DNA from: Pegea sp. RAD2-039
Taxonomy: Eukaryota > Chordata > Thaliacea > Salpida > Salpidae
Length of the DNA: 64,000 nt
Direction: 5' to 3'
Assembly (NCBI GenBank): GCA_034620365.1
Contig: JAQGEQ010000348.1
Location: 90,273-154,272 of the forward strand
Part shown: piece by piece, positions 1 through 64,000 of the stretch
Layout of the letters: every line of letters starts with the position of its first letter
How positions within the stretch are numbered: the stretch's first letter is position 1
The notes under the pieces: generated by a model
What the model was told of the DNA's origin: nothing
Databases searched by the model: none
Seen by the model: the letters and a program-made list of their open reading frames with translations, nothing else
Made by a program: the position numbers and the translations under genes

Positions 1-348
1 GCAGATTAAAAAGATCTGCAGAATTTCATGAAAGCACCATAAAAAATTATAAAACTTTTGAAAAAGTAAGAATTTATTATCTTAGAGATTGAAAAAAAAT
101 ACTGAAGTAAAAATGACAGATTCAAAAGCTTACAACAGGAATAAAATATATTACAAGTTTAGTTGAAAAATTACAATTAAAGTAAAAAATAAATTTTTAT
201 GTTTTTTCAAATTGTTATTAAATAATACATAATTTCATTTTTTTTAGTTTTCAAACATTATTAAATATAAAGAAGTATATAAGTAAGCAGAAACTATCAT
301 AAGATAAAAGTTTAAACAGATAATTTTAGTTACTAAAATGATAAACGT
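1..348. other. AT-rich sequence, no gene seen
   Basis: No exon-like frame, tRNA or repeat box is visible. The stretch leads into the decayed zinc-finger remnant. Confidence 0.5.
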
Positions 349-865
349 TTACGTTTTAATGCTAACGAACGCCTGATATTCTTTAAGATCCCGAAAATAT
401 TTGTCTTAATCCTTTTTACAGCTTTTCCAGCCAATGATTTTTTGAAAAGCAACAACAAACTGATGACATCTTTCGATGACATAATTCTTTCTTTCGGTCT
501 CGTTTATGTTTCCTACTTTATTAGGTATTACATTACAAATTTTTGCAATCTTTTAAACTAAGCTTTTTATTTCTTTTGTAATAACCTTCTTTAAATATTC
601 CTAATTATCGTCTGTATGAGTTCTTTCATGAGAAATAAGACTGAAATTTAAAGTAAAAATTTTCCACAAACATTTGAACAGTTAGTTGTCTTTAAGTGTT
701 CTTTCATGAGTTAAAAGTTAAAGTTTAAAATTTTTCATAATTAAATTATTAGTGAATATTCTTCCACATAGTAAATTTATATGTCTTCTCACCAGTATGA
801 ATTCTTTCAAATAGACTAAACTTTCCCCAAATAAAACAATCATTTGTTTTCGAAACGAGATATTT
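349..865 (-). pseudogene. Decayed C2H2 zinc-finger protein gene
   Basis: Read on the minus strand, the segment near 785-815 encodes ERIHTGEKTYK, the classic linker between C2H2 fingers. The next finger (about 710-780) has lost its cysteines by substitution or frameshift (CGRIFT survives in a shifted frame) but still ends LLTHERT. A further finger (about 610-690) has a cysteine pair followed by GK, then, after a one-base shift, TLNFSLISHERTHTD with correct finger spacing. That last frame continues down to a TAA at 349-351 with only three internal stops and encodes a basic tail including VIERCHQFVVAFQKIIGWKS. C2H2 proteins bind DNA, but stops, frameshifts and lost cysteines show this copy is broken. 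An intron-containing live gene is unlikely because fingers normally share one exon. Confidence 0.7.
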
Positions 866-1571
866 TTATTCTAATCTAACTAGTTTTGTCAAATATTGGT
901 GACAGCTATAACAGATAATTTTGTTTATAACAATGTAATTGTTGATATGTTAAAAAGTGTGTTTGTAATTTAACAAAAAAAATTAAACATTATTTTATTT
1001 TAAACCTAAGAGCAATTCTTATAAAAATGAGAATTTTCAAGAATATAAGACTTACTTTATCAAAATATATAGAATAAAGTTAAAAATCAAAGTTTTCTGA
1101 AAAAGAGTTGTTTAATAGACTTCTTAAAAATTGATTTTTACTCATTATAAGTAGTTGTATGACAGTTTGGTTATGATTGCTTATATTTCAAAATTTTAAT
1201 ATCATAAATAGCTTTTCAAAGTTTTCTTTTTATAATTAATTGGTTTTACATTGAAATCCAAAACATACTTTGATGGAAAAAAATAATTATAGACAATTTA
1301 CTATAGAAATGCTTTTGTGTTAGATAGATCAACGCATAGATCATCTAAGTGATCATTCAAAGTTTACAAAGATTTATTTCTGAAACAAAAATGACAAAAA
1401 CAACTCAAACTATAGAAAAATATGAAAAAATTCTTAAATACATTTATATATGAACTTTTATTTTCTAATCTTCTCATATTATAAAAAAAAAATCTTATAA
1501 AAACTTTCTTAAAATAAAATCTTTACAATTAAAAATCAAAACAAATAATTTTCTATAAGATAAATTATAAC
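866..1571. other. Intergenic, no gene recognised
   Basis: Roughly 700 bp of A/T-rich sequence between the zinc-finger remnant and the chromobox-like gene. It should contain that gene's promoter and 5' UTR, but I see no convincing core element. Confidence 0.4.
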
Positions 1572-1685
1572 ATGAAAGTAAAAAAACCAAGTATGTTGAA
1601 AACTTATGAAGATTTTTGTTTAGGGGATATTTTGAACAGTAAAAAGGAAAATAAACAGAAAGTTGTTTATTTCTTAAAACCTTTA
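1572..1685 (+). CDS. HP1-like gene: probable first coding exon, chromodomain N-terminal half
   Basis: An ATG at 1572 opens 38 codons that end exactly at a GTAATG donor (1686-1687), phase 0. Residues 12-36 read YEDFCLGDILNS, KKENKQ and KVVYFLK. This matches the start of a chromodomain: acidic-aromatic-hydrophobic entry strand, I/V-L-D/N turn, basic loop, then Y-[LF]-L-K. The chromodomain of HP1 proteins binds methylated H3K9. In the usual family the K is followed by W (part of the aromatic cage); here it is P, so ligand binding may be altered. The placement, 1.3 kb upstream of chromo-shadow exons on the same strand, supports one gene. The match is short, so this exon is less certain than the 3' exons. 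Confidence 0.5.
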
Positions 1686-2035
1686 GTAATGAAAAGATTA
1701 CATAATTAATTTCTGATTACGAAAGATCAAACAAAATTATCGATTATTTTTTTTTAATTTGAAAGAAATTTTTTTGGGATGAAACTATTATTAAATTATA
1801 AATTGTTTTACCAAAATAATGTATAATTACTTACTATTTAAACATTGTGTTAACTCTTTATAAAAGTATTGTATTATATAAATTTCTTTGATTAAGATTT
1901 TCAAATTTAGTTCTGAAATATATTTAAAGTGGAACGTTATTATCTTCCTTTTTAGTTAATTCTTACTTAATTAAATTCAGCCATGAGAAAATTAAGACTA
2001 AAAATAATTATTGCCAAGGTACTTTCCATTTTCAG

Positions 2036-2090
2036 TCATGGCATTATAGAAATATATTAGACAATCATAACATAATTATAATCATTATTA
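2036..2090 (+). CDS. HP1-like gene: candidate exon, chromodomain C-terminal half
   Basis: A strong acceptor (CTTTCCATTTTCAG, ending 2035) precedes an 18-codon open stretch ending at a GTAATT donor (2091). It begins in phase 0, as the preceding exon requires, and ends in phase 1, as the exon at 2954 requires. It encodes SWHYRNILDNHN followed by an isoleucine run. This resembles the chromodomain segment [ST]-W-E-P-x-x-N-[IL]-L-D plus a hydrophobic helix. The loop normally found between the Y-L-L-K strand and this W is missing about six residues, so the domain is shortened or an exon boundary is wrong. Confidence 0.35.
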
Positions 2091-2667
2091 GTAATTCCAC
2101 TTAACTAAAAACAAAAAAGTATGTATCTGAGGGATAACTGAAGACATGTAACTAGAAGATAATGTGGCTTTAATGATTTGCAAAACAGGTTCTATCATAT
2201 AATGGAAAGATCTTTTAATGGAATAAGGAGAAGATGTTTCAGGCTTACTGGTTAATTTACTCATGATGTTGTGAATGGCAGTGAAAATACTAAATTCAGC
2301 AGAACAAAATTATCCTAAAAATATATTTTTGTAATTTAGGAATAAAGAATATTCATTCGCTACCTTAATAAAAAACTTAAAGTTTTGTTTAAAAAGTTTA
2401 AAGAGAAGAAATATTCTGAATTTTGACATTCGATTATTTTTTTTTCTATATTAACAATTAAGTATTCTTATTTGCAAAAAAATAGTAAAGTGAAAAATTT
2501 GATATGTTTATATAAACATTCATAAATATATAATTTAAACTTGTAAAAAACATTTTTTATGCATTTTGTTTTGATAATAAAAGGCCATATTTGTACAAAT
2601 AGTATTAGTTGATTAAGTTTATAAAATATTTATGTCACAACTAGTGTTCTATAAAATTTTCATGAAG

Positions 2668-2745
2668 CTTTTAATATTTGGTTACTTTCTACAAATTTAA
2701 CTATTTATTATGAGAAACTTAAGGCCAAGGACTTTATTTTTGAAG
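2668..2745 (+). CDS. HP1-like gene: possible additional hinge exon
   Basis: From an AG at 2666-2667 to a GTATA donor at 2746, this stretch is open in the phase needed on both sides. It encodes FNIWLLSTNLTIYYEKLKAK then DFIFE. The N-x-W-x-x-x-x-N-L spacing also resembles a chromodomain end, and the basic tail would suit an HP1 hinge. The acceptor has a poor pyrimidine tract, so the exon may be skipped or spurious. An alternative start after the AG at 2714 also keeps phase 0. Confidence 0.25.
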
Positions 2746-2953
2746 GTATATTTTATTTTAATATAGTTTTTTAATTTTTCTAGTCTAATTAATTTTAAGA
2801 TGAAAAATAATATTTGATTCTTTTTAATAAATTATAAAATATTCACAAATCATAAGTTTTAGAATTATATTTTTCAATATTTAATTTTAATAGTTTTTTA
2901 TATTACTTTGTATATAATTGTTATTATTTAAATATATTACATTTAGTTTGCAG

Positions 2954-3482
2954 CTAACACTTCAAAAAAAGAACATTCATCTAAGAAGTTGAAAAAAGCT
3001 AAAAAAGAAAAATTCTCAGAATCTAATTCAGGCAAACTTTCTGAAAAAACAAAAAAGATAAATAAAAAGTAAAAATTGAGAATATATTATAAATAATTAA
3101 TATATTCTAGATTTTAAATGATGGATCTACCATTGTTCCTTTTTATAAAATGAAATCATATTTACTAAACTTGTTACAGATCTCTAAAATCTCTCCTTGA
3201 TGAAGCTGAGTTTATAGTTTATGAACCAGGTGAAAACGGGAGAGTTTTTCCTGAAAACCTTTCAGCTAAGCAGATTGAATCTATGGTTGGGGATAAGAAT
3301 ACAGTCACTGATATGCTATTTTCTTGGTTTGTTATTGTTTTTACAAATTTTAAATTTAATTTTTTTACATAATCTTCAGCAATGAATCAAATGGTTTGTA
3401 TATAGTTCCAATCAAAGAAGCAAAGTTGTTTTTTCCTGATTTAGTCATCAAATATTATGAAGAAAGACTTTGTTTTGGTTAG
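2954..3482 (+). CDS. HP1/chromobox-like protein, three 3' exons with chromo shadow domain
   Basis: Three exons join in perfect phase: 2954-3068 (acceptor TTTGCAG, donor GTAAAA), 3180-3326 (TTACAG, GTTTGT) and 3380-3482 (CTTCAG, stop TAG). The first encodes a Lys/Ser-rich hinge with basic clusters typical of HP1 nucleic-acid binding. The others encode about 80 residues ending IVPIKEAKLFFPDLVIKYYE then ERLCFG. The P-x-[IL]-V-I-x-[FY]-Y-E-E-R-L end is the hallmark of the chromo shadow domain, which dimerises HP1 and recruits PxVxL partners. VTDMLFS and IVPIKEAK match the LMFLMKW and LVPAKEAN strands, although the usual KW strand is shortened. With the upstream exons the protein is about 175-205 residues, the normal HP1 size. 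Introns are short (54-112 bp). AATAAA at 3545 could be the poly(A) signal. None of the exons is long enough to be obvious as an ORF. Confidence 0.8.
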
Positions 3483-3544
3483 AGCTTTTGACTGTAACTT
3501 TTATTGTTAGTTCCATCAAAATGGAACTTTCTGTAAAAATTGTG

Positions 3545-3550
3545 AATAAA
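3545..3550 (+). terminator. Putative poly(A) signal of the HP1-like gene
   Basis: AATAAA lies about 63 bp after the TAG stop. In DNA this A/T-rich the hexamer also occurs by chance, so position is the only support. Confidence 0.4.
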
Positions 3551-4240
3551 TAAGTTTTTTTATTGAAAATTGTATTTATATTCAAATGAATTTTCTTATA
3601 AGTTCAATTTTACTAGAGAAAGGTTTATATAAATATTTATTTTTTAGAATTTTTGAGAAATATTTATACAATATTAATATTATTTATCAACAAGCTTAAA
3701 GGTTTGTTTGTAGCTTAAGTAGTACATTCCAATGAATATTGTAGATTAGCTGAACATGAACTAAAAAATTTAATTCATATTAACAAAATAAACTTTTGTG
3801 TAAATGAGGAAAAAAAGTCTTTTCAAATTGTTTAATTTGGAAATAAAACAGATGCTATAAATAGGAAGAGTTTGTCGTCAGCTTAGGAAATTTTTTTCAT
3901 TTGCTGTGTTAGGACCTAAAAAACCTTTTCAATAGAAATATGCATAACTAAGGGATAAAGAAAAATTAATGATGTTTAAGAAGTATTACTGTGAAATAGA
4001 TGGAAAGCTTAACAAGATAGGAAATATTTTGTTCAGGTGTATAATTAATTATGTCTTTAAAACAATAAAGACAAAAATGCCCTATTTAGTAGCATCAAAA
4101 TCATGGTTAAGAATTGATTTTTGAAATAAATTTAGTTAACAAAACATGCAGAAAAAGTGCATAACAAAAAATAACAAAAAAGAGGTAGAAAGTTTATTGT
4201 TATTATTATTTTTTATTGCACAAGTTAACTAATGGCTGAA
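3551..4240. other. Intergenic, no gene recognised
   Basis: A/T-rich sequence with no phase-compatible exon and no copy of the repeat families I could recognise. Confidence 0.4.
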
Positions 4241-4249
4241 TTATATTTA

Positions 4250-4420
4250 TTTATTTACTTATTGCAATAAACGCAAAGGAGGGTGCAGAGAGCACCTCTC
4301 GTTAAACTACATTCTCAAAAATGACATTTTAATACGAGATTTGTAGATGCAAAACTCCTAATTTGAAGAGGGAGTTGGAGCCGGAGTAGGCTGTTCATTA
4401 TTTTATTCAGCGTCATTCTG
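4250..4420 (-). mobile_element. SINE 3'-end fragment with a different head
   Basis: On the minus strand the end reads GAGAGGTGCTCTCTGCACCC then TCCTTTGCG. This matches the 3' end of the full SINE copies (GATGTGCTCTCTTTAGGCAC then CCTCCTTCGC). The 5' part differs: instead of the tRNA-like head, the plus strand has a three-unit hexamer run GGAGTTGGAGCCGGAGTAGG near 4370-4390. The fragment is either 5' truncated or a second SINE lineage sharing a tail. Confidence 0.55.
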
Positions 4421-4507
4421 GTAGCTTCTGCAATGCTAGATTAGAGCAATTAATCTTTGATTAGAAATTCGAAAACATATTTCGAAACATTTTGCTAATA
4501 TTTTTAT

Positions 4508-6537
4508 AATGACACTGTTGTCTTCACAGTAAACAAATATGTAGAATAATTCATTTACATATACTTTTTTTCAGTTTTCGTTGTGTGGATGTCATTATAA
4601 TATTTTAAAGAAGTACGTAATCTTATTTTTTTTCACTTAACGCTAACATGACGAAGTTTATGATACAAAATCCATTTATACAAATTTTGTTAAAAATAAA
4701 TTCAATTTTTTTAGAAAAGTTTAGTTTTAGATGATAAATTACAAAATCAAGAAAACACAAAACAGTTAAAATCTATTTTTCTGTCAATCCTGTCTTATTA
4801 CTTTTAGTACTTATAGTACAAACTTATTTTATTAATTGAAATTATTGTTTACAATTTAAAATATATTAGATGCACAAGATCTTTTGTATAGAATTTCATT
4901 AAAAAATTTTATTTTTTTCACCTGAGACTGTGATGACCTCTTAGGCATAAAACTATTTGAAAAAAATTATTTATAAAAAAGAGAATATATGAAACTATTT
5001 TTTCATATTTTCAATTTTTTAATTATAATATAGTTGTTATGGTTGTTATTTGATAGTACATTCTGTTATTGTTATTATACTTTTTATGTGATTGCAGCTA
5101 TTTAAAACAATAAAAATGTTGATGGTTATGCACTAGTATTCACATTTAAACACTGATATAATATGAATATTTTTATATTATTTAATAATTATATAAGACA
5201 ACTTCATTTATATAAAACAAGAAAACTAAAGTTTATTGTATTTCCAAATTTGTGCTTTGGTTATATATTTCTAAAAATAATTTGGTGAAGATTTATAAAA
5301 AATATTTTACATTTTTTTAGTTAAACAATTTTACTGAGAAATAAATCAAAATAAAATTAAAAAATTAACGAAAAGATTTATTTTATAAATAAAAATAATC
5401 AAAATTTAATCAAGAAACAAAATCTCCTTTTAACGTCAACCAGTGATTTATTTGTTTTTGAAATCTCTTTTATTTTTATGTTGATTAATAGTTGTGAAAT
5501 TATTTGAAATTAGATGATAAATTAAATAAATTAAATAACAAATTAAGCTATAATAAAATAACTGTTTAAAATGGATTTAAATTTAAGAGGAAAATGAAAC
5601 AATTAAGAACTAGTTACTATTATAAGTATTTAAAACTACTTGAATATTTAGTTTATTATAATCATACAAGAAGTAAAATTTAAGCTTAAGTTTGTATTTA
5701 TTTATTTCTGTTTTCCATTTTAATAATTGCTTTATTTATTATCCTTAAAGAATAATTGTGTTTGTTCTTTTGTATTAACTTTGAATTAAAAATTAAAATT
5801 GAAAACAAAAAATTGAATAAATTTAATTTAGTTAATTTGAAATCAATCTCTTAATTTTCCAGTCAAATCATTCAATCTACAAACATTTTTCATTTATTTA
5901 GTATTTAAAAAATCAAAATTTAATGTTAATTTTGTAATAATTTTTAATAAACAATCAAAATAATTTCAATGAATTTGTTAGAAATTTTTACGCACGAATA
6001 GGTAATGTTTGATTTGTATCAAGATTTAATGTGTACCAATTTAAAAAAAAAATTAGTATTTTTGTTACACTTTCTCAAAACACTTTAAAACAGTAGAAAA
6101 AAGTAATAATGTTATAAAGTTAATACAGATGTACGGAAAGAACTGTTGAATGAGTGAAGTTGGTATAAAAAAATGTTTTCCTTGAAATTTATGTAAGAAA
6201 TCCAAATAATCATATTGTTACATTTTGTTGAATCTCAACTTTATAAAAGATGATTGCATTCTACTTGTTGATATCAACTGATTCTGTCAGTTTCAAAAAT
6301 AAAATGATCGCTAGCAAGCTCGCTAGTTAAAATCAACAATGTTACTTTATATAACCAACTACTCATCTTGTGCTTGTGGGTTGAACAATTTTTAAGCATT
6401 TATTTTCAATTACGTCGAGTTTTCTGTCATTCACATAAAATTAATTAATTTTACTAGATTTTCAAAAAAATTTAATGTACTTCTAATAATTAAAATAAAA
6501 TTTCTGATTATTTTGATTGATACGAAAGAGAACCATT
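4508..6537 (+). repeat. Long direct duplication, left part (copy at 39541-41560)
   Basis: About 2 kb matches 39541-41560 nearly base for base with scattered substitutions and small indels, starting at GACACTGTTGTCTTC and ending at GAAAGAGAACCATTATAT. No intact coding frame is shared, so the sequence is non-coding. It carries a minus-strand small-RNA-like module at 6276-6382. Confidence 0.85.
6276..6382 (-). ncRNA. Candidate PSE/TATA module, AACTGA..TCAGTT type
   Basis: Box AACCCACAAGCACAAGAT (6366-6382), TATA GTTATATAAAG (6345-6355) and inverted repeat AACTGACAGAATCAGTT on the minus strand (6276-6292). The variable core contains a further stem CTAGC/GCTAG (6311-6315 with 6322-6326). In the duplicate at 41.3 kb this stem keeps pairing through a G-T wobble, a hint of selection on RNA structure. 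Confidence 0.4.
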
Positions 6538-7599
6538 ATATAAAAATTTCTTAACATTTCATTTCAATTTTAAGTATTTAGGTATCTCATTTCTCTCTAA
6601 ATTCTATTCTAGGAAAATAAGTTTTGTTCTAATGTTATAGAATAAATGTTGCAGTTAAAACTGTTTTAAACATTTAGTGTTTGTAATGTTCAAACACTGT
6701 TCAAAAAAAATGCAGCAAAAATATTGATTTGAATTTACTTGGCAAACGATAGAAGATTAATATTAAAGATTTTAAATTTGCTAATTAAAGTAGTTTCTTA
6801 AGTTATAAAAAGCTATGTGAAGTTATTTATTTATCAGTCAGACTTACAGTAAATCATAACAAATATACCTTTAAATAAAATTTAGAGAATTTGTAAATGA
6901 CATTCATACATAGCCTACCAATAACGGATCTTATTTGGAAGCAATATCATTTAATAAAAGAATTTTTTTAGTTTATCATTCTTGCGTTTGAAACTTTTAA
7001 TTTTTCATTAGAATTAGTTTGAGTTTACTTAAAATTCTTGATATATATTAACTGTTTGTGTTTACAAAAGATTTGTAAAATTTTAAAAACTTATCACTAA
7101 AATAAGAATAATAAAATAAATAAATCTAGTGCTAATAATAAATACAATTCAAATATTAATTGAATAATATTCCAACTGCTAGAAAGTAACAGTTGATTTT
7201 GAAAACAAATTTTAGCCAGAGAAAATACCATGTTGAAAAATTTTTAACACTCCATATTGTAAATGCCTTACGGCGGTATCTTTGGTGTAAAAGGTCGTAC
7301 AGAATAAGTATTCTAATCATGACTTCTTACTCTAATGTTTGTGGGTTGTAGAGTTTTCACATACAGCTTGTTTTGAATTTATTAAAATCTAAATTTGTTT
7401 TCGTATTTAATCAAAAGTGTTAACCTACGAAAAATTTTAACTAAAACATAAATTTGTTGAAACATTTTTTTCGACAGTTAATCTCTGTGATTAAACAGTT
7501 TTATTTTTTTGATTTAAACTTCCATAAAAATATGAACTAATAAACTATATAAAATGCAGCAGAAAATAGACTTCTTAACAAAAATGTTCTAATTAAATT
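6538..7599. repeat. Segment present here, absent from the 41.56-kb copy
   Basis: The two copies of the long duplication run together again at TTGTTATCC (7600 and 41561). These 1.06 kb are therefore an insertion here or a deletion there. The right half (7080-7560) is also found near 11040-11500 and, shortened, near 34930-35270, so a deletion in the 41-kb copy is the simpler reading. Confidence 0.7.
7232..7347 (-). ncRNA. Candidate module, GGCGGTATTTCTGGTG-core type, copy 1
   Basis: The box (minus: CAACCCACAAACATTAGA) lies at 7331-7347 and a slightly decayed GTTGAA..TTTAAC inverted repeat at 7232-7248. Between them is a GC-richer core (CGGCGGTATCTTTGGTG on the plus strand, 7271-7287) that is conserved in two other copies. 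The TATA position reads GATTAGAATA, a weak match. Confidence 0.35.
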
Positions 7600-8263
7600 G
7601 TTATCCAGCTATTAAATAAGTGTAATTTTAAAGTAAAACTAATTATTAAGATAGTCAAAAAATTTTCAAACATCGTTTTTGTATTCTATCAAACAATTTT
7701 ATTAAATTCAACAATTTAAATATAAATATTTTTAATCAAAAATAATGATATAAACTTGTTTATAATAAAGTTAAAAAGAAAATTTATAAAAATTAATTAA
7801 TATCATAGAAACAACATTCAATTTGTTAGGGTACCTAGATATTTAGTTAAAGATTTTTCTAAATCTTTAAGCGTTTTATAGTTTTTAATTTTATCACTTT
7901 AATTATAATAAATTTATTAAGAATTGAAATCAGTTAAGTTTCAAGATTTTAAAAATGCTTTGAAAAATAAAGTTAAGATGTTATATTATAAACATTTAAC
8001 AAAAGTGAGAAAATCAATCAGTTAAAAATCACTGATTCAAAACTATTGAACTTTTATAACGAAAAAAACTGACATTCAGAAACATAAAACTATTTTTAAA
8101 ACAAAAACAAAATAAATTTTAAAAAAGAACCAAAAGAAAAACTAAAACAAAAGTTCCTGAAACATTATATTTACTTTCAAAGCATCAAGTTTGAGTGAAA
8201 AAGGTCTTAAACAATATAATAATTTAAGATTTGCGTTAGAAGCATAAAAAAATTTTATAAAAT

Positions 8264-8386
8264 GAGCTCACAAACACAAGGCAAACACGTTGTTATATAA
8301 AGCATCTAATTTATAACGATTTTATAAGTCTACAATTAAATTAGTAGGAAGTAAATTGAGAATTTTGAAAACTGATACTGTCAGTT
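8264..8386 (+). ncRNA. Candidate PSE/TATA module, AACTGATACTGTCAGTT type
   Basis: Box GAGCTCACAAACACAAGG (8264-8281), TATA GTTATATAAAG (8292-8302), variable core, then inverted repeat AACTGATACTGTCAGTT (8370-8386; 6-bp arms, 5-nt loop) followed by GCATTTAAC. Box start to repeat start is 106 bp. If the TATA sets initiation about 25-30 bp downstream, the RNA would be roughly 45 nt plus the stem-loop. Confidence 0.45.
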
Positions 8387-8504
8387 GCATTTAACAACAA
8401 GATTTATTGTATTCAATGATATAAAAGAATGCGGTGAGCTTGATCTTTTCTTTCATATGTTGTGTCATTCTTTTGTTAATAACTCTAACTGACACTGTCT
8501 TCAG

Positions 8505-8596
8505 TAAACAAATATGTAGAATGATTCATTTAAAAATTTCCATAATTTTTTTCTGTTTTCCTTGTGTTGATGCCATCATACTACTTTAAAGAAGTA
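8505..8596 (+). ncRNA. Second-tier module (diverged box, TACTT..AAGTA repeat)
   Basis: AGTAAACAAATATGTAGAAT resembles the main box, ATTTAAAAAT sits at the TATA position, and TACTTTAAAGAAGTA (8582-8596; 5-bp arms, 5-nt spacer) follows. The same trio recurs near 4530-4615, 39557-39650 and 42465-42555. The box-to-repeat spacing is shorter (about 77 bp), so equivalence to the main modules is uncertain. Confidence 0.2.
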
Positions 8597-9048
8597 CTTA
8601 ATCTTATTTGACTTAGCAAAGATTCTTATTTAAAAAAAGTTTTAAAGCTTTAAGCAAAGGGAATTGTTACTGTGAAAATTATAATAGTTTAAACAAGTTT
8701 CTATCAGGTATTGACTTGTTTTCTGTTTTCAACTCTTCGAAGACATCGATACTATTTAGTCAAGGTTTATTATCATTTACAAAGCTAATCAAAAATTTCA
8801 TATTTTTTTATAAGGTCAACAAAAAACTGCCTTTGCCCAAATATTTAAAGAATTAACGACATTTAAAAAGTCTCCTATACAAACAAACTAAAGCAGACCC
8901 TTCCACCAAATCTCTCTACAAACATATAACGTATGAATGTTGTCATTTTGCAGGAATCAATAACCCTTTACCTGTTTGTATATTTTGAGTTTTCTTAGTA
9001 AGTAATATGTGTTTATTTGCAACCGGAACAAGGCCCCCTTCTTGCTAG

Positions 9049-9065
9049 GCAGGTATCATACCTGC
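9049..9065. repeat. 17-bp inverted repeat GCAGGTATCATACCTGC
   Basis: Arms GCAGGTAT/ATACCTGC are perfect around a single base. It follows a GC-richer, repeat-conserved stretch (CAACCGGAAC..GCCCCC). The copy near 43 kb has lost part of the second arm. No module box lies about 100 bp away on either side. Confidence 0.5.
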
Positions 9066-9296
9066 TTGGCAAAACTAATAGACCATTGAAGTATAACTAA
9101 ATACTTTCAATAGAAAACAAAACTACTGTTCTTAAATATAGAAAATAATTACTGCAGCAAACAACTTGATAAGTAATTTAAAAACAGCAATAAACTAAGA
9201 TAAAAATTCACTTGTAAAAATCATTTCTATGAGATAAAAAAAACTAACCTTAATTTGTTTTCGTCTGTAGAAAACATGGATATTTTCAACTGTTTT

Positions 9297-9420
9297 AGTA
9301 CAAATTAGACAAGTGATTAATATAGTGCTAATGATATAATTCAAATCCTAATTTTAAAATTTTATTGAATCATTAAAAAAAAAAGATAACATGAAAATTT
9401 GGAAACTGATATTGTCAGTT
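9297..9420 (+). ncRNA. Candidate module with variant box, AACTGATATTGTCAGTT repeat
   Basis: Box variant AGTACAAATTAGACAAGTG (9297-9315), TATA-like TTAATATAG (9317-9325) and inverted repeat at 9404-9420 followed by GCGTTTAATCC. Box start to repeat start is 107 bp, the same as in modules with the standard box. Copies at 36518 and 43239 keep the arrangement. Confidence 0.35.
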
Positions 9421-10410
9421 GCGTTTAATCCTAAAACTATCTTTTATTTAATAGAACGTACCAATGTCATAAAACTTTTTCTAAAATTTTTCATTTAATT
9501 TGTTTAATTCTAAAAGACAATATCAAAAGTAAACAAGCATCTGTAATCTTAATCTTCATTGAATCATTTGTAAATTCTAAACGTTTTTGCTTTTGTTATG
9601 TTGATGTCATTATCTTTATTTAGAAAAACAACTAATTTATATAATATCATAATATATTATGAATATTGTATTAACACTGATGAACTACAAACCATTTGCA
9701 ATTTATAATAACAGGAATTTATGTTATCCGAGTTTATTGGCTTCATTATTCAGTTGGTTATCACTTTTAAACGACGCTGGTTTAAATAAATCTTAACTAA
9801 CATACTTATTTCTTATAAATCTAATGGTTTGTTGTGTAATTGTCGTCATTTTACTTTTGATGAATGTCTGAAGCTTGTATTAATAAGCTAACGCTACTAT
9901 ATATCAATGATATAAATTATTCTTCACTTATAGATGTTAATAGGGATATTATTAAACTCTCTTAATTTAATATTTAATCCAACATTCTTGATTTGGTTAT
10001 CAGTAAAGCTGACACGGTATAAACAATTTCATGTATAAATCAAAAAGTCATGTTAATCTTTGAGAGGCTGATGACATCATCTTTATGAATTAGACTTATA
10101 GTAATCAGTAACAAATTTAGCTCAGCATAATATTCAGAAGAGTTGAAACCATTTCATTTGAGTATTTGTAGTTGGCTTCCATAGATAATCTGTCAATAAC
10201 AGATCTGTTTTTGAAGCAAGATCAGGATTAAATGTAGTTTAAATAAAGTAAATTGTTTCAAGAGGTTTGTTTTTACTCTTTTCAAAGTTCTAATTCAAAC
10301 ATATAAAGTAAACAATTTATTTCAAACAAGAAACAATCTTTTATTAAGATGTCTTACATATTTTTATAGTTTAACACTTGTGTAAAAAGCTTTAAAAAAG
10401 TGTTTGAAAT

Positions 10411-10533
10411 GAGCTCACAAACACAAGGAAAGTATGTTGTGATATAAGGCATTCAATTTTATACCAGATTAACAAACTGTTGCTTGTATAGCTTTTAATT
10501 TTACTTTAAATTTGAAAACTGATACTGTCAGTT
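10411..10533 (+). ncRNA. Candidate PSE/TATA module, AACTGATACTGTCAGTT type
   Basis: Box GAGCTCACAAACACAAGG (10411-10428), TATA GTGATATAAGG (10439-10449), inverted repeat 10517-10533, then GCATTTAACGAAAAGATCTC. The variable core differs from that of the 8264 module although both ends are nearly identical. Confidence 0.45.
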
Positions 10534-11039
10534 GCATTTAACGAAAAGATCTCCGATATATAACGATATGAATAATGCTGTGGACTTGTATATTTCTTTC
10601 ATATTTTGTGTCTTTCTTTTACTTGTTAAACTCTGAATGATTCTGTCGTAAGTAAGCAAATATGTAGATTAAGATTTTAAATATTTACAAATTGTTTCTT
10701 TTTTCGTTGTATTGATGCAATCATGCTACTAGTAGTATAAAGAAGTAATCCTTTTTGTTTTCACTTTTCGCTACCATAATAACTTTTATGATATACAAAG
10801 CTTTTTCCAAAAGTCTTGTCAAAAATAAAGTTAATTGTTTTTGTTTGAATGTCGACATTTTAATCATAAATATTTCAGTCAGATTTAAGATTATAAATAA
10901 TGTAGTATTCAAGCTCTCGAGACTTTTACTTTTTTTTAATAGAATTAGTTTACTAAAAAGTTTTAATAGATTTAGATTAAATTTACAAAACGTTTTTGAT
11001 CTATCTACACTGTTTATGTATAAAAAAGAAATGTAAAAT

Positions 11040-11510
11040 TTTAAAAACGTATTACTGCAAATAAAATTAATAAATCTAGTGCTAATAAGAAATGCAATTG
11101 AAACAATAACTGAAAAGCATTTCAACTGCTAGAAGGTAGCAGTTGCTTTTCATAAGATTTTTTTTGTTAATGTAAACAGCATGTTGAAAAATGTTCAACA
11201 CTTCAAATTGTAAATGCCTTTCGGCGGTATTTCTGGTGTGGAAGGTCGAACAGAATCATCATACTAATCATGAATATTTACTCTAATGTTTGTGGGTAGT
11301 AAACATTTCGCAAACAACTTGTTTTGATTTCGTTAAAATCTAAACTTATTTTCGTATTTAATCAAAAGTGTTATCGTAAGAAGAATTTTAACTAAAAAAT
11401 AAATTTGTTGAAACAGAATTTTTCAACAGTTATTTTCTGTGATTAAACTATTTTGTTTTTGTTGATTTAAACTTACATTAAAATATGAACTAAACGACAA
11501 AAAACGCAGC
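11040..11510 (+). repeat. Interspersed repeat, relative of 7080-7560 and 34930-35270
   Basis: Shared landmarks are CTAGTGCTAATA, a CAACTGCTA..TAGCAGTTG inverted repeat (about 11123-11145, 9-bp arms) and the CGGCGGTATTTCTGGTG core. Chance frames on both strands at 10721-11125 lie in this repeat and in the related sequence just upstream. Confidence 0.75.
11183..11298 (-). ncRNA. Candidate module, GGCGGTATTTCTGGTG-core type, copy 2
   Basis: Inverted repeat GTTGAAAAATGTTCAAC (11183-11199; 6-bp arms, 5-nt spacer) and box (plus CTCTAATGTTTGTGGGTA, 11281-11298) are about 100 bp apart. The core CGGCGGTATTTCTGGTG is shared with copies near 7270 and 35120. The TATA position is weak (GATTAGTATG). Confidence 0.35.
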
Positions 11511-11525
11511 AAAAAAATGGATTTG

Positions 11526-12104
11526 TTAATCAAGCCGATTTTCTTCTTGTTGACGATGTTTTTCTTCTTGTTGACGACGTTTTTCTTCTTGTTGAAGGCG
11601 TTTTTCTTGTTGTAATCGACGATTTTTTTCCTCTTCTTGACAAAGCATCATTTCTCTTTGGTGGTAATTTGCTGACGCTTGTTGCATTCGCTGATATTCA
11701 GCCAAACGCTTTATTCTCTCCTGTTTTTCTCTTTCTCGTTCAAGTCTTTCTTGCTGTTCCTGCTTACGAAGTCTGTTTTCTTCTTGTTGGCGGCGTTTTT
11801 CTTCTTGTAATCGAAGATTTTCTTGTTCTTGTTGACGAAGCATCATTTCTCTTTGGTGGTAATTTGCTGACGCTTGTTGCATTCGCTGATATTCAGCTAG
11901 ACGATTTATTCTCTCCTGTTCTTCTCTTTCTCGTTGAAGTCTTTCTTGCTGTTCCTGCTTACGCAGTCTATTTTCTTCTTGTTGACGGCGTTTTTCTTCT
12001 TGTCGACGCATCTTTTCTTGCTCATGCTGAACACGTTTTTCTTCCTGTTGACGATGTTTTTCTCCTTGTTGTCGCTTATAAATTTCACTTGTAGAATTCC
12101 ACAT
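11526..12104 (-). CDS. Coiled-coil E/Q/R-rich protein with a 65-residue tandem repeat
   Basis: An ATG at 12104 (MWNSTSEIYKRQQ) opens 192 codons to TAA at 11526. The upstream extension of the frame to 12152 starts at TTG, so the ATG is preferred. The protein is almost entirely Glu, Gln, Arg and Lys in heptad-like order, predicting one long coiled coil. Two near-identical 65-residue units are offset by 195 bp (for example at 11645 and 11840). Each contains RLAEYQRMQQASANYHQREM, which is not low-complexity. GC content is well above the neighbours, and synonymous differences between the units suggest past selection. No family is recognised; trichohyalin-like and caldesmon-like regions look similar only by composition. 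It could be one exon of a larger gene: an acceptor-like TTGTTTGACAG lies just upstream. Frames on the opposite strand are shadows. Confidence 0.6.
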   Translation of the reverse strand: MWNSTSEIYKRQQGEKHRQQEEKRVQHEQEKMRRQEEKRRQQEENRLRKQEQQERLQREREEQERINRLAEYQRMQQASANYHQREMMLRQQEQENLRLQEEKRRQQEENRLRKQEQQERLEREREKQERIKRLAEYQRMQQASANYHQREMMLCQEEEKNRRLQQEKRLQQEEKRRQQEEKHRQQEENRLD

Positions 12105-12152
12105 GATGATAAAACAAAAATATTCTAAGCTTATTCCCTTAAGTCCTGTCAA

Positions 12153-12711
12153 ACAACTTACTTGAAATTTTGTACAGAAAACTTATTATAAAATTTTTTA
12201 ATTTATTTATTTGATTAGGATAAATTTAAAAAAAATATTTAAAAAGTAAAGGAAAAACATTGATGAAAAATTATACACTATTTATTTTTACTACTACTTT
12301 TGCCATAAATATTTTCTTTGCTTGAACTGTTTTTTAAGTTAAAGTAAAGAATTTGTTTACACAAATCTGCCAACAGATAATTTAGTAAGAATTATTTTCT
12401 TTTTTTATGTTATTAAATATCTAGGTTTCAAAATTTACTAGTGATTTCAAACGGTAAAAAAATAAATGAGTCTTTAAAAACAAATCATTTTAAAAACTTT
12501 TATAAATAATTATAGCAATTATAGAAAAGTATTTAACACTTAATAGTTTATTAACGAAAGTTTGCAGTAAAAGATTTAAAAAACATTTTTTTAAATATTT
12601 TAATAAAAGTTTACTAATCAATAATAATTTACTTTGATTTATATTAACTATGATAACTTAGATATAATTTAAAAACAAAATAAGATAAAATTTAAACAAA
12701 TTTATTTTCTA
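12153..12711. other. AT-rich spacer, no gene seen
   Basis: Nothing is recognised. It would hold the promoter or preceding intron of the coiled-coil ORF. A GTAAGT lies about 16 bp before the acceptor-like site and cannot form an intron with it. Confidence 0.35.
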
Positions 12712-12868
12712 AAAAGAAATTTAAAATTTGATCCAACCAAAAACAGAGTAACAAGACAATTAGACATCAAAAACTATTTAGGCCTATACTCTAAAAAACT
12801 TCCTTTGTGAGATATTCACCCAGGACTAGTCGCTATCAGATGTAAAATCAAATGGCCCTACACTGCAG
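12712..12868 (+). pseudogene. Unidentified exon-like fragment with one in-frame TGA
   Basis: One frame stays open except for TGA at 12808-12810, where a conserved W would be natural. It encodes DPTKNRVTRQLDIKNYLGLY, SKKLPL, then DIHPGLVAIRCKIKWPYTAG. It ends at a plausible donor (GCAG|GTTATT, 12869) and may follow an acceptor TTTTCTAAAAAG. Base composition is richer in C and G than the flanks. The protein family is not recognised. The single stop makes it either a recent pseudogene or a fragment of an inactivated element. Confidence 0.4.
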
Positions 12869-14435
12869 GTTATTTTATAAAATATATTGAGGGTTTCCAA
12901 ACATTTTTTACAAATAGATTTTTTTAGTTTAGTTTAAAAAATCTATACACTCTTATTAAAAAAATCAATTTAATTCTTTGCTAATTAATTATTAATGAAA
13001 AAAAAAATCTAGTTTTTTTCCTAAGGAGATTATTTAATACCTAATAAAAATATAAGCTAATTTATTCCAAAGGTAATTCTATTCGTATGAGAAAGTTATA
13101 ACTTGCTCTAACTGCTGCTTATGATTCTTAGTTTTAAACCTATAACTAAAGGTAAAAGCAAAAGTTATTTATCAATTGTCTTTAATTTCCATTTATTTTC
13201 TAAAATCATTATTTAAAGTCATTAGTAATAGACTTCATGTTTTTTCTTCTTACTACAACTATAACATTGTTAATACTTTCAACTTTAAAACATATTTATA
13301 TTTTACAAAATGATGATTATACAGAAATAAATAAGTTTTAATAAATTAATAACTATTCTTATGACTGAAAATATTGTTTCTGTACTAGTTCTTTTATGCT
13401 CTTAGTTTTTTATTAGTTGAAAATATTGTTATTATTTTATATATATTTTTTTATTTTAAGGAATTTTCGATAAAATTTTTTTATCTTTTTTTTCGGTCAA
13501 ATTGTTTTGAATCTTTACATATTCTAACAGTTAAACCAATTTTCCAAATAACAAAATTACTTGATTTAAAAAATAAATGTAAAAACGTTTTATAAAAGTT
13601 TTTTATTTCTTATCTTAATATTTTATGAATGTATTTAATTTATTTTTCTTATTATTTTTAATTATTATACAATAATTATACAAAATCATTGTAATTATTT
13701 TGATGATTGATAAACAGGATAACAACTTAAAAAATATTGGTAATGATTTTATACTTCAATTTTCTTCAGCAATCGAAATAACTAAATGTTTTCATGTAGC
13801 TAAGAGTTTATTAAAACTAGATTATCTAAAAACTGATAATATAAAATTTGTTTGTTTTAATCTTATCAGCTTATCAATTATTTTTTCTATTTTGGCTACA
13901 TAAATAAAACGTCTTAATAAATCTTTGTCTTTTATAAAGTTATGACAATTTATTGATAGAAATTTAAAAAGCTTCTATACTTTTTTTCGTTTTAAGAATG
14001 CATCCAATTGCGATATGAAGACACTTAGCATAAAAATAATAAATCGGAAGTTTTCGCAGCAGATCACTCTAACCAGCGATCTGTTTTCTGCAAGCAGTTA
14101 AAGGAAAATGAAAAAATATGATATTAAGGAAGAGGAAAATTTTTGGTAACAACTATTTCATGCTTTTCTTGTTTATTTAAAGTTTGTACAACTAGCTTTA
14201 TGTTAGAAGCATACAAAGTTAAATAAGCCTGAAAATTTCATGTGAAAACTGTTGTTATTTAAGTTTATATGACAGTTTTACTCGTCATTGCTGTTTACCG
14301 CTAATGTTAATTGAAAAAAGAAAATTAAATCACAATTATAAGTTATATACATTTTGTTAGAGCAGATGATTTAAATTGAATCTGTTTCACTAAAAGTATA
14401 TATAGATTCATTTTAGATAAGGTTTTCAATCTAAG
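12869..14435. other. Unique AT-rich stretch, no firm gene
   Basis: The only sizeable frame is 66 codons from an ATG at 13703, with no family resemblance; at this base composition that is expected by chance. The bases around 14035-14110 are less A/T-rich but give no clear exon. Confidence 0.4.
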
Positions 14436-14522
14436 ATGTCATATGGCGGCGATGAATCATCAAATGATTTACTATCAGGAAGCGATGACGTCATATACAG
14501 CATAATGTTTAACTTTTATTAA
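14436..14522 (+). CDS. Possible short first exon or small ORF
   Basis: ATG at 14436 encodes MSYGGDESSNDLLSGSDD and a few more residues before TAA at 14520-14522. The acidic, Ser/Gly-rich start resembles a real protein N-terminus, and the local base composition is unusually GC-rich. A GT within GACGTC (14489-14491) could be a donor. No downstream partner exon was found, so support is weak. Confidence 0.2.
   Translation: MSYGGDESSNDLLSGSDDVIYSIMFNFY
14486..14493. promoter_or_regulatory. Consensus CRE palindrome TGACGTCA
   Basis: A perfect cAMP-response-element octamer, here inside the possible short ORF. It could act as a CREB/ATF site if this is a promoter region, but a single octamer proves little. 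Confidence 0.25.
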
Positions 14523-15187
14523 TTATATATTTATCATGACAGTAACAACAATGTTGTCATCTCAAAAGTCGAAGATATGGTAATTTCAGACTGTAGTTGT
14601 GTTTAGAAAGTAATGTGTTTAAATAATTCTGCAAGTAGTTTGTTTACTGCAAAATTTGCATCAAAACAAACACTGCTTAGTGAGTTTTTGTTTGAAACAA
14701 ACTGGCTAGAATATAGTTATGTGTTTATGTAATCTTTGCAGTTCGTTTTGTTTTCGATAGTTTGTTAAATGCTTCGAACTATTTGCTGACTACTTGGTGT
14801 TTAGTAAACATATTTTCAATCGTTTTAATAATAAATTCTGAAAAACTTATAAATTTCATTTTTTTAAGTAATTTATTAGCAGTAAACTTGAATATGAAAA
14901 AAAAAACTTAGTTTAAGCTACTTTTGAGTTACAAAATCAGTTTTATGAAATTCTAAAATGATTTACCTATTATTGGATGAATAAATTAATTATAGAAAGT
15001 GGAAGGTTGAAGGAGTTTTCTAAATGTTTTAGAAAAAATGCAAGATACTAATAAAAAAGCATATAGAAGCACTACAGATAAAAAAATCATGCACTTTCAA
15101 ATAATACTTTTAGCATTTATTTGACTAGTACCTCTCTTACTTGATAAAAACATCCAATTTTAGACGGAACCTGAGAATAAAGCTTAA
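14523..15187. other. AT-rich spacer, no gene seen
   Basis: No repeat box, tRNA or convincing exon was found. Confidence 0.35.
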
Positions 15188-15630
15188 TTGCTAAACAAAC
15201 AATCTAATAGTGGTTTTATAACCGATGATGGCAACAATCCCTTTCTTTCCTACTCCAACATTCTTAAAAATGTTTCTGAGATGATAGATCTTGACATAGC
15301 GCAGGATATGGTTGCTAAGACTATCTCTTCTGTAAAATTATCAGTTTCCAAAACCTCCCAATCATACTACTCTCTAATTTTTAGGAAAGACTACTTTCAT
15401 CTTATTACTAGCCTTATGTCTACTCTTTAACATCACTATAAGGCGAGGAAGAGTCCAGCTTTGGTAACATCACAAAATTAAATTACTGTAGCCGAAATCA
15501 ATCATCATATCTGCAGGTTCATCAGGGCTTTTTTCAACAAAAGTTCTTTCTGCAGCTTACTCACAAAATCTCAAGGCTGGTTTCATGAAATTTCTAATTT
15601 TACATGGGCTCATATTATATCGGGACTGTA
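15188..15630 (+). pseudogene. Decayed coding fragment, single frame with two stops
   Basis: One frame runs through 440 bp with only two internal stops (15428-15430 and 15479-15481). It encodes in turn NNPFLSYSNILKNVSEMIDL, KARKSPALVTSQN and ITVAEINHHICRFIRAFF followed by a W/H/F-rich end before a TAA. Codon third positions and GC content differ clearly from the flanks. No ATG starts the frame (15188 is TTG). It looks like an eroded transposon or retrogene fragment; the family is not recognised. Confidence 0.45.
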
Positions 15631-16289
15631 ATTGACGATTCTATAAAGAGTAAATTGGTTTACAATTATTTTTCACTTTTTGAAGTTGATTATCTGAAAT
15701 TTAGTTAGTTAATATCTCACTTGTATCCAACAGGCATTGTTTTAAACTTTGGGTAATTTTCAAACAGCTGATAGTTAGCTGGGCCGTCGCTAACCCCCAT
15801 CGTGGTTGAGTCATCAATTCAACTGTCTTATCATCTAACTCACCTAGCATAAATATGTCAGTTAGTTTGATAGTCTGAATATCATGTGAAAAAAAATTAA
15901 GCTACCCTAAATACCAATGAATTAGAAATAATAAAATCTCGTAGAAATAATGGTTATTATTAAATAAAATAAATAAATAATTTATGGTTATTTGAAAACC
16001 TGCAGTTTCTATTATTCATTTTTTATTTTCGGCAATTCAATACAGTTTTTTATACAAATAAAAATTAAGTTAAATTATTTCTACAAATAACAAAAGTTTG
16101 TATTTCAGTTACTCAATCAAATTAATGATGTAATTAGCTTTAGTTGTTGTTTCATTCATTCATCAAAATTCTAACAATTCTATTCAAACTGAAAATTTTA
16201 TGCGTAATTACAAATACTAAGTCAAGGGAAAAGATTAAAAAAAAAAACTCAATAAAATCATCTTCATTGTTGGCTTGACACATAAGCAA
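15631..16289. other. Spacer with a short GC-rich patch
   Basis: A GC-rich patch (GCTGGGCCGTCGCTAACCCC, about 15778-15797) is not a tRNA I recognise and is not coding in any clear frame. The rest is A/T-rich. Confidence 0.35.
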
Positions 16290-16994
16290 AAATTGAAAAC
16301 TATTTCAATCAGTATTTTTGGTTTTTAGCTGCTTAAAAATTTAGAGTTAAACTACTTTTCAACAAAACTTCATTTATTAAATAATATTCTGTACAAAAGT
16401 TGACATACAACAAATTTATACTTAGAGGTTTATTTCATTGATGTACACCTTTTAATATAATTGTATTTAATAATTACGAATAAAAACTTTTTTTTGAGCA
16501 AACTAAGTATTTCTACTCAGAATTTTAGTTAAAATAGAAAACTAAGCGGCATATTTAATATTTATAATTAATAAATTAATAATTACACGTTTAAAATGCC
16601 AGATAAATTGTTTCTGTGATTATTGATTAGAATAAATTTAAAGCAATGTTGTAATTTACAAATAGAATTATGTTATTTAATCAAAATTATTTTTGCAGCT
16701 AACATTAGAAGTTCTGTTCATTTTGGAAACTATTTTTTAAATAAGGTTTTATTTGGCATTTGGAAAATTTAGTTAATTTGAAATTTGATTTAAAACGATT
16801 TAACTCTGTTTAAAAAATATATACAAAAAAGGCCTTATCAATTAATTTTTAACAATAAGAAAAACAAAGAAAAATTTATTTTGCTTTGTTGTACAAAATA
16901 TCCACCAATCTACAATTTGTACAATTCATTAAAGTGGTTCAATAAAATACTAATTATGTTTCTGAATATTGTTGTTGTAACCAAAACACGATAA

Positions 16995-17009
16995 CTGCTA
17001 GGTGACGCA
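16995..17009 (+). promoter_or_regulatory. CTAGG-GCGC box, diverged CTCF-like member
   Basis: CTGCTAGGTGACGCA is the weakest member of a set of short conserved boxes resembling the CTCF core. Its inverted relative lies at 56022-56037. Confidence 0.2.
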
Positions 17010-17334
17010 CAGACTAAAAAGAAAAAATTATAATTTTATGATTAAGAATTTAAAAATAAAGATTTTTTGTTTACTATCTAAGCTATTCATAATAAAAAAG
17101 ATACTTATTTAGAAGCAAGTTTGATTTTGTGAATATGAATTCAAAAATGTCACTAAAAAGTGAAAACAGCTTTTGTACATGCAATAAAATAAATAATTAA
17201 CTTCTAATTTTCTAAAACTGTAAATATACTTTACAATATACATAAAAGTATTGCTAGAGATCAACTGTAAAAATTTTCAAAAAAATTTGATAAACTTTTG
17301 TTAAAAATTGTAATTCTATTTGAAGTTTTCATTT

Positions 17335-17349
17335 CCACTATAGTGCGCG
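17335..17349 (+). promoter_or_regulatory. CCGCTAGAGTGCGCT-type box, diverged
   Basis: CCACTATAGTGCGCG matches the boxes at 18384 and 22887 with a few changes and, like them, is followed by a stretch ending in ATAAAA. Confidence 0.3.
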
Positions 17350-17699
17350 ATCAAACATAAAACATATTTCAATCTTAATATAACTTCGAAACATTATAAT
17401 GTTTATCTTAAAAATAGATTAAACAACTGATATTAGTTATTATTATACAAAGTGATTTCCTTTTTAGTCTTTGATAATCTAAAAATATATATTTGATGAG
17501 TATGTAAACAAAGATTATCTAGTCTATAATTGTTATAAACAGTTTATAAACAAAAAACTAACATGGCTTCTGACTTGATATTCTTTTAATGTTTATTTGT
17601 CAGCACGACTACTAAGTTTCTATTGAGGTTTATTTACATTAACTTGGTTTAAATCTAATTTAATGAATCTATTACTGGATATTATTTATTATGATTCTT

Positions 17700-18010
17700 A
17701 ATTTTAGTCAGAAAACATTTTAAATGTCTTCTGATTACTTGCTGCAAAGCATCATCAGATGACTTCACCTCTAAAAACCAAAATTTATCAAAACGTTTAC
17801 TGATGTCATCTTTTTCAAATTTGTTTTAGTATTAGAAAAATAAAACAAAAATTTACAATTTGTAACATATTCTATTTAATTTGATTTTAATTTAGTTTTC
17901 AGTTTTAATAGATTTTTATGAATATTTCAAGTTTGATGCAATTACTGTAAGTTTTAAAGTGTAAAGTTGTAAAAGAACATTTTTTAAAATTAGAAATTAG
18001 AAAATATTTA
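17700..18010 (+). repeat. Repeat segment, inverted copy at 57530-57850
   Basis: CATCATCAGATGACTTCACC and GTTTACTGATGTCATC occur here and, reverse-complemented, at 57.72-57.80 kb. Compared with the neighbouring 16.3-17.6 kb copy the order is not collinear, so the inverted half has been rearranged. Confidence 0.7.
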
Positions 18011-18295
18011 CAATCATTAAAGTCTGATTTTTCGCTTCAGATGTACTTCTCATGAGCCAAAAATTTTGAAAATTTTCACTAAATTTTTTCAAAAATTTTG
18101 AACTAGTTATTCCGTGGTTCCTTAATTTGTCTTTTTATTATACAATTTGTTCTTACAAATTTAAATTGTCCAAACCGTTATTCTTTTTGCTCTTAGAAAT
18201 CAAATAGAAAACAAACATTTCAAAAAAACGTCATAAAATTGTCTTTTATAAGAGAATAATTAATTTCACTCTAATGACTTTAAAATTATTAAAAA

Positions 18296-18706
18296 ATTGT
18301 TGTTAAACATCAATAGTAAGATTCTCTGAAGACACTAAATAAAGTTTTGTTAAAATCTCATTTTATCTTTGCAGCTTTTATTTCCGCTAGAGTGCGCTAT
18401 CAAATATAAAAACAAAACGATGTATATTTCAAAACTTCAAACTGTTTGACTTATCTGTGAATGTTTACCTAACAAGTATTTTTCATTAGAGGAAATAAGG
18501 TTTTGCGTTTTCTTGAGATGGTTTGATGTTTACAAATTCCTTGTAAAGGTAAATCTTCCCACTTAAATTGATTTTAATTTTTAATCATCATTTCAAATAT
18601 TTATTACAAATTTGTTGCATGCAAAATATTTTTTTGTTGAATTTCATTTCATATTCTTTTCATATAAATAGTAAACTTTTAAAAATTATTAGATTTTTAA
18701 TAATTT
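18296..18706 (+). repeat. Direct repeat, second copy at 22796-23204
   Basis: About 410 bp align to 22796-23204 with few changes, including the CCGCTAGAGTGCGCT box and TTAGAGGAAATAAG. A third, inverted relative lies at about 21465-21620. Confidence 0.8.
18384..18398 (+). promoter_or_regulatory. CTCF-like box CCGCTAGAGTGCGCT
   Basis: Agrees with the bilaterian CTCF core CCASYAGRKGGCRSY at about 13 of 15 positions. It is conserved in the repeat copy at 22887. It could be a CTCF-type site or simply a conserved repeat end. Confidence 0.3.
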
Positions 18707-20229
18707 TTTTAACTTAAAACTATTTGATTCAAATTAAGTTAGACACTACTAACTTCAACAACATAATTTGAAAAATGCCTTTATATTGATTAAAATATGT
18801 CTTTTATTAGGATAAAAAATTTTAGACAAAGATAAACTTTACAAAATACAAACAAAGATAGTTTACTACTATCTGTATCTTTACAGCAATTAACCGTTTA
18901 AAAACAACTTTGAAATAAATTTAATCAAAATTGTTTATTGTTGATTTAGATGTATATTGAAATATATATTTTTCTATAAATTTTAGTTTTTATATCTTAA
19001 AGTAGATTCAAGAAATTTTTATTTTAAAATATTATTCGATGTCAGTGGTTAGGGAATTTGATCATTTTAAAATTTTTTTTTTCGAGTTACTATTTATGTA
19101 ATGATAAGAGAATCACAATTTAATAACAACTAATAATAAAAAGCACAAATTTCAACGAATGTAAACATTTTAAGAAACAAATTATAAAAGTTTTAGAAAA
19201 TAGAAAATAAACTTTTAAATAAATGTTATATTATTTTAGAACAAATATTTTGATCAACTAACACTCACAAGCTTTAGAATGTAACATGTTAATACTAGAT
19301 GTAAACTATTCATAAAATCTTCTGATAACTATTGTTAACTAATTTTTAAAGATTTAAAATTGAAATATTTTCTACAAAAAGCTGAATTAAACTCATAAAA
19401 TTTGATTCTAAGTTTTCTACAAAATTAGAGAAAAGCAAATTAGATATAAAAATAATTTTCAAAAAGTAACAAGCATTTAGTTCAAAAATTCATTTCAATG
19501 TTTTAAACATATTAATGTGACAGAATATTTTAGAAATAAAATACTTTCCAAATTTCAAAAAAATGTTTTTCCAAAAAACTTAATTCAATATAAGCTGATT
19601 AGGCTATTCATATTCTCAAAGTTACATTATTAGTAAATATCAGAAATACAAGTGGTACCATTTAAAAATTATATTTGTAAAGATTACTTTAAATATTAAT
19701 TGTAAATATAATGTAACTGTTAGCTAAATGTATCTGTTTAAAACTTTTTTATATTTTTCTTAAAGTGAAGATTGCCTTTTCATGATTATAATAAACTAGT
19801 TTATTATTGTCTTTGTTTTAAAAATCTAAGAAAGAATTTTAATTTTGCTTTTGAAAAGAAAACACAACAGTTATTTTATAGATAATCAGATTTAGAATTA
19901 AACGAAGAATAACATAAAAACAAAAATATTTTCAATAATATTATCAATTGATTGAAGCATGCATAGTATTTAGTAAAACTGCAAACAAAGCTGTTTTTAC
20001 AGCTAATTTATCTTTATATTTCTTCAACCAAAAATATAAATTATGGATAAAGCTAACTTATGAAAACACTAATATACCGAAAAGCGCTCTATTCATATTT
20101 CTAAGTAGATATTTTTTAAATCCATTTTATTTTTGATAGATTTGTATAAATATTTAATTACAGTTAATAAATATTAAATATATCAAGTTTTAGATAAAGT
20201 TGTAATGTCGTAAAAAAAGAATAGTATTT
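18707..20229. other. AT-rich repeat-derived sequence, no gene
   Basis: Positions 18880-19000 recur directly at 63889-64000. No exon or RNA gene was recognised; a 62-codon frame at 19948 begins at TTG and has no family features. Confidence 0.4.
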
Positions 20230-20400
20230 GCATGATAAGCCCAAAGTCCCAAAACAAGAGATTTTCTTTATAAATATATATAAGCTTCCCAATCGGTTAG
20301 TATTCACAATTTAAAAACAAAACATTCAAATGGCTTTTGACTTAATTTCTAAAAGTCTTCATTTATCAGCGCCACCAAACTTTTTTGAACTATCAAATCT
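20230..20400 (+). repeat. Repeat segment, inverted copy at 60960-61090
   Basis: TTTATCAGCGCCACCAAAC and ATGGCTTTTGACTTAAT recur reverse-complemented at about 60.97-61.03 kb. A related ATGGCTTYTGACTT segment also occurs at 17.56 and 62.69 kb. Confidence 0.65.
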
Positions 20401-20500
20401 GTTATTAATATACAAAAAGTAAATTCAAACTTGAAAAAATGAGATTACTTACAAACAAATATTTTTATATAAAAGTACAAAAATTATCTTGTTTAAACTT

Positions 20501-20613
20501 GACCCTACAAACTCTAGATTAAAACAAAATTATAAATGCTGACAAATTTGGCAAAATCCTATCTTTTAATGCTCTCATGGTAGCTATTTTTGGAGTTGAA
20601 AAACTTTTTCAAT
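20501..20613 (+). ncRNA. Candidate PSE/TATA module, GTTGAA..TTCAAC type
   Basis: Box GACCCTACAAACTCTAGATT (20501-20520), TATA ATTATAAAT (20529-20537) and inverted repeat beginning GTTGAAAAACTT (20595-20613, one arm base changed). The core is unlike those of other members of this type. Confidence 0.4.
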
Positions 20614-22795
20614 GAAATTTAATTAAAAAGTAATATTATTTAAGAGTATGTTTAGTTTGTATTTTACAAATAACTGAAGTAAAAACAATTGATGTCAGAA
20701 TTTCGTTTTCTTGTTTTTAAACATGTTACTAATAATGTGATAAAAATTTTACAAATAGAAAACTTTCCTTTCAGCAAGAAGAGTATTTGTAATTAAACTG
20801 CAACTGAAAATGAATTTAAGGTAAAGTGTTCTTTATTTTTATTTCTTTTTGATATCGCTAAAATTGAATTAATTAAAAATCATTTCAAAAAACCTACTTT
20901 CAATGCTGTAAATACTTTAATGCAGTAGAAAATTATTTGGAAACTTTTCAATTTCTAACCCATTTAATTTTTTAGTCTCCCAAGTAATATTTATTAACCG
21001 AAACATTAAACAAAAACTAAATTAATACAAATTTTACAAATCTTTTAGTAAATTATTTAAGCACTAATAGTTGGTTTGATATTTGTTATTGTAGTAAATG
21101 TATAATTTTCATAATTATAAGTTATAAAGTAGATATTCTTTATTCACATTCTAATTACGATTAATAAATATGTCAATATCCTTGCAAAAAAAACGGAACT
21201 TGTTTTTTGAATTGTATCTAACAACTTCTAAATTTTTTTAGCGAGTTTAATTTATAATATAAATTGTAGACTGTTGATGATTGTTGATGTCAATAAGCAT
21301 TTGATTATTAAATTGATGGCTAGGCTAAACAATATCTTATTTGACTAAACAACTAACTGTTTTATATTTTTCAAATTTTTCAAATTCATTTTGAATTTAA
21401 GTACAAAGTAGTTCAGTTTTAATTTTTTCTATTTTAGTCATTTTATTTCTTTTCGGGATTAGTTCAAACAGTTTGACGCTTTGAAAGCTTTTCAAAAGTT
21501 GAATATCGTTTTGTTTTTATATTTGAAAGCCTACTCTAGCGGAAATGAAAATTACAAATATAAAATGAGATTTTAATAAAATCTAATTGAGTATTTTCAG
21601 AGATTTATAGTTTTCATTAATATGCAATAATAGTTAAACATTATATAAGTAAATATCAGTTTGAATGTTTTATATAATTCAAGTTCTATTAAATTGTTTG
21701 ATATTATTTTTAAAACAAGTTAGTTGTCTCTGTTTGTTTTAAATATCCAATGAAGAACGTAAAGGTTTGTTTTAATTAAAAAATAAACAAAATATTCATT
21801 TAACTGCTTGTTTTTATTAGAAAAATTGAAATATTATAGATTTTTAGAAAACTTTTAGAATATATATTTTTAAATCCTTAATATAACAGATTTTCAATTT
21901 ATTTAACCATTTAAAAATGATTTATTACTCTTTTAAACAATACTTTTTTTTGTAATAATTTTTATACAAATTTAGCATTATATGTTGATTTGTAAAATTA
22001 AATAGGTGACTGTCTCTCTTAGTGATTAAGCAGAAAAATAATATTGAAAAATTTTTCAATTTCTTAACATTGAAAATAAAGCTGAGAGCTTGTAATGTAT
22101 TCTATTAAAATTATAATTATATTTTGTATTTTGTTTTCCCCAATTTGCTTAGACTTTTATTATTATTTTGAAAAGTTTTAAAGTATAACTAACTACGAAT
22201 AAAAATCAATTTTAAAAAAATTAAAAAGTCTACAGATATTGTAAAAATACCTTTATTTTCATTCAAAATAAGATTATATGATTGTAACTAGATAATAAGA
22301 AAAGTGTTTTAAAATTTGTATTACGTCAGTTTTAAATTTACTTTTAATTTGATGTTAAAAAGGAAATTTGATTTTTTATCTTATGATAAAGATGTTGATA
22401 AACTAAATATTAGAGCGATGTGAGTTTTTGGATTAAAAACTATGAAAAATAAAAGACTAACAAATAAAATCTAATGCTCAATTGGGTATTCAGAAAACCT
22501 CTGTTAGTATTTTGACATACAGAATTTTCAATCTAATAAATATTTCTGTGTTTTGAACTTTATACACTATGTTCTTATGATTTCACTTAAGTTGTTTACT
22601 TTTTTTGACATGAAAACACAACTATATCAGTTTGTTGAAGTTTTATTTAGTATCTTTTATTTGTAAAGTTAGTCTTTATAGTTTACAGTTAAGCGATGTT
22701 CTACATTTTTCTAAAAGATTTACAATAGCAGTTTTAACTTTTTAATAACTTCGTAGGATATTTTAAAATAATTCATATCTATTCTGCATATTTAA
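20614..22795. repeat. Repeat-derived stretch with an inverted CTCF-like box
   Basis: About 21465-21620 is the reverse complement of the 18.3-18.5 kb repeat, including CTCTAGCGG at about 21534-21542. The rest is A/T-rich without visible genes. Confidence 0.5.
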
Positions 22796-22886
22796 AAAAT
22801 TCTTGTTAAACTTCAAAAGTAAGATTCTCTAAAGACACTAAATAAAATTTTGTTAAATTCTCATTTTATCTTTGCAGCTTTTATTT

Positions 22887-22901
22887 CCGCTAGAGTGCGC
22901 T
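22887..22901 (+). promoter_or_regulatory. CTCF-like box CCGCTAGAGTGCGCT
   Basis: Identical to the box at 18384 and followed by ATCAAATATAAAAA. Identity of the box while flanks differ slightly is the reason for noting it. Confidence 0.3.
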
Positions 22902-23705
22902 ATCAAATATAAAAAGAAAACGATGTTTATTTCAAAACTTCAAACTGTTTGACTTATTTGTGAATGTTTACCTAACAAATATTTTTATTAGAGGAAATAA
23001 GATTTTGCGTTTTCTTGAGATTGCTTGATGTTTACAAACTACTTGTAAAAGTAAATCTTCCCACTTAAATTGATTTTAATTTTTAATCATCATTTCAAAT
23101 ATTTAATACAAATTTGTTGCATGAAAAATAGTTTTTTTGTTGAATTTCATTTGATATTCTCGTTAGATAAATAGTATACTTATAAAAATTCTTAGATTTT
23201 TAATGACAATCAGATTTAAAATTGAACGAAGAAATAGATAACTTAAATATACAGTTTTTACAGTTTATTTGAAATCAAATTTAATTATTGCGTGGAAAAC
23301 ATTTCACCAATTTTAGATCCATAATCTGAAAGTTGTTTTGCTATTAATATACAAGTTTTTGTATTTGCAAAAGATGATAAACATTAATTTTATTGTTTAT
23401 CATTTTAATTAGATCAATAGTTCAGTGAAGTTCTTTTAGTTATAAGATTAAGAAAATAAAACTTTTTGATTGTCTCTATAATTATCGGCTTTTTAGTTCT
23501 AAAACTGTTATTTGATTTTTAAATCATTTGGAGATTTGTACGAGTTTTTGACAAAACTAATATAAGATTTAACACTTTTTAGTTTGGGATAATCATTATA
23601 AAAGCAAAACATAGAGAAAGAATTTTTTATGTTTTTTTAACCTAAACAAAAATAATTTGAATCCTGGTTCAGTGCTTTTCTCTTTACGGTGATGAATCAG
23701 TGTTT

Positions 23706-23819
23706 AACCCACAAACACTAGAATAAAAATACTTTTATTAAGCAATTTTTAGCGCTAAATCTAATTGTCTTGCAAACCAATTTTTTTGAAAAATTTAATT
23801 TGAAGTCGACTAAATGTCG
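23706..23819 (+). ncRNA. Candidate PSE/TATA module, CGAC..GTCG type
   Basis: Box AACCCACAAACACTAGAAT (23706-23724), TATA-like CTTTTATTAAG (23732-23742) and inverted repeat CGACTAAATGTCG (23807-23819). The core holds a perfect 12-bp palindrome TTTAGCGCTAAA. Its inverted relative is at 52985-53099. Confidence 0.4.
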
Positions 23820-24635
23820 TCTAACCTTTACTAATATTAAAGTATTTGTAATCATGGTAGTCTGTAATTCGTAAATTAACTTTTGCTAGATTCTGTTTCG
23901 TTTTTTAATAACCTTTTACTTTAGTGATTTGAAAGTGTAATTCTATGAAGCAAAAACTTCATTATTATAAACAGCAAAATTATTTGATTTAATCAATTAA
24001 ATGTATCTGTGAATAAAACATCGTCTTTAATATATTTTACTTATTATTGCGATTATCGAAAATAATAACCTTTATTTTTATCCACATTTAATTAGTGAAG
24101 CTATATTTTAAAAACTCCTAGCATTCTAACTGTATAACAATAAAATTAAGCAAGTTGTTTAATATTGTAAAATATGTTAAATAAATTTGAGATTTTTAAA
24201 CTATTACTGAAAGTTTTTCTACGTGTCTTGGTAAAAGGTTGTTTTATTATAGTTAAACACTTTAATCATTTTTTCAAATATTTTGTAAAAATTCAAGTCG
24301 TATTTTGTTTTGTTGATGCTGAGTAAGCTTCTAACCTTTTGGGTATATTTTTCTACTTAAATTTGTTTACAATTGTTGTGCTTTTCACATCATCACCTAA
24401 TCTTTGAATTTAATTAGAGAGAAACGTCGCTACGTCAAATGAACTTCATCACAATCAAACTTGCTTCTAAACTAGTTTCCTGTTTTCTAAGTGCAAACAT
24501 AAGAAGCAAATACTAAACCAAATTAATAATAACATTTTATTTAAATAACTATATCAAGTTTTTCTACCTTTGTTCAAAATTGTTGAGTTTTGCGTTTGAT
24601 TTTTTATGAAAAAACAATATTTGATAATTAGATGC

Positions 24636-24742
24636 AAAAGTGCACTTTTCAAAATACATTAAAAAAAATTGGGCTCGGGAAAAAAAGTATCGATATTCTA
24701 AAGGGTTATACATTATCTGCGTACAATCTTATGTTTGTGGTA
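24636..24742 (-). ncRNA. Candidate PSE/TATA module, AAAAGTGCACTTTT type
   Basis: Minus-strand box ACCACAAACATAAGATTG (24725-24742), TATA in AATGTATAACCC (24703-24714) and a perfect 14-bp palindrome AAAAGTGCACTTTT (24636-24649). The related module at 54.0-54.14 kb has lost the palindrome. Confidence 0.4.
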
Positions 24743-25098
24743 TCGTTAAGTTTTTGGTGTAATTTAATCAATTGATAATGTTATTGAAAATATTATTGTT
24801 CTAATAATCTTGACTCAATTTAAAATGAAGTATCAGTAACATAAATACTTTGATTTTTGTAGATTTGACATAACTAAAACTTTTTCATGGAAGTACTTAA
24901 TAATATCAAGATCAGTAAGATGAATCATAGTTCTAAAATAGTACCTTTATAGTCAACCCAACTTCAAAATTAAATATTTAAACTAAATAGACTAATAGAT
25001 ATTAACAAATAATAAATTTTATCTTTTACTTTTTTTTTGTCAAAAAAGAGTTTAACATAAAAAATACGGAATAAAAATTAACCAATTCGTTTAAACTT

Positions 25099-25213
25099 GA
25101 GCCCACAAACTCTAGATTGTAACCAAGTTCTTATAACCGAAAATTTCTTGGAGTTCTTAGATCATTGTACATATCAAATCTATGACATAATTTGAAGTTG
25201 AAACACTTTCAAC
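25099..25213 (+). ncRNA. Candidate PSE/TATA module, GTTGAAACACTTTCAAC type
   Basis: Box GAGCCCACAAACTCTAGATT (25099-25118), TATA CTTATAACC (25130-25138) and inverted repeat GTTGAAACACTTTCAAC (25197-25213; 7-bp arms), then GAAAATCGATTAAG. The best example of its type. Confidence 0.45.
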
Positions 25214-25503
25214 GAAAATCGATTAAGTAAATAACAATACTACCTTGATTTTAATTCTCTGCAAGTGGCAACATAAAAATGATTTAAGTTGAATATTTAT
25301 TATTTTGACGGAAAGTGAAACTGATAATTTGAAAGAATGTTTACAAATAGTAAAAAAGTTTTAGCGAAATTAGTATTTTTAATATAGAAGTTTTAAATAT
25401 GTTGTTCAATCCGGATAATTAGAAACTTTCTTCTTTGGATAGTTTAGTAGGAATAAGTTTTAAAAAATAACTTTACAAGACAATAATTCAAAACTTTCAT
25501 TTT

Positions 25504-25518
25504 CCGCTAGTGGGCGCT
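25504..25518 (+). promoter_or_regulatory. CTCF-like box CCGCTAGTGGGCGCT
   Basis: The strongest match of the set to the GGGCGCT half of the CTCF core. Its context differs from that of the 18384 and 22887 boxes, so the box is shared more widely than its flanks. Confidence 0.35.
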
Positions 25519-26340
25519 AGATGAGATCTTTTATTAAACAGTTAACCAAATAATTAAATGGTTGATTCATTTGTTATAATTTTTATATCTATCTATAAGA
25601 GTTTTATGTCAAAAAAATCTTTATTAAATCTTAAAATAGTTTTATTGTCCCGATGTTTAATGATTTCGATTGAATGATAATAAAAAGTAATAAAGAAATA
25701 GAAATGTTGCTGCTTAAATTATTTCATCTGAAATATACGTAGAAATACTAATTTTGTAAAATAAAAGTTTTTATATTTGAAACATTCTGTTATATTATAA
25801 TTCTGTTATTTATTGCAATTTTCAAAAATTGCTCTCAAGAGTAATTTAGCAACAAAAAGTTTTTTTTGAGAGTTAAGTTCCATTTCTGGTCTTTTTAAAA
25901 AAGGAGTTATTTGTATGAGAAGGCCTTGTCTAACTAAAGCATATACAACTTATTGAAAACAAGACAAACAGAATACTACAATTAAAATAATTCAATTTTT
26001 CAAACAAAAGCATAACTTTAAATTTTCTGAAAACTTGTAGAGAATTTCTGATTAACTTTATCAAAAAAAAAGTTGCTAAATATTGTTGACGTCGAAAAAG
26101 TGTTCAACTATTGAGAACTATTAAGAACCTTTTTTGCAAAGAGAAACTTTTTGTTTTAAAAATTTTTTGTTTTTACTTAGATTTCAGACTAAAAAAACAA
26201 TTAAATTTTAAAGCAAATTTTGTATTTTTTTTTCTTTTTTATTAGTTATTTTTGTATACATATTTTATTAAAAAAAATGAAATTTATTTGTCAACAAAAG
26301 TTTTTTCAAAAAAATTATAAGAAAATATTCTCCTAAACTT

Positions 26341-26470
26341 GATTCAAAAACTCTAGATTGCAACAAACTGATAAGAAATAAAAATATTTCAATTAGTATT
26401 TAAGGTTTTTAGCTGATTATAAATTTAAAGTTAAGTTACCTATAAACAAAACTTCATTTATTACGTAAAT
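26341..26470 (+). ncRNA. Decayed module, box only
   Basis: GATTCAAAAACTCTAGATTG (26341-26360) and CTGATAAGAAATA at the TATA position remain. The expected GTTGAA..TTCAAC repeat has eroded. Confidence 0.2.
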
Positions 26471-26790
26471 TGAATATCTTGAAATTACATTCTACACAAA
26501 AGTTGATATACAAAATCTGTATTGTTGTCAACCTATTAATATAATTGCATTAGATAATTACGAATAAAAACTTTTCTTTGAGTAAAATAAGTATTTCTAA
26601 TCAGAATTCTAGTTAAAGTAGAAAACTAAGCAGCAAATATATTATTTATAAATAATAAACTAATAATCACAAGTATATAATACTATATAATTTGTTTCTG
26701 CAATTATTAATCGTAATAAAGTTGAAGCAATTTTTTAATCAACAAATAGAATTATGTTATTTAGCCAATGGAGGTTGCTGTAAGTGTAAA

Positions 26791-28699
26791 TTACACATTT
26801 GCTCAATGATATTAAACTTTCAAATAAAAAAGGTTTGATTTAATTTTTACTACTTCTTTTGGTCTAAACAAATTGCTTGTGATCTACTGAAAAAAAAACT
26901 TACTGTAAAAATAAAAAAATATGAAGATATTTTTAAAATAACTATGAACACGTTTTTTCTTAAAATTTGTTTCAACAGTTGTATAACTTATTCAAATCAT
27001 AATGATGTCAATTATGAGGCCTCTATACTCAAATTACGATTTTGTGAATTCAAAAAAACAATATAACTTATTTTAAATATATGTGTTGTTGTTTTTCATT
27101 AAAAACAAAGTAAGCTTGATATCTGTTTTTTATGTTGAGTAATTTTTCTTACTTTCATATACAATTTCGATACAACTCGATACTACAATTTGCCAGTAAA
27201 TTCATTCAACTTTTATTTTAAATAAAAGTTATATCTAATATTCAAATTAAACAAAAATAAAATTTATCTTGTGTTTAGTTTCAAATGCAAATTATAAATA
27301 GAATTGAGTTTAATAAAGAAAAATACTATATAACTAATGTGATAAATGCAAATAAAATGTTTATGATTTAAATGTCAACGTTCAAACAAAAATAATTGAT
27401 TCGTTCGCTCCAAATGTATTCAGGAATGATTGAACTTCTCCTTTTATTATGAAGTTTCAAATAATTTTATAAAGTTACAATTTTGAAGGTTAACATCTTG
27501 TAGTACTGTGCCAAGTAGTATTTAGAGATTTTTATATTTAAAACTACAAATAAAAGGTTTTAGTTATAAAGTGAAAAAAGAAACATTCCATATAAATAAT
27601 GTTACAAAGATAATTTATTCAATTCTAATATTTGAAAAGTGTAACAAAATTAAGTATTTTTTAAAAGGGTACACATTAAATGTTAATACAAACAAAACAT
27701 TAGCTATTCTTGGGTAAATATTTCTAACAAAGTTATTTAAAACATGTTTTTGCTCGTTGAACATTATAAAAAAGTTATTATTAAATCCTAAATCTTGAAA
27801 TACAAAATAATCAAAAAATGTTTGTAGTTTCAAAGATTTGACTAAAAGAAATTAGAGATTGATTCCAAATTAACTAAATTAAATGTATAGAATTTTTTTA
27901 TGCTACCTTAATTTGTGTTTTGAAATTAATGCTAAATAACAAACAAAAAGGTATACAGGAGTTATTTGCTTTCTTCTTTTTATTAAAAATTTCAAATAAT
28001 TTAATTAAGCAGTATTTTATAAGATTAAAAAACAGCAGTTATATATTATGTATTTTTTCGTGTGCTCTTATACTTGCATTGTATTAAAACAAAACAGTAT
28101 TAAAAAACAAAAGCAAATGATTTTTGAATTTTTCCTTTGATGATGCTTGTTATTTTAATTATTTGTTTTAAATTAATGTTAAGAACAAACAAAATATCTA
28201 TTTATAAATTATAAAAATGAAATAAATAAAAGATTAGGCTTCAAATTTAGTTCTTGTATGACTACAAAATAATAAACTAAATATTCATGTAAAACTTGTA
28301 CTTAATTGTTTTATTTTCATAATAAATTCTAAATTTGTTTAAAACAGTAATTTTTTTGCAAATTAATTTATTATTTAGTTATCAAAAAATTCCAACTGAA
28401 TTCACAAATAATAGCATTCATACAAATAATAAAGTATTATAATCAATATTATCGGCAAACTTAATGGAAAATGCAAAAACAAAATTTAACAATTATTATT
28501 ATTTTAACTCTTGTAAAAATCTCAAATTTCATCAGAACTACGTTTTTTTTGAAAATTGAAAAAATATTAAACATTTATATGTATTTGCTAGCATTATGCA
28601 AAAAAAAAAACAGTACTTTCAAAATTTTAAAAACTGACACAAGGTGGTAAAATTTATTTACATTAAGTATCTTCAGTTTATATGACAGCTTGCTACTAG
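26791..28699. other. AT-rich sequence, no gene recognised
   Basis: Chance frames only, including a 72-codon minus-strand frame at 27615-27833 with no family features. No module box was seen. Confidence 0.4.
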
Positions 28700-30800
28700 A
28701 AATGATAGTTAATGAACATTAATCAACATTAATCAATATGCTGTTTACATTTGCAAAAAAATTGTTATGAAAACCAACTGTTACTTTAGAGCAGTTGGAA
28801 TACTTTCCAAATTTTTTTTGAATTGTATTTATTATTATCACTAGATTTATTAATCTTATTTGAATAAAAACGTTTTGAAAATTTTCAAATCTTGTGTAAA
28901 CAAAAACATTAATATAAATAAAAAAAATTAAGTAAACTCAAACTAATTCTAATAAAAAGATTAACAATTTCCAATGCTTGAATCAAAAGCTAAAATAAAC
29001 TGAGCTATAATTGAAAATGAAATTATTACAGAAAAAATAATACATTATTTAAGATTTTTAATATAACTAAATAATTTATGATTGAAATGTCGACGTTCAA
29101 ACAAAAAGAATTGAATTTATTTTTAACAACACTTTTATAAAAAGCTTTTTATTTTATAAAAGTTATAATGGTAGCGTTAAGTGAAAACAAATAAGATTAT
29201 GTACTTCTTTAAAGTAGCATGATGATATCAACACAACAAAAACAGAAAAAAATGTGAAAATATATAAATGAATCATTCTACATATTTGTTTACTGCCGAC
29301 AGTGTCATTTAGAGTTTAATTAACAAAACCACAAAAATTTTAAAAAAAGAAATTTATTTATATAAATATATTTTATATATTATGACTTATATGGTTAATA
29401 AGTACAGCAACCATTACACTTAATACAATGATTAGTTAAATTTGAAGAACGACTTTACAGTGCTTGTTATTTAATAAAAGAGAACTTTTTGAATGAATTT
29501 GAAATTATCCATACAGAAGAAAATAATTATTAATGAAACATTTGGTAGTATTTAAATTTAAAGTATTTGTTTTTCAAAACTGAAATCAGTTTTGTAACTA
29601 ACTTTTTACAAAAAATTTATTTTGATAAAAACGAGAACAAATTAAGATTAGTTTATTTGAGCTCATAAAATGATTTTTACAAAGTGAATTTTTATCTTAG
29701 TTATTGCTATTTTTATAAGTTTTAGCAAATTATTTTCTGCAGTAATTATTTATTATTATCATTATTTTTTATTATTATTGAATATAGTAGCGTTAAGTGA
29801 AAACAAATAGGATTATGTACTTCTTTAAAGTAGCATGATGACATAAACTCAAAGAAAATAGAAAAAATTTTAAAATATGTAAATGAATAATTCTACAAAT
29901 TTGTTTACTTAATACATTAGCACTTTTTAAATATTATTTTACCCAAAATATATAATTTTCTGTAAATACAATCACTTTAAACAAATAATTTTTATTAAAG
30001 TCCTTCGAATTTGAAGTAAAATAAAAATTATATCTAATAAGCAAAATGAAAAATATTAAAGAAAATTAAAATCAAATTTGAGGTTAGTTTCAAATGTGAA
30101 TGCTTAATAGAATGAATGACATTTTAACAGAAGAAATGCTAGATTTTTTACAATTTTTAATGTAATTAAATTGTTTACAATTAAAATGTTCAAAGAAAAA
30201 TAATTTAGTTTATTTTTAACAAAACTTTTATAAAAAGCTTTTTATATCATAAATGTTGTCATAGTAGCATTAAGTGAAAACAAATGAGATATAAACTCGA
30301 CAGCGTTATTTAGAATTTAAAAAGCAAAAGAATGACACAACATATTAAGGAAATTAACAAGTCTACAGCGATCTTTATTTCGTTAAATAACGGGGATCTT
30401 TTCGTTAATTGCAACTGACAGTATCAGTTTTCAAAATTAGAAATACAAATATTAGCTTTTCAAAGATAATTTGGTTGTCTGGTATAAAATTAAATGCATT
30501 ATATGACAACATACTTTTCTTGTGTTTGTGAGCGCAGTTAAAATAATTGTTCATGCTTTTAACGTAAATGTTAAATTATAAATATACTTAAAACCATGTT
30601 CACTCCAACTTGATGCTTTGAAATTAAATATAATGTTTCATGGATTTATGTTTTAGTGTTTCCTGTGTTTTTTTCAGATTTGTTTTGTTTTTGTTTCAAA
30701 AATAGTTTTCTGTTTCTGAATGTAAGTTTTTCTTTCGTTTTAAAAGTTCAATAGTTTTGAATCAGTGATTCTTAACTAGTTCACATTTTCACGTTTATTA
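28700..30800 (-). repeat. Inverted, rearranged copies of the 7-11 kb repeats
   Basis: TAGAGCAGTTGG, ACATATTTGTTTAC and GTACTTCTTTAAAGTAGCAT appear here as reverse complements of sequence near 11.1, 8.5 and 8.58 kb. The last occurs twice, near 29.2 and 29.82 kb. Confidence 0.7.
30413..30534 (-). ncRNA. Candidate PSE/TATA module, AACTGATACTGTCAGTT type, inverted
   Basis: On the minus strand: box GCTCACAAACACAAGA (30519-30534), TATA CATATAATG (about 30497-30506), inverted repeat (30413-30429), then GCAATTAACGAAAAGATC. It has kept all elements although the surrounding repeat is inverted. Confidence 0.45.
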
Positions 30801-31118
30801 AATATTCCTGATAAAAAATTGTAACTTTTTTTAAAAAACATATTTAAAATTTTGAAACTAAACTGATTATAATTCTTATTTTATCTTTAATATGTAAACA
30901 AGTAAAATACTAAACTGTAAAATGATTGCAAATTAAAAAGAAAAAGCTGCAGTTAAATGTTTAGAAACCATAAAAGATAGATATTTTTTATCTAAATTTC
31001 CTTTTATTTTTATCAATTTTCTTTTTAACTATAAACAAGTTAAGAGAATAAATTTTTATTAGGAATATTTTAATTTAACTTATTTAACTTAATAAAATTA
31101 TTTGAGAGAATGCAGAAT

Positions 31119-31295
31119 TTAGATTATGCAGTTGCGAACAAACATTCTTTTTGTTTTTAGATTTTCCTCCAAATGACAAATAATTTCTTCTTTTTGTCTG
31201 GCATTTCCTTGAGCTGGTTGGGATATAGTATAAAAGTACTCATATCCAGCAACTTTAGTTTCATAAAATAGACATCAATGACTTCTTGGTGCTCG
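31119..31295 (-). pseudogene. Unidentified exon-like fragment with a frameshift
   Basis: A strong acceptor (CTATTTTTTCTCAG) ends at 31296. The following frame encodes EHQEVIDVYF. After a one-base shift the reading ETKVAGYEYFYTISQPAQGN, then ARQKEEIICHLEENLK, continues to TAA at 31119-31121. The composition is protein-like (mixed polar and aromatic residues) and GC is raised. The unshifted frame is also open but Lys/Leu-rich and less convincing. No family is recognised. Confidence 0.35.
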
Positions 31296-31629
31296 CTGAG
31301 AAAAAATAGTTGAAGTGTAATTACCTATGTACTAAAAGACAACTTAAAATCCATTTGTAAATAAAAGGTTGAAAATCTCGGTTACTAAAAGAGTTTATGA
31401 AGCATCAAAACAATCAATTTACAAAATAACAACAGTTAAGATTTACATTTCAATCTTATTGATCACGTTTGTAACAATAAAAAAAGAATGCTAAACAATA
31501 ATTACAAAGTCTTATGTAAAACATCATAGGCAAGTAAATAATGACATTATGGTTTATCAAAATATGAAATTAGTTTTGTAGGTTAAGATTATTATTTCAA
31601 ATGTTATGATATAAACCTTTTCCAAAATT

Positions 31630-31890
31630 TATTTTCTTGGACAAAATATATAAAACTATTTGAAAAAATGAGAAACATCATCCAAATTATATTTAAAGGT
31701 GTTTTATTTTTAAAAATAGTATTTATTGTTTATTTTTGCTGTAAAAAACTCATTTTAGAGTGTAAATTATTAACTATTACTAGAACGATCGTAGATGAAG
31801 ATTAATTAAGCTTAAAGATTTCAAATATAAACATCTGAACTTTTAAAAACTGTTACTAACAGAACAATAAACAGTGAAAGCTGACACGGT
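31630..31890 (+). repeat. Repeat segment, inverted copy at 52110-52390
   Basis: CATCATCCAAATTATATTTA and ATAAACATCTGAACTTTT recur in reverse complement at 52.16-52.35 kb. Confidence 0.75.
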
Positions 31891-32640
31891 ATAAACGATT
31901 TCTTGTAAAATTAAAAAAAAACATGTTAATCTTTAAGATGCTGATGACGTCATTTTTACGGATTAGACTTAAAGTAATCAATAACAAATTTATCTCAGCA
32001 TAAGATTAAAAAGATTTGAAATCATTTCTTTTGAGTATTTGTAATTGACCTTCATAGGTAATCTGCCAATATCGGATCTTATTTTAAAGCAATAATTTAT
32101 CTAAAGCAATTAGGTTAAAGTAGAAAGTTTCAATAATTTTTTTATTGTTTTCAAAGTTTTTATTTAAACGTATAATGTAAACATGTATTTTCATAGAAGA
32201 AATATTCATCTGTTAAGATGTTTTAATCGTGTTTATAATTTAAACTTTCTGTGAGAAGCATTAAAACAGTGTTTGAAATGAGCTCACAAACACAAAGAAA
32301 GTATGTTGTCATTTAAGGCCTTTAACTTGTCATCTAATTATCATTTAATTTTTTTGTAAAATTATTCCAATCTTCATAATTTTGAAAACTGATACTGTCA
32401 GTTGGATATAACGAAAAGATCTCCGTTGTTTAACGATATAAAGAACGCTGTGGACTTGTGTAATTCTTTCATATTTTGTGTCATTTTTTTGTTTATTAAA
32501 CTTTTAAATGATGTTTTCGTATTTAAAAAAATATGTAGAATGTTTCATTTAAAAATTTCCAAATTTTTTTTGTTTTAGTTGTGTTGATGTCATCATTTTA
32601 CTTTAAAGAAGTACGTATTCTTATTTGTTTTTAATTAACC
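31878..32640 (+). repeat. Copy of the 10.0-10.72 kb / 43.95-44.6 kb repeat
   Basis: Starts at AGCTGACACGGTATAAACGA and keeps the order of the 10-kb copy, including GCTGATGACGTCAT and the module at 32280. The segment joined to its left differs between copies. Confidence 0.8.
32280..32403 (+). ncRNA. Candidate PSE/TATA module, AACTGATACTGTCAGTT type
   Basis: Box GAGCTCACAAACACAAAG (32280-32297), CATTTAAGG at the TATA position (weakened), inverted repeat (32387-32403), then GGATATAACGAAAAGATCTC. Confidence 0.4.
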
Positions 32641-33539
32641 CTACCAAGATAACAGTTATGATAAACAATCTGTTTATAACAGTATTGTTGAAATTAAATT
32701 CATTTGTTTTTGTTTAAAAGACGACGTATCAAATAATAACATTTTTTTGTATTTTGAACTTTTTTAATGCAGTTTTGTTTCTGTAACATATTTAATTTTA
32801 GTTTAATTATAATTTACATTTTGGACTTACCAAGTTTATAAAACTGCAGGTTTTTAATCTTAATGCTACTAAAGTAATTAATTGATATTTTAAATTAAAA
32901 GAAGAAGAGCGTGTATTCATGTAGAAAGATAAGTTTTTTTTGTTTAGCTTAAAAGGTTGTACAATTTTATTTTGAAAGCATCTTTATTCATTTAGAAAAC
33001 CATAATACGATGTCAGTTTATATAGAATTTATCTTTTTAAATAAATGAAATTAGTCTGTTTCAACAGCTTATACAGTTTTTGAAAAATAAAAACCAATAG
33101 ATTCAGTTAGATGAGAACATGATCAGCTTTGGTTTGTAAACATAGAATAATTCCAACTACATTTTTAATAAGTTATCTATAAATTTTATTCTTTTAAATG
33201 CTTTTAGCTCCAATAAAATAATTTCTTTTTATGTTTTAACTGATGAATTAAAAGTATAAGCAAGCTATCTACAGTAGAGTAACTTATTCACAAATAGTAA
33301 ATTTTATTTAGCAAATTGAATGTAGACAAGTAAGTGTTAGATGTCTTTAGCAAGTTTCCCCATGCAATTTTTAAACATTTTGTAGACGATAAATTAGAAA
33401 ATTAAGGAAATGCAAAAAAGTTAAATTAAATTTTTATTTTAATCCTGAAAAATTACGTACTATTTTATAGGATTAAGGATCTTTTTGTTTAAAAAAGTAG
33501 GATTTTATTTATTTAAAAGTTTCTCTTACAAATGTTCTT
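32641..33539. other. AT-rich sequence, no gene recognised
   Basis: No module box, tRNA or convincing exon was found. Confidence 0.4.
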
Positions 33540-33730
33540 ACAAATTGTTGGTCATCTGACTGTAAGAGAATCAAACCGACAGCTTACACAATGCTTGCAA
33601 TTGAATGTTATGAATATTTGGCCCGCTATAACCTGTACTTTATAGCAAGAAAAACAATATAGTATAGACTATATCGGGACGAATTGAGACAGCTGCACCG
33701 AAAGAAAAATTTGGTTCTTATATCCGGTGT
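33540..33730. other. GC-raised island, possible decayed coding fragment
   Basis: Less A/T-rich than its flanks. On the plus strand one frame reads IVGHLTVRESNRQLTQCLQL with more sequence to a TAG; another reads AYTMLAIECYEYLARYNLYF. Minus-strand frames are partly open as well. I cannot decide which, if any, was coding. The right end overlaps a minus-strand module. Confidence 0.3.
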
Positions 33731-33750
33731 ATTCAGTTTAATGTTTGTGG
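33657..33750 (-). ncRNA. Candidate PSE/TATA module, ATATAGT..ACTATAT type
   Basis: Minus-strand box CCACAAACATTAAACTGAAT (33731-33750), TATA CCGGATATAAGAACC (about 33713-33727) and inverted repeat ATATAGTATAGACTATAT (33657-33674; 7-bp arms, 4-nt loop). The core is unusually GC-rich (GGTGCAGCTGTC), which makes it a good candidate for a real transcript. Confidence 0.45.
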
Positions 33751-34085
33751 TCGGAAGTGATTGCATAAAATTAATTTTAAAATTCTGCATATTGCCTATA
33801 TTTTCTAAACAAAATAGAATTCTGGTTTTATAAAAATTATTGAGAAAAGTAATTACTAAACATAAAATTGTTTTCAGGTATCTAAGAACTAACTAATAAG
33901 GATAATTAAAAGAAAATCTTAATCAAAACTTAAAAGTGTACAATTTCCTAGCGTTATCACTATTTGTCATTATTATTTATTATTTTTTATTTAATTTCAA
34001 ACAATAAACGTTCTTCTACTAAGATGTTTTCAACTTATTTATACTTCAACAATTGCGTAAGAAGCATTAAAAAGGTCGTTTAGTT

Positions 34086-34208
34086 GAACTCACAAACATA
34101 AGGCAAAAATATTGTTATAAAATAGATTTAGTTTTGTTGGATTTTAAAATTATCCTTTTTGGTAAGCTCCTTGTTAATTGACAAATTTGAAAACTGATAC
34201 TGTCAGTT
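34086..34208 (+). ncRNA. Candidate PSE/TATA module, AACTGATACTGTCAGTT type
   Basis: Box GAACTCACAAACATAAGG (34086-34103), TATA GTTATAAAAT (34114-34123), inverted repeat (34192-34208), then GCATTTAACGAATAAATCTG. The core has a GGAT..ATCC pairing around TTTTAAAA. Confidence 0.4.
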
Positions 34209-34929
34209 GCATTTAACGAATAAATCTGCATCATTCAATGATATAAAAGAATACTGTAAACTTTTTCTTTTATTTGTTGCGCCAACTGTTGTTTACTAAA
34301 GTCTAAATGATGCTATTATAAGTTAACAAGCTTAATTAAGCAATTGTGGTTCGAAAATAATTAAAGCATTTTTAATTGTCTATCAGATCTCATTGTGTCT
34401 TCGAATTCCTAGTTTTGGATCTCTTATGAGTGTTGTCATTTTACACGACTCAATGGCCCTTAACCTGTTTGTATATTTTGAATTTTCTTTGAAAGTAAAA
34501 TGTGTTCATTTGCAACCGGAACAGAGCCCCCTGCTTGTTTTACATATTTCCAAATTTTTTCTATTTTCTTTGTGTTGTTGTCATCATGCTACTTTAAAGA
34601 AGAACGTAATCTTATTTGTTTTTCCTTAACGATGCCAAAATAACTTTTATAATACGAAAAGCTTTTTATAAAAGTGTTGTTAAAAATAAAATAAATTGTT
34701 TTTGTTTGAACGTCGTCAATTCAATCGTAAATAATTTAGTCATATTTAAAATTTTAAATAATGTTTTTTTTTCTGTAATAATTTCAATTTAAATTATAGC
34801 TCAGTTATTTTTAGTATTTCATTCAAGTATTCGAGACTTTTACATTTCTTAATCGAATTAGTTTACATAAAAGGTTTAGATTGATTTTACAAATAGTTTT
34901 TCATCTATATTAACTGTTTATGTTTACTA

Positions 34930-35270
34930 AAAATTTGTAAAATTTTGTAAACGTTTTATTTCAAGTAAAAGTAATAACGCTAGTGCTAATATAAAATACA
35001 ATTCAAATATTATTTAAAAAATATTCCAACTGCTAGAAGGTAGGAGTTGATATTCTAAACAATTTTTTGCCACAGAAAATACCATGTTGAAAAATACACT
35101 CCGAACTGTAAATGCTTTACGGCGGTATTTCTGGTGTGAAAGGTCGAGCAGAATTAGCATACTAATCATGACTTTTTACTCGACAGTTAATCTCTGTGAT
35201 TAAACAATTTTATTTTGTTGATTTAAACTTAATTAAAAATATGAACTAAACGATATAAAGCGCAGAAAAA
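34930..35270 (+). repeat. Third copy of the 7.1/11.1 kb repeat, shortened
   Basis: Keeps CTAGTGCTAATA, CAACTGCTAGAAGGTAG and the CGGCGGTATTTCTGGTG core near 35120. About 130 bp containing the module box is deleted at TTACTC|GACAG (about 35180), and the GTTGAA..TTCAAC repeat is cut short at 35085, so this module copy is dead. Confidence 0.7.
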
Positions 35271-35959
35271 AGACTTCTTAACTAAATTGTTCTAATTAAA
35301 CTGTTATCCAGCTTATAGATAAGTTAAATTTAAAGTACGACTAATTTTAAAGATAATTAACAAAATCTCAAAAATTGTTTTGTATTCTATTAAGCAATTT
35401 TTTTAAATTAAAGAATTTAAATTAGAATACTCCCAATCAAAAAAAATGTTATTAACTTGCTTATAGTAAAGTTAGAAAGAAAATTTTACAAAATAAAACA
35501 AAATCAGAGTAAAAACATTCACTTTAATATGGTTCCTAAATATTTAGTTGCAGAACTTTTTTAAATCTATAAGCATTTTATAGTTTTTAATTTTATTTTA
35601 AATATAATTAGTTTATTAATAATTAAAATCAGTCAAGTTTCAAGATTTTAGAAATGCTTTGAAAAATAAAGTTAAGATGGTATATTATAAATATTTAATA
35701 AAAGTGAAAATATCAATCAGTTTAAAATCACTGATTCAAAACTATTAAACCTTTAAAACGAAAAAAAGACTGACATTTAGAAACCTAAAACTATTTTTGA
35801 AACAAAAACAAAATCAATCCAAAAAAACAAAAGAAACGCTAAAACAAAAATCCATGAAATATTATATTTACTTTCAAAGCATCAAGTTGGAGTTAACATG
35901 GTTTTAAACATATTTATGATTTAACATTTTCGTTAAAATCATGAAAAATAATTCTAAAT

Positions 35960-36080
35960 GAGCCCACAAACTTAAGGCAAACATGTTGTTATATAACGCA
36001 TCTAATTTATTACGATATTATTGATCTTTGATTGAAGAGACTTGACTACTTGAGAACTTTGAAAACTGATACTGTCAGTT
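35960..36080 (+). ncRNA. Candidate PSE/TATA module, AACTGATACTGTCAGTT type
   Basis: Box GAGCCCACAAACTTAAGG (35960-35977), TATA GTTATATAAC (35988-35997) and inverted repeat (36064-36080), then GCGTTTAACAAAAAAA. GAGCCC links the GAGCTC boxes with the GATCCC/GAGCCC boxes of the other subfamily. Confidence 0.4.
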
Positions 36081-36517
36081 GCGTTTAACAAAAAAAATAT
36101 ATAGTATTCAATGATATAAAAGAATACTGTTAGCTTGTTCTTTTCTTTCATGTGTCGTGTCATTCTTTTGTTAATTAAAATCTAAATGACACTGTCTTCA
36201 GTAAACAAATATGTAGAATGAAGAGCCGCCTGCTTGTTTTACTTATTTCCACATTTTGTATATTTTCTTTGTGTTTATATCATCATGCTACTTTAAAGAA
36301 GTACGTATTCTTATTTGTTTTCACTTAACGATACCATATTAAATAATAATTAATAATAATAAAAAACAATTACTGCTGAAAACAATTTGCTAATACTTAT
36401 AAAAATAGCAATAACTATGATAAAAATTCACTTTGTAAAAATCATTTCTATGAGATCAAAAAAACTAACCTTAATTTGTTTTCGTCTATAGAAAACAAAG
36501 AAATGTTCTACTGTTTT

Positions 36518-36642
36518 AGTACAAATTAGACAAGTGATTAATATAGTGCTAATGATATAATTTCAAAACTTGATTTTAACATTTTATTGATTCATTAAAC
36601 AACAAACATAATACGAAAAGTAAAAAACTACTATTGTCAGTT
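36518..36642 (+). ncRNA. Variant-box module, decayed repeat arm
   Basis: Box AGTACAAATTAGACAAGTG (36518-36536), TTAATATAG, and AACTACTATTGTCAGTT (36626-36642) with one arm mutated. Confidence 0.25.
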
Positions 36643-37167
36643 GCGTTTAATCCTAAAATTTACCTTTCAAATTGATTGTATGTAACAATGTCCTAAGACT
36701 TTTCTACAATTTTTCATTTATTTATTTTTTTAATTCTAAAAGACACTACTAAAAGTAAAGAAGTCAACCTTTCATGATTCATTTGCAAATTCTAAACTTT
36801 TGTGCTTTTATTATGTTGACATCATTATCTTTTTCTAGAGAAATACCTAAATTACATAAAATCATAATATATTATGCAAAACAGTATTTACATTAATGTT
36901 CTACAAATCATTAGAAATCTATCAAAACAACAATTTATGTTATCCCAGTTGATTGGCTTCATTATTCAGTTGCTTATCACTTTTTATTTAATTTGAATTT
37001 AATGAATTAATTTTTATAGTACTAGAACAATTTAAAATTTTATGGTTTAGTTAAGTCAATTTTTTTAAAGTTTTAGAAAATTGAATACATTTGGAAAGAA
37101 TACATAAGCTATTGAATATTTTCTCAATACTAATCGATAATTAATGGATATTAAATCATTAAAATAA

Positions 37168-37206
37168 TGCCACGCGGGAGGCCCGGGTTCGATTCCCGGG
37201 CAATGC
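37168..37206 (+). pseudogene. tRNA-Gly(GCC) 3' half
   Basis: From TGCCACG the sequence matches an animal tRNA-Gly from its anticodon loop (GCC) to the discriminator base: TGCCACGCGGGAGGCCCGGG, TTCGATTCCCGGGCAATGCA. The 5' half, with D-arm and A box, is absent; A/T-rich DNA precedes it directly. The break in the anticodon loop is where tRNA halves are cut, so this looks like a retroposed tRNA half. It cannot be transcribed as a tRNA. Confidence 0.8.
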
Positions 37207-37215
37207 AATTATTTT

Positions 37216-37393
37216 GTCCTGCTTAGTGGCGAAGCGGTTACTACACCTACCTTCTAGCTAGGAAATACCAGGTTCGACCCCAGGTGGAGACATATTTATA
37301 AACTCCTGAGGAAATCCAAAAAAACTCGTGAGAATTTGTGTTAGAGAGATGTGCTCTCTTTAGGCACCCTCCTTCGCATTTATATATATATAA
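37216..37393 (+). mobile_element. tRNA-derived SINE, full-length copy
   Basis: Starts GTCCTGCTTAGTGGCGAAGC (A box TAGTGGCGAAGCGG), then B box GGTTCGACCCC in CCAGGTTCGACCCCAGGTGG. A non-tRNA body follows (AACTCCTGAGG, GATGTGCTCTCTTTAGGCAC, CCTCCTTCGCATT), and the copy ends in a TATATATATA tail rather than poly(A). The head folds only partly as a tRNA. It sits 9 bp after the tRNA-Gly half. No clear target-site duplication is visible. Confidence 0.8.
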
Positions 37394-38960
37394 CAAATCA
37401 GGTATTAAAAGCAAGTATCTTTAAAAGCTTGTAGTTAGCTATTAATAACAATTATTTACAAAAAATGTTTAAAAAGATTTTCTAAAGAATACAAAAGCTT
37501 TTAAGTATTATTTGAATACTTTAAAAATAAGAAATCTTGAAAAATCTAACGCCAGACGTCACTGTTGCTAAACAACTTTCAAATCATTGATTTACTTCAG
37601 GCTATGTCTTCTACCAACTGATTAAATTCACCAATTTCAAGAAGAAAGTTTCAAAATTAAATCTGTAGGATGTTTACACAACTAACCATTCTATACCAGT
37701 TTCTACTTCATCACTATAACTGATATTTTGTTCTGGTTTAGTGTTACAATTTCTCAAATTAACTAATAAAATCTTTCACTGAAATATAACAACTAAAAAA
37801 ATGTGTTAATCGGGTTCAGCTCATTTTAAAAACTAACTCTGCGGTCTGAAATCTAAATATCTTAAATCATTGGTCATTAAAACTCTTTTTTTATTGTTTT
37901 GGCCCTTAATGTTCTCTAGTTGAATACATTTGAGTGATTGTAAACTGAACTGTTTTGAGAATTGAATTTATCGATGATTAAAAAAAGATTTGCTTTTTAA
38001 ACTGATACTTTTGTGGTAAAAAATGTTTTCGTTTTAGTTATCACATAAATTTTTTAAAGATTTTTCCACTATTAAATTCTAATGGTTGAACTAGCTTTAA
38101 CTAATCATTAAAGAAAAATTGTTTTTGAAAACGTTTTCTAGTCAGAGTTAAACTGAAATTGAAATAACTACAGAATGATAACCAAAAAAGAAATCAAAGA
38201 TAAACACAAACTGATATAAATACTTCACTAATGTACTATAAATATGCTACCTATACTTAAGAAATACATTTTTTCTAATACGATAATAAAATCAATTTTG
38301 TTAATATTTCACTGTTGATAAACATATTTTAAACCTTTGCATTGCTTAATGCTATGATTTCTATCAACTGCTTAATTTCACTGATTTCACTGAAAGTTTT
38401 AAGATCAAATATGTACCAAAAATTTACAAAACTAACTTTTCTGTATCAGCTTAAACTTTATCATTTTGTTTCATATTTCGTTTTGCTTTAATATTATAGT
38501 TTTGGTAAACAATTTAAACTGACCATTTTTAGCTAATAAAATCTTTCAATAAATTTTAATAACTTTGAAAATGTATTAATTGGTTTCAGTTCAGTTTCAA
38601 AAATAACTCTGCAGTCTGAATAGAAAACCTTTTAAATCATCAATCTTTAAAACTATTTGTTTATTGTTTCAAACCAGGATGTTTTCAAGAAGAATAAACT
38701 TCAGTTGATTCAAACTTTTTATCATTTCTTTTGCATATTTTTAGTTAGCCTCCATAGATAACCTGTTAATAGCTCAATTGTATTTGTTTAAAAGTCGACA
38801 ATACAATTATAAACATTTTAATTTCATTTGAAACTTTATTAATGTAGTATTATTTCAATACGAATTTTACAAAATTATTATTTAATAAAGAAAATCTTTT
38901 CTTTTTCAAATTTATTATAAAAATGATTTTATAATTTTATTAATTTTCAATTTTATAACT
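37394..38960 (+). repeat. Third repeat family, two tandem copies
   Basis: 37548-38040 and 38305-38710 are diverged direct copies (GCTATG, CAACTGMTTAA, AACTCTGCRGTCTGAA). A third lies at 47973-48520. The best-kept element is GACGTCRCTG at 37553 and 47982. No coding frame is shared. Positions 38711-38960 contain a piece of the 10.2-kb repeat (CTCCATAGATAACCTG). Confidence 0.65.
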
Positions 38961-39540
38961 TTAAATATTATAATTTTATTAAGAATTAAAATCAGTTTAA
39001 TTTCAAAATTTTAAAAATGCTTTTAAATATAAAGTTAAATGTTATATTACGGGTATTTAATAAAACTGAAAATATCAACCAGTTAAAAGTCACTGATTCA
39101 AAACTATTGAACGTTTGACATGAAAAAAAACCTTAAATTTAGAAACATGAATCTATTTTTGAAACAAAAAACAAAATAAGTCTGACATAAGCCCAAAGAA
39201 ACAGTAAAACATAAATCCATGGAACATTACATTTACTTTCAAAGAATCAAATTGGAGTGAACATGGTTTTAAACATATTTATGGTTTAACATTTTCGTTA
39301 AATGCATTATAAAACTGTCTTAAGTGAGCTCACAAACATAAGGTAAACATGTTGTTATATAAAGCATCTATTTTATTTGATATCACTTTGGTGATATCTT
39401 TTTGGAATATTTGAAAACTGATACTGTCAGTTGTATTTAACAAAAAAATCTCCGTTATTCAATAGCACAAAAGGATGCGGTATGCTTGTTCTTTTCTTCT
39501 ATATGTTGTGTGTCATTCGGTTGTTTATTAAACTCTAAGT
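38961..39540 (+). repeat. Copy of the 7900-8510 repeat
   Basis: Collinear with 7.90-8.51 kb, including the module at 39326. It directly precedes the long duplication, where its end (CTAAGTGACACTG) runs on without a break. Confidence 0.75.
39326..39432 (+). ncRNA. Candidate PSE/TATA module with a strong core hairpin
   Basis: Box GAGCTCACAAACATAAGG (39326-39343), TATA GTTATATAAAG (39354-39364) and inverted repeat (39416-39432), then GTATTTAACAAAAAAATCTC. The core contains a perfect 8-bp hairpin GATATCAC-TTTG-GTGATATC (39379-39398). The core is about 15 bp shorter than in sister modules. Confidence 0.45.
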
Positions 39541-41294
39541 GACACTGTTGTCTTCAGTAAACAAATATGTAGAATAATTCATATACATATTATTTTTTTT
39601 TTCAGTATTCGTTGTGTTGATGTCATTATAATATTTTAAAGAAGTACGTAATCTTATTTTTTTTTCACTTAACGCTAACATGACGAAATTTATGATACAA
39701 AATCCATTTATACAAATTTTGTTAAAAATAAATTCAATTTTTTTAGAAAAGTTTAGTTTTAGACGATAAATTACAAAATCAAGTAAACACAAAACAGTTA
39801 AGATGTATTTTTCTGTCAATCCTGTCTTATTACTTTTAGTACTTATAGTACGAACTTATTTTATTATTTGAAATTATTGTTTACAATTTACAATATATTA
39901 GATGCACAAGATCTTCTGTATAAAATTTCATTAAACAATTTTATTTTTTTCACATGAGACTGTGATGATCTTTCAGGCATAAAACTATTTGAAAAAAATT
40001 ATTTATAAAAAAGAGAGTATATGAAACTATTATTTTATATTTTCAATTTTTTAATTATAATATAGTTATGGTTGTTATTTGATAGTACTTTCTGTAAATG
40101 TTATTATACTTTTTATGTGATTGCAGCCATTTAAAACAATAAAAATGTTGATGGTTATGCACTAGTATTCACATTTAAACACTGATATAATATGAATATT
40201 TTTATATTATTTAATAATTATATAAGACAACTTCATTTATATAAAACAAGAAAACTAAAGTTTATTGTATTTCCAAATTTGCGCTTTGCTTATATATTTC
40301 TAAAAATAATTTGGTGAAGATCTATAAAAAATATTTTACATTTTTTTAGTTAAACAATTTTACTGAGAAATAAATCAAAATAAAATTAAAAAATTTACAA
40401 AAAGATTTATTTTAAAAATACAAATGATCAAAATTTAAACAAGAAACAAAATTTCCTTTGTACGTCAACCAGTGATTTATTTGTTTTTGAAATTTCTTTT
40501 ATTTTTATGTTGATTAATAGTTGTGAAATTATTTGAAATTTGATGACAATTAAACAAACAAATTAAGCTTTAATAAAATAACTGTTTAAAATATATTTAA
40601 ATTTATTAGGAAAATGAAACAATTAAAAACTAGTTACTATTATAAGTATTTAGAACTACTTGAATATTTAGTTTATTATAGTCATACAATAAATAAAATT
40701 TAAGCTTAAGTTTGTATTTATTTATTTCTGTTTTCATTTTAATAATTGCTTTATTTAATATCCTTAAAGAATTATTGTGTTTGTTCTTTTGTATTAACTT
40801 TGAATTTAAAAATTAAAATTGAAAACAAAAAATTCATTAAATTTAATTTAGTTAATTTGAAATCAATCTCTTAATTTTCGAGTCAAATCATTCATTCTAC
40901 GAACATTTTTCGATTATTTCGTATTTAAAAAATTAAAATTTAATGTTAATTTTGTAATAATTTTTAATAAATAAACAAAATAATTTCAATGAATTTGTTA
41001 GAAATTTTTACGCACGAATAGGTAATGTTTGATTTGCATCAAGATTTATTGTGTACCCATTTAAAAAAAATTAGTATTTTTGTTACACTTTTTAAAATAC
41101 TTTAAAAAAGTTGAAAAAAGTAATAATATTATAAAGTTAATACAGATGTACACGGAAAGAACTGTTGAATGAGTGAAGTTGGTATAAAAAAATGTTTTCC
41201 TTAAAATTTATGTAAGAAATCCAAATAATCATATTGTTACATTTTGTTGAATCTCAACTTTATACAAAATGATTGCATTCTACTTGTTGATATC

Positions 41295-41401
41295 AACTGA
41301 TTCTGTCAGTTTCAAAAATAAAATGATAGCTAGCAAGCTCGTTAGTTAAAATCAACATTGTTACTTTATATAACTAACTACTCATCTTGTGTTTGTGGGT
41401 T
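41295..41401 (-). ncRNA. Candidate PSE/TATA module, duplicate of 6276-6382
   Basis: Box AACCCACAAACACAAGAT (41384-41401), TATA GTTATATAAAG (41364-41374), inverted repeat 41295-41311. The core stem reads CTAGC/GTTAG, with one C-G pair replaced by a wobble relative to the 6.3-kb copy. Confidence 0.4.
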
Positions 41402-42214
41402 AAACAATTTTAAGCATTTATTTTCAATTACGTTGAGTTATCTGTCATTCACATAGAATTAATTAATTTTACTATATTTTCAAAAAAAATAATGCACTTC
41501 TATAAATTAAAAGAAAATTTCTGGTTATTTTGATTGATACGAAAGAGAACCATTATATTGTTATCCATAAATAAGTGTAATTTTAAAGTACGACTAATTA
41601 TAACGATAATTAAAAAATTTTCAAATATCGTTTTTGTATTCTATCAAACAATTTTATTAAATTTAACAATTTAAATTAAAATATTCCCAATGAAAAATTA
41701 TTTTAATAAATTATTTATGATAAATTTAAAAAGAAAATTTATAAAAATAAATTAAAATCAGAGTAAAAACATTCTATTGGTTATGGTACCTAATTATTTA
41801 GTTAAAGATTTTTCTAAATCTGTAAGCATTTTAAAGTTTTTAATTTTATCACTTTAAATATAATAAATTTATTAAGAATTGAAATCAGTTAAGTTTCAAG
41901 ATTTTAGAAATGCTTTGAAAAATAAACTTAAGATGTTATATTATGAATATTTAACAAAAGTGAGAAAATCAATCAGTTAAAAATCACTGATTCAAAACTA
42001 TTGAACTTTTGAAACGATTAAAACTTACATTCAGAAACATAAAACTATTTTTGAAACAAAACAAAATAAATCTGAAAAAAACAAAAGAAACACTAAAACA
42101 TAAATCCATGAAACATTATATTTACTTTCAAAGCATCAAGTTTGATTGAAAAAGGTTTTAAACATATTTATAATTTAACATTTGCGTTAAAAGCATAAAG
42201 AAACTATTTGAAAT

Positions 42215-42336
42215 GAACTCACAAACACAAGGCAAACACGTTGTTATATAAAGCATATAATTTATTACGATCATATCAGTCTATCTACAAAGTAGTTAAT
42301 AGTTAATGAGAATTTTGAAAACTGATACTGTCAGTT
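42215..42336 (+). ncRNA. Candidate PSE/TATA module, duplicate of 8264-8386
   Basis: Box GAACTCACAAACACAAGG (42215-42232), TATA GTTATATAAAG (42243-42253), inverted repeat 42320-42336. The ends match the 8.26-kb copy closely. The core has diverged more (CTACAAAGTAG here, CTACAATTAAATTAGTAG there). Confidence 0.45.
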
Positions 42337-43238
42337 GCATTTAACAAAAAAATTTATTGTATTCAATGATATAAAAGAATGCGATGAGCTTGTTCCTTTC
42401 TTTCATATGTTGTGTCATTCTTTTGTTATGTGAATTCTAAATGACACTGTCTTCAGTAAACAAATATGTAGAATGATTCATTTAAAAATTTCCACTTTAT
42501 TTCTGTTTTTGTTGTGTTGATGTCATCATACTACTTTAAAGAAGTACTTAATCTTATTTGACTTAGCAAAGATTTTTATTAAAAAAAGTCTTAAAGCTTT
42601 AAGCAAAGTAATTGCTTCTGTGAAAATTATAATGGTATAGACAAGTTTCTATCAGGTCTTGACTGGTTTTCTGTTTTCAACTCTTCGAAGACATCGATAC
42701 TATTTAGTCAAGGTTTATTATCATTTACACAGCTAATCAAACATTTCATATCTTTTTATAAACTCAACAAAAAACAGCATTTGCCCAAATATTTGAAGAA
42801 TTAACGACATTTAAAAAGTCTCCTATGCAAACAAACTAAAGTAGACCCTTTCACCAAATCTCTCTACAAACATATAACTTATGAATTTTGTCATTTTGCA
42901 GGAATCAATAGCCTGTTTGTAAATTTTGAGTTTTCTTAGTAAGTAATATGTGTTTATTTGCAACCGCAACAACGCCCCCTTGCTTGCTAGGCAGGTATCA
43001 TCACTGCTTGGCAAAACTAATAGACCATTGAAGTATAACTAAATACTTTCAATAGAAAACAAAACTACTGTTCTTAAATATAGAAAATAATTACAGCAGC
43101 AAACAATTCGATAAGTATTTTAAAAACAGCAATAATCTAAGATAAAAATTCACTTGTAAAAATCATTTCTATGAGATCAAAAAAACTAACCTTAATTTGT
43201 TTTCGTCTATAGAAAACAAAGAAATGTTCAACTGTTTT

Positions 43239-43362
43239 AGTACAAATTAGACAAGTGATTAATATATTACTAATGATATAATTCAAATCCTGATTTTAAA
43301 ATTTTATTGAATCATTAAAAAAAAAGGATAACATGAAAATTTGGAAACTGATATTGTCAGTT
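43239..43362 (+). ncRNA. Variant-box module, duplicate of 9297-9420
   Basis: Box AGTACAAATTAGACAAGTG (43239-43257), inverted repeat AACTGATATTGTCAGTT (43346-43362) and GCGTTTAATCC are unchanged from the 9.3-kb copy. Confidence 0.35.
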
Positions 43363-44354
43363 GCGTTTAATCCTAAAACTATCTTTTATTTAATAGAACG
43401 TACCAATGTCATAAAACTTTTTTTTAAATTTTTCATTTAATTTGTTTAATTCTAAAAGACAATATCAAAAGTAAACAAGCATCTATAATCTTAATCTTCA
43501 TTTAATCATTTGCAAATTCTAAACTTTTGTGCTTTTGTTATGTTGATGTCATTATCTTTATTTAGAGAAACAACTAATTTATATAATATCATAATACATT
43601 ATGAATAATTGTATTAACACTGATGAACTACAAACTGTTTGCAATCTTTAGTAACAACAATTTATGTTATCCGAATTTATTGGCTTCATTATTCAGTTTG
43701 TTATCACTTTTAAGTGAGGCTGGTAAAAATAAATCATAACTAACATACTTCTTTTTCATAAATCTAATGGTTTGTTGTGTAATTGTCGTCATTTTACTTT
43801 TGTTAAATATCTGAAGTTAGTCTGAATAAGCTAATGCTACTATATATCAATGTTATAAATTATTCTTCACTTATAGATGTTAGTAAAGATATTATTAAAC
43901 TCTCTTGATTTAATATTTAATCCAACATTCTTGATTTGGTTCTCAGTAAAGCTGACACGGTATAAACGATTTCATGTATAAATCAAAAAGACATGTTGAT
44001 CTATAAGAGGCTGATGACATCATCTTTATGAATTAAACCTATAGTAATCAATAACAAATTTAGCTCAGCATAAGATTTAGAAGATTTGAAGTCATTTCAT
44101 TTGCGTATTTGTAGTTGGCCTCCATAGATAATCTGCCAAAAGCAGATCTTATTTTGAAGCAAGATCATTCATCAAAAGTAGCTTAAATAAAGTAAATTGT
44201 TTCAAGAAGTTTGTTTTTACTCTTTTCAAAGTTCTAATTTAAATATATAAAGTAAAAAATTAATTTCAAACAAGAAATAATCTTTTATTAAGATGTCTTT
44301 CAGATGTTTATAGCTGAACACTTGTGTGAAAAGCATTATAAAAATGTGTTAAAT

Positions 44355-44477
44355 GAGCTCACAAACAAAAAGAAAGTAAGTTGTCATATAAGGCATTCAA
44401 TTTTATACCAGATTAACAAATTGTTGCGCTTATTGTTTCTACTATTTGTTTAAATTTTAAAACTGATACTGTCAGTT
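44355..44477 (+). ncRNA. Candidate PSE/TATA module, duplicate of 10411-10533
   Basis: Box GAGCTCACAAACAAAAAG (44355-44372), TATA CATATAAGG (44385-44393), inverted repeat 44461-44477, then GCATTTAACGAAAAGATTTC. Confidence 0.4.
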
Positions 44478-44608
44478 GCATTTAACGAAAAGATTTCCGA
44501 TATATAACGATATGAATAGTGCTGTGGACTTGTATATTTCTTCCATATTTTCTGTCTTTCTTTTGCTTGTTAAACTCTGAATGATTCTGTCGTAAGTGAG
44601 CAAATATG

Positions 44609-45405
44609 TAAAAGTTATATTTACTTATGCTTCTACAGTGCAGTTATTTGTCTGCGCTAAGTTTCGTAAAATGGGATACTTTGTATCTTTTTATTATATT
44701 TCTGCAGTCATGTTGCTTCTTTCTCGTGATAAGAGATGAATAATTTTCTATCTGCAGACATGCGTTAAATACAATAAACTAAAAACAAAAATAAAAGAAA
44801 CAAACAAATAAAAAAATTATTCTGAAAAGTGTCACTTTATATCAATAATCATTTATTCAAATTTCAGTTTTTGTAATTTTATTTAATAAGAAATATATTA
44901 ATAGAATTAGATTTTATCAACCAAATGATAAAGTATATTTTTTTGCTTCCAACACTTTACCAAAGTTTATTGTTTTGGTTTTCCTGATAAAGTTTTTTTT
45001 GAATAAATTAGAAACATATTTTCACTTCTAGTACATTTTTTTATAACTTACCATGAGCGTTTTGTAATTGAAAAATGTTTGAAATTTATAGTGAAAGTGA
45101 TTTCTTACAAAATTTTACAAAATACAAATGAACTTCTCGTAGCGCGAGGTACTTTTTTCAGGTAATTTTGTTTGTGTTTATTCTGTTAAAATCAACTAAT
45201 AATTTTAATTCAAATTAATTATACTTGAAGGGAGTAAAAACGTTTTTTAAATAAACTAAGAGTTTGAATTCTGGTTGCAGCATAAATCGTTTTAGTTTTA
45301 ATGAAAGATAGTTTGTTAGATATAAGTTTTGATGGATAGAAACAGCCTGTAGTAGAAGATTCGAATTAAAAGTAAGGAGAAAAGATAAACTGAAATAAAA
45401 AAATA
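44609..45405. other. Unique spacer with a CTTCTACAGTG end-like motif
   Basis: Directly after the duplication, CTTCTACAGTG (44630-44640) matches 49986-49996. In reverse it reads CACTGTAGAAG, like some DNA-transposon ends. No coding sequence was recognised. Confidence 0.3.
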
Positions 45406-45477
45406 TGCTGTAACCTGGATTCGAACCTGGGTTGTCACGGCAACAACGTGAATTACTAACCACTATACGATTACAGT
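45406..45477 (-). tRNA. tRNA with His-type body but GTT (Asn) anticodon
   Basis: The 72-nt cloverleaf on the minus strand reads ATCGTATAGTGGTTAGTA in the D region, as in animal tRNA-His, with B box GGTTCGAATCC. The anticodon loop TTGTTGC places GTT at 34-36; tRNA-His has TTGTGGC (GTG), so one substitution gives an Asn anticodon. The anticodon stem TCACG/CGTGA pairs perfectly. The acceptor pairs except A1-C72, and the T stem has a central A-A mismatch. These defects and the missing G(-1) suggest a pseudogene or SINE progenitor rather than a working tRNA-Asn. Confidence 0.7.
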
Positions 45478-45482
45478 ACATG

Positions 45483-45554
45483 TAGCAGAGGATGGCTTCG
45501 ATCCATCGACCTCTGGGTTATGGGCCCAGCACGCTTCCGCTGCGCCACTCTGCT
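45483..45554 (-). tRNA. Initiator tRNA-Met (CAT)
   Basis: A 72-nt cloverleaf beginning AGCAGAGTGGCGCAGCGGAA and ending CCATCCTCTGCTA. Hallmarks of the eukaryotic initiator are present: A1-U72 pair, GGG/CCC at the base of the anticodon stem (CTGGGCCCATAACCCAG) and ATCGA instead of TTCGA in the T loop. One base differs from the usual animal sequence (G instead of A at T-loop position 60). Internal A and B boxes are intact. It lies 5 bp upstream of the His-type tRNA on the same strand, close enough for a dimeric transcript. TTTTATTTCAG-like T runs follow the pair. Confidence 0.9.
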
Positions 45555-46851
45555 GAGAGCAAGCGTCTTATTGGCTAGACATAACATTAAACTTTAAATT
45601 ATAACTAATTTAAGATAATAACTTTAAAAATTCAATTATTAATTTCTGCAGCGCCAATTTATTGAGATTTTACAGTTGTTTAATTATGTTGATAAAATTC
45701 TTTTTTTAATTATATTGACTAAATTAATAAACAATATTTCAATTTTTTTAATTCCAGTTAGTTTTTTAAGTTATTTGGTTTAAACAAATTCCATCTTTTT
45801 TAATGCTCAAAGTTTCATAAGAATTTTTCACTCGTTTACAAACAGTTCATTTATTGATATCTGTAAAGTTGATTTTCATCTAAGAAAATTCAGAATAAGT
45901 TATTTCTAATGTTTTATAAGTACCCGACTAGTTTACTTTTTTCGCCAAATAAAAGTTAGTATCAACAAATTTATTCCAACTGTCAATAAATAAACTGAAA
46001 ATATTAATCAAACATCATCTGAATTTTAACTAAACAAATGAAATTTCCTGTTGTCCGGTCATCAAAGACATCTTTATCTTTCACAATTTAAAAGAAGTTC
46101 ACCGAAAAAAATTACTTGTTCAGAATTATTCATTTACTTGATACCAATTTCTCAACTGTTTTAAGATCAGAAGTTTTTAGACAATGTTTAAAATTATCAG
46201 TGAACATATCGGTCCCAAATATTCATTTGATGAATTACATAGAACACGCTACTTTAATTAATGTTTTTATAATAAAATATAAATTAATGCAAAATGCAGA
46301 ATATTTTCCTAGTTATATATTAAAATTCTACTTTAATGTCATAATTTCAACATTAAACTAAAACCAAATTATAAAATAATTGTTTGAAAAAGATTGTTAC
46401 AATGATTTTGCAAGTTTCTAAAATCATTGTGAAGAGTTCTACCAGAAAAAAAGTTTAAGAAAATATTTATCTTAAATAACAATAAAAAGAAAATCTAAAA
46501 AATAATTAATGTAAAACTATGAATAAGAATAAATAATAAATATAAAATCATCAAATTCTGAAAAGTTGTAACAACTTATTTTGTGTTTTCAAAACTTAAA
46601 TGAATATTTTTATTAATAACTATACGAAATATGGAAACTCAAAAATTTAAAGATTTCAAAACTTTCGTGTTGAATATATAACCTTTCATTGAAAATTAAA
46701 TAAAAATTTGAAAACTTTATTCCAGTTTTTAGCTACAAAATTATAGATTTCATTAGTTAAATACAAGTAGCATCGGAATAAGAGATTTAAATTGACGACA
46801 AAATTTAAAGTCAAAACTGCCGACGTCTACATTAATGATAGTGTATTCTTT
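45555..46851. other. AT-rich spacer with a weak exon candidate
   Basis: Around 46118-46361 an 81-codon plus-strand frame starting with TTG, and a shorter minus-strand frame, are both open. Neither has splice sites or a recognisable domain. Nothing else was seen. Confidence 0.3.
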
Positions 46852-46968
46852 GTTGAAATTTATTCAACCCCAAAATGTAGTCTACAAACGTATATCACTT
46901 ATTGGACCACGAATTGCTAATAGTCTCATCAGTCTTTATAAAGTTGTTTCAATCTAAAGTTTGTGGCG
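46852..46968 (-). ncRNA. Candidate PSE/TATA module, GTTGAA..TTCAAC type
   Basis: Minus-strand box GCCACAAACTTTAGATTG (about 46950-46968), TATA CTTTATAAAG (46934-46943) and inverted repeat GTTGAATAAATTTCAAC (46852-46868). The core contains TGTAGTCTACA, a further short stem. Confidence 0.45.
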
Positions 46969-46969
46969 T

Positions 46970-49473
46970 ACATAATAAGTTCAAATTACAAACGTATGCC
47001 ACAATGCCCGGCATTTATTTATTAATGAAAGAAAATCAAAACAAATTACTTTTGATTTTGGTTTGACACATAAAACTGTTGAGTTAAGAAATATTTATGA
47101 GGCTTCATTAGTTTAAGAAAAATAGATCTACCCCAAAACACTTTGACCGAGCCAATTTATTATAAATAACATTTCGCTGACTCACTGCATAACTTTCTTC
47201 AGATTCAACAGATATTTTTTATGAGATTGTGTGTTAGCGAAATCGGTAACTACAACTTTCTCATTATCAATCATTTCAAACTCATGAAATTTTATTAAAT
47301 TTTATACAAACGAATATTGAATTTTAAACGAAAGATTTAATTTTACTGAAGTTGTCATTTATTTAAAGGATTACATCCTGGAATATTTAAAAAGTTGTTT
47401 ATAAATTCCTTTTTAATCTCTTTTATAAATAATTCGTAGAATAAGTATCACTCTCATTTTTCAATATTTTTTTTTTGAATTTACAACAAAGAAACAAAAT
47501 TATACATTTAAAATACAAAAGAAAAATATTCAAAATACTTAAGCTCCAAGAGGTCAAAAAAAACCTCTACTTTTTTTTTAAATAAATTTGCAAAAGTATA
47601 AATGTAATAATTAGTATTTGATTTTTGTTAGTTAACATTTATTCAATTGGTTATAAAATCAAATTTGAAACTGAATTTCTTAGTTGCTTAAAATATCAGT
47701 TTAAACAACTTTCCACAGATTACTAATCTTAGTTGACAACAAAATGTTTTCTATTACTGTCATAACTTTTATAAATAGAAATTCGTCATTTCGACAACAT
47801 TTATTTTTTTTTTTAGGTAAAGTTGTTTTAAGAAAATATTAACTTTGATCTAAAATAAAAGAAACTTTGCTATAAAATAAAATTTTTTTTTTGTGTAAAT
47901 AAAAACGTTTTTATATAAAATTAGGAAAATGTATTTATAAATTTTTGATTTCTTGCTTTTTTAATCGAAAAAGTTGACGCTAGACGTCGCTGATGATAAA
48001 TCATTTTTAAAACCTTGCATTGCTTCAGGCTATGTTTTTGTAAATTTTTCCTACTCAGTAATTTTACTAAACTCAAAAAGAAAGTATCAAGATGAGATCT
48101 ATTTCTAAGATGTTTGCAGTAGTAAAAGTCCTATTTTAGATATTACATCATCAGTATCTTTGATATTTGCACTGCTTAGTTATTTCAGTTCTGATAAACA
48201 ATTTAAGCTGATCAAAATTAGCGGATAATGTTTTCCACTGAATTAAAAAACCTTTAAAAATGAATAATTTGTTTTCAGATAAGTTTCTTAACTATGTGAA
48301 TAGTTTGGAAAAAAATTATAAAACCTTCTAATCAAGTCTATAAGATCAAATGAGTCCTTATCTAAACATAAACAAATTTGTTGTTAAAAAATAATAAAAC
48401 AACTTTAAAGTCATTGAACAGAAAAACATTTTTTTTAATTATTTGATTATTGCATGTTCTCATAATGAATACATTTAAGTGATTTTAAACTGAATTCTTT
48501 TGTTTCAACTTATAGCTTCTAATATAAAAATATCTTGGTTTCTTTATTTATACTTAAAGACAATTCTCCATTACTAAAATTTAAAGCTTGATCAAGTTTC
48601 ATAAAACCATTACTAAAAAATCTGTAGTTGAAAACGTTATGTGTGAAGTAATGAAACAAACATTATTTTCTGAAATAACCAAAAAATGCGAAGTATAATT
48701 CACTAATAGTATATAATTTTGCAAATATTATCTAAGATATAGATATATAATATTATATAATAGCTATAAAACTAACTTTAACCAATTGTTTTCTTACAAT
48801 ACCAAAATAAGGTTCGAATAACATTAGTCAGAATATAAAGACAAATGTTTCAACAATTTCTACCATGTCAATTCATTAAGAGTCACAACAAAACTGACTT
48901 CAACAAATTATTTGCAGTTTGTCTCACTTTTATCGGAAATTTATTCTATTAGACTCTAAATTATAATATTTTTTAGACTATTATTGCATTTTAATATTTA
49001 TTTTCCAGCCACAAGATGTAACTAATAATAACTGACCATAATAGTTTTATTTTCATATTTTGCAAAATTGTAAATGTTGCATTCTTAGATCTGTTAAATA
49101 AATAGTCTAGATCAGAGTCTAGTTTTCAAACTCATACAACTAGCTTCATATAAAAGTATTTTTATAATGTTTAGTTTTAAAGAACTACTTGAAAAATTTA
49201 AACTAAAACGTATTTTGCACCTAGAAGTAAGATATGATCTTCTTTAAGACTGATGTAAAAGAAATAAAAAATGTCTCACAGTTTTCGATAAATGAGACTA
49301 ACAGAGAAAATAAAAGTTAAAAAATACTTTCCTCCGGACAAACACTAGATCGAAAGAAATTGATAAAAGAAAGAAATAATTATTAAATCACTAGATCCTT
49401 AGACAACTAATTTAATAACATTTATTAATTTTGAAATCGACAATCTGTCGATTAATTTTATTTATTTTTTTTT
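46970..49473. repeat. Mostly AT-rich; third-family repeat copy at 47973-48520
   Basis: The third-family copy starts TGACGCTAGACGTCGCTG and follows the order of 37548-38040. The remainder (46970-47970, 48520-49470) shows no genes or modules. Confidence 0.45.
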
Positions 49474-49662
49474 TATATATATAAATGCGAAGGAGGGTGC
49501 CTAAAGAGAGCACATCTCACTAACACACATTCTCAGTGGTTTTTTATGGTTTTTATTTCTCAGGAGTTTTATATGTCTCTACCTGGGGTCGAACCCGGTA
49601 CTTCCAAGCTAGATGTACCTTGGAGCTAGGTGTAGTAACCGCTTCGCCACCAAGCAGGACGC
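49474..49662 (-). mobile_element. tRNA-derived SINE, full-length, minus strand
   Basis: Reads on the minus strand GCGTCCTGCTTGGTGGCGAA (A box), then CGGGTTCGACCCCAGGTAGA (B box), body, GCACCCTCCTTCGCATTTAT and a TATATATA tail. It differs from the 37.2-kb copy at scattered sites and by a short insertion in the head, so both are old. Confidence 0.8.
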
Positions 49663-50589
49663 TTTTTATAAAAAAAAATTGACGTTCTGCAAATATCTTA
49701 TTTTCAACTCTTGTTATTAATATTAACATTTGAAAATATATTCAATAACACAACGTATTTAATAAATAAAATGTATCATATTTTCTTATTTTAAACGGTG
49801 GTTTCTTTTCCGAATAAACTCAAGAGGAGAGAAACTAGCTTCAAAAAAAGAGAGAAACTGCAGCAGCTTTTTATTGTGCATTTCACTGTGTGTTGCTCGA
49901 TTAGTTTCTTTACGTCTCACTTTCTCTTACTTTATCTTTAATATCATTACTCATAGTACATTCTATATGGCCGTTTTCGGCCGAACTTCTACAGTGAAAA
50001 TTTACCATTTGTAATTTTGTAATAAATTTATTATTTCAATTAGTTGTTTTATAATTTTTTTTATTTCTATTCTTCTATAAACTTTTTGTACAAAATAAAT
50101 TAATGTTTATTTTGCTTTAAATTAAAAGCTATTTTTAAAAACGAATAGAAACTAAATTTAATGATTTGTTTTTACAATACTTCACTACGTTTCGATTAAA
50201 ATTATTCAGAATTTAAAAATATATTCAAAGCATCTCTCGACCTTGTATTTTGAAAATTTTTTGAAAATTTTAATTAAAAAAGAAACAAGTAATAAAAAGC
50301 AAAAAAAAATAATTTCAAATTGTTGTCAAAGGAAAACATTTTATGACAGCTCTTAACAAACCAACCTTATAAAGGAGAATGTAATTATTAAAATTTACTT
50401 TTGTTTTGACAAATACTAGATCAAAAGAGATGATAGTAAAAGAATTATTATGGAACATTTGACATATTAGTTCTTGAAAACGCGCAAAATTTAGAAATAA
50501 ACAATTTGTAGATATATATTGATTAACAAAATTAAATTAAAAGATAAAATAATTAACTTTATTTTATTTTTTGATTAATGCCACCGAAG
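49663..50589. other. Spacer with a GC-rich hairpin and transposon-end-like motif
   Basis: GGCCG-TTTT-CGGCC (49969-49982) is a perfect hairpin, followed 3 bp later by CTTCTACAGTG (49986-49996). No gene was recognised. Confidence 0.4.
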
Positions 50590-51480
50590 AAAGTATCATA
50601 TCTTTGATTAGTTAGTTTTTAATATTGGTTACTATCAGAAAATGAAAATTTTAAAATAATGTTTTGTAAAGTTGTTTTTAAAACTCATTTCTACTGAAAC
50701 TATCCAAAGTAGAAAGTTTTTAATTATTCAGACTTAAGAATGCATTTAAAAATTCTATTTTAAAAATACTAAATTCGTTAAAACTTTTTTTTCTAGTTGT
50801 AAATATTTTGTCAAATTTATCAGTTATTTGTTTACATGAATAAAATAAATTTTCAACTCGAATCAATTTTATGTTGCTACTTTCAGAGAATTGAAACTCA
50901 AGGTAGTCTTGTTAGTTGCTTAATCGATTTCTGTTGAAAGTATTTCAACTTCAAATTGGGTTTCTAATGTATTGTTTACAATCATCTGAGAACTTCTCAG
51001 AACTTTTTGGTCGTAACAACTTTGTTACAATCTACAATTTGTGGGATCAAGTTTAAACGAAAAAGTATCCGTAATTTTGATTTTGTATTTTTTATGTTAA
51101 ACCCTTTTTTGACAAAGAAAAGTAAAAGATAATATTTATTATTTTGTATTATCTATTAGTTTATTTAGTTTAAACAATTAATGTTGAAGTTGGGTTGACT
51201 ATAAAGGTAATATTTTAGAACTATGATTCATCTTACTGATCTTGATATTATTAATAAGTAATCCCATGAAAAAGTTTTAATTTTTTAGAACTTCAAAAAC
51301 CTAAAGTAATGTTTTTAATGATACTTGATTTAAATTGAACCAACAATATTATTATAATAATAATATTTTCATTAATGTTATAAATTGATTAAAGTACTCG
51401 TAATACTTAACGATACAACAAACCTAAGATAATAAGTAGAAGTTGTATAACCTTGTAGATAACCATAAAGCAAGCATTCA
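50590..51480 (-). repeat. Inverted copy of 24640-25540
   Basis: Carries the inverted counterpart of the 25099 module and relics of the 24636 module. Confidence 0.75.
50933..51046 (-). ncRNA. Candidate module, GTTGAA..TTCAAC type with core hairpin
   Basis: Minus-strand box GATCCCACAAATTGTAGATT (about 51029-51048), GTTGTTACG at the TATA position (weakened) and inverted repeat GTTGAAATACTTTCAAC (50933-50949). The core has a perfect CTGAGA-ACT-TCTCAG hairpin (50986-51000) that the inverted relative at 25.1 kb lacks. Confidence 0.4.
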
Positions 51481-52984
51481 TCTCTGAAATATTTTCTGAT
51501 AATAAATATATGTGATTTACAAGATGTATATTTCAATCTTATGATCAATTAAATATCTTGGGTTATAATTTGCTTGAAGTTGTAATTTGGACTTAGATAA
51601 CTTTTTATGGAAAATACAATTAGTGAGTAAGTTGAATAAAGTGAACTTCTACTATTTACAGATAATACGATAAAATTAATTTAAGTCAAAACTTTATTTC
51701 ATTTATCTAAACAGTTCTAGGATAATGTGAAAAAACTTGAATAGGTTTTCTAGCTTTGAAATAATTACTTTAAAATTTTAAGAGTATCACTAAAATCTGT
51801 TTCATATGTAGTTTCATCTGATAACTTTATTTCATAAAAATATATATAAATAATTTTAAAAATTATAACTATTATGAACATTAAATTTATTTTATATAAT
51901 AACTAAATAATTTATAATGATATAAGAACTTATATGACGGCAAAGTGAATTATTTAAAGGTAAAAAAATAAACTAATTATAGATTTTTCTTATAAAAATT
52001 TTATAACCATAGCAATTCACAACCCCAAGAAAAAATGTTTGACTAAATATTTTTAACTTTTATATTTTAATCTTGTTGTTTTACCACAATATTGAACTTT
52101 CTACTTCACAGCAAAATTTTAACAATCGTTTTTAATGTTTATTGTTCTGTTAGTAACATTTTTTAAAAGTTCAGATGTTTATCTTTTAGCTTAATTATTC
52201 CTCATCTACAATCGTAATACTAAAAGTTTATAATAATTATTATAATTTAAACACTTAAAAATGAGCTTTTTTAAAGCAAAAAAATAAACATTAAATACTA
52301 ACTTTCAAGAAAACCACCTTTAAATATAAATTGGATGATGTTTTTCATTTTAAAAATAATTTTATATATTTTGTACAAGATGATACATTTTAAAACGTTT
52401 GTATCAAAACCATAAATATAATAATTTTAACCTAAAATAGATTAATTAAATTTGTTTTTCTACTGTAGATTACAAAAAAAGTAAAAATTAAAAATTTTTA
52501 TTCGTTTTTGTTAAAATTATTTTGTAAATTAAAATAGAATTTTAATTTTTCTTTATTGTTACAAATTAATATGAAAATTTTAAGATTATTATTTATAAAA
52601 TAAAGATTTCCATTGTAAATTAATTCTTAGCAAAGTAATTTTGATGAATTTGAAAATTAAACTTCTAAATTCACTTTGTTCATCTTCTTATTATAGTTTG
52701 TTTTATAAATTTGATTTGATTTAGAATTGATTGTATTTTCCTTTTAGAGTAGTTCTGTTCTTTCTTTAATAATTCTTAATTTTGATTTCTTTCTGTCAAT
52801 CACAAATACACTTAATTGGTTAAATCAAATAAGGTTGTTGTTAATAATAATGAAGTTATAGCTTGATAAAATTACACTGTCAAATAACTAAAGTTAAAGA
52901 TTATTATACAACAAAAGAGAATCTATCAGATATAAATTTATGAATTACAAACTAACATTTTTAAATACATTAGTAATGGTTATA
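51481..52984. repeat. AT-rich; inverted copy of 31630-31890 at 52110-52390
   Basis: Outside the inverted repeat segment no exons, tRNAs or boxes are visible. Confidence 0.5.
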
Positions 52985-53099
52985 TCGACATTTAGTCGAC
53001 TTCAAATTAAAGATCTAGCATAATCGACTTTGCAAGCAAATGGTAGATACTCCTAAAAATACTTAATAAACAGTATTTTGATTCTAGTGTTTGTGGGTT
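52985..53099 (-). ncRNA. Candidate PSE/TATA module, TCGAC..GTCGA type
   Basis: Minus-strand box AACCCACAAACACTAGAAT (53081-53099), TATA-like TGTTTATTAAGT (about 53061-53072) and inverted repeat TCGACTAAATGTCGA (52985-52999; 5-bp arms, 5-nt spacer). The core contains TTTGC-AA-GCAAA (53029-53040). This is the inverted relative of 23706-23819. Confidence 0.45.
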
Positions 53100-53623
53100 A
53101 AACACTGATTTATCACGATAAGGAGAAAAGTACTAATCCAGGATTTTGTTATTAAGCTATTTTATTAAGCTGAAATTAAAAAATTCTAATTAAAAAAAAT
53201 GTTGCAAATAGAACAATAAAAATTGAAAAATTTGAAATTAATCACTTTTGTTATTGCAATATAAACTTCAATATTTTGGTAAAACAACAAACTTAAAATA
53301 CTACTATTATAAAAATGAAAATTGAAACAACTATTTATATTAATTACTAATTAATTATAAATTAAATATATTAATTAGTATATTTATATATATTTTATTT
53401 ATATGAAATAAAATTTCAAACGAAACTACATTTGAAGCAGTTTTGGTGATGCCGTAAATAATTTTATTTGATTAATTGAAAGTACTAATCTAAAACTAAT
53501 ATTCTGTTATAAGACAAGTATCAAGTTTAAAACAACCAAATAAAATTGTTACTTAAAATTTTGATGTGATTTTTCGTGAAAAAAGGAAACAGTTTATATA
53601 ACTGATTTACAAATTAAAATTTC

Positions 53624-53731
53624 GTTGAAAAATATTTCAACTCAAAAATTTATTATTCAAAACTTCCGAGTAATCCTAAGTTAGTTTTTTTATACTTTAT
53701 TACTTTGTCGCTATCTAGAGTTTGTGGTATC
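53624..53731 (-). ncRNA. Candidate PSE/TATA module, GTTGAA..TTCAAC type
   Basis: Minus-strand box GATACCACAAACTCTAGATA (about 53712-53731), TATA in AAGTATAAAAA (about 53686-53698) and inverted repeat GTTGAAATATTTTTCAAC (53624-53641). Confidence 0.4.
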
Positions 53732-54031
53732 AAGTTCAAATGAATTCATTTTTTAAAGTTGTTATGAAAGCTTTAGAAAATATCTATGATTAAATAATTT
53801 ACTTTTTCCTTCATAATAATTAATACATACACATTCAAACTTACAATAATTTAAAACTTGTAACAATGTTTATGTAATTCTAATAAGTGTATAGTATACC
53901 CAAAAAAAGTAAAATGAAAAACTTTAAATGTAGATTTTTTTGATGATGAGATTTAACTAAATTTTATTTTAAAGAAAATACAATCTCCGTATTACTTACT
54001 TATGAAAACTACTTAGCTGATAAACAGATGC

Positions 54032-54144
54032 AAAAGTGAATCGTCCAAATATTGCATTTATAAATAATGGTTTTGGTATTTCAGTGAAAAAGGAATTTTT
54101 AAATGTTATTTATAAGCTGGATATAACCTTATGTTTGTGGTTTC
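54032..54144 (-). ncRNA. Decayed relative of the 24636 module
   Basis: Box GAAACCACAAACATAAGGTT (54125-54144) and a good TATA GCTTATAAATAAC (about 54105-54117) remain, but the palindrome is reduced to AAAAGTG (54032-54038). Confidence 0.25.
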
Positions 54145-54379
54145 ATCGAAAATTATTTATACTTTAATCATTTAAAATGATATTCAAAAGATGATTACGA
54201 TTTTTACTAAAGTAATTTTGTTTAATTTATTAATTTAATGATGTAAAGCTTTTTTTAGTTTTTTTGAAGATCACATTAAATATAGAAATTATAAATGGTT
54301 GAGAGATGCAACAACTGTTAGAACTTATATCAAAATTTTAAAATATATTTTGTAGTGAGTAAAAGGAATAGAATTATTA

Positions 54380-54545
54380 TCTAATGAAAAAACAAATTCA
54401 AAATGGTTTATTATTTTTCTCTTTTTATTAAATAGAATTTTGTCTTGCTTGGTGACTACGCAAGAAAAATTAATATTTGTTTTAACTAAATATAAATACT
54501 TATGTCTCAGAAAGTTTTTTATTCAATTTCGAAAGTTAATTTATG
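54380..54545 (-). repeat. Repeat segment, inverted relative of 59970-60130
   Basis: GTCTTGCTTGGTGACTACGC here matches the reverse complement of GCGTAGTCACCAAGCAAGAC at about 60.04 kb. The element resembles the SINE head (TGCTTGGTGGCGAAGC) only by chance length. Confidence 0.5.
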
Positions 54546-55389
54546 GTAAACTGTATTCAATATTTAAGTAATAAAAATTACATTTGCTTTTAACTATCAA
54601 AATATACATGTTGTAAAAGTTATAATTGTTATCTGTAAACATCAGCTCAAAAATTTTATATAAAGTTAAATGTAACTGTTAGAAAATTTTATAGTTATTA
54701 TATATTAGCTTTGTTGCTTTCTTTTTTGAATCTATTGAAAAAATTAATTTTTGATTTTAATAAAAAAAATCAAAATTGTTATTTTTATAGGTTTAGAGTA
54801 ACATCATAACAACATTTTTTCAATAATAATATCAGTAAAGTATACATAATATTTGAAATACTTTTTTTTTTACAACCATACATAAATATATTTTTGCAAA
54901 CATTACTTCAAGTTAAAGTCAATAATTTGAAAGTTTCTTTGTTTTATCTATTTGATCAAAATGTCGTGTTATATAACAAAAAGAGGCAAAAAAAACAAAT
55001 TTTCTAAAGTTGTTAATTTCGTCTTTCGTAAGTCTATAGTAGTAAAATTACTTTTTAAAAATTACTAAAACTTTATTCTTCTAAAAATCATTTTTTTTCT
55101 TATTATTTATACAAACTTAATTGTATATCTGACTTTGCAAATTAAGAATAGTTTATTGTCTTCTTTGTTAATTATGCAAAATAATAGAATTTAATTGTTT
55201 CTTTAAATAAAAATAATTTTTTGATGACAAGCCAAAGGTCAAATAGTAATTTTGACATTAAAACTGATACAAAATTTATTAAAAAATTAAGATGTAATCA
55301 ATTTGTTATACAAACGAAATTAGTTTAAGGTTGTAAGTAGTTGAGAAATTAATCTTGTAAGAAGTTTTATTTGAGTCAGATTTAAAGTG
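54546..55389. other. AT-rich sequence, no gene recognised
   Basis: No box, tRNA or exon seen. Confidence 0.4.
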
Positions 55390-56610
55390 ATTTCTACATT
55401 AATGCTTCAATAGAAACTTAGTGGTCGTGCTGACAAATAAACATTAAAAGAAAATCAAGTCAGAAGCCATGTTAGTTTTTTTGTTCTTAAACTGCTTATA
55501 ACAATTATAGACCAAATAATCTTTGTTTACATACTCATCAAATATATATTTTTAGATAATCAAATACTACAAAAAAATCACTTCTTATAATAATAACTAA
55601 TTTCAGTTGTTTAATCTATTTTCAAGATAAATAATATAATGTTTCGAAATCATATTAAGATTGAAATATTTTTTATGTTTGATAGCGCACTATAGTAGAA
55701 ATGAAAACTTCAAATAGAATTACAGTTTTTAAAAAAAGTTTATCAAATTTTATTGAAAGTGTTTACAGTTGACCACTAGCAATAATTTTATGTATACTGT
55801 AGAGTATATTTACAGTTTTAGAAAATTAGAAGTTTATTTATTTATTTTATTGCAGGTACAAAACTGTTTTCACTTTAGGGTGACATGCTTGAATTCATAT
55901 CCACAAAATCAAAGTTGCTTCTAAATAAGTAACTTTATTATTATGAATAAATTAGATAGTTACCAAAAAATCTTTATTATTAATTTTCTAATCATAAATT
56001 AAAATTTGATCTTTTCACTCGTAGCGCCACATAGCGGTTATCGTATTTTGGTTACAACAACAAATCTTTGAAACTTAATTAGTATTTTATTGAACCACTT
56101 AAATGAACTGTACAATTTGTAGATTGGTGCATGTTTTGTGCTACAAAGCAAACTAATATTTTTTCCTTATGTTTTTTATTGTTAAAAAATAATTGATAAG
56201 GATTTTCTTGTAAATATTTCATATACAGAGTTAAATCGTTAAAAATTTAATTTCAATTTAACTAATTATTCCAAATGCCACATAAAAGTTTAAGTAAAAA
56301 ATAGTTTCCACAGTGAACACAATTTCTAATAAAAGTGCAAAAAAATTTTTGGTTAAGTGATATAATTCTATTTGTAGATTACAAGATTGCTTTAAATTTA
56401 TTTAAATCAATAATCACAGAAACAATATATATGGTATTATAAACGTATAATTGGTAATTTATTAAATATAAATTTTAATTTTGCTGCTTATTTATCTATT
56501 TTAACTAGAATTACTTGTTTATTATGTGTTTAGAAATACTAATTTTGGTCACAGAAAAGTTTTTATTGATTACTTTGTATATTATATATATATTTTAATG
56601 TAATTGTTAA
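55390..56610 (-). repeat. Inverted copy of 16290-17650
   Basis: Contains two CTCF-like boxes in reverse: about 55684-55698 (TAGCGCACTATAGTAGAA) and 56022-56037 (TAGCGCCACATAGCGG). The second fits the core better than its 16995 relative does. Confidence 0.7.
56022..56037 (-). promoter_or_regulatory. CTCF-like box CCGCTATGTGGCGCT
   Basis: About 13 of 15 matches to CCASYAGRKGGCRSY on the minus strand. Confidence 0.3.
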
Positions 56611-57194
56611 ATTCTTTTAAAAATATTTCTTGAAGTCAAATGTAGATTTATTTATAATAACTAAATATATAAAAACTAAAAAAGATTGAAAAATATAACC
56701 TAGTTGTATTCACATTATGTAAATAAAAGAAATATTTTGACTATGGTTTCAAAAAAATTGCTTGAAAAGCTAGACGGTTAATTATGAAAAAGAAAATACA
56801 ACTCGTAATGAATAGTTTTTATTTTTACTTTTCAAAAAAACTTTTCTGAAACTATTTCCAGAAATATTTTGAAGATCAAACCAACAGAATTTCTAAACCT
56901 TATAATACTCACAATTTTTAGTAAGTAAATTGTACTTAGTTTTTCAAAAACCTAAAATTGTAACAATCGCGACAAATAAATTTCTTTTAAAGCATTAAAG
57001 TAACCTTAAATTAAATTAAACTTCGTAACAAACTTACTTTTATCTATTTATAATCTTAACCTACTTTTGTTTACTACGAAAATAGATTTATAGTCAAATT
57101 TTCTTATCAACTTAAAAATCGATTTTTTATTTCAGCATTATCTGTCAACAAGAAGTTTATTATTGAAACTAGAAAAATTTAATCGTTTGAACTT
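56611..57194. other. AT-rich sequence, no gene recognised
   Basis: Nothing identifiable. Confidence 0.35.
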
Positions 57195-57310
57195 GATCCC
57201 ACAAACACTAGATTTCAGAAAAGTTTATAAATAATATAAAGTACATTCAAACTGGACGCTACAGTCGTGTGGGAATCATTTTGAAATTTGGAGTTGAATT
57301 ACCTTTCAAC
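57195..57310 (+). ncRNA. Candidate PSE/TATA module, GTTGAA..TTCAAC type
   Basis: Box GATCCCACAAACACTAGATT (57195-57214), TATA GTTTATAAAT (57223-57232) and inverted repeat GTTGAATTACCTTTCAAC (57293-57310), then GAAATATTAATTAAG. The core is GC-raised with ACTG..CAGT pairing around GGACGCTA. Confidence 0.45.
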
Positions 57311-57529
57311 GAAATATTAATTAAGTAGAATAACTTCAGTTTCTATTCTTTACAACAAACAACAACAAAATAATTTAGTTCAAAGCTCTTGTAAACATCG
57401 ATACTGACAACGTGATAGAATGTTTAGAAATACAAAACTTTTATTTCAGCAAAATTAGTATTTCTACTTCTACTTTAGATTAAAAAATAAAATTAATCAG
57501 CAAGTACATCTGAAGAAAAAATCAGACTT

Positions 57530-57850
57530 TAATGATTTTAACTATTTTCTATTTTTAAAAATGTTCTTTTACAACCTTACACTTTAAAACATACAGTAAT
57601 TCCATCAAACTTGAAATATTCATAAAAATCTATTAAAACTGAAAACTAAATTAAATTTAAATTAAATAGAATACTTTACAAGTTGTAAATTTTTGTTTTA
57701 TTTTACTAATACTAAAAGAAATTTGAAAAAGATGACATCAGTAAACGTTTTGATAATTTTTGGTTTTTAGAGGTGAAGTCATCAGATGATGCTTTTCAGC
57801 AAGTAATCAGAAGACATTTAAGTTGTTTTCTGGCTAAAATTAAGAATCAT
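57530..57850 (-). repeat. Inverted copy of 17700-18010
   Basis: Matches through GGTGAAGTCATCAGATGATG and GATGACATCAGTAAAC. Confidence 0.7.
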
Positions 57851-58595
57851 AATAAGTAAGGCTTCCAGTAATAGATTTATTAAATTAGATTTAAGGCAAG
57901 TTGATTTAAAGTAACCAAAAATTTAGATGTCTAATACTAAGCAGTTTAATAATTAATTAATATTAGGAAGATTCTTCAAGTTAGAGTTTTAGTGATACAA
58001 ATATCCTTGAAACATTGAGTTATGAAGAATTATGAATTTTATTTTCTAATTTAAACTAATATTTTCTGAGTAAATAAAAAAAGTAAATAAATAAAAAGAA
58101 ATTTAATATCAAAAAGCAGAATTTTAAATTATCAAAGAATCTCAGTAAAAGCAAATTGTTATTATTTCTTATTTTGAAAAATACCTTTTTGATAAACAGA
58201 TGCAAAATAAAGTAAAAGTAGCAAAACAACTGATTTATTCAATCATAAAAATTAAAATTACTGAAGTTATTTCTTTTAGTGTTAATTTTTGATTTTTATT
58301 ATAATATATTATTCATTAATATAAGTTTTTATTTAAAGTAATTACCAAATTAAGAATAGTTATAGGTTTTAAGGTTAATTATTTTAATTAATAAGAAAAG
58401 AAATTTCAAATAAAACTCAATATGAAGCAGATATTAGTGATGCTATAAATAATTTTTTTTGATTAACTGAAAGTCAACTTTTTTGAACGTCTTGTCACAT
58501 TATCAGATAAGTCTTTACAAAAGTTAATGAAATTATTTTTATGTCGTTTTTTCTACATAATAGATACTGAAGGTCTCTTTAGTGATAGAATTTTC
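57851..58595. other. AT-rich sequence, no gene recognised
   Basis: Nothing identifiable. Confidence 0.35.
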
Positions 58596-58709
58596 GTTGA
58601 ACAATGTTTCAACTCCAAATAAGGTTTCAAAAGACCGTTTATATTTAGCTTAGCATTTTTTTTAATTTCCTTATTTATCACTTTGTCGTAATCTAGAGTT
58701 TGTGGGGTC
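58596..58709 (-). ncRNA. Candidate PSE/TATA module, GTTGAA..TTCAAC type
   Basis: Minus-strand box GACCCCACAAACTCTAGATT (about 58690-58709), TATA-like GTGATAAATAAGG (about 58669-58681) and inverted repeat GTTGAAACATTGTTCAAC (58596-58613). Confidence 0.45.
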
Positions 58710-59749
58710 AAGCTTAAACAAATTTGTTTTTACAATTTTAATATTAATTTGTTGTCGATAAACAAAGTTTTTTTGTAAAGATTTAAATAAATGTTTTAAT
58801 AACGTTGAAATTAGTGAAATAAAAGTAATTAAGGTATAATAATATAATATAGAAATAATATAGTAACTTAATAAATAAAATTGAGTTCTGGATTACTGAA
58901 AACTGTTTCTTCTCTTGTTTTATCTGCAGTTTATTTGCAGATAAATACGGAGAAAATCGTAATTAGATAATTTAATAAAATACAAATTAAAAATGGCTCA
59001 ATCAGGCTTTTCAGTATCCAAATTCGTCGATCTTCGAACAAAAAGTCGATTTTTTATTATTCCAATTAATTTTTATTAAAACTAAAATCCATAAAAAAAC
59101 AGAAAATGAAAAGTCTTACACATAAAATACTTTACAAACAATTAATTTAATTATTTTGATGCAAAATCTTTTTCTGCTCTGTTATATAAACAAGTTTCTT
59201 CAAAATATTTTTGCTTTACTAAAAGATTCAACATTTTAGAAGTTGTATCAAACAAGTCGTTTATTGAAGATATTAAAATTATTTTAAAATATTTAAACTT
59301 ACGAAAAAGTTACTACAAAAAACTTGCTTTTTAAGACTAATGTAAATAAACTGTTTATAAATGTTAATAAATAATTTGACTTTTCTTATATTGTTTGTAA
59401 AACATAAACAAAATAAAATGAACTAAAAAGTTGTTTGAAAAAACAGAAGTTTAAAATTCAAGCTAATAAATAAAAGAATATAGAAATTTTTAGATTTCTT
59501 ACAATTATAAGTAATTGTAAAGTAAATAGATGTAAGAGTGCATCTTGCATAATTCGTAGTGATAATAGCTTTTTATATAATTCAATTAATAGAAGAAGTA
59601 TATTGATATATCTATGATTTTCGTAAAAAATAGAAGTTATTCAAATTATTTTCTAATTGATTCTTGTTTAAAAGTATTTGGACTCCAAGTTAAATTTTAA
59701 ATAGCCACTGATTATTGTTAAAATAAACAACGTGAATTTTTGATTATTT
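58710..59749. other. AT-rich sequence, no gene recognised
   Basis: Nothing identifiable. Confidence 0.35.
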
Positions 59750-60130
59750 ATTACTTTGTCGCAATCTAGAGTTCAGTTGGTATCAACTTCAGACGAATTC
59801 TTTCTTAAATTTGTTATAAGATTTTCAAAAAGTTTTCACAATTAATTAATTTCTTTATTCTTTCATAAAATTAATACAAACAGATTCAAACGAAAAATAG
59901 TCTAAATGTTGTAACAATATTTATGTAAATCTAATAAAAGTATTAGATACGTAAAACTTAATCGATTTAGAAATTGAATAAAAACTTTCTGAGACATAAG
60001 TATTTATATTTATTTAAAACAAAGTTTAATTTTTTCTTGCGTAGTCACCAAGCAAGACATTCATCTGTTTAATAGAAATAGAAATAAATTACAGAATTTA
60101 AAAAGATTCTTTCATTGTATAATAATTTTA
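59750..60130. repeat. Repeat segment related to 53690-53900 and, inverted, 54380-54545
   Basis: A degraded box (CAATCTAGAG at about 59762) lies at its left end, with a degraded GTTTAAAAGTATTT repeat about 80 bp upstream, so a dead minus-strand module. Confidence 0.5.
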
Positions 60131-60639
60131 TTCAATTTACTCACTAGAAAATATATTTAAATATCTTTAAAAGAAATTAAAATTAAATTTAGTTTAATCT
60201 CATCATCAAATAATCTACATTTAATTTCACCATTTTAAATATCATGAAGTTTGTTAAAGTTGTAAATTAACTCTGAGGAATACAACAGTTCCTAGTTCAG
60301 TGTAAACGATTAATCGTAATTAAATAAATCGTTATAAGGCAAATATAAACACAAATTTAACGAATATAAATATTATATATAACATTCGAGCTAATGTTTA
60401 CTAATATTAATTTTAACTATTGCAGAATATATTTTTCTATAGTTAAAAGCAAATGTAATTTTGATAATATGAATAGTATATGCAGGTTAAATTAAATATT
60501 TTAAATTAATTAAAAACCCATTTATTATAACTTTTTGCTTTTATCGTTTGCGTTCTCTAGCAAATAGAATATCTTGGCTAATAACAAATATCTAATACTT
60601 TAGTAGCCGCTGATTAAATTGCTTTAATGGTTTGTATGA
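60131..60639. other. AT-rich sequence, no gene recognised
   Basis: TTTGCGTTCTCTAGC (about 60546) is a degraded CTCF-like box. Nothing else was seen. Confidence 0.35.
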
Positions 60640-61090
60640 TTTATAAATTATTTTGAAGATCAAACGAAAATAATCCGTGAGTCTTAAAAAAGTCTCATTT
60701 TTAAAAACAAAAAGTCACATGGTTTTGATTTAATTTTTTATCGTCAGTAAGACTGATCATTTTTAATTTTCCTCATCGAAGTAGAATAAATTTTAATCTG
60801 AATTAAATAAAACTTGATCAAAAAAATTAAACTAATTTTATTTCTATAATAGTAAACTTATAAAAAATTTCTTATCAACTTTAAAATCAAGTTTTCAATT
60901 TGAACAAAATTTGTCAACCAATTGCTTATCAAAAAATTATAAAATTAATTTCATTTGAGTTTGATCCCATACACAATTTGGTGGCGCTGATAAATGAAGA
61001 CTTTGTAAATTAAGTCAAAAGCCATTTGAATGTTTTGTTTTTAAATTGTGAATACTAACCGACTAGAAAGCTTATTTATATTTATAAATA
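60640..61090 (+). repeat. Repeat segment: direct relative at 62610-62960, end inverted relative to 20230-20400
   Basis: GTCACATGG and GATCAAACGAAAA recur near 62.63-62.70 kb. A truncated module box GATCCCATACACAATTTGG (60963) is fused directly to the GGTGGCGCTGATAAATG segment. Confidence 0.6.
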
Positions 61091-62609
61091 AAAATTTCTG
61101 GTTTTTTTAAAAGTTTAACAATATTATTTAATATTTACATAGTTAATAAATAAACACAATATATAAAAGATATTTTTCTTTATGATTTCAACACAGATGT
61201 TTCACCTCACCAAATACATAAATTAATCAATTATGGTAAAAAATTAATTCAAGAAAATTAACGTTAAAAAAATTAAACATTATTCTACAAATATACAAAT
61301 TATTAAACTAATCTATACCATGAATGTTGAAAGTTTATTTATTTGTTTTTGAAGCCGAATTATTATATCCGTTTGGTGACGCAAACTGTAAGAAAGGTAA
61401 TAAATTTGAACTTTTTAAACTATTTATTAAAATTTAATTTCCTGTAAGCCTAATACACTATTTAAATTCTAAAATAACTTTTACTTTTGAATATCAAAAA
61501 ATAAATGCGGTAATAGTTAACCTTTATATGAGTAAATATCATCTCGAGTATCATTAATACAGTTAAATGTAAAAGTTTAAAATTTTATACTTTTCTTTAA
61601 GAATGAAACACTTTCTTATAATTCAAATAGAATAATTCAATGTCTGTTTTTTAAATCCAATAAAAAGGTTAAGTTTCTTTTTAAACCAAAAAATGAAAAT
61701 AATTATAATACTAATAATCCAATTTAAAATCAGACCAAGTAAAGCATTTTATAATAATAATTCCAGTAACAATATTAATTGATTTAAGCACGCATGATAA
61801 TTTGATCAAATCGCAATATACAAGTTTTTACAGCTTTTGTATATCCGCAGATATTTATAACTTTGGAAACATTTCTTCAAGTTATAATCAATAATTTGAA
61901 AAATGCTTTTTCATATTCACGTATTCATAAAAATTTTGTTATATATGGAAAAGAGACAAAATAAATAATTTAAAAAAATTTTGTATCCTATGTTTTGTAA
62001 TTGTTTAATTTCGGAAATACACTTTAAAAATAATCAATTTTTTTATTTTGGTTTTAAAAAATTCTCCTATTTTATTAGTAATACAAATTTAATCGTATAT
62101 TTAAACTTGTAAATATGAAAATTATAATTTATAATTCGTCGTGATTATGCAAGACAAAAATTGTAAAATTCATTCTAATTTCCTGATATTAAATAAACTC
62201 TTAATACTAATAAAATATTCAAATTAAATTTTGGATTAAATTTTGTTTTGTATATCCTTTATTGTTAGTAGATTTGTTTTTTTAATTGTTTTGTTAGAGA
62301 AATAAAAATCAAGAAAGCAGTTCATTTTTATTTATTAGAGACCACAATGTGTTTTTTTGCAAACTGTATAAACGTTTCTACATATCCATAAATTTATCAA
62401 ATGATTATAATTAATAATGAAAAGATGTGAAATACATGACTTACTAATAAATTTTACCCAACATATAGCAGGAATTATTAATCTTAAAGTAACCTGGTTC
62501 ATAATATTTGTTATCCTTTAATAAAAAAAGAATTTTCAAGAAATATTTATTTTGACAAAAAAATGAGGATTTAACTATTAGAATATTGATTAAAATGTTG
62601 TTTAACCTT
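61091..62609. other. AT-rich sequence, no gene recognised
   Basis: GTTTGGTGACGCAAACTG near 61372 is a short imperfect palindrome related to the GCGC boxes. No exons or modules were seen. Confidence 0.4.
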
Positions 62610-62940
62610 TTTGAAAATTATTTTGAAGATCGAACGAAAAAATTCTGAGTCTTATAGTACTCTCGATTTACTATTTTAAAAACAAAAAGTCACATGGCTT
62701 TTGACTTAATTTAAATTTGTCAAAACGATGGATAATTTTTAAAATTAATCATTGAAGTAGAAATAACTTTAAATCTAAATTAAATAAAACTTCAAAAGAA
62801 AAATTAAACTAATTTGGTTTGTATAACAGTAAACTTATAAAAAAAATTCTTATCAACTTTAAATCAAATTTTCTATTTGAAAAATATTTGTCAACAAAAT
62901 ATTTATCCATAAAATTATGAAATTAATTTCATTTGAACTT

Positions 62941-63065
62941 GATCCTATACACTTCAGATTGCAACAACGTTTATAAGAAATGAAAAGTAAAATAAAACTC
63001 AATCTTTCGTAAAGGAATACAAAGTTTTCAAATTTGGAGTTAAAGTACTTTACAATGAAACTTTA
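62941..63065 (+). ncRNA. Candidate module, partly decayed GTTGAA..TTCAAC type
   Basis: Box GATCCTATACACTTCAGATT (62941-62960), good TATA GTTTATAAGA (62969-62978). The repeat position holds GTTAAAGTACTTTACAA (63049-63065), whose centre TAAAGTACTTTA is a perfect palindrome though the arms differ from the family. Confidence 0.35.
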
Positions 63066-64000
63066 GATAAGAAATAAGATTAATAACTTGAGTAATTATT
63101 CATCCAAAATATTTTTGTAAACGTGTTATTGGTAATATGACAGATTTTTTACAAATTGAAAACTTTTCATTCAAAAAAACTATTATTTTTCTTTTTATAT
63201 CATGAATTAAATCAGCTCGGCAATGCTGTTCTTTTTACTATCATGAGATAAAATTTTAAAAAATATTATTTTGCTGCTAAAGTTTTAAAAAATCATATTT
63301 TATACAGTTTAGAATATATTTAATTTTTATTGTTTGATTCATTGCAAATATTATAATTAGTTGTTTTGACTGTTTGCGCCATCTAGCGGATAGATTAAGT
63401 TTGCTACAATAATAAATATGTGAAACTTAAATAATCTTTTTAGTCAATTGCTTTAAACTATCTTGAGGATTAAAAATAGACCTGTTTTTTAGTAAATAAT
63501 CTTCAAAAAGTAATTTATTACAGTAGATGTAAAAGATATTTTGCAAGGCAAACAATTAGAGTTAATCTAATAAAAAATAATTACTTTTAAGACTGGTGTA
63601 ATTTTAATTACGTAATTTTATTTTAACTTTTTTTATAATTTATAATTTCTATATAAAAACGGATATTTAAAAAATTAGTCATTTGTGTCAAATGCATAAT
63701 AGTATAATAGTAATGTCTAATAAAAGATTATCTAAGCTTGTATTTAGATAATACCAGATACAAAAAAATACAAAAGTTGCTGTTTAGTTTTTAAGAATCG
63801 AAATATTTATTCTGCATGGTTTTCTTTTTTTTTCAATTCTAAAAGTTAAGTAAAAATATTAATTTTGTTAAAAATTTAATATTATATTTTCAGCAATTAA
63901 CCGTTTAGAAAAAACTTTGAAAAAATTTAATCAAAATTGTTTACTGTTGATATAGATGCAATTGAAATATATATTTTTCTATAAATTTTAGTTTTTGTAT
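63066..64000. repeat. AT-rich end of window; direct repeat of 18880-19000 at 63889-64000
   Basis: Otherwise without genes; the CTCF-like box at 63375 is listed separately. Confidence 0.5.
63375..63389 (-). promoter_or_regulatory. CTCF-like box CCGCTAGATGGCGCA
   Basis: On the minus strand this is the member closest to the animal CTCF core (CCGCTAGATGGCGCA against CCASYAGRKGGCRSY). Confidence 0.35.

Follow-up and report, generated by a model that had tools for sequence, protein, structure and literature searches.

Architecture of the modules

The window, the whole stretch of 64 kb of DNA analysed here, carries dispersed modules in which a promoter box, a TATA-like box, a variable core, an Sm-like site and a hairpin follow one another. 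Each intact module is probably a short gene for an RNA of the Sm class, in which promoter and tail stay constant while the payload, a changing part, most likely pairs with nucleic acid targets. The evidence present in the sequence comprises promoter identity, spacing, the Sm-like site, a covarying hairpin, clustering, constrained ends and an on average faster change of the core.

Twenty-nine candidates were collected in the window, 27 as matches to the box and two more, 44358 and 33735, by scanning with a matrix; the hairpin letters were chosen by hand. Box, Sm-like site and hairpin occurred together in 25 of the 29, two of the modules (24725 and 54125) being weak, which agrees with the approximately 25 modules proposed in an earlier note on this DNA. 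The span given there, 6276 to 63065, has its first position exactly at the edge of a module. The Sm-like site and hairpin tail was missing at four candidates (19264, 26343, 33735 and 55900). Folding of all 29 often revealed a local 3' hairpin. In a scan of the window by script, 19 of 24 modules had a stem of 6 bp or longer; the shorter or imperfect stems of the other five (7329, 20504, 23708, 24725 and 54125) were placed by eye. In a search against Rfam, the window matched tRNA alone, and seven other stretches of the genome matched nothing. The modules are as follows:

6276 to 6380, minus strand: module with box, TATA, core, Sm-like site and hairpin AACTGACAGAATCAGTT
7230 to 7345, minus strand: module, conserved-core subfamily (ATACCGCCGnAAGGCATTTAC), imperfect stem
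8267 to 8386, plus strand: module, AACTGA..TCAGTT subfamily; core less alike than any other stretch of a duplication of about 6 kb (25/40 at 8314)
10414 to 10533, plus strand: module, AACTGA..TCAGTT subfamily; core 72 % alike versus 93 % for the duplication
11181 to 11296, minus strand: module, conserved-core subfamily
20504 to 20613, plus strand: module, GTTGAA..TTCAA(C/T) subfamily
23708 to 23821, plus strand: module, GTCGAC..GTCG subfamily, imperfect stem
24630 to 24741, minus strand: module, GATGCA..TGCATC-type subfamily, weak hairpin
25102 to 25213, plus strand: module, GTTGAA..TTCAAC subfamily
30413 to 30532, minus strand: module, AACTGA..TCAGTT subfamily
32283 to 32403, plus strand: module, AACTGA..TCAGTT subfamily
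34089 to 34208, plus strand: module, AACTGA..TCAGTT subfamily
35060 to 35175 (limits approximate), minus strand: probable decayed module, conserved-core subfamily, without recognisable box
35963 to 36080, plus strand: module, AACTGA..TCAGTT subfamily
39329 to 39432, plus strand: module, AACTGA..TCAGTT subfamily, short core
41295 to 41399, minus strand: module, duplicate of 6276 to 6380
42218 to 42336, plus strand: module, duplicate of 8267 to 8386
44358 to 44477, plus strand: module from the matrix scan, duplicate of 10414 to 10533
46852 to 46967, minus strand: module, GTTGAA..TTCAAC subfamily
49335 to 49453, plus strand: module, hairpin AATCGACA..TGTCGATT
50933 to 51045, minus strand: module, GTTGAA..TTCAAC subfamily
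52984 to 53097, minus strand: module, GTCGAC..GTCGAT subfamily
53624 to 53728, minus strand: module, GTTGAA..TTCAAC subfamily
54027 to 54141, minus strand: module, GATGCA..TGCATC-type subfamily, weak hairpin
57198 to 57310, plus strand: module with exact box, GTTGAA..TTCAAC subfamily
58596 to 58706, minus strand: module with exact box, GTTGAA..TTCAAC subfamily

An snRNA-type promoter

With at most three mismatches, the box CYCACAAACWCWAGRTT was matched 27 times in the window (15 on the plus, 12 on the minus strand), whereas 100 dinucleotide shuffles of the window gave a mean of 2.29 and at most 6 matches; the conserved box reported before is thus real. A TATA-like box downstream, also part of the original description, was present in 72 of 83 modules and started at +27 to +30, all positions being counted from the box start and at least five of six letters being demanded for a TATA call. 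These 83 are the modules of a set of 107 in which an Sm-like site and a hairpin were found automatically; the 24 without an automatic tail were dropped. A TATA occurred in 57 of the 83 also in an 18-bp control interval upstream. Since the DNA is AT-rich, the presence of a TATA alone is uninformative, the signal is its fixed position.

The comparison of the box with the proximal sequence element (PSE) of snRNA genes had been set beforehand as one of three refutation tests. The box withstood it, since the genome's own U2, U5 and U6 genes carry a matching PSE. Among the U2 genes (19 matches in the genome) all eight read had the box at -58 and a TATA at +29. U6 genes (15 matches) showed the box at -63 or -64 in all ten read and a TATA at +32 to +34 in nine of these. 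The box CCCACAAA preceded U5 at all four sites read (15 matches in the genome), with a TATA at +29 in the three read far enough. On this comparison, the module box is the host genome's own snRNA promoter element. U2 and U5 RNAs are products of Pol II, U6 RNA of Pol III, and Pol III is expected to terminate at runs of T, which were present in many module units. The spacing of the module TATA (+27 to +30) is that of U2 and U5, unlike that of U6, and favours Pol II over Pol III; together with the T-runs it makes a Pol III type 3 promoter less likely. Hence the SNAPc-type promoter of the earlier proposal stands, with a PSE common to U2, U5 and U6 and a fixed TATA, while its Pol III type 3 assignment is disfavoured by a spacing that is not U6-like.

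No enrichment of an initiator (YR) was seen in 40 modules near the expected start, itself a predicted position, thus the RNA 5' end is not fixed by it. A 3'-box matrix built on eight U2 genes scored 0.87 downstream of the modules versus -0.17 in shuffles, only a slight gain, and revealed no clear 3' box there. Four lone exact boxes outside the clusters (on C32, C59, C63 and C245) all had no Sm/hairpin tail.

Sm-like site and terminal hairpin

The inverted repeat previously placed about 100 bp after the box is a 3' hairpin directly following a motif that resembles an Sm site; it starts 87 to 114 bp after the box start (median 97, 83 modules). An Sm-like site and a hairpin were detected in 83 of 107 modules versus 5 of 107 shuffled ones, and an Sm-like site with complete 6/6 pairing of the stem in 86 of 121, shuffled tails giving a mean of 9.3 and at most 15. 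All six stem positions vary on both sides across 20 unique stems, a few of them doubtful. The stem-loop suggested for the end of the unit is thus real, and its stem covaries. In an independent test, loci were chosen by the hairpin pattern alone, and 16 of 20 had an upstream box above the 99 % level of shuffles. The modules look like genes for Sm-class RNAs of about 50-65 nt with some 30 variable nt, an Sm site and a terminal hairpin. Tails were broken in about a quarter, 24 of 107 in one set and 35 of 121 in another; given the lack of a perfect 6/6 arm in these 35, some are probably pseudogenes. Three features are additions to the earlier note: an Sm-like motif ahead of the hairpin, clusters in other parts of the genome, and the quicker change of many cores.

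Spliced-leader RNAs are of the Sm class, SNAPc-driven and can be multicopy, and the modules might be read as such RNAs with variable leaders. This is very improbable and was disfavoured: GTR occurred in 53 of 83 cores (64 %) versus 59 % expected, little excess of splice donors, and a fixed leader is absent. The Rfam SL1 model gave no match in a search whose control was equally silent.

Genome-wide number and duplication

Two genome-wide patterns gave 438 matches (control 7) and 352 matches (control 0), which suggests a total of very roughly 1,300-1,800 modules, probably more than 1,000. The assembly gave no match in a search for COX1, no telomere repeats were seen in six contig ends, and under the ciliate code nine frames reached 300 aa or more.

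The modules had been described as independent of the surrounding repeat. This fails for copies inside a segmental duplication (pairs 8267/42218, 6364/41383 and 10414/44358) and holds for pairs with unrelated flanks, which share little beyond promoter and tail: mean likeness in 1,256 such pairs was 0.53 upstream, 0.60 in the promoter, 0.47 in the core and 0.60 in the tail. A MITE or another short transposon with conserved ends, the alternative raised at the outset, would account for the high copy number, conserved ends, variable middle and inverted repeat, yet it fits poorly and is hardly credible: copies do not end at an element border but stay alike for kilobases past the module when duplicated, the unrelated-flank pairs share little outside promoter and tail, the spacing of PSE and TATA is fixed, and stem changes are compensatory.

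Divergence of the core

From 68 homologous pairs, 19 independent ones were retained by using each module once and dropping pairs more than 97 % alike in the near flanks. Divergence was 5.3 % in box, Sm site and hairpin, 9.3 % in the near flanks and 17.2 % in the cores. Relative to the nearest 120 bp, divergence between these duplicated copies was thus 1.86-fold in the cores (95 % interval 1.37-2.35) and 0.57-fold in box, Sm site and hairpin (0.42-0.76). In 14 of the 19 pairs the core was more divergent than the near flank (p 0.064 by sign test, p 0.008 by Wilcoxon test); the acceleration is an average, and several pairs have identical cores. Far flanks differed by 16.2 % at 120-400 bp upstream, where the alignment is poorer, and by 11.7 % at 120-380 bp downstream. 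As the upstream value nearly equals that of the cores, the near flanks may themselves be under some constraint, which would inflate the acceleration. Within the duplication of about 6 kb, whose copies are 93 % identical, two of three module cores fall to 68 % and 72 %, the third shows no dip, and a stretch outside the modules (about 7715-7770) dips too (27/40). Base composition was rejected as the cause: a core GC of 31 % versus 22 % just upstream gives an estimated ratio near 1.15, not 1.86.

A functionless, dead array of snRNA-type pseudogenes spreading by segmental duplication is rather unlikely. Recent duplications do hold some loci, about a quarter of the tails are broken, and several copies have lost the box; against it stand the lowered divergence of box, Sm site and hairpin beside faster cores, and the covariation of the stems.

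Core structure was slight: 61 non-redundant cores had a mean z of -0.21 (s.e. 0.11), which places them about two standard errors to the structured side of shuffles. Searching the cores by blastn-short against the window, C64, part of C273 and 30 kb of C32 gave 316 hits. Away from the listed modules lay 146 of these, nearly all of 12-19 nt, the longest of 21, 22, 27 and 30 nt; the 30-nt hit is a decayed module.

Proposed function

From these features we infer transcription, the polymerase, Sm binding, the RNA ends and a guide or piRNA function. SNAPc would bind the PSE and TBP the TATA at about +29, and transcription by Pol II would begin some 58 bp downstream of the box start. The predicted RNA of about 50-65 nt would consist of some 30 variable nt with little structure, an Sm-binding site AAUUUUGRA and a 3' hairpin of 6-8 bp that may protect the RNA end. 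Promoter and Sm/hairpin tail would form a constant chassis under selection. The 5' part would be the payload, in many subfamilies changing faster than adjacent DNA, so that the clusters could supply a repertoire of RNAs. Base pairing of the payload with targets is the most likely mode of action, either in a stable Sm RNP like U7 or after trimming to a piRNA as for 21U-RNAs.

In the second case the modules would be piRNA mini-genes as in nematodes, each transcribed by Pol II into a single short precursor; about 30 nt at its front would become the piRNA, and the sole task of Sm site and hairpin would be to define or protect its 3' end. We consider this possible, at rather less than even chances. 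The genome encodes a PIWI-clade protein on C3: it carries YRDGVGDGQ, which we take to be a motif of PIWI type, and a piece best matches Piwi-like 1 and Piwi-A. The variable part has a fitting median length of 31.5 nt, and autonomous loci clustered on both strands with an snRNA-type promoter resemble nematode piRNA loci as described in the available part of PMC6436959. However, Sm site and hairpin are constrained and needless for a 28-nt precursor, the TATA is general here whereas the Plectus Pol II piRNA loci in that part of the source have none (PMC6436959), and in 40 modules no start-site pattern was enriched, nor was a start signal of YRNT type found.

Stable guide snRNPs, in which an intact Sm-bound RNA pairs to other RNAs through its unpaired 5' part like U7 or viral HSURs, are a somewhat unlikely variant. 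The U7-like anatomy, the low structure of the cores and the constrained tail speak for them. Against them, one core, that of the conserved-core subfamily, is kept in 34 places genome-wide (at most two mismatches), and all 11 places looked at were modules or decayed modules, thus no separate target was seen; we know of no precedent for guides in such number and variety.

Beyond the probable short Sm-class RNA gene, we tentatively suggest an snRNA design turned into an expandable repertoire, its payload of about 30 nt under diversifying selection and serving as a recognition library of guide RNAs directed against transposons, viruses or rival chromosomes. We found no family of this kind described in the literature. 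Nematode piRNAs aside, no animal is known to us with so large a set of loci under snRNA-type promoters. If transcribed, the modules would show that the snRNA machinery was put to use, independently or far earlier, for a variable RNA repertoire with a constant Sm-type tail, and the origin of SNAPc-driven piRNAs would become testable outside nematodes. Payloads that change faster than the DNA around them would be a sign of an arms race.

Comparison with known systems

The modules share with U7 and viral HSURs the plan of a short Sm-class RNA with an unpaired 5' part, an Sm site, a 3' hairpin and a PSE promoter. U7 and HSURs are encoded by one or few genes and have fixed targets, whereas the modules form a large set with changing 5' parts, and their Sm motif is presumably of the canonical type, unlike that of U7.

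SmY is likewise a family of small Sm-class RNAs with several genes, twelve in C. elegans; its RNAs fold into two stem-loops, the first of which has a conserved loop (PMC11229312, as far as available). The 5' part of the modules is variable and has little structure, and with the low mean core z and the varying cores a two-hairpin RNA of this kind was disfavoured. Dictyostelid Class I RNAs also measure about 60 nt and combine a conserved upstream element, a variable interior and many genes, but in the available part of PMC7919456 their 5' and 3' ends form a stem accompanied by an 11-nt motif; the modules have a local 3' hairpin after the Sm site, in an animal-like genome.

The analogy to 21U-RNA loci drawn in the earlier note holds for promoter type, clustering and payload length, and ends at the Sm site, which the available part of the literature does not describe for those loci. 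Like the nematode SNAPc/Ruby-motif loci, the modules appear as autonomous Pol II mini-genes in clusters, with variable payloads and PIWI present, and the upstream motif of the Plectus loci is almost identical to the snRNA PSE (both from the accessible part of PMC6436959). Unlike the nematode setting, nothing was found that marks the host as a nematode, and unlike the 21U loci, the modules possess a general TATA, an Sm-like site and a covarying 3' hairpin, and many of their payloads outpace the near flanks.

Promoter element and spacing

Twenty-seven box matches with at most three mismatches were found within the window, the final 64 kb of contig C273 (154,272 bases; assembly of 105.7 Mb in 387 contigs), against 2.29 expected, and the dispersed conserved box family described in the earlier note was borne out. 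A matrix built from 24 window boxes, with one mononucleotide shuffle per stretch as control, matched 26 times in the window (shuffled 0), 27 times in C273:1-90000 (shuffled 1) and 35 times in the 78.7 kb of contig C64 (shuffled 2); a 30-kb stretch of C32 gave no match, nor did its shuffle. The same type of box lies upstream of the U2, U5 and U6 genes read in this genome. In 8 of 8 U2 genes read it is CCCACAAACACTAARCTTT, one as CCCGCAAAC, 58 bp upstream of the start and with TATA at +29 from the box start. All four U5 sites have CCCACAAAT, with TATA at +29 in the three read far enough; the read of the fourth ends before TATA. In all ten U6 genes read the box lies 63-64 bp upstream of the start (five as CTAACAAAC), followed by TATA at +32 to +34 in nine and by TATTTA in one. 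The module box is, judged by this comparison, a PSE. U2 and U5 are transcribed by Pol II, U6 by Pol III. TATA starts at +27 to +30 in 72 of 83 modules, a spacing of the U2/U5 class. Of the promoter proposed earlier, the snRNA-type PSE/TATA arrangement thus held, with a box common to U2, U5 and U6, whereas the Pol III type 3 spacing did not, the modules differing from U6 (+32 to +34). The U2, U5 and U6 genes are intermingled on both strands within the same clusters (C39:921-940 kb, C32:1.26-1.28 Mb).

Terminal hairpin

An Sm-like motif was present in 110 of 121 modules, and 86 of the 121 had a hairpin arm fixed within 2 nt of it (shuffled mean 9.3, largest 15), confirming the inverted repeat as a terminal stem-loop. 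An automatic search with a motif set drawn up after the modules had been seen detected a hairpin with a stem of 5 bp or more, no further than 13 nt from the motif, in 83 of 107 modules and 5 of 107 shuffled ones. Twenty unique stems, a few of them doubtful fits, presented at least three Watson-Crick pair types at each of six stem positions (e.g., GTTGAA/TTCAAC, AACTGA/TCAGTT, AGATGC/GCATCT, GTCGAC/GTCGAT, GCCCGT/ACGGGT). The module tail consists of an Sm-site-like motif with a hairpin after it. Loci chosen by the hairpin pattern alone had a strong upstream box in 16 of 20 cases; among the other four, two lie within clusters and retain a box that has visibly decayed (C23, C102), and the remaining two are lone matches without box (C3, C67). 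Four lone exact boxes outside clusters (C32, C59, C63, C245) had no Sm-hairpin tail. Those on C63 and C245 carry TATATAA at roughly U6-like spacing and are perhaps other snRNA-type genes.

Core

With the RNA start assumed 29 bp downstream of TATA, the predicted RNA has a median of 58.5 nt (48-77) and its variable part 31.5 nt (22-49) in 40 of 44 non-redundant modules. Core structure is weak, with a mean z of -0.21 (s.e. 0.11) against +0.06 (s.e. 0.11) for a downstream control, and GC is 31% in cores versus 22% in the 40 bp upstream of the box.

A segmental duplication joins window 4520-10670 and 39600-44650 (93.2% identity over 5,022 aligned sites, with an insertion or deletion of about 1 kb). 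Core identity between its copies was 68% for module 8267, 72% for 10414 and 92% for 6364. The least-alike sliding 40-base windows were at 8314 (25/40), near 7721 (27/40) and in the core of 10414 (28/40); the stretch 7715-7770 contains no known module, yet has diverged almost like module cores. In 19 independent pairs, cores diverged by 17.2%, near flanks (nearest 120 bp) by 9.3% and box, Sm site and hairpin by 5.3%, giving ratios to flank of 1.86 (1.37-2.35) for cores and 0.57 (0.42-0.76) for conserved parts; per pair, the core exceeded the flank in 14 of 19 and conserved parts fell below it in 16 of 19. In distant flanks divergence was higher than close by, at 16.2% upstream, where the alignment has many gaps, and 11.7% downstream, so part of the core contrast may reflect constraint on the near flanks. 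These distant flanks weaken the case for core acceleration somewhat, as does the non-module stretch, which dips too. The acceleration is also uneven: one subfamily's core is kept at 34 places (at most two mismatches), of which 11 were inspected, comprising seven modules with box (one on C128) and four decayed copies without.

Genome-wide occurrence

The pattern CACAAACNYNAGATT had 438 genome matches (reversed 7), TTTGRAGTTGAAN{5,7}TTCAACR 352 (reversed 0) and the exact box 105. Places are known for the first 100 matches of each pattern in contig order, later contigs falling outside these. Among the matches listed, CACAAACNYNAGATT (100 of 438) is concentrated on C64 and C92, TTTGRAGTTGAAN{5,7}TTCAACR (100 of 352) on C23, C60, C64, C92 and C102, and the exact box (100 of 105) on C64, C98, C104, C109, C136, C261, C267, C273, C274, C275, C286 and C287. 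Scaled from 88 modules in 233 kb fetched, where the patterns match 30 and 17 times, the genome would hold about 1,285 or 1,822 modules, respectively, rough totals because scaling assumes an equal mix in all clusters and includes stray matches.

Other features of the window and of module-bearing contigs were:

window 11489-12182, minus strand: 195-bp tandem repeats with a Q/E/R-rich coiled-coil-like frame
window 45405-45554: adjacent tRNA-Asn and tRNA-Met, 3 bp between
window 37250-37420 and 49456-49626: a pair of related frames, both with YKCEGGCLKRAHL, probably a dispersed repeat
C64:37069-40885 (L030-L031), minus strand: reverse-transcriptase-like frames of a non-LTR retrotransposon, named by eye
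C273:74606-75409 (L042:4606-5409): a frame encoding C2H2 zinc fingers, its HTGEKP linker recurring, on a contig that also bears modules

Comparison with known systems

An Rfam SL1 search gave no match, its control being equally silent. Among the entries listed from open literature, in which most subscription papers are missing, no account of such a family appeared, which argues only weakly that none exists. The assembly encodes a PIWI-clade gene, and fragments of Sec31, Argonaute and PIWI, together with C2H2 zinc fingers, point to an animal genome. A divergent Argonaute (C11:1008880-1010230, L068) has YRRGLP in place of YRDG. Nematode piRNA loci use an snRNA-derived motif, can form Mb-scale clusters and involve cutting by Integrator (PMC6436959, PMC7917550). 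The modules, as putative RNA genes, resemble these loci in the snRNA-type motif and in clustering.
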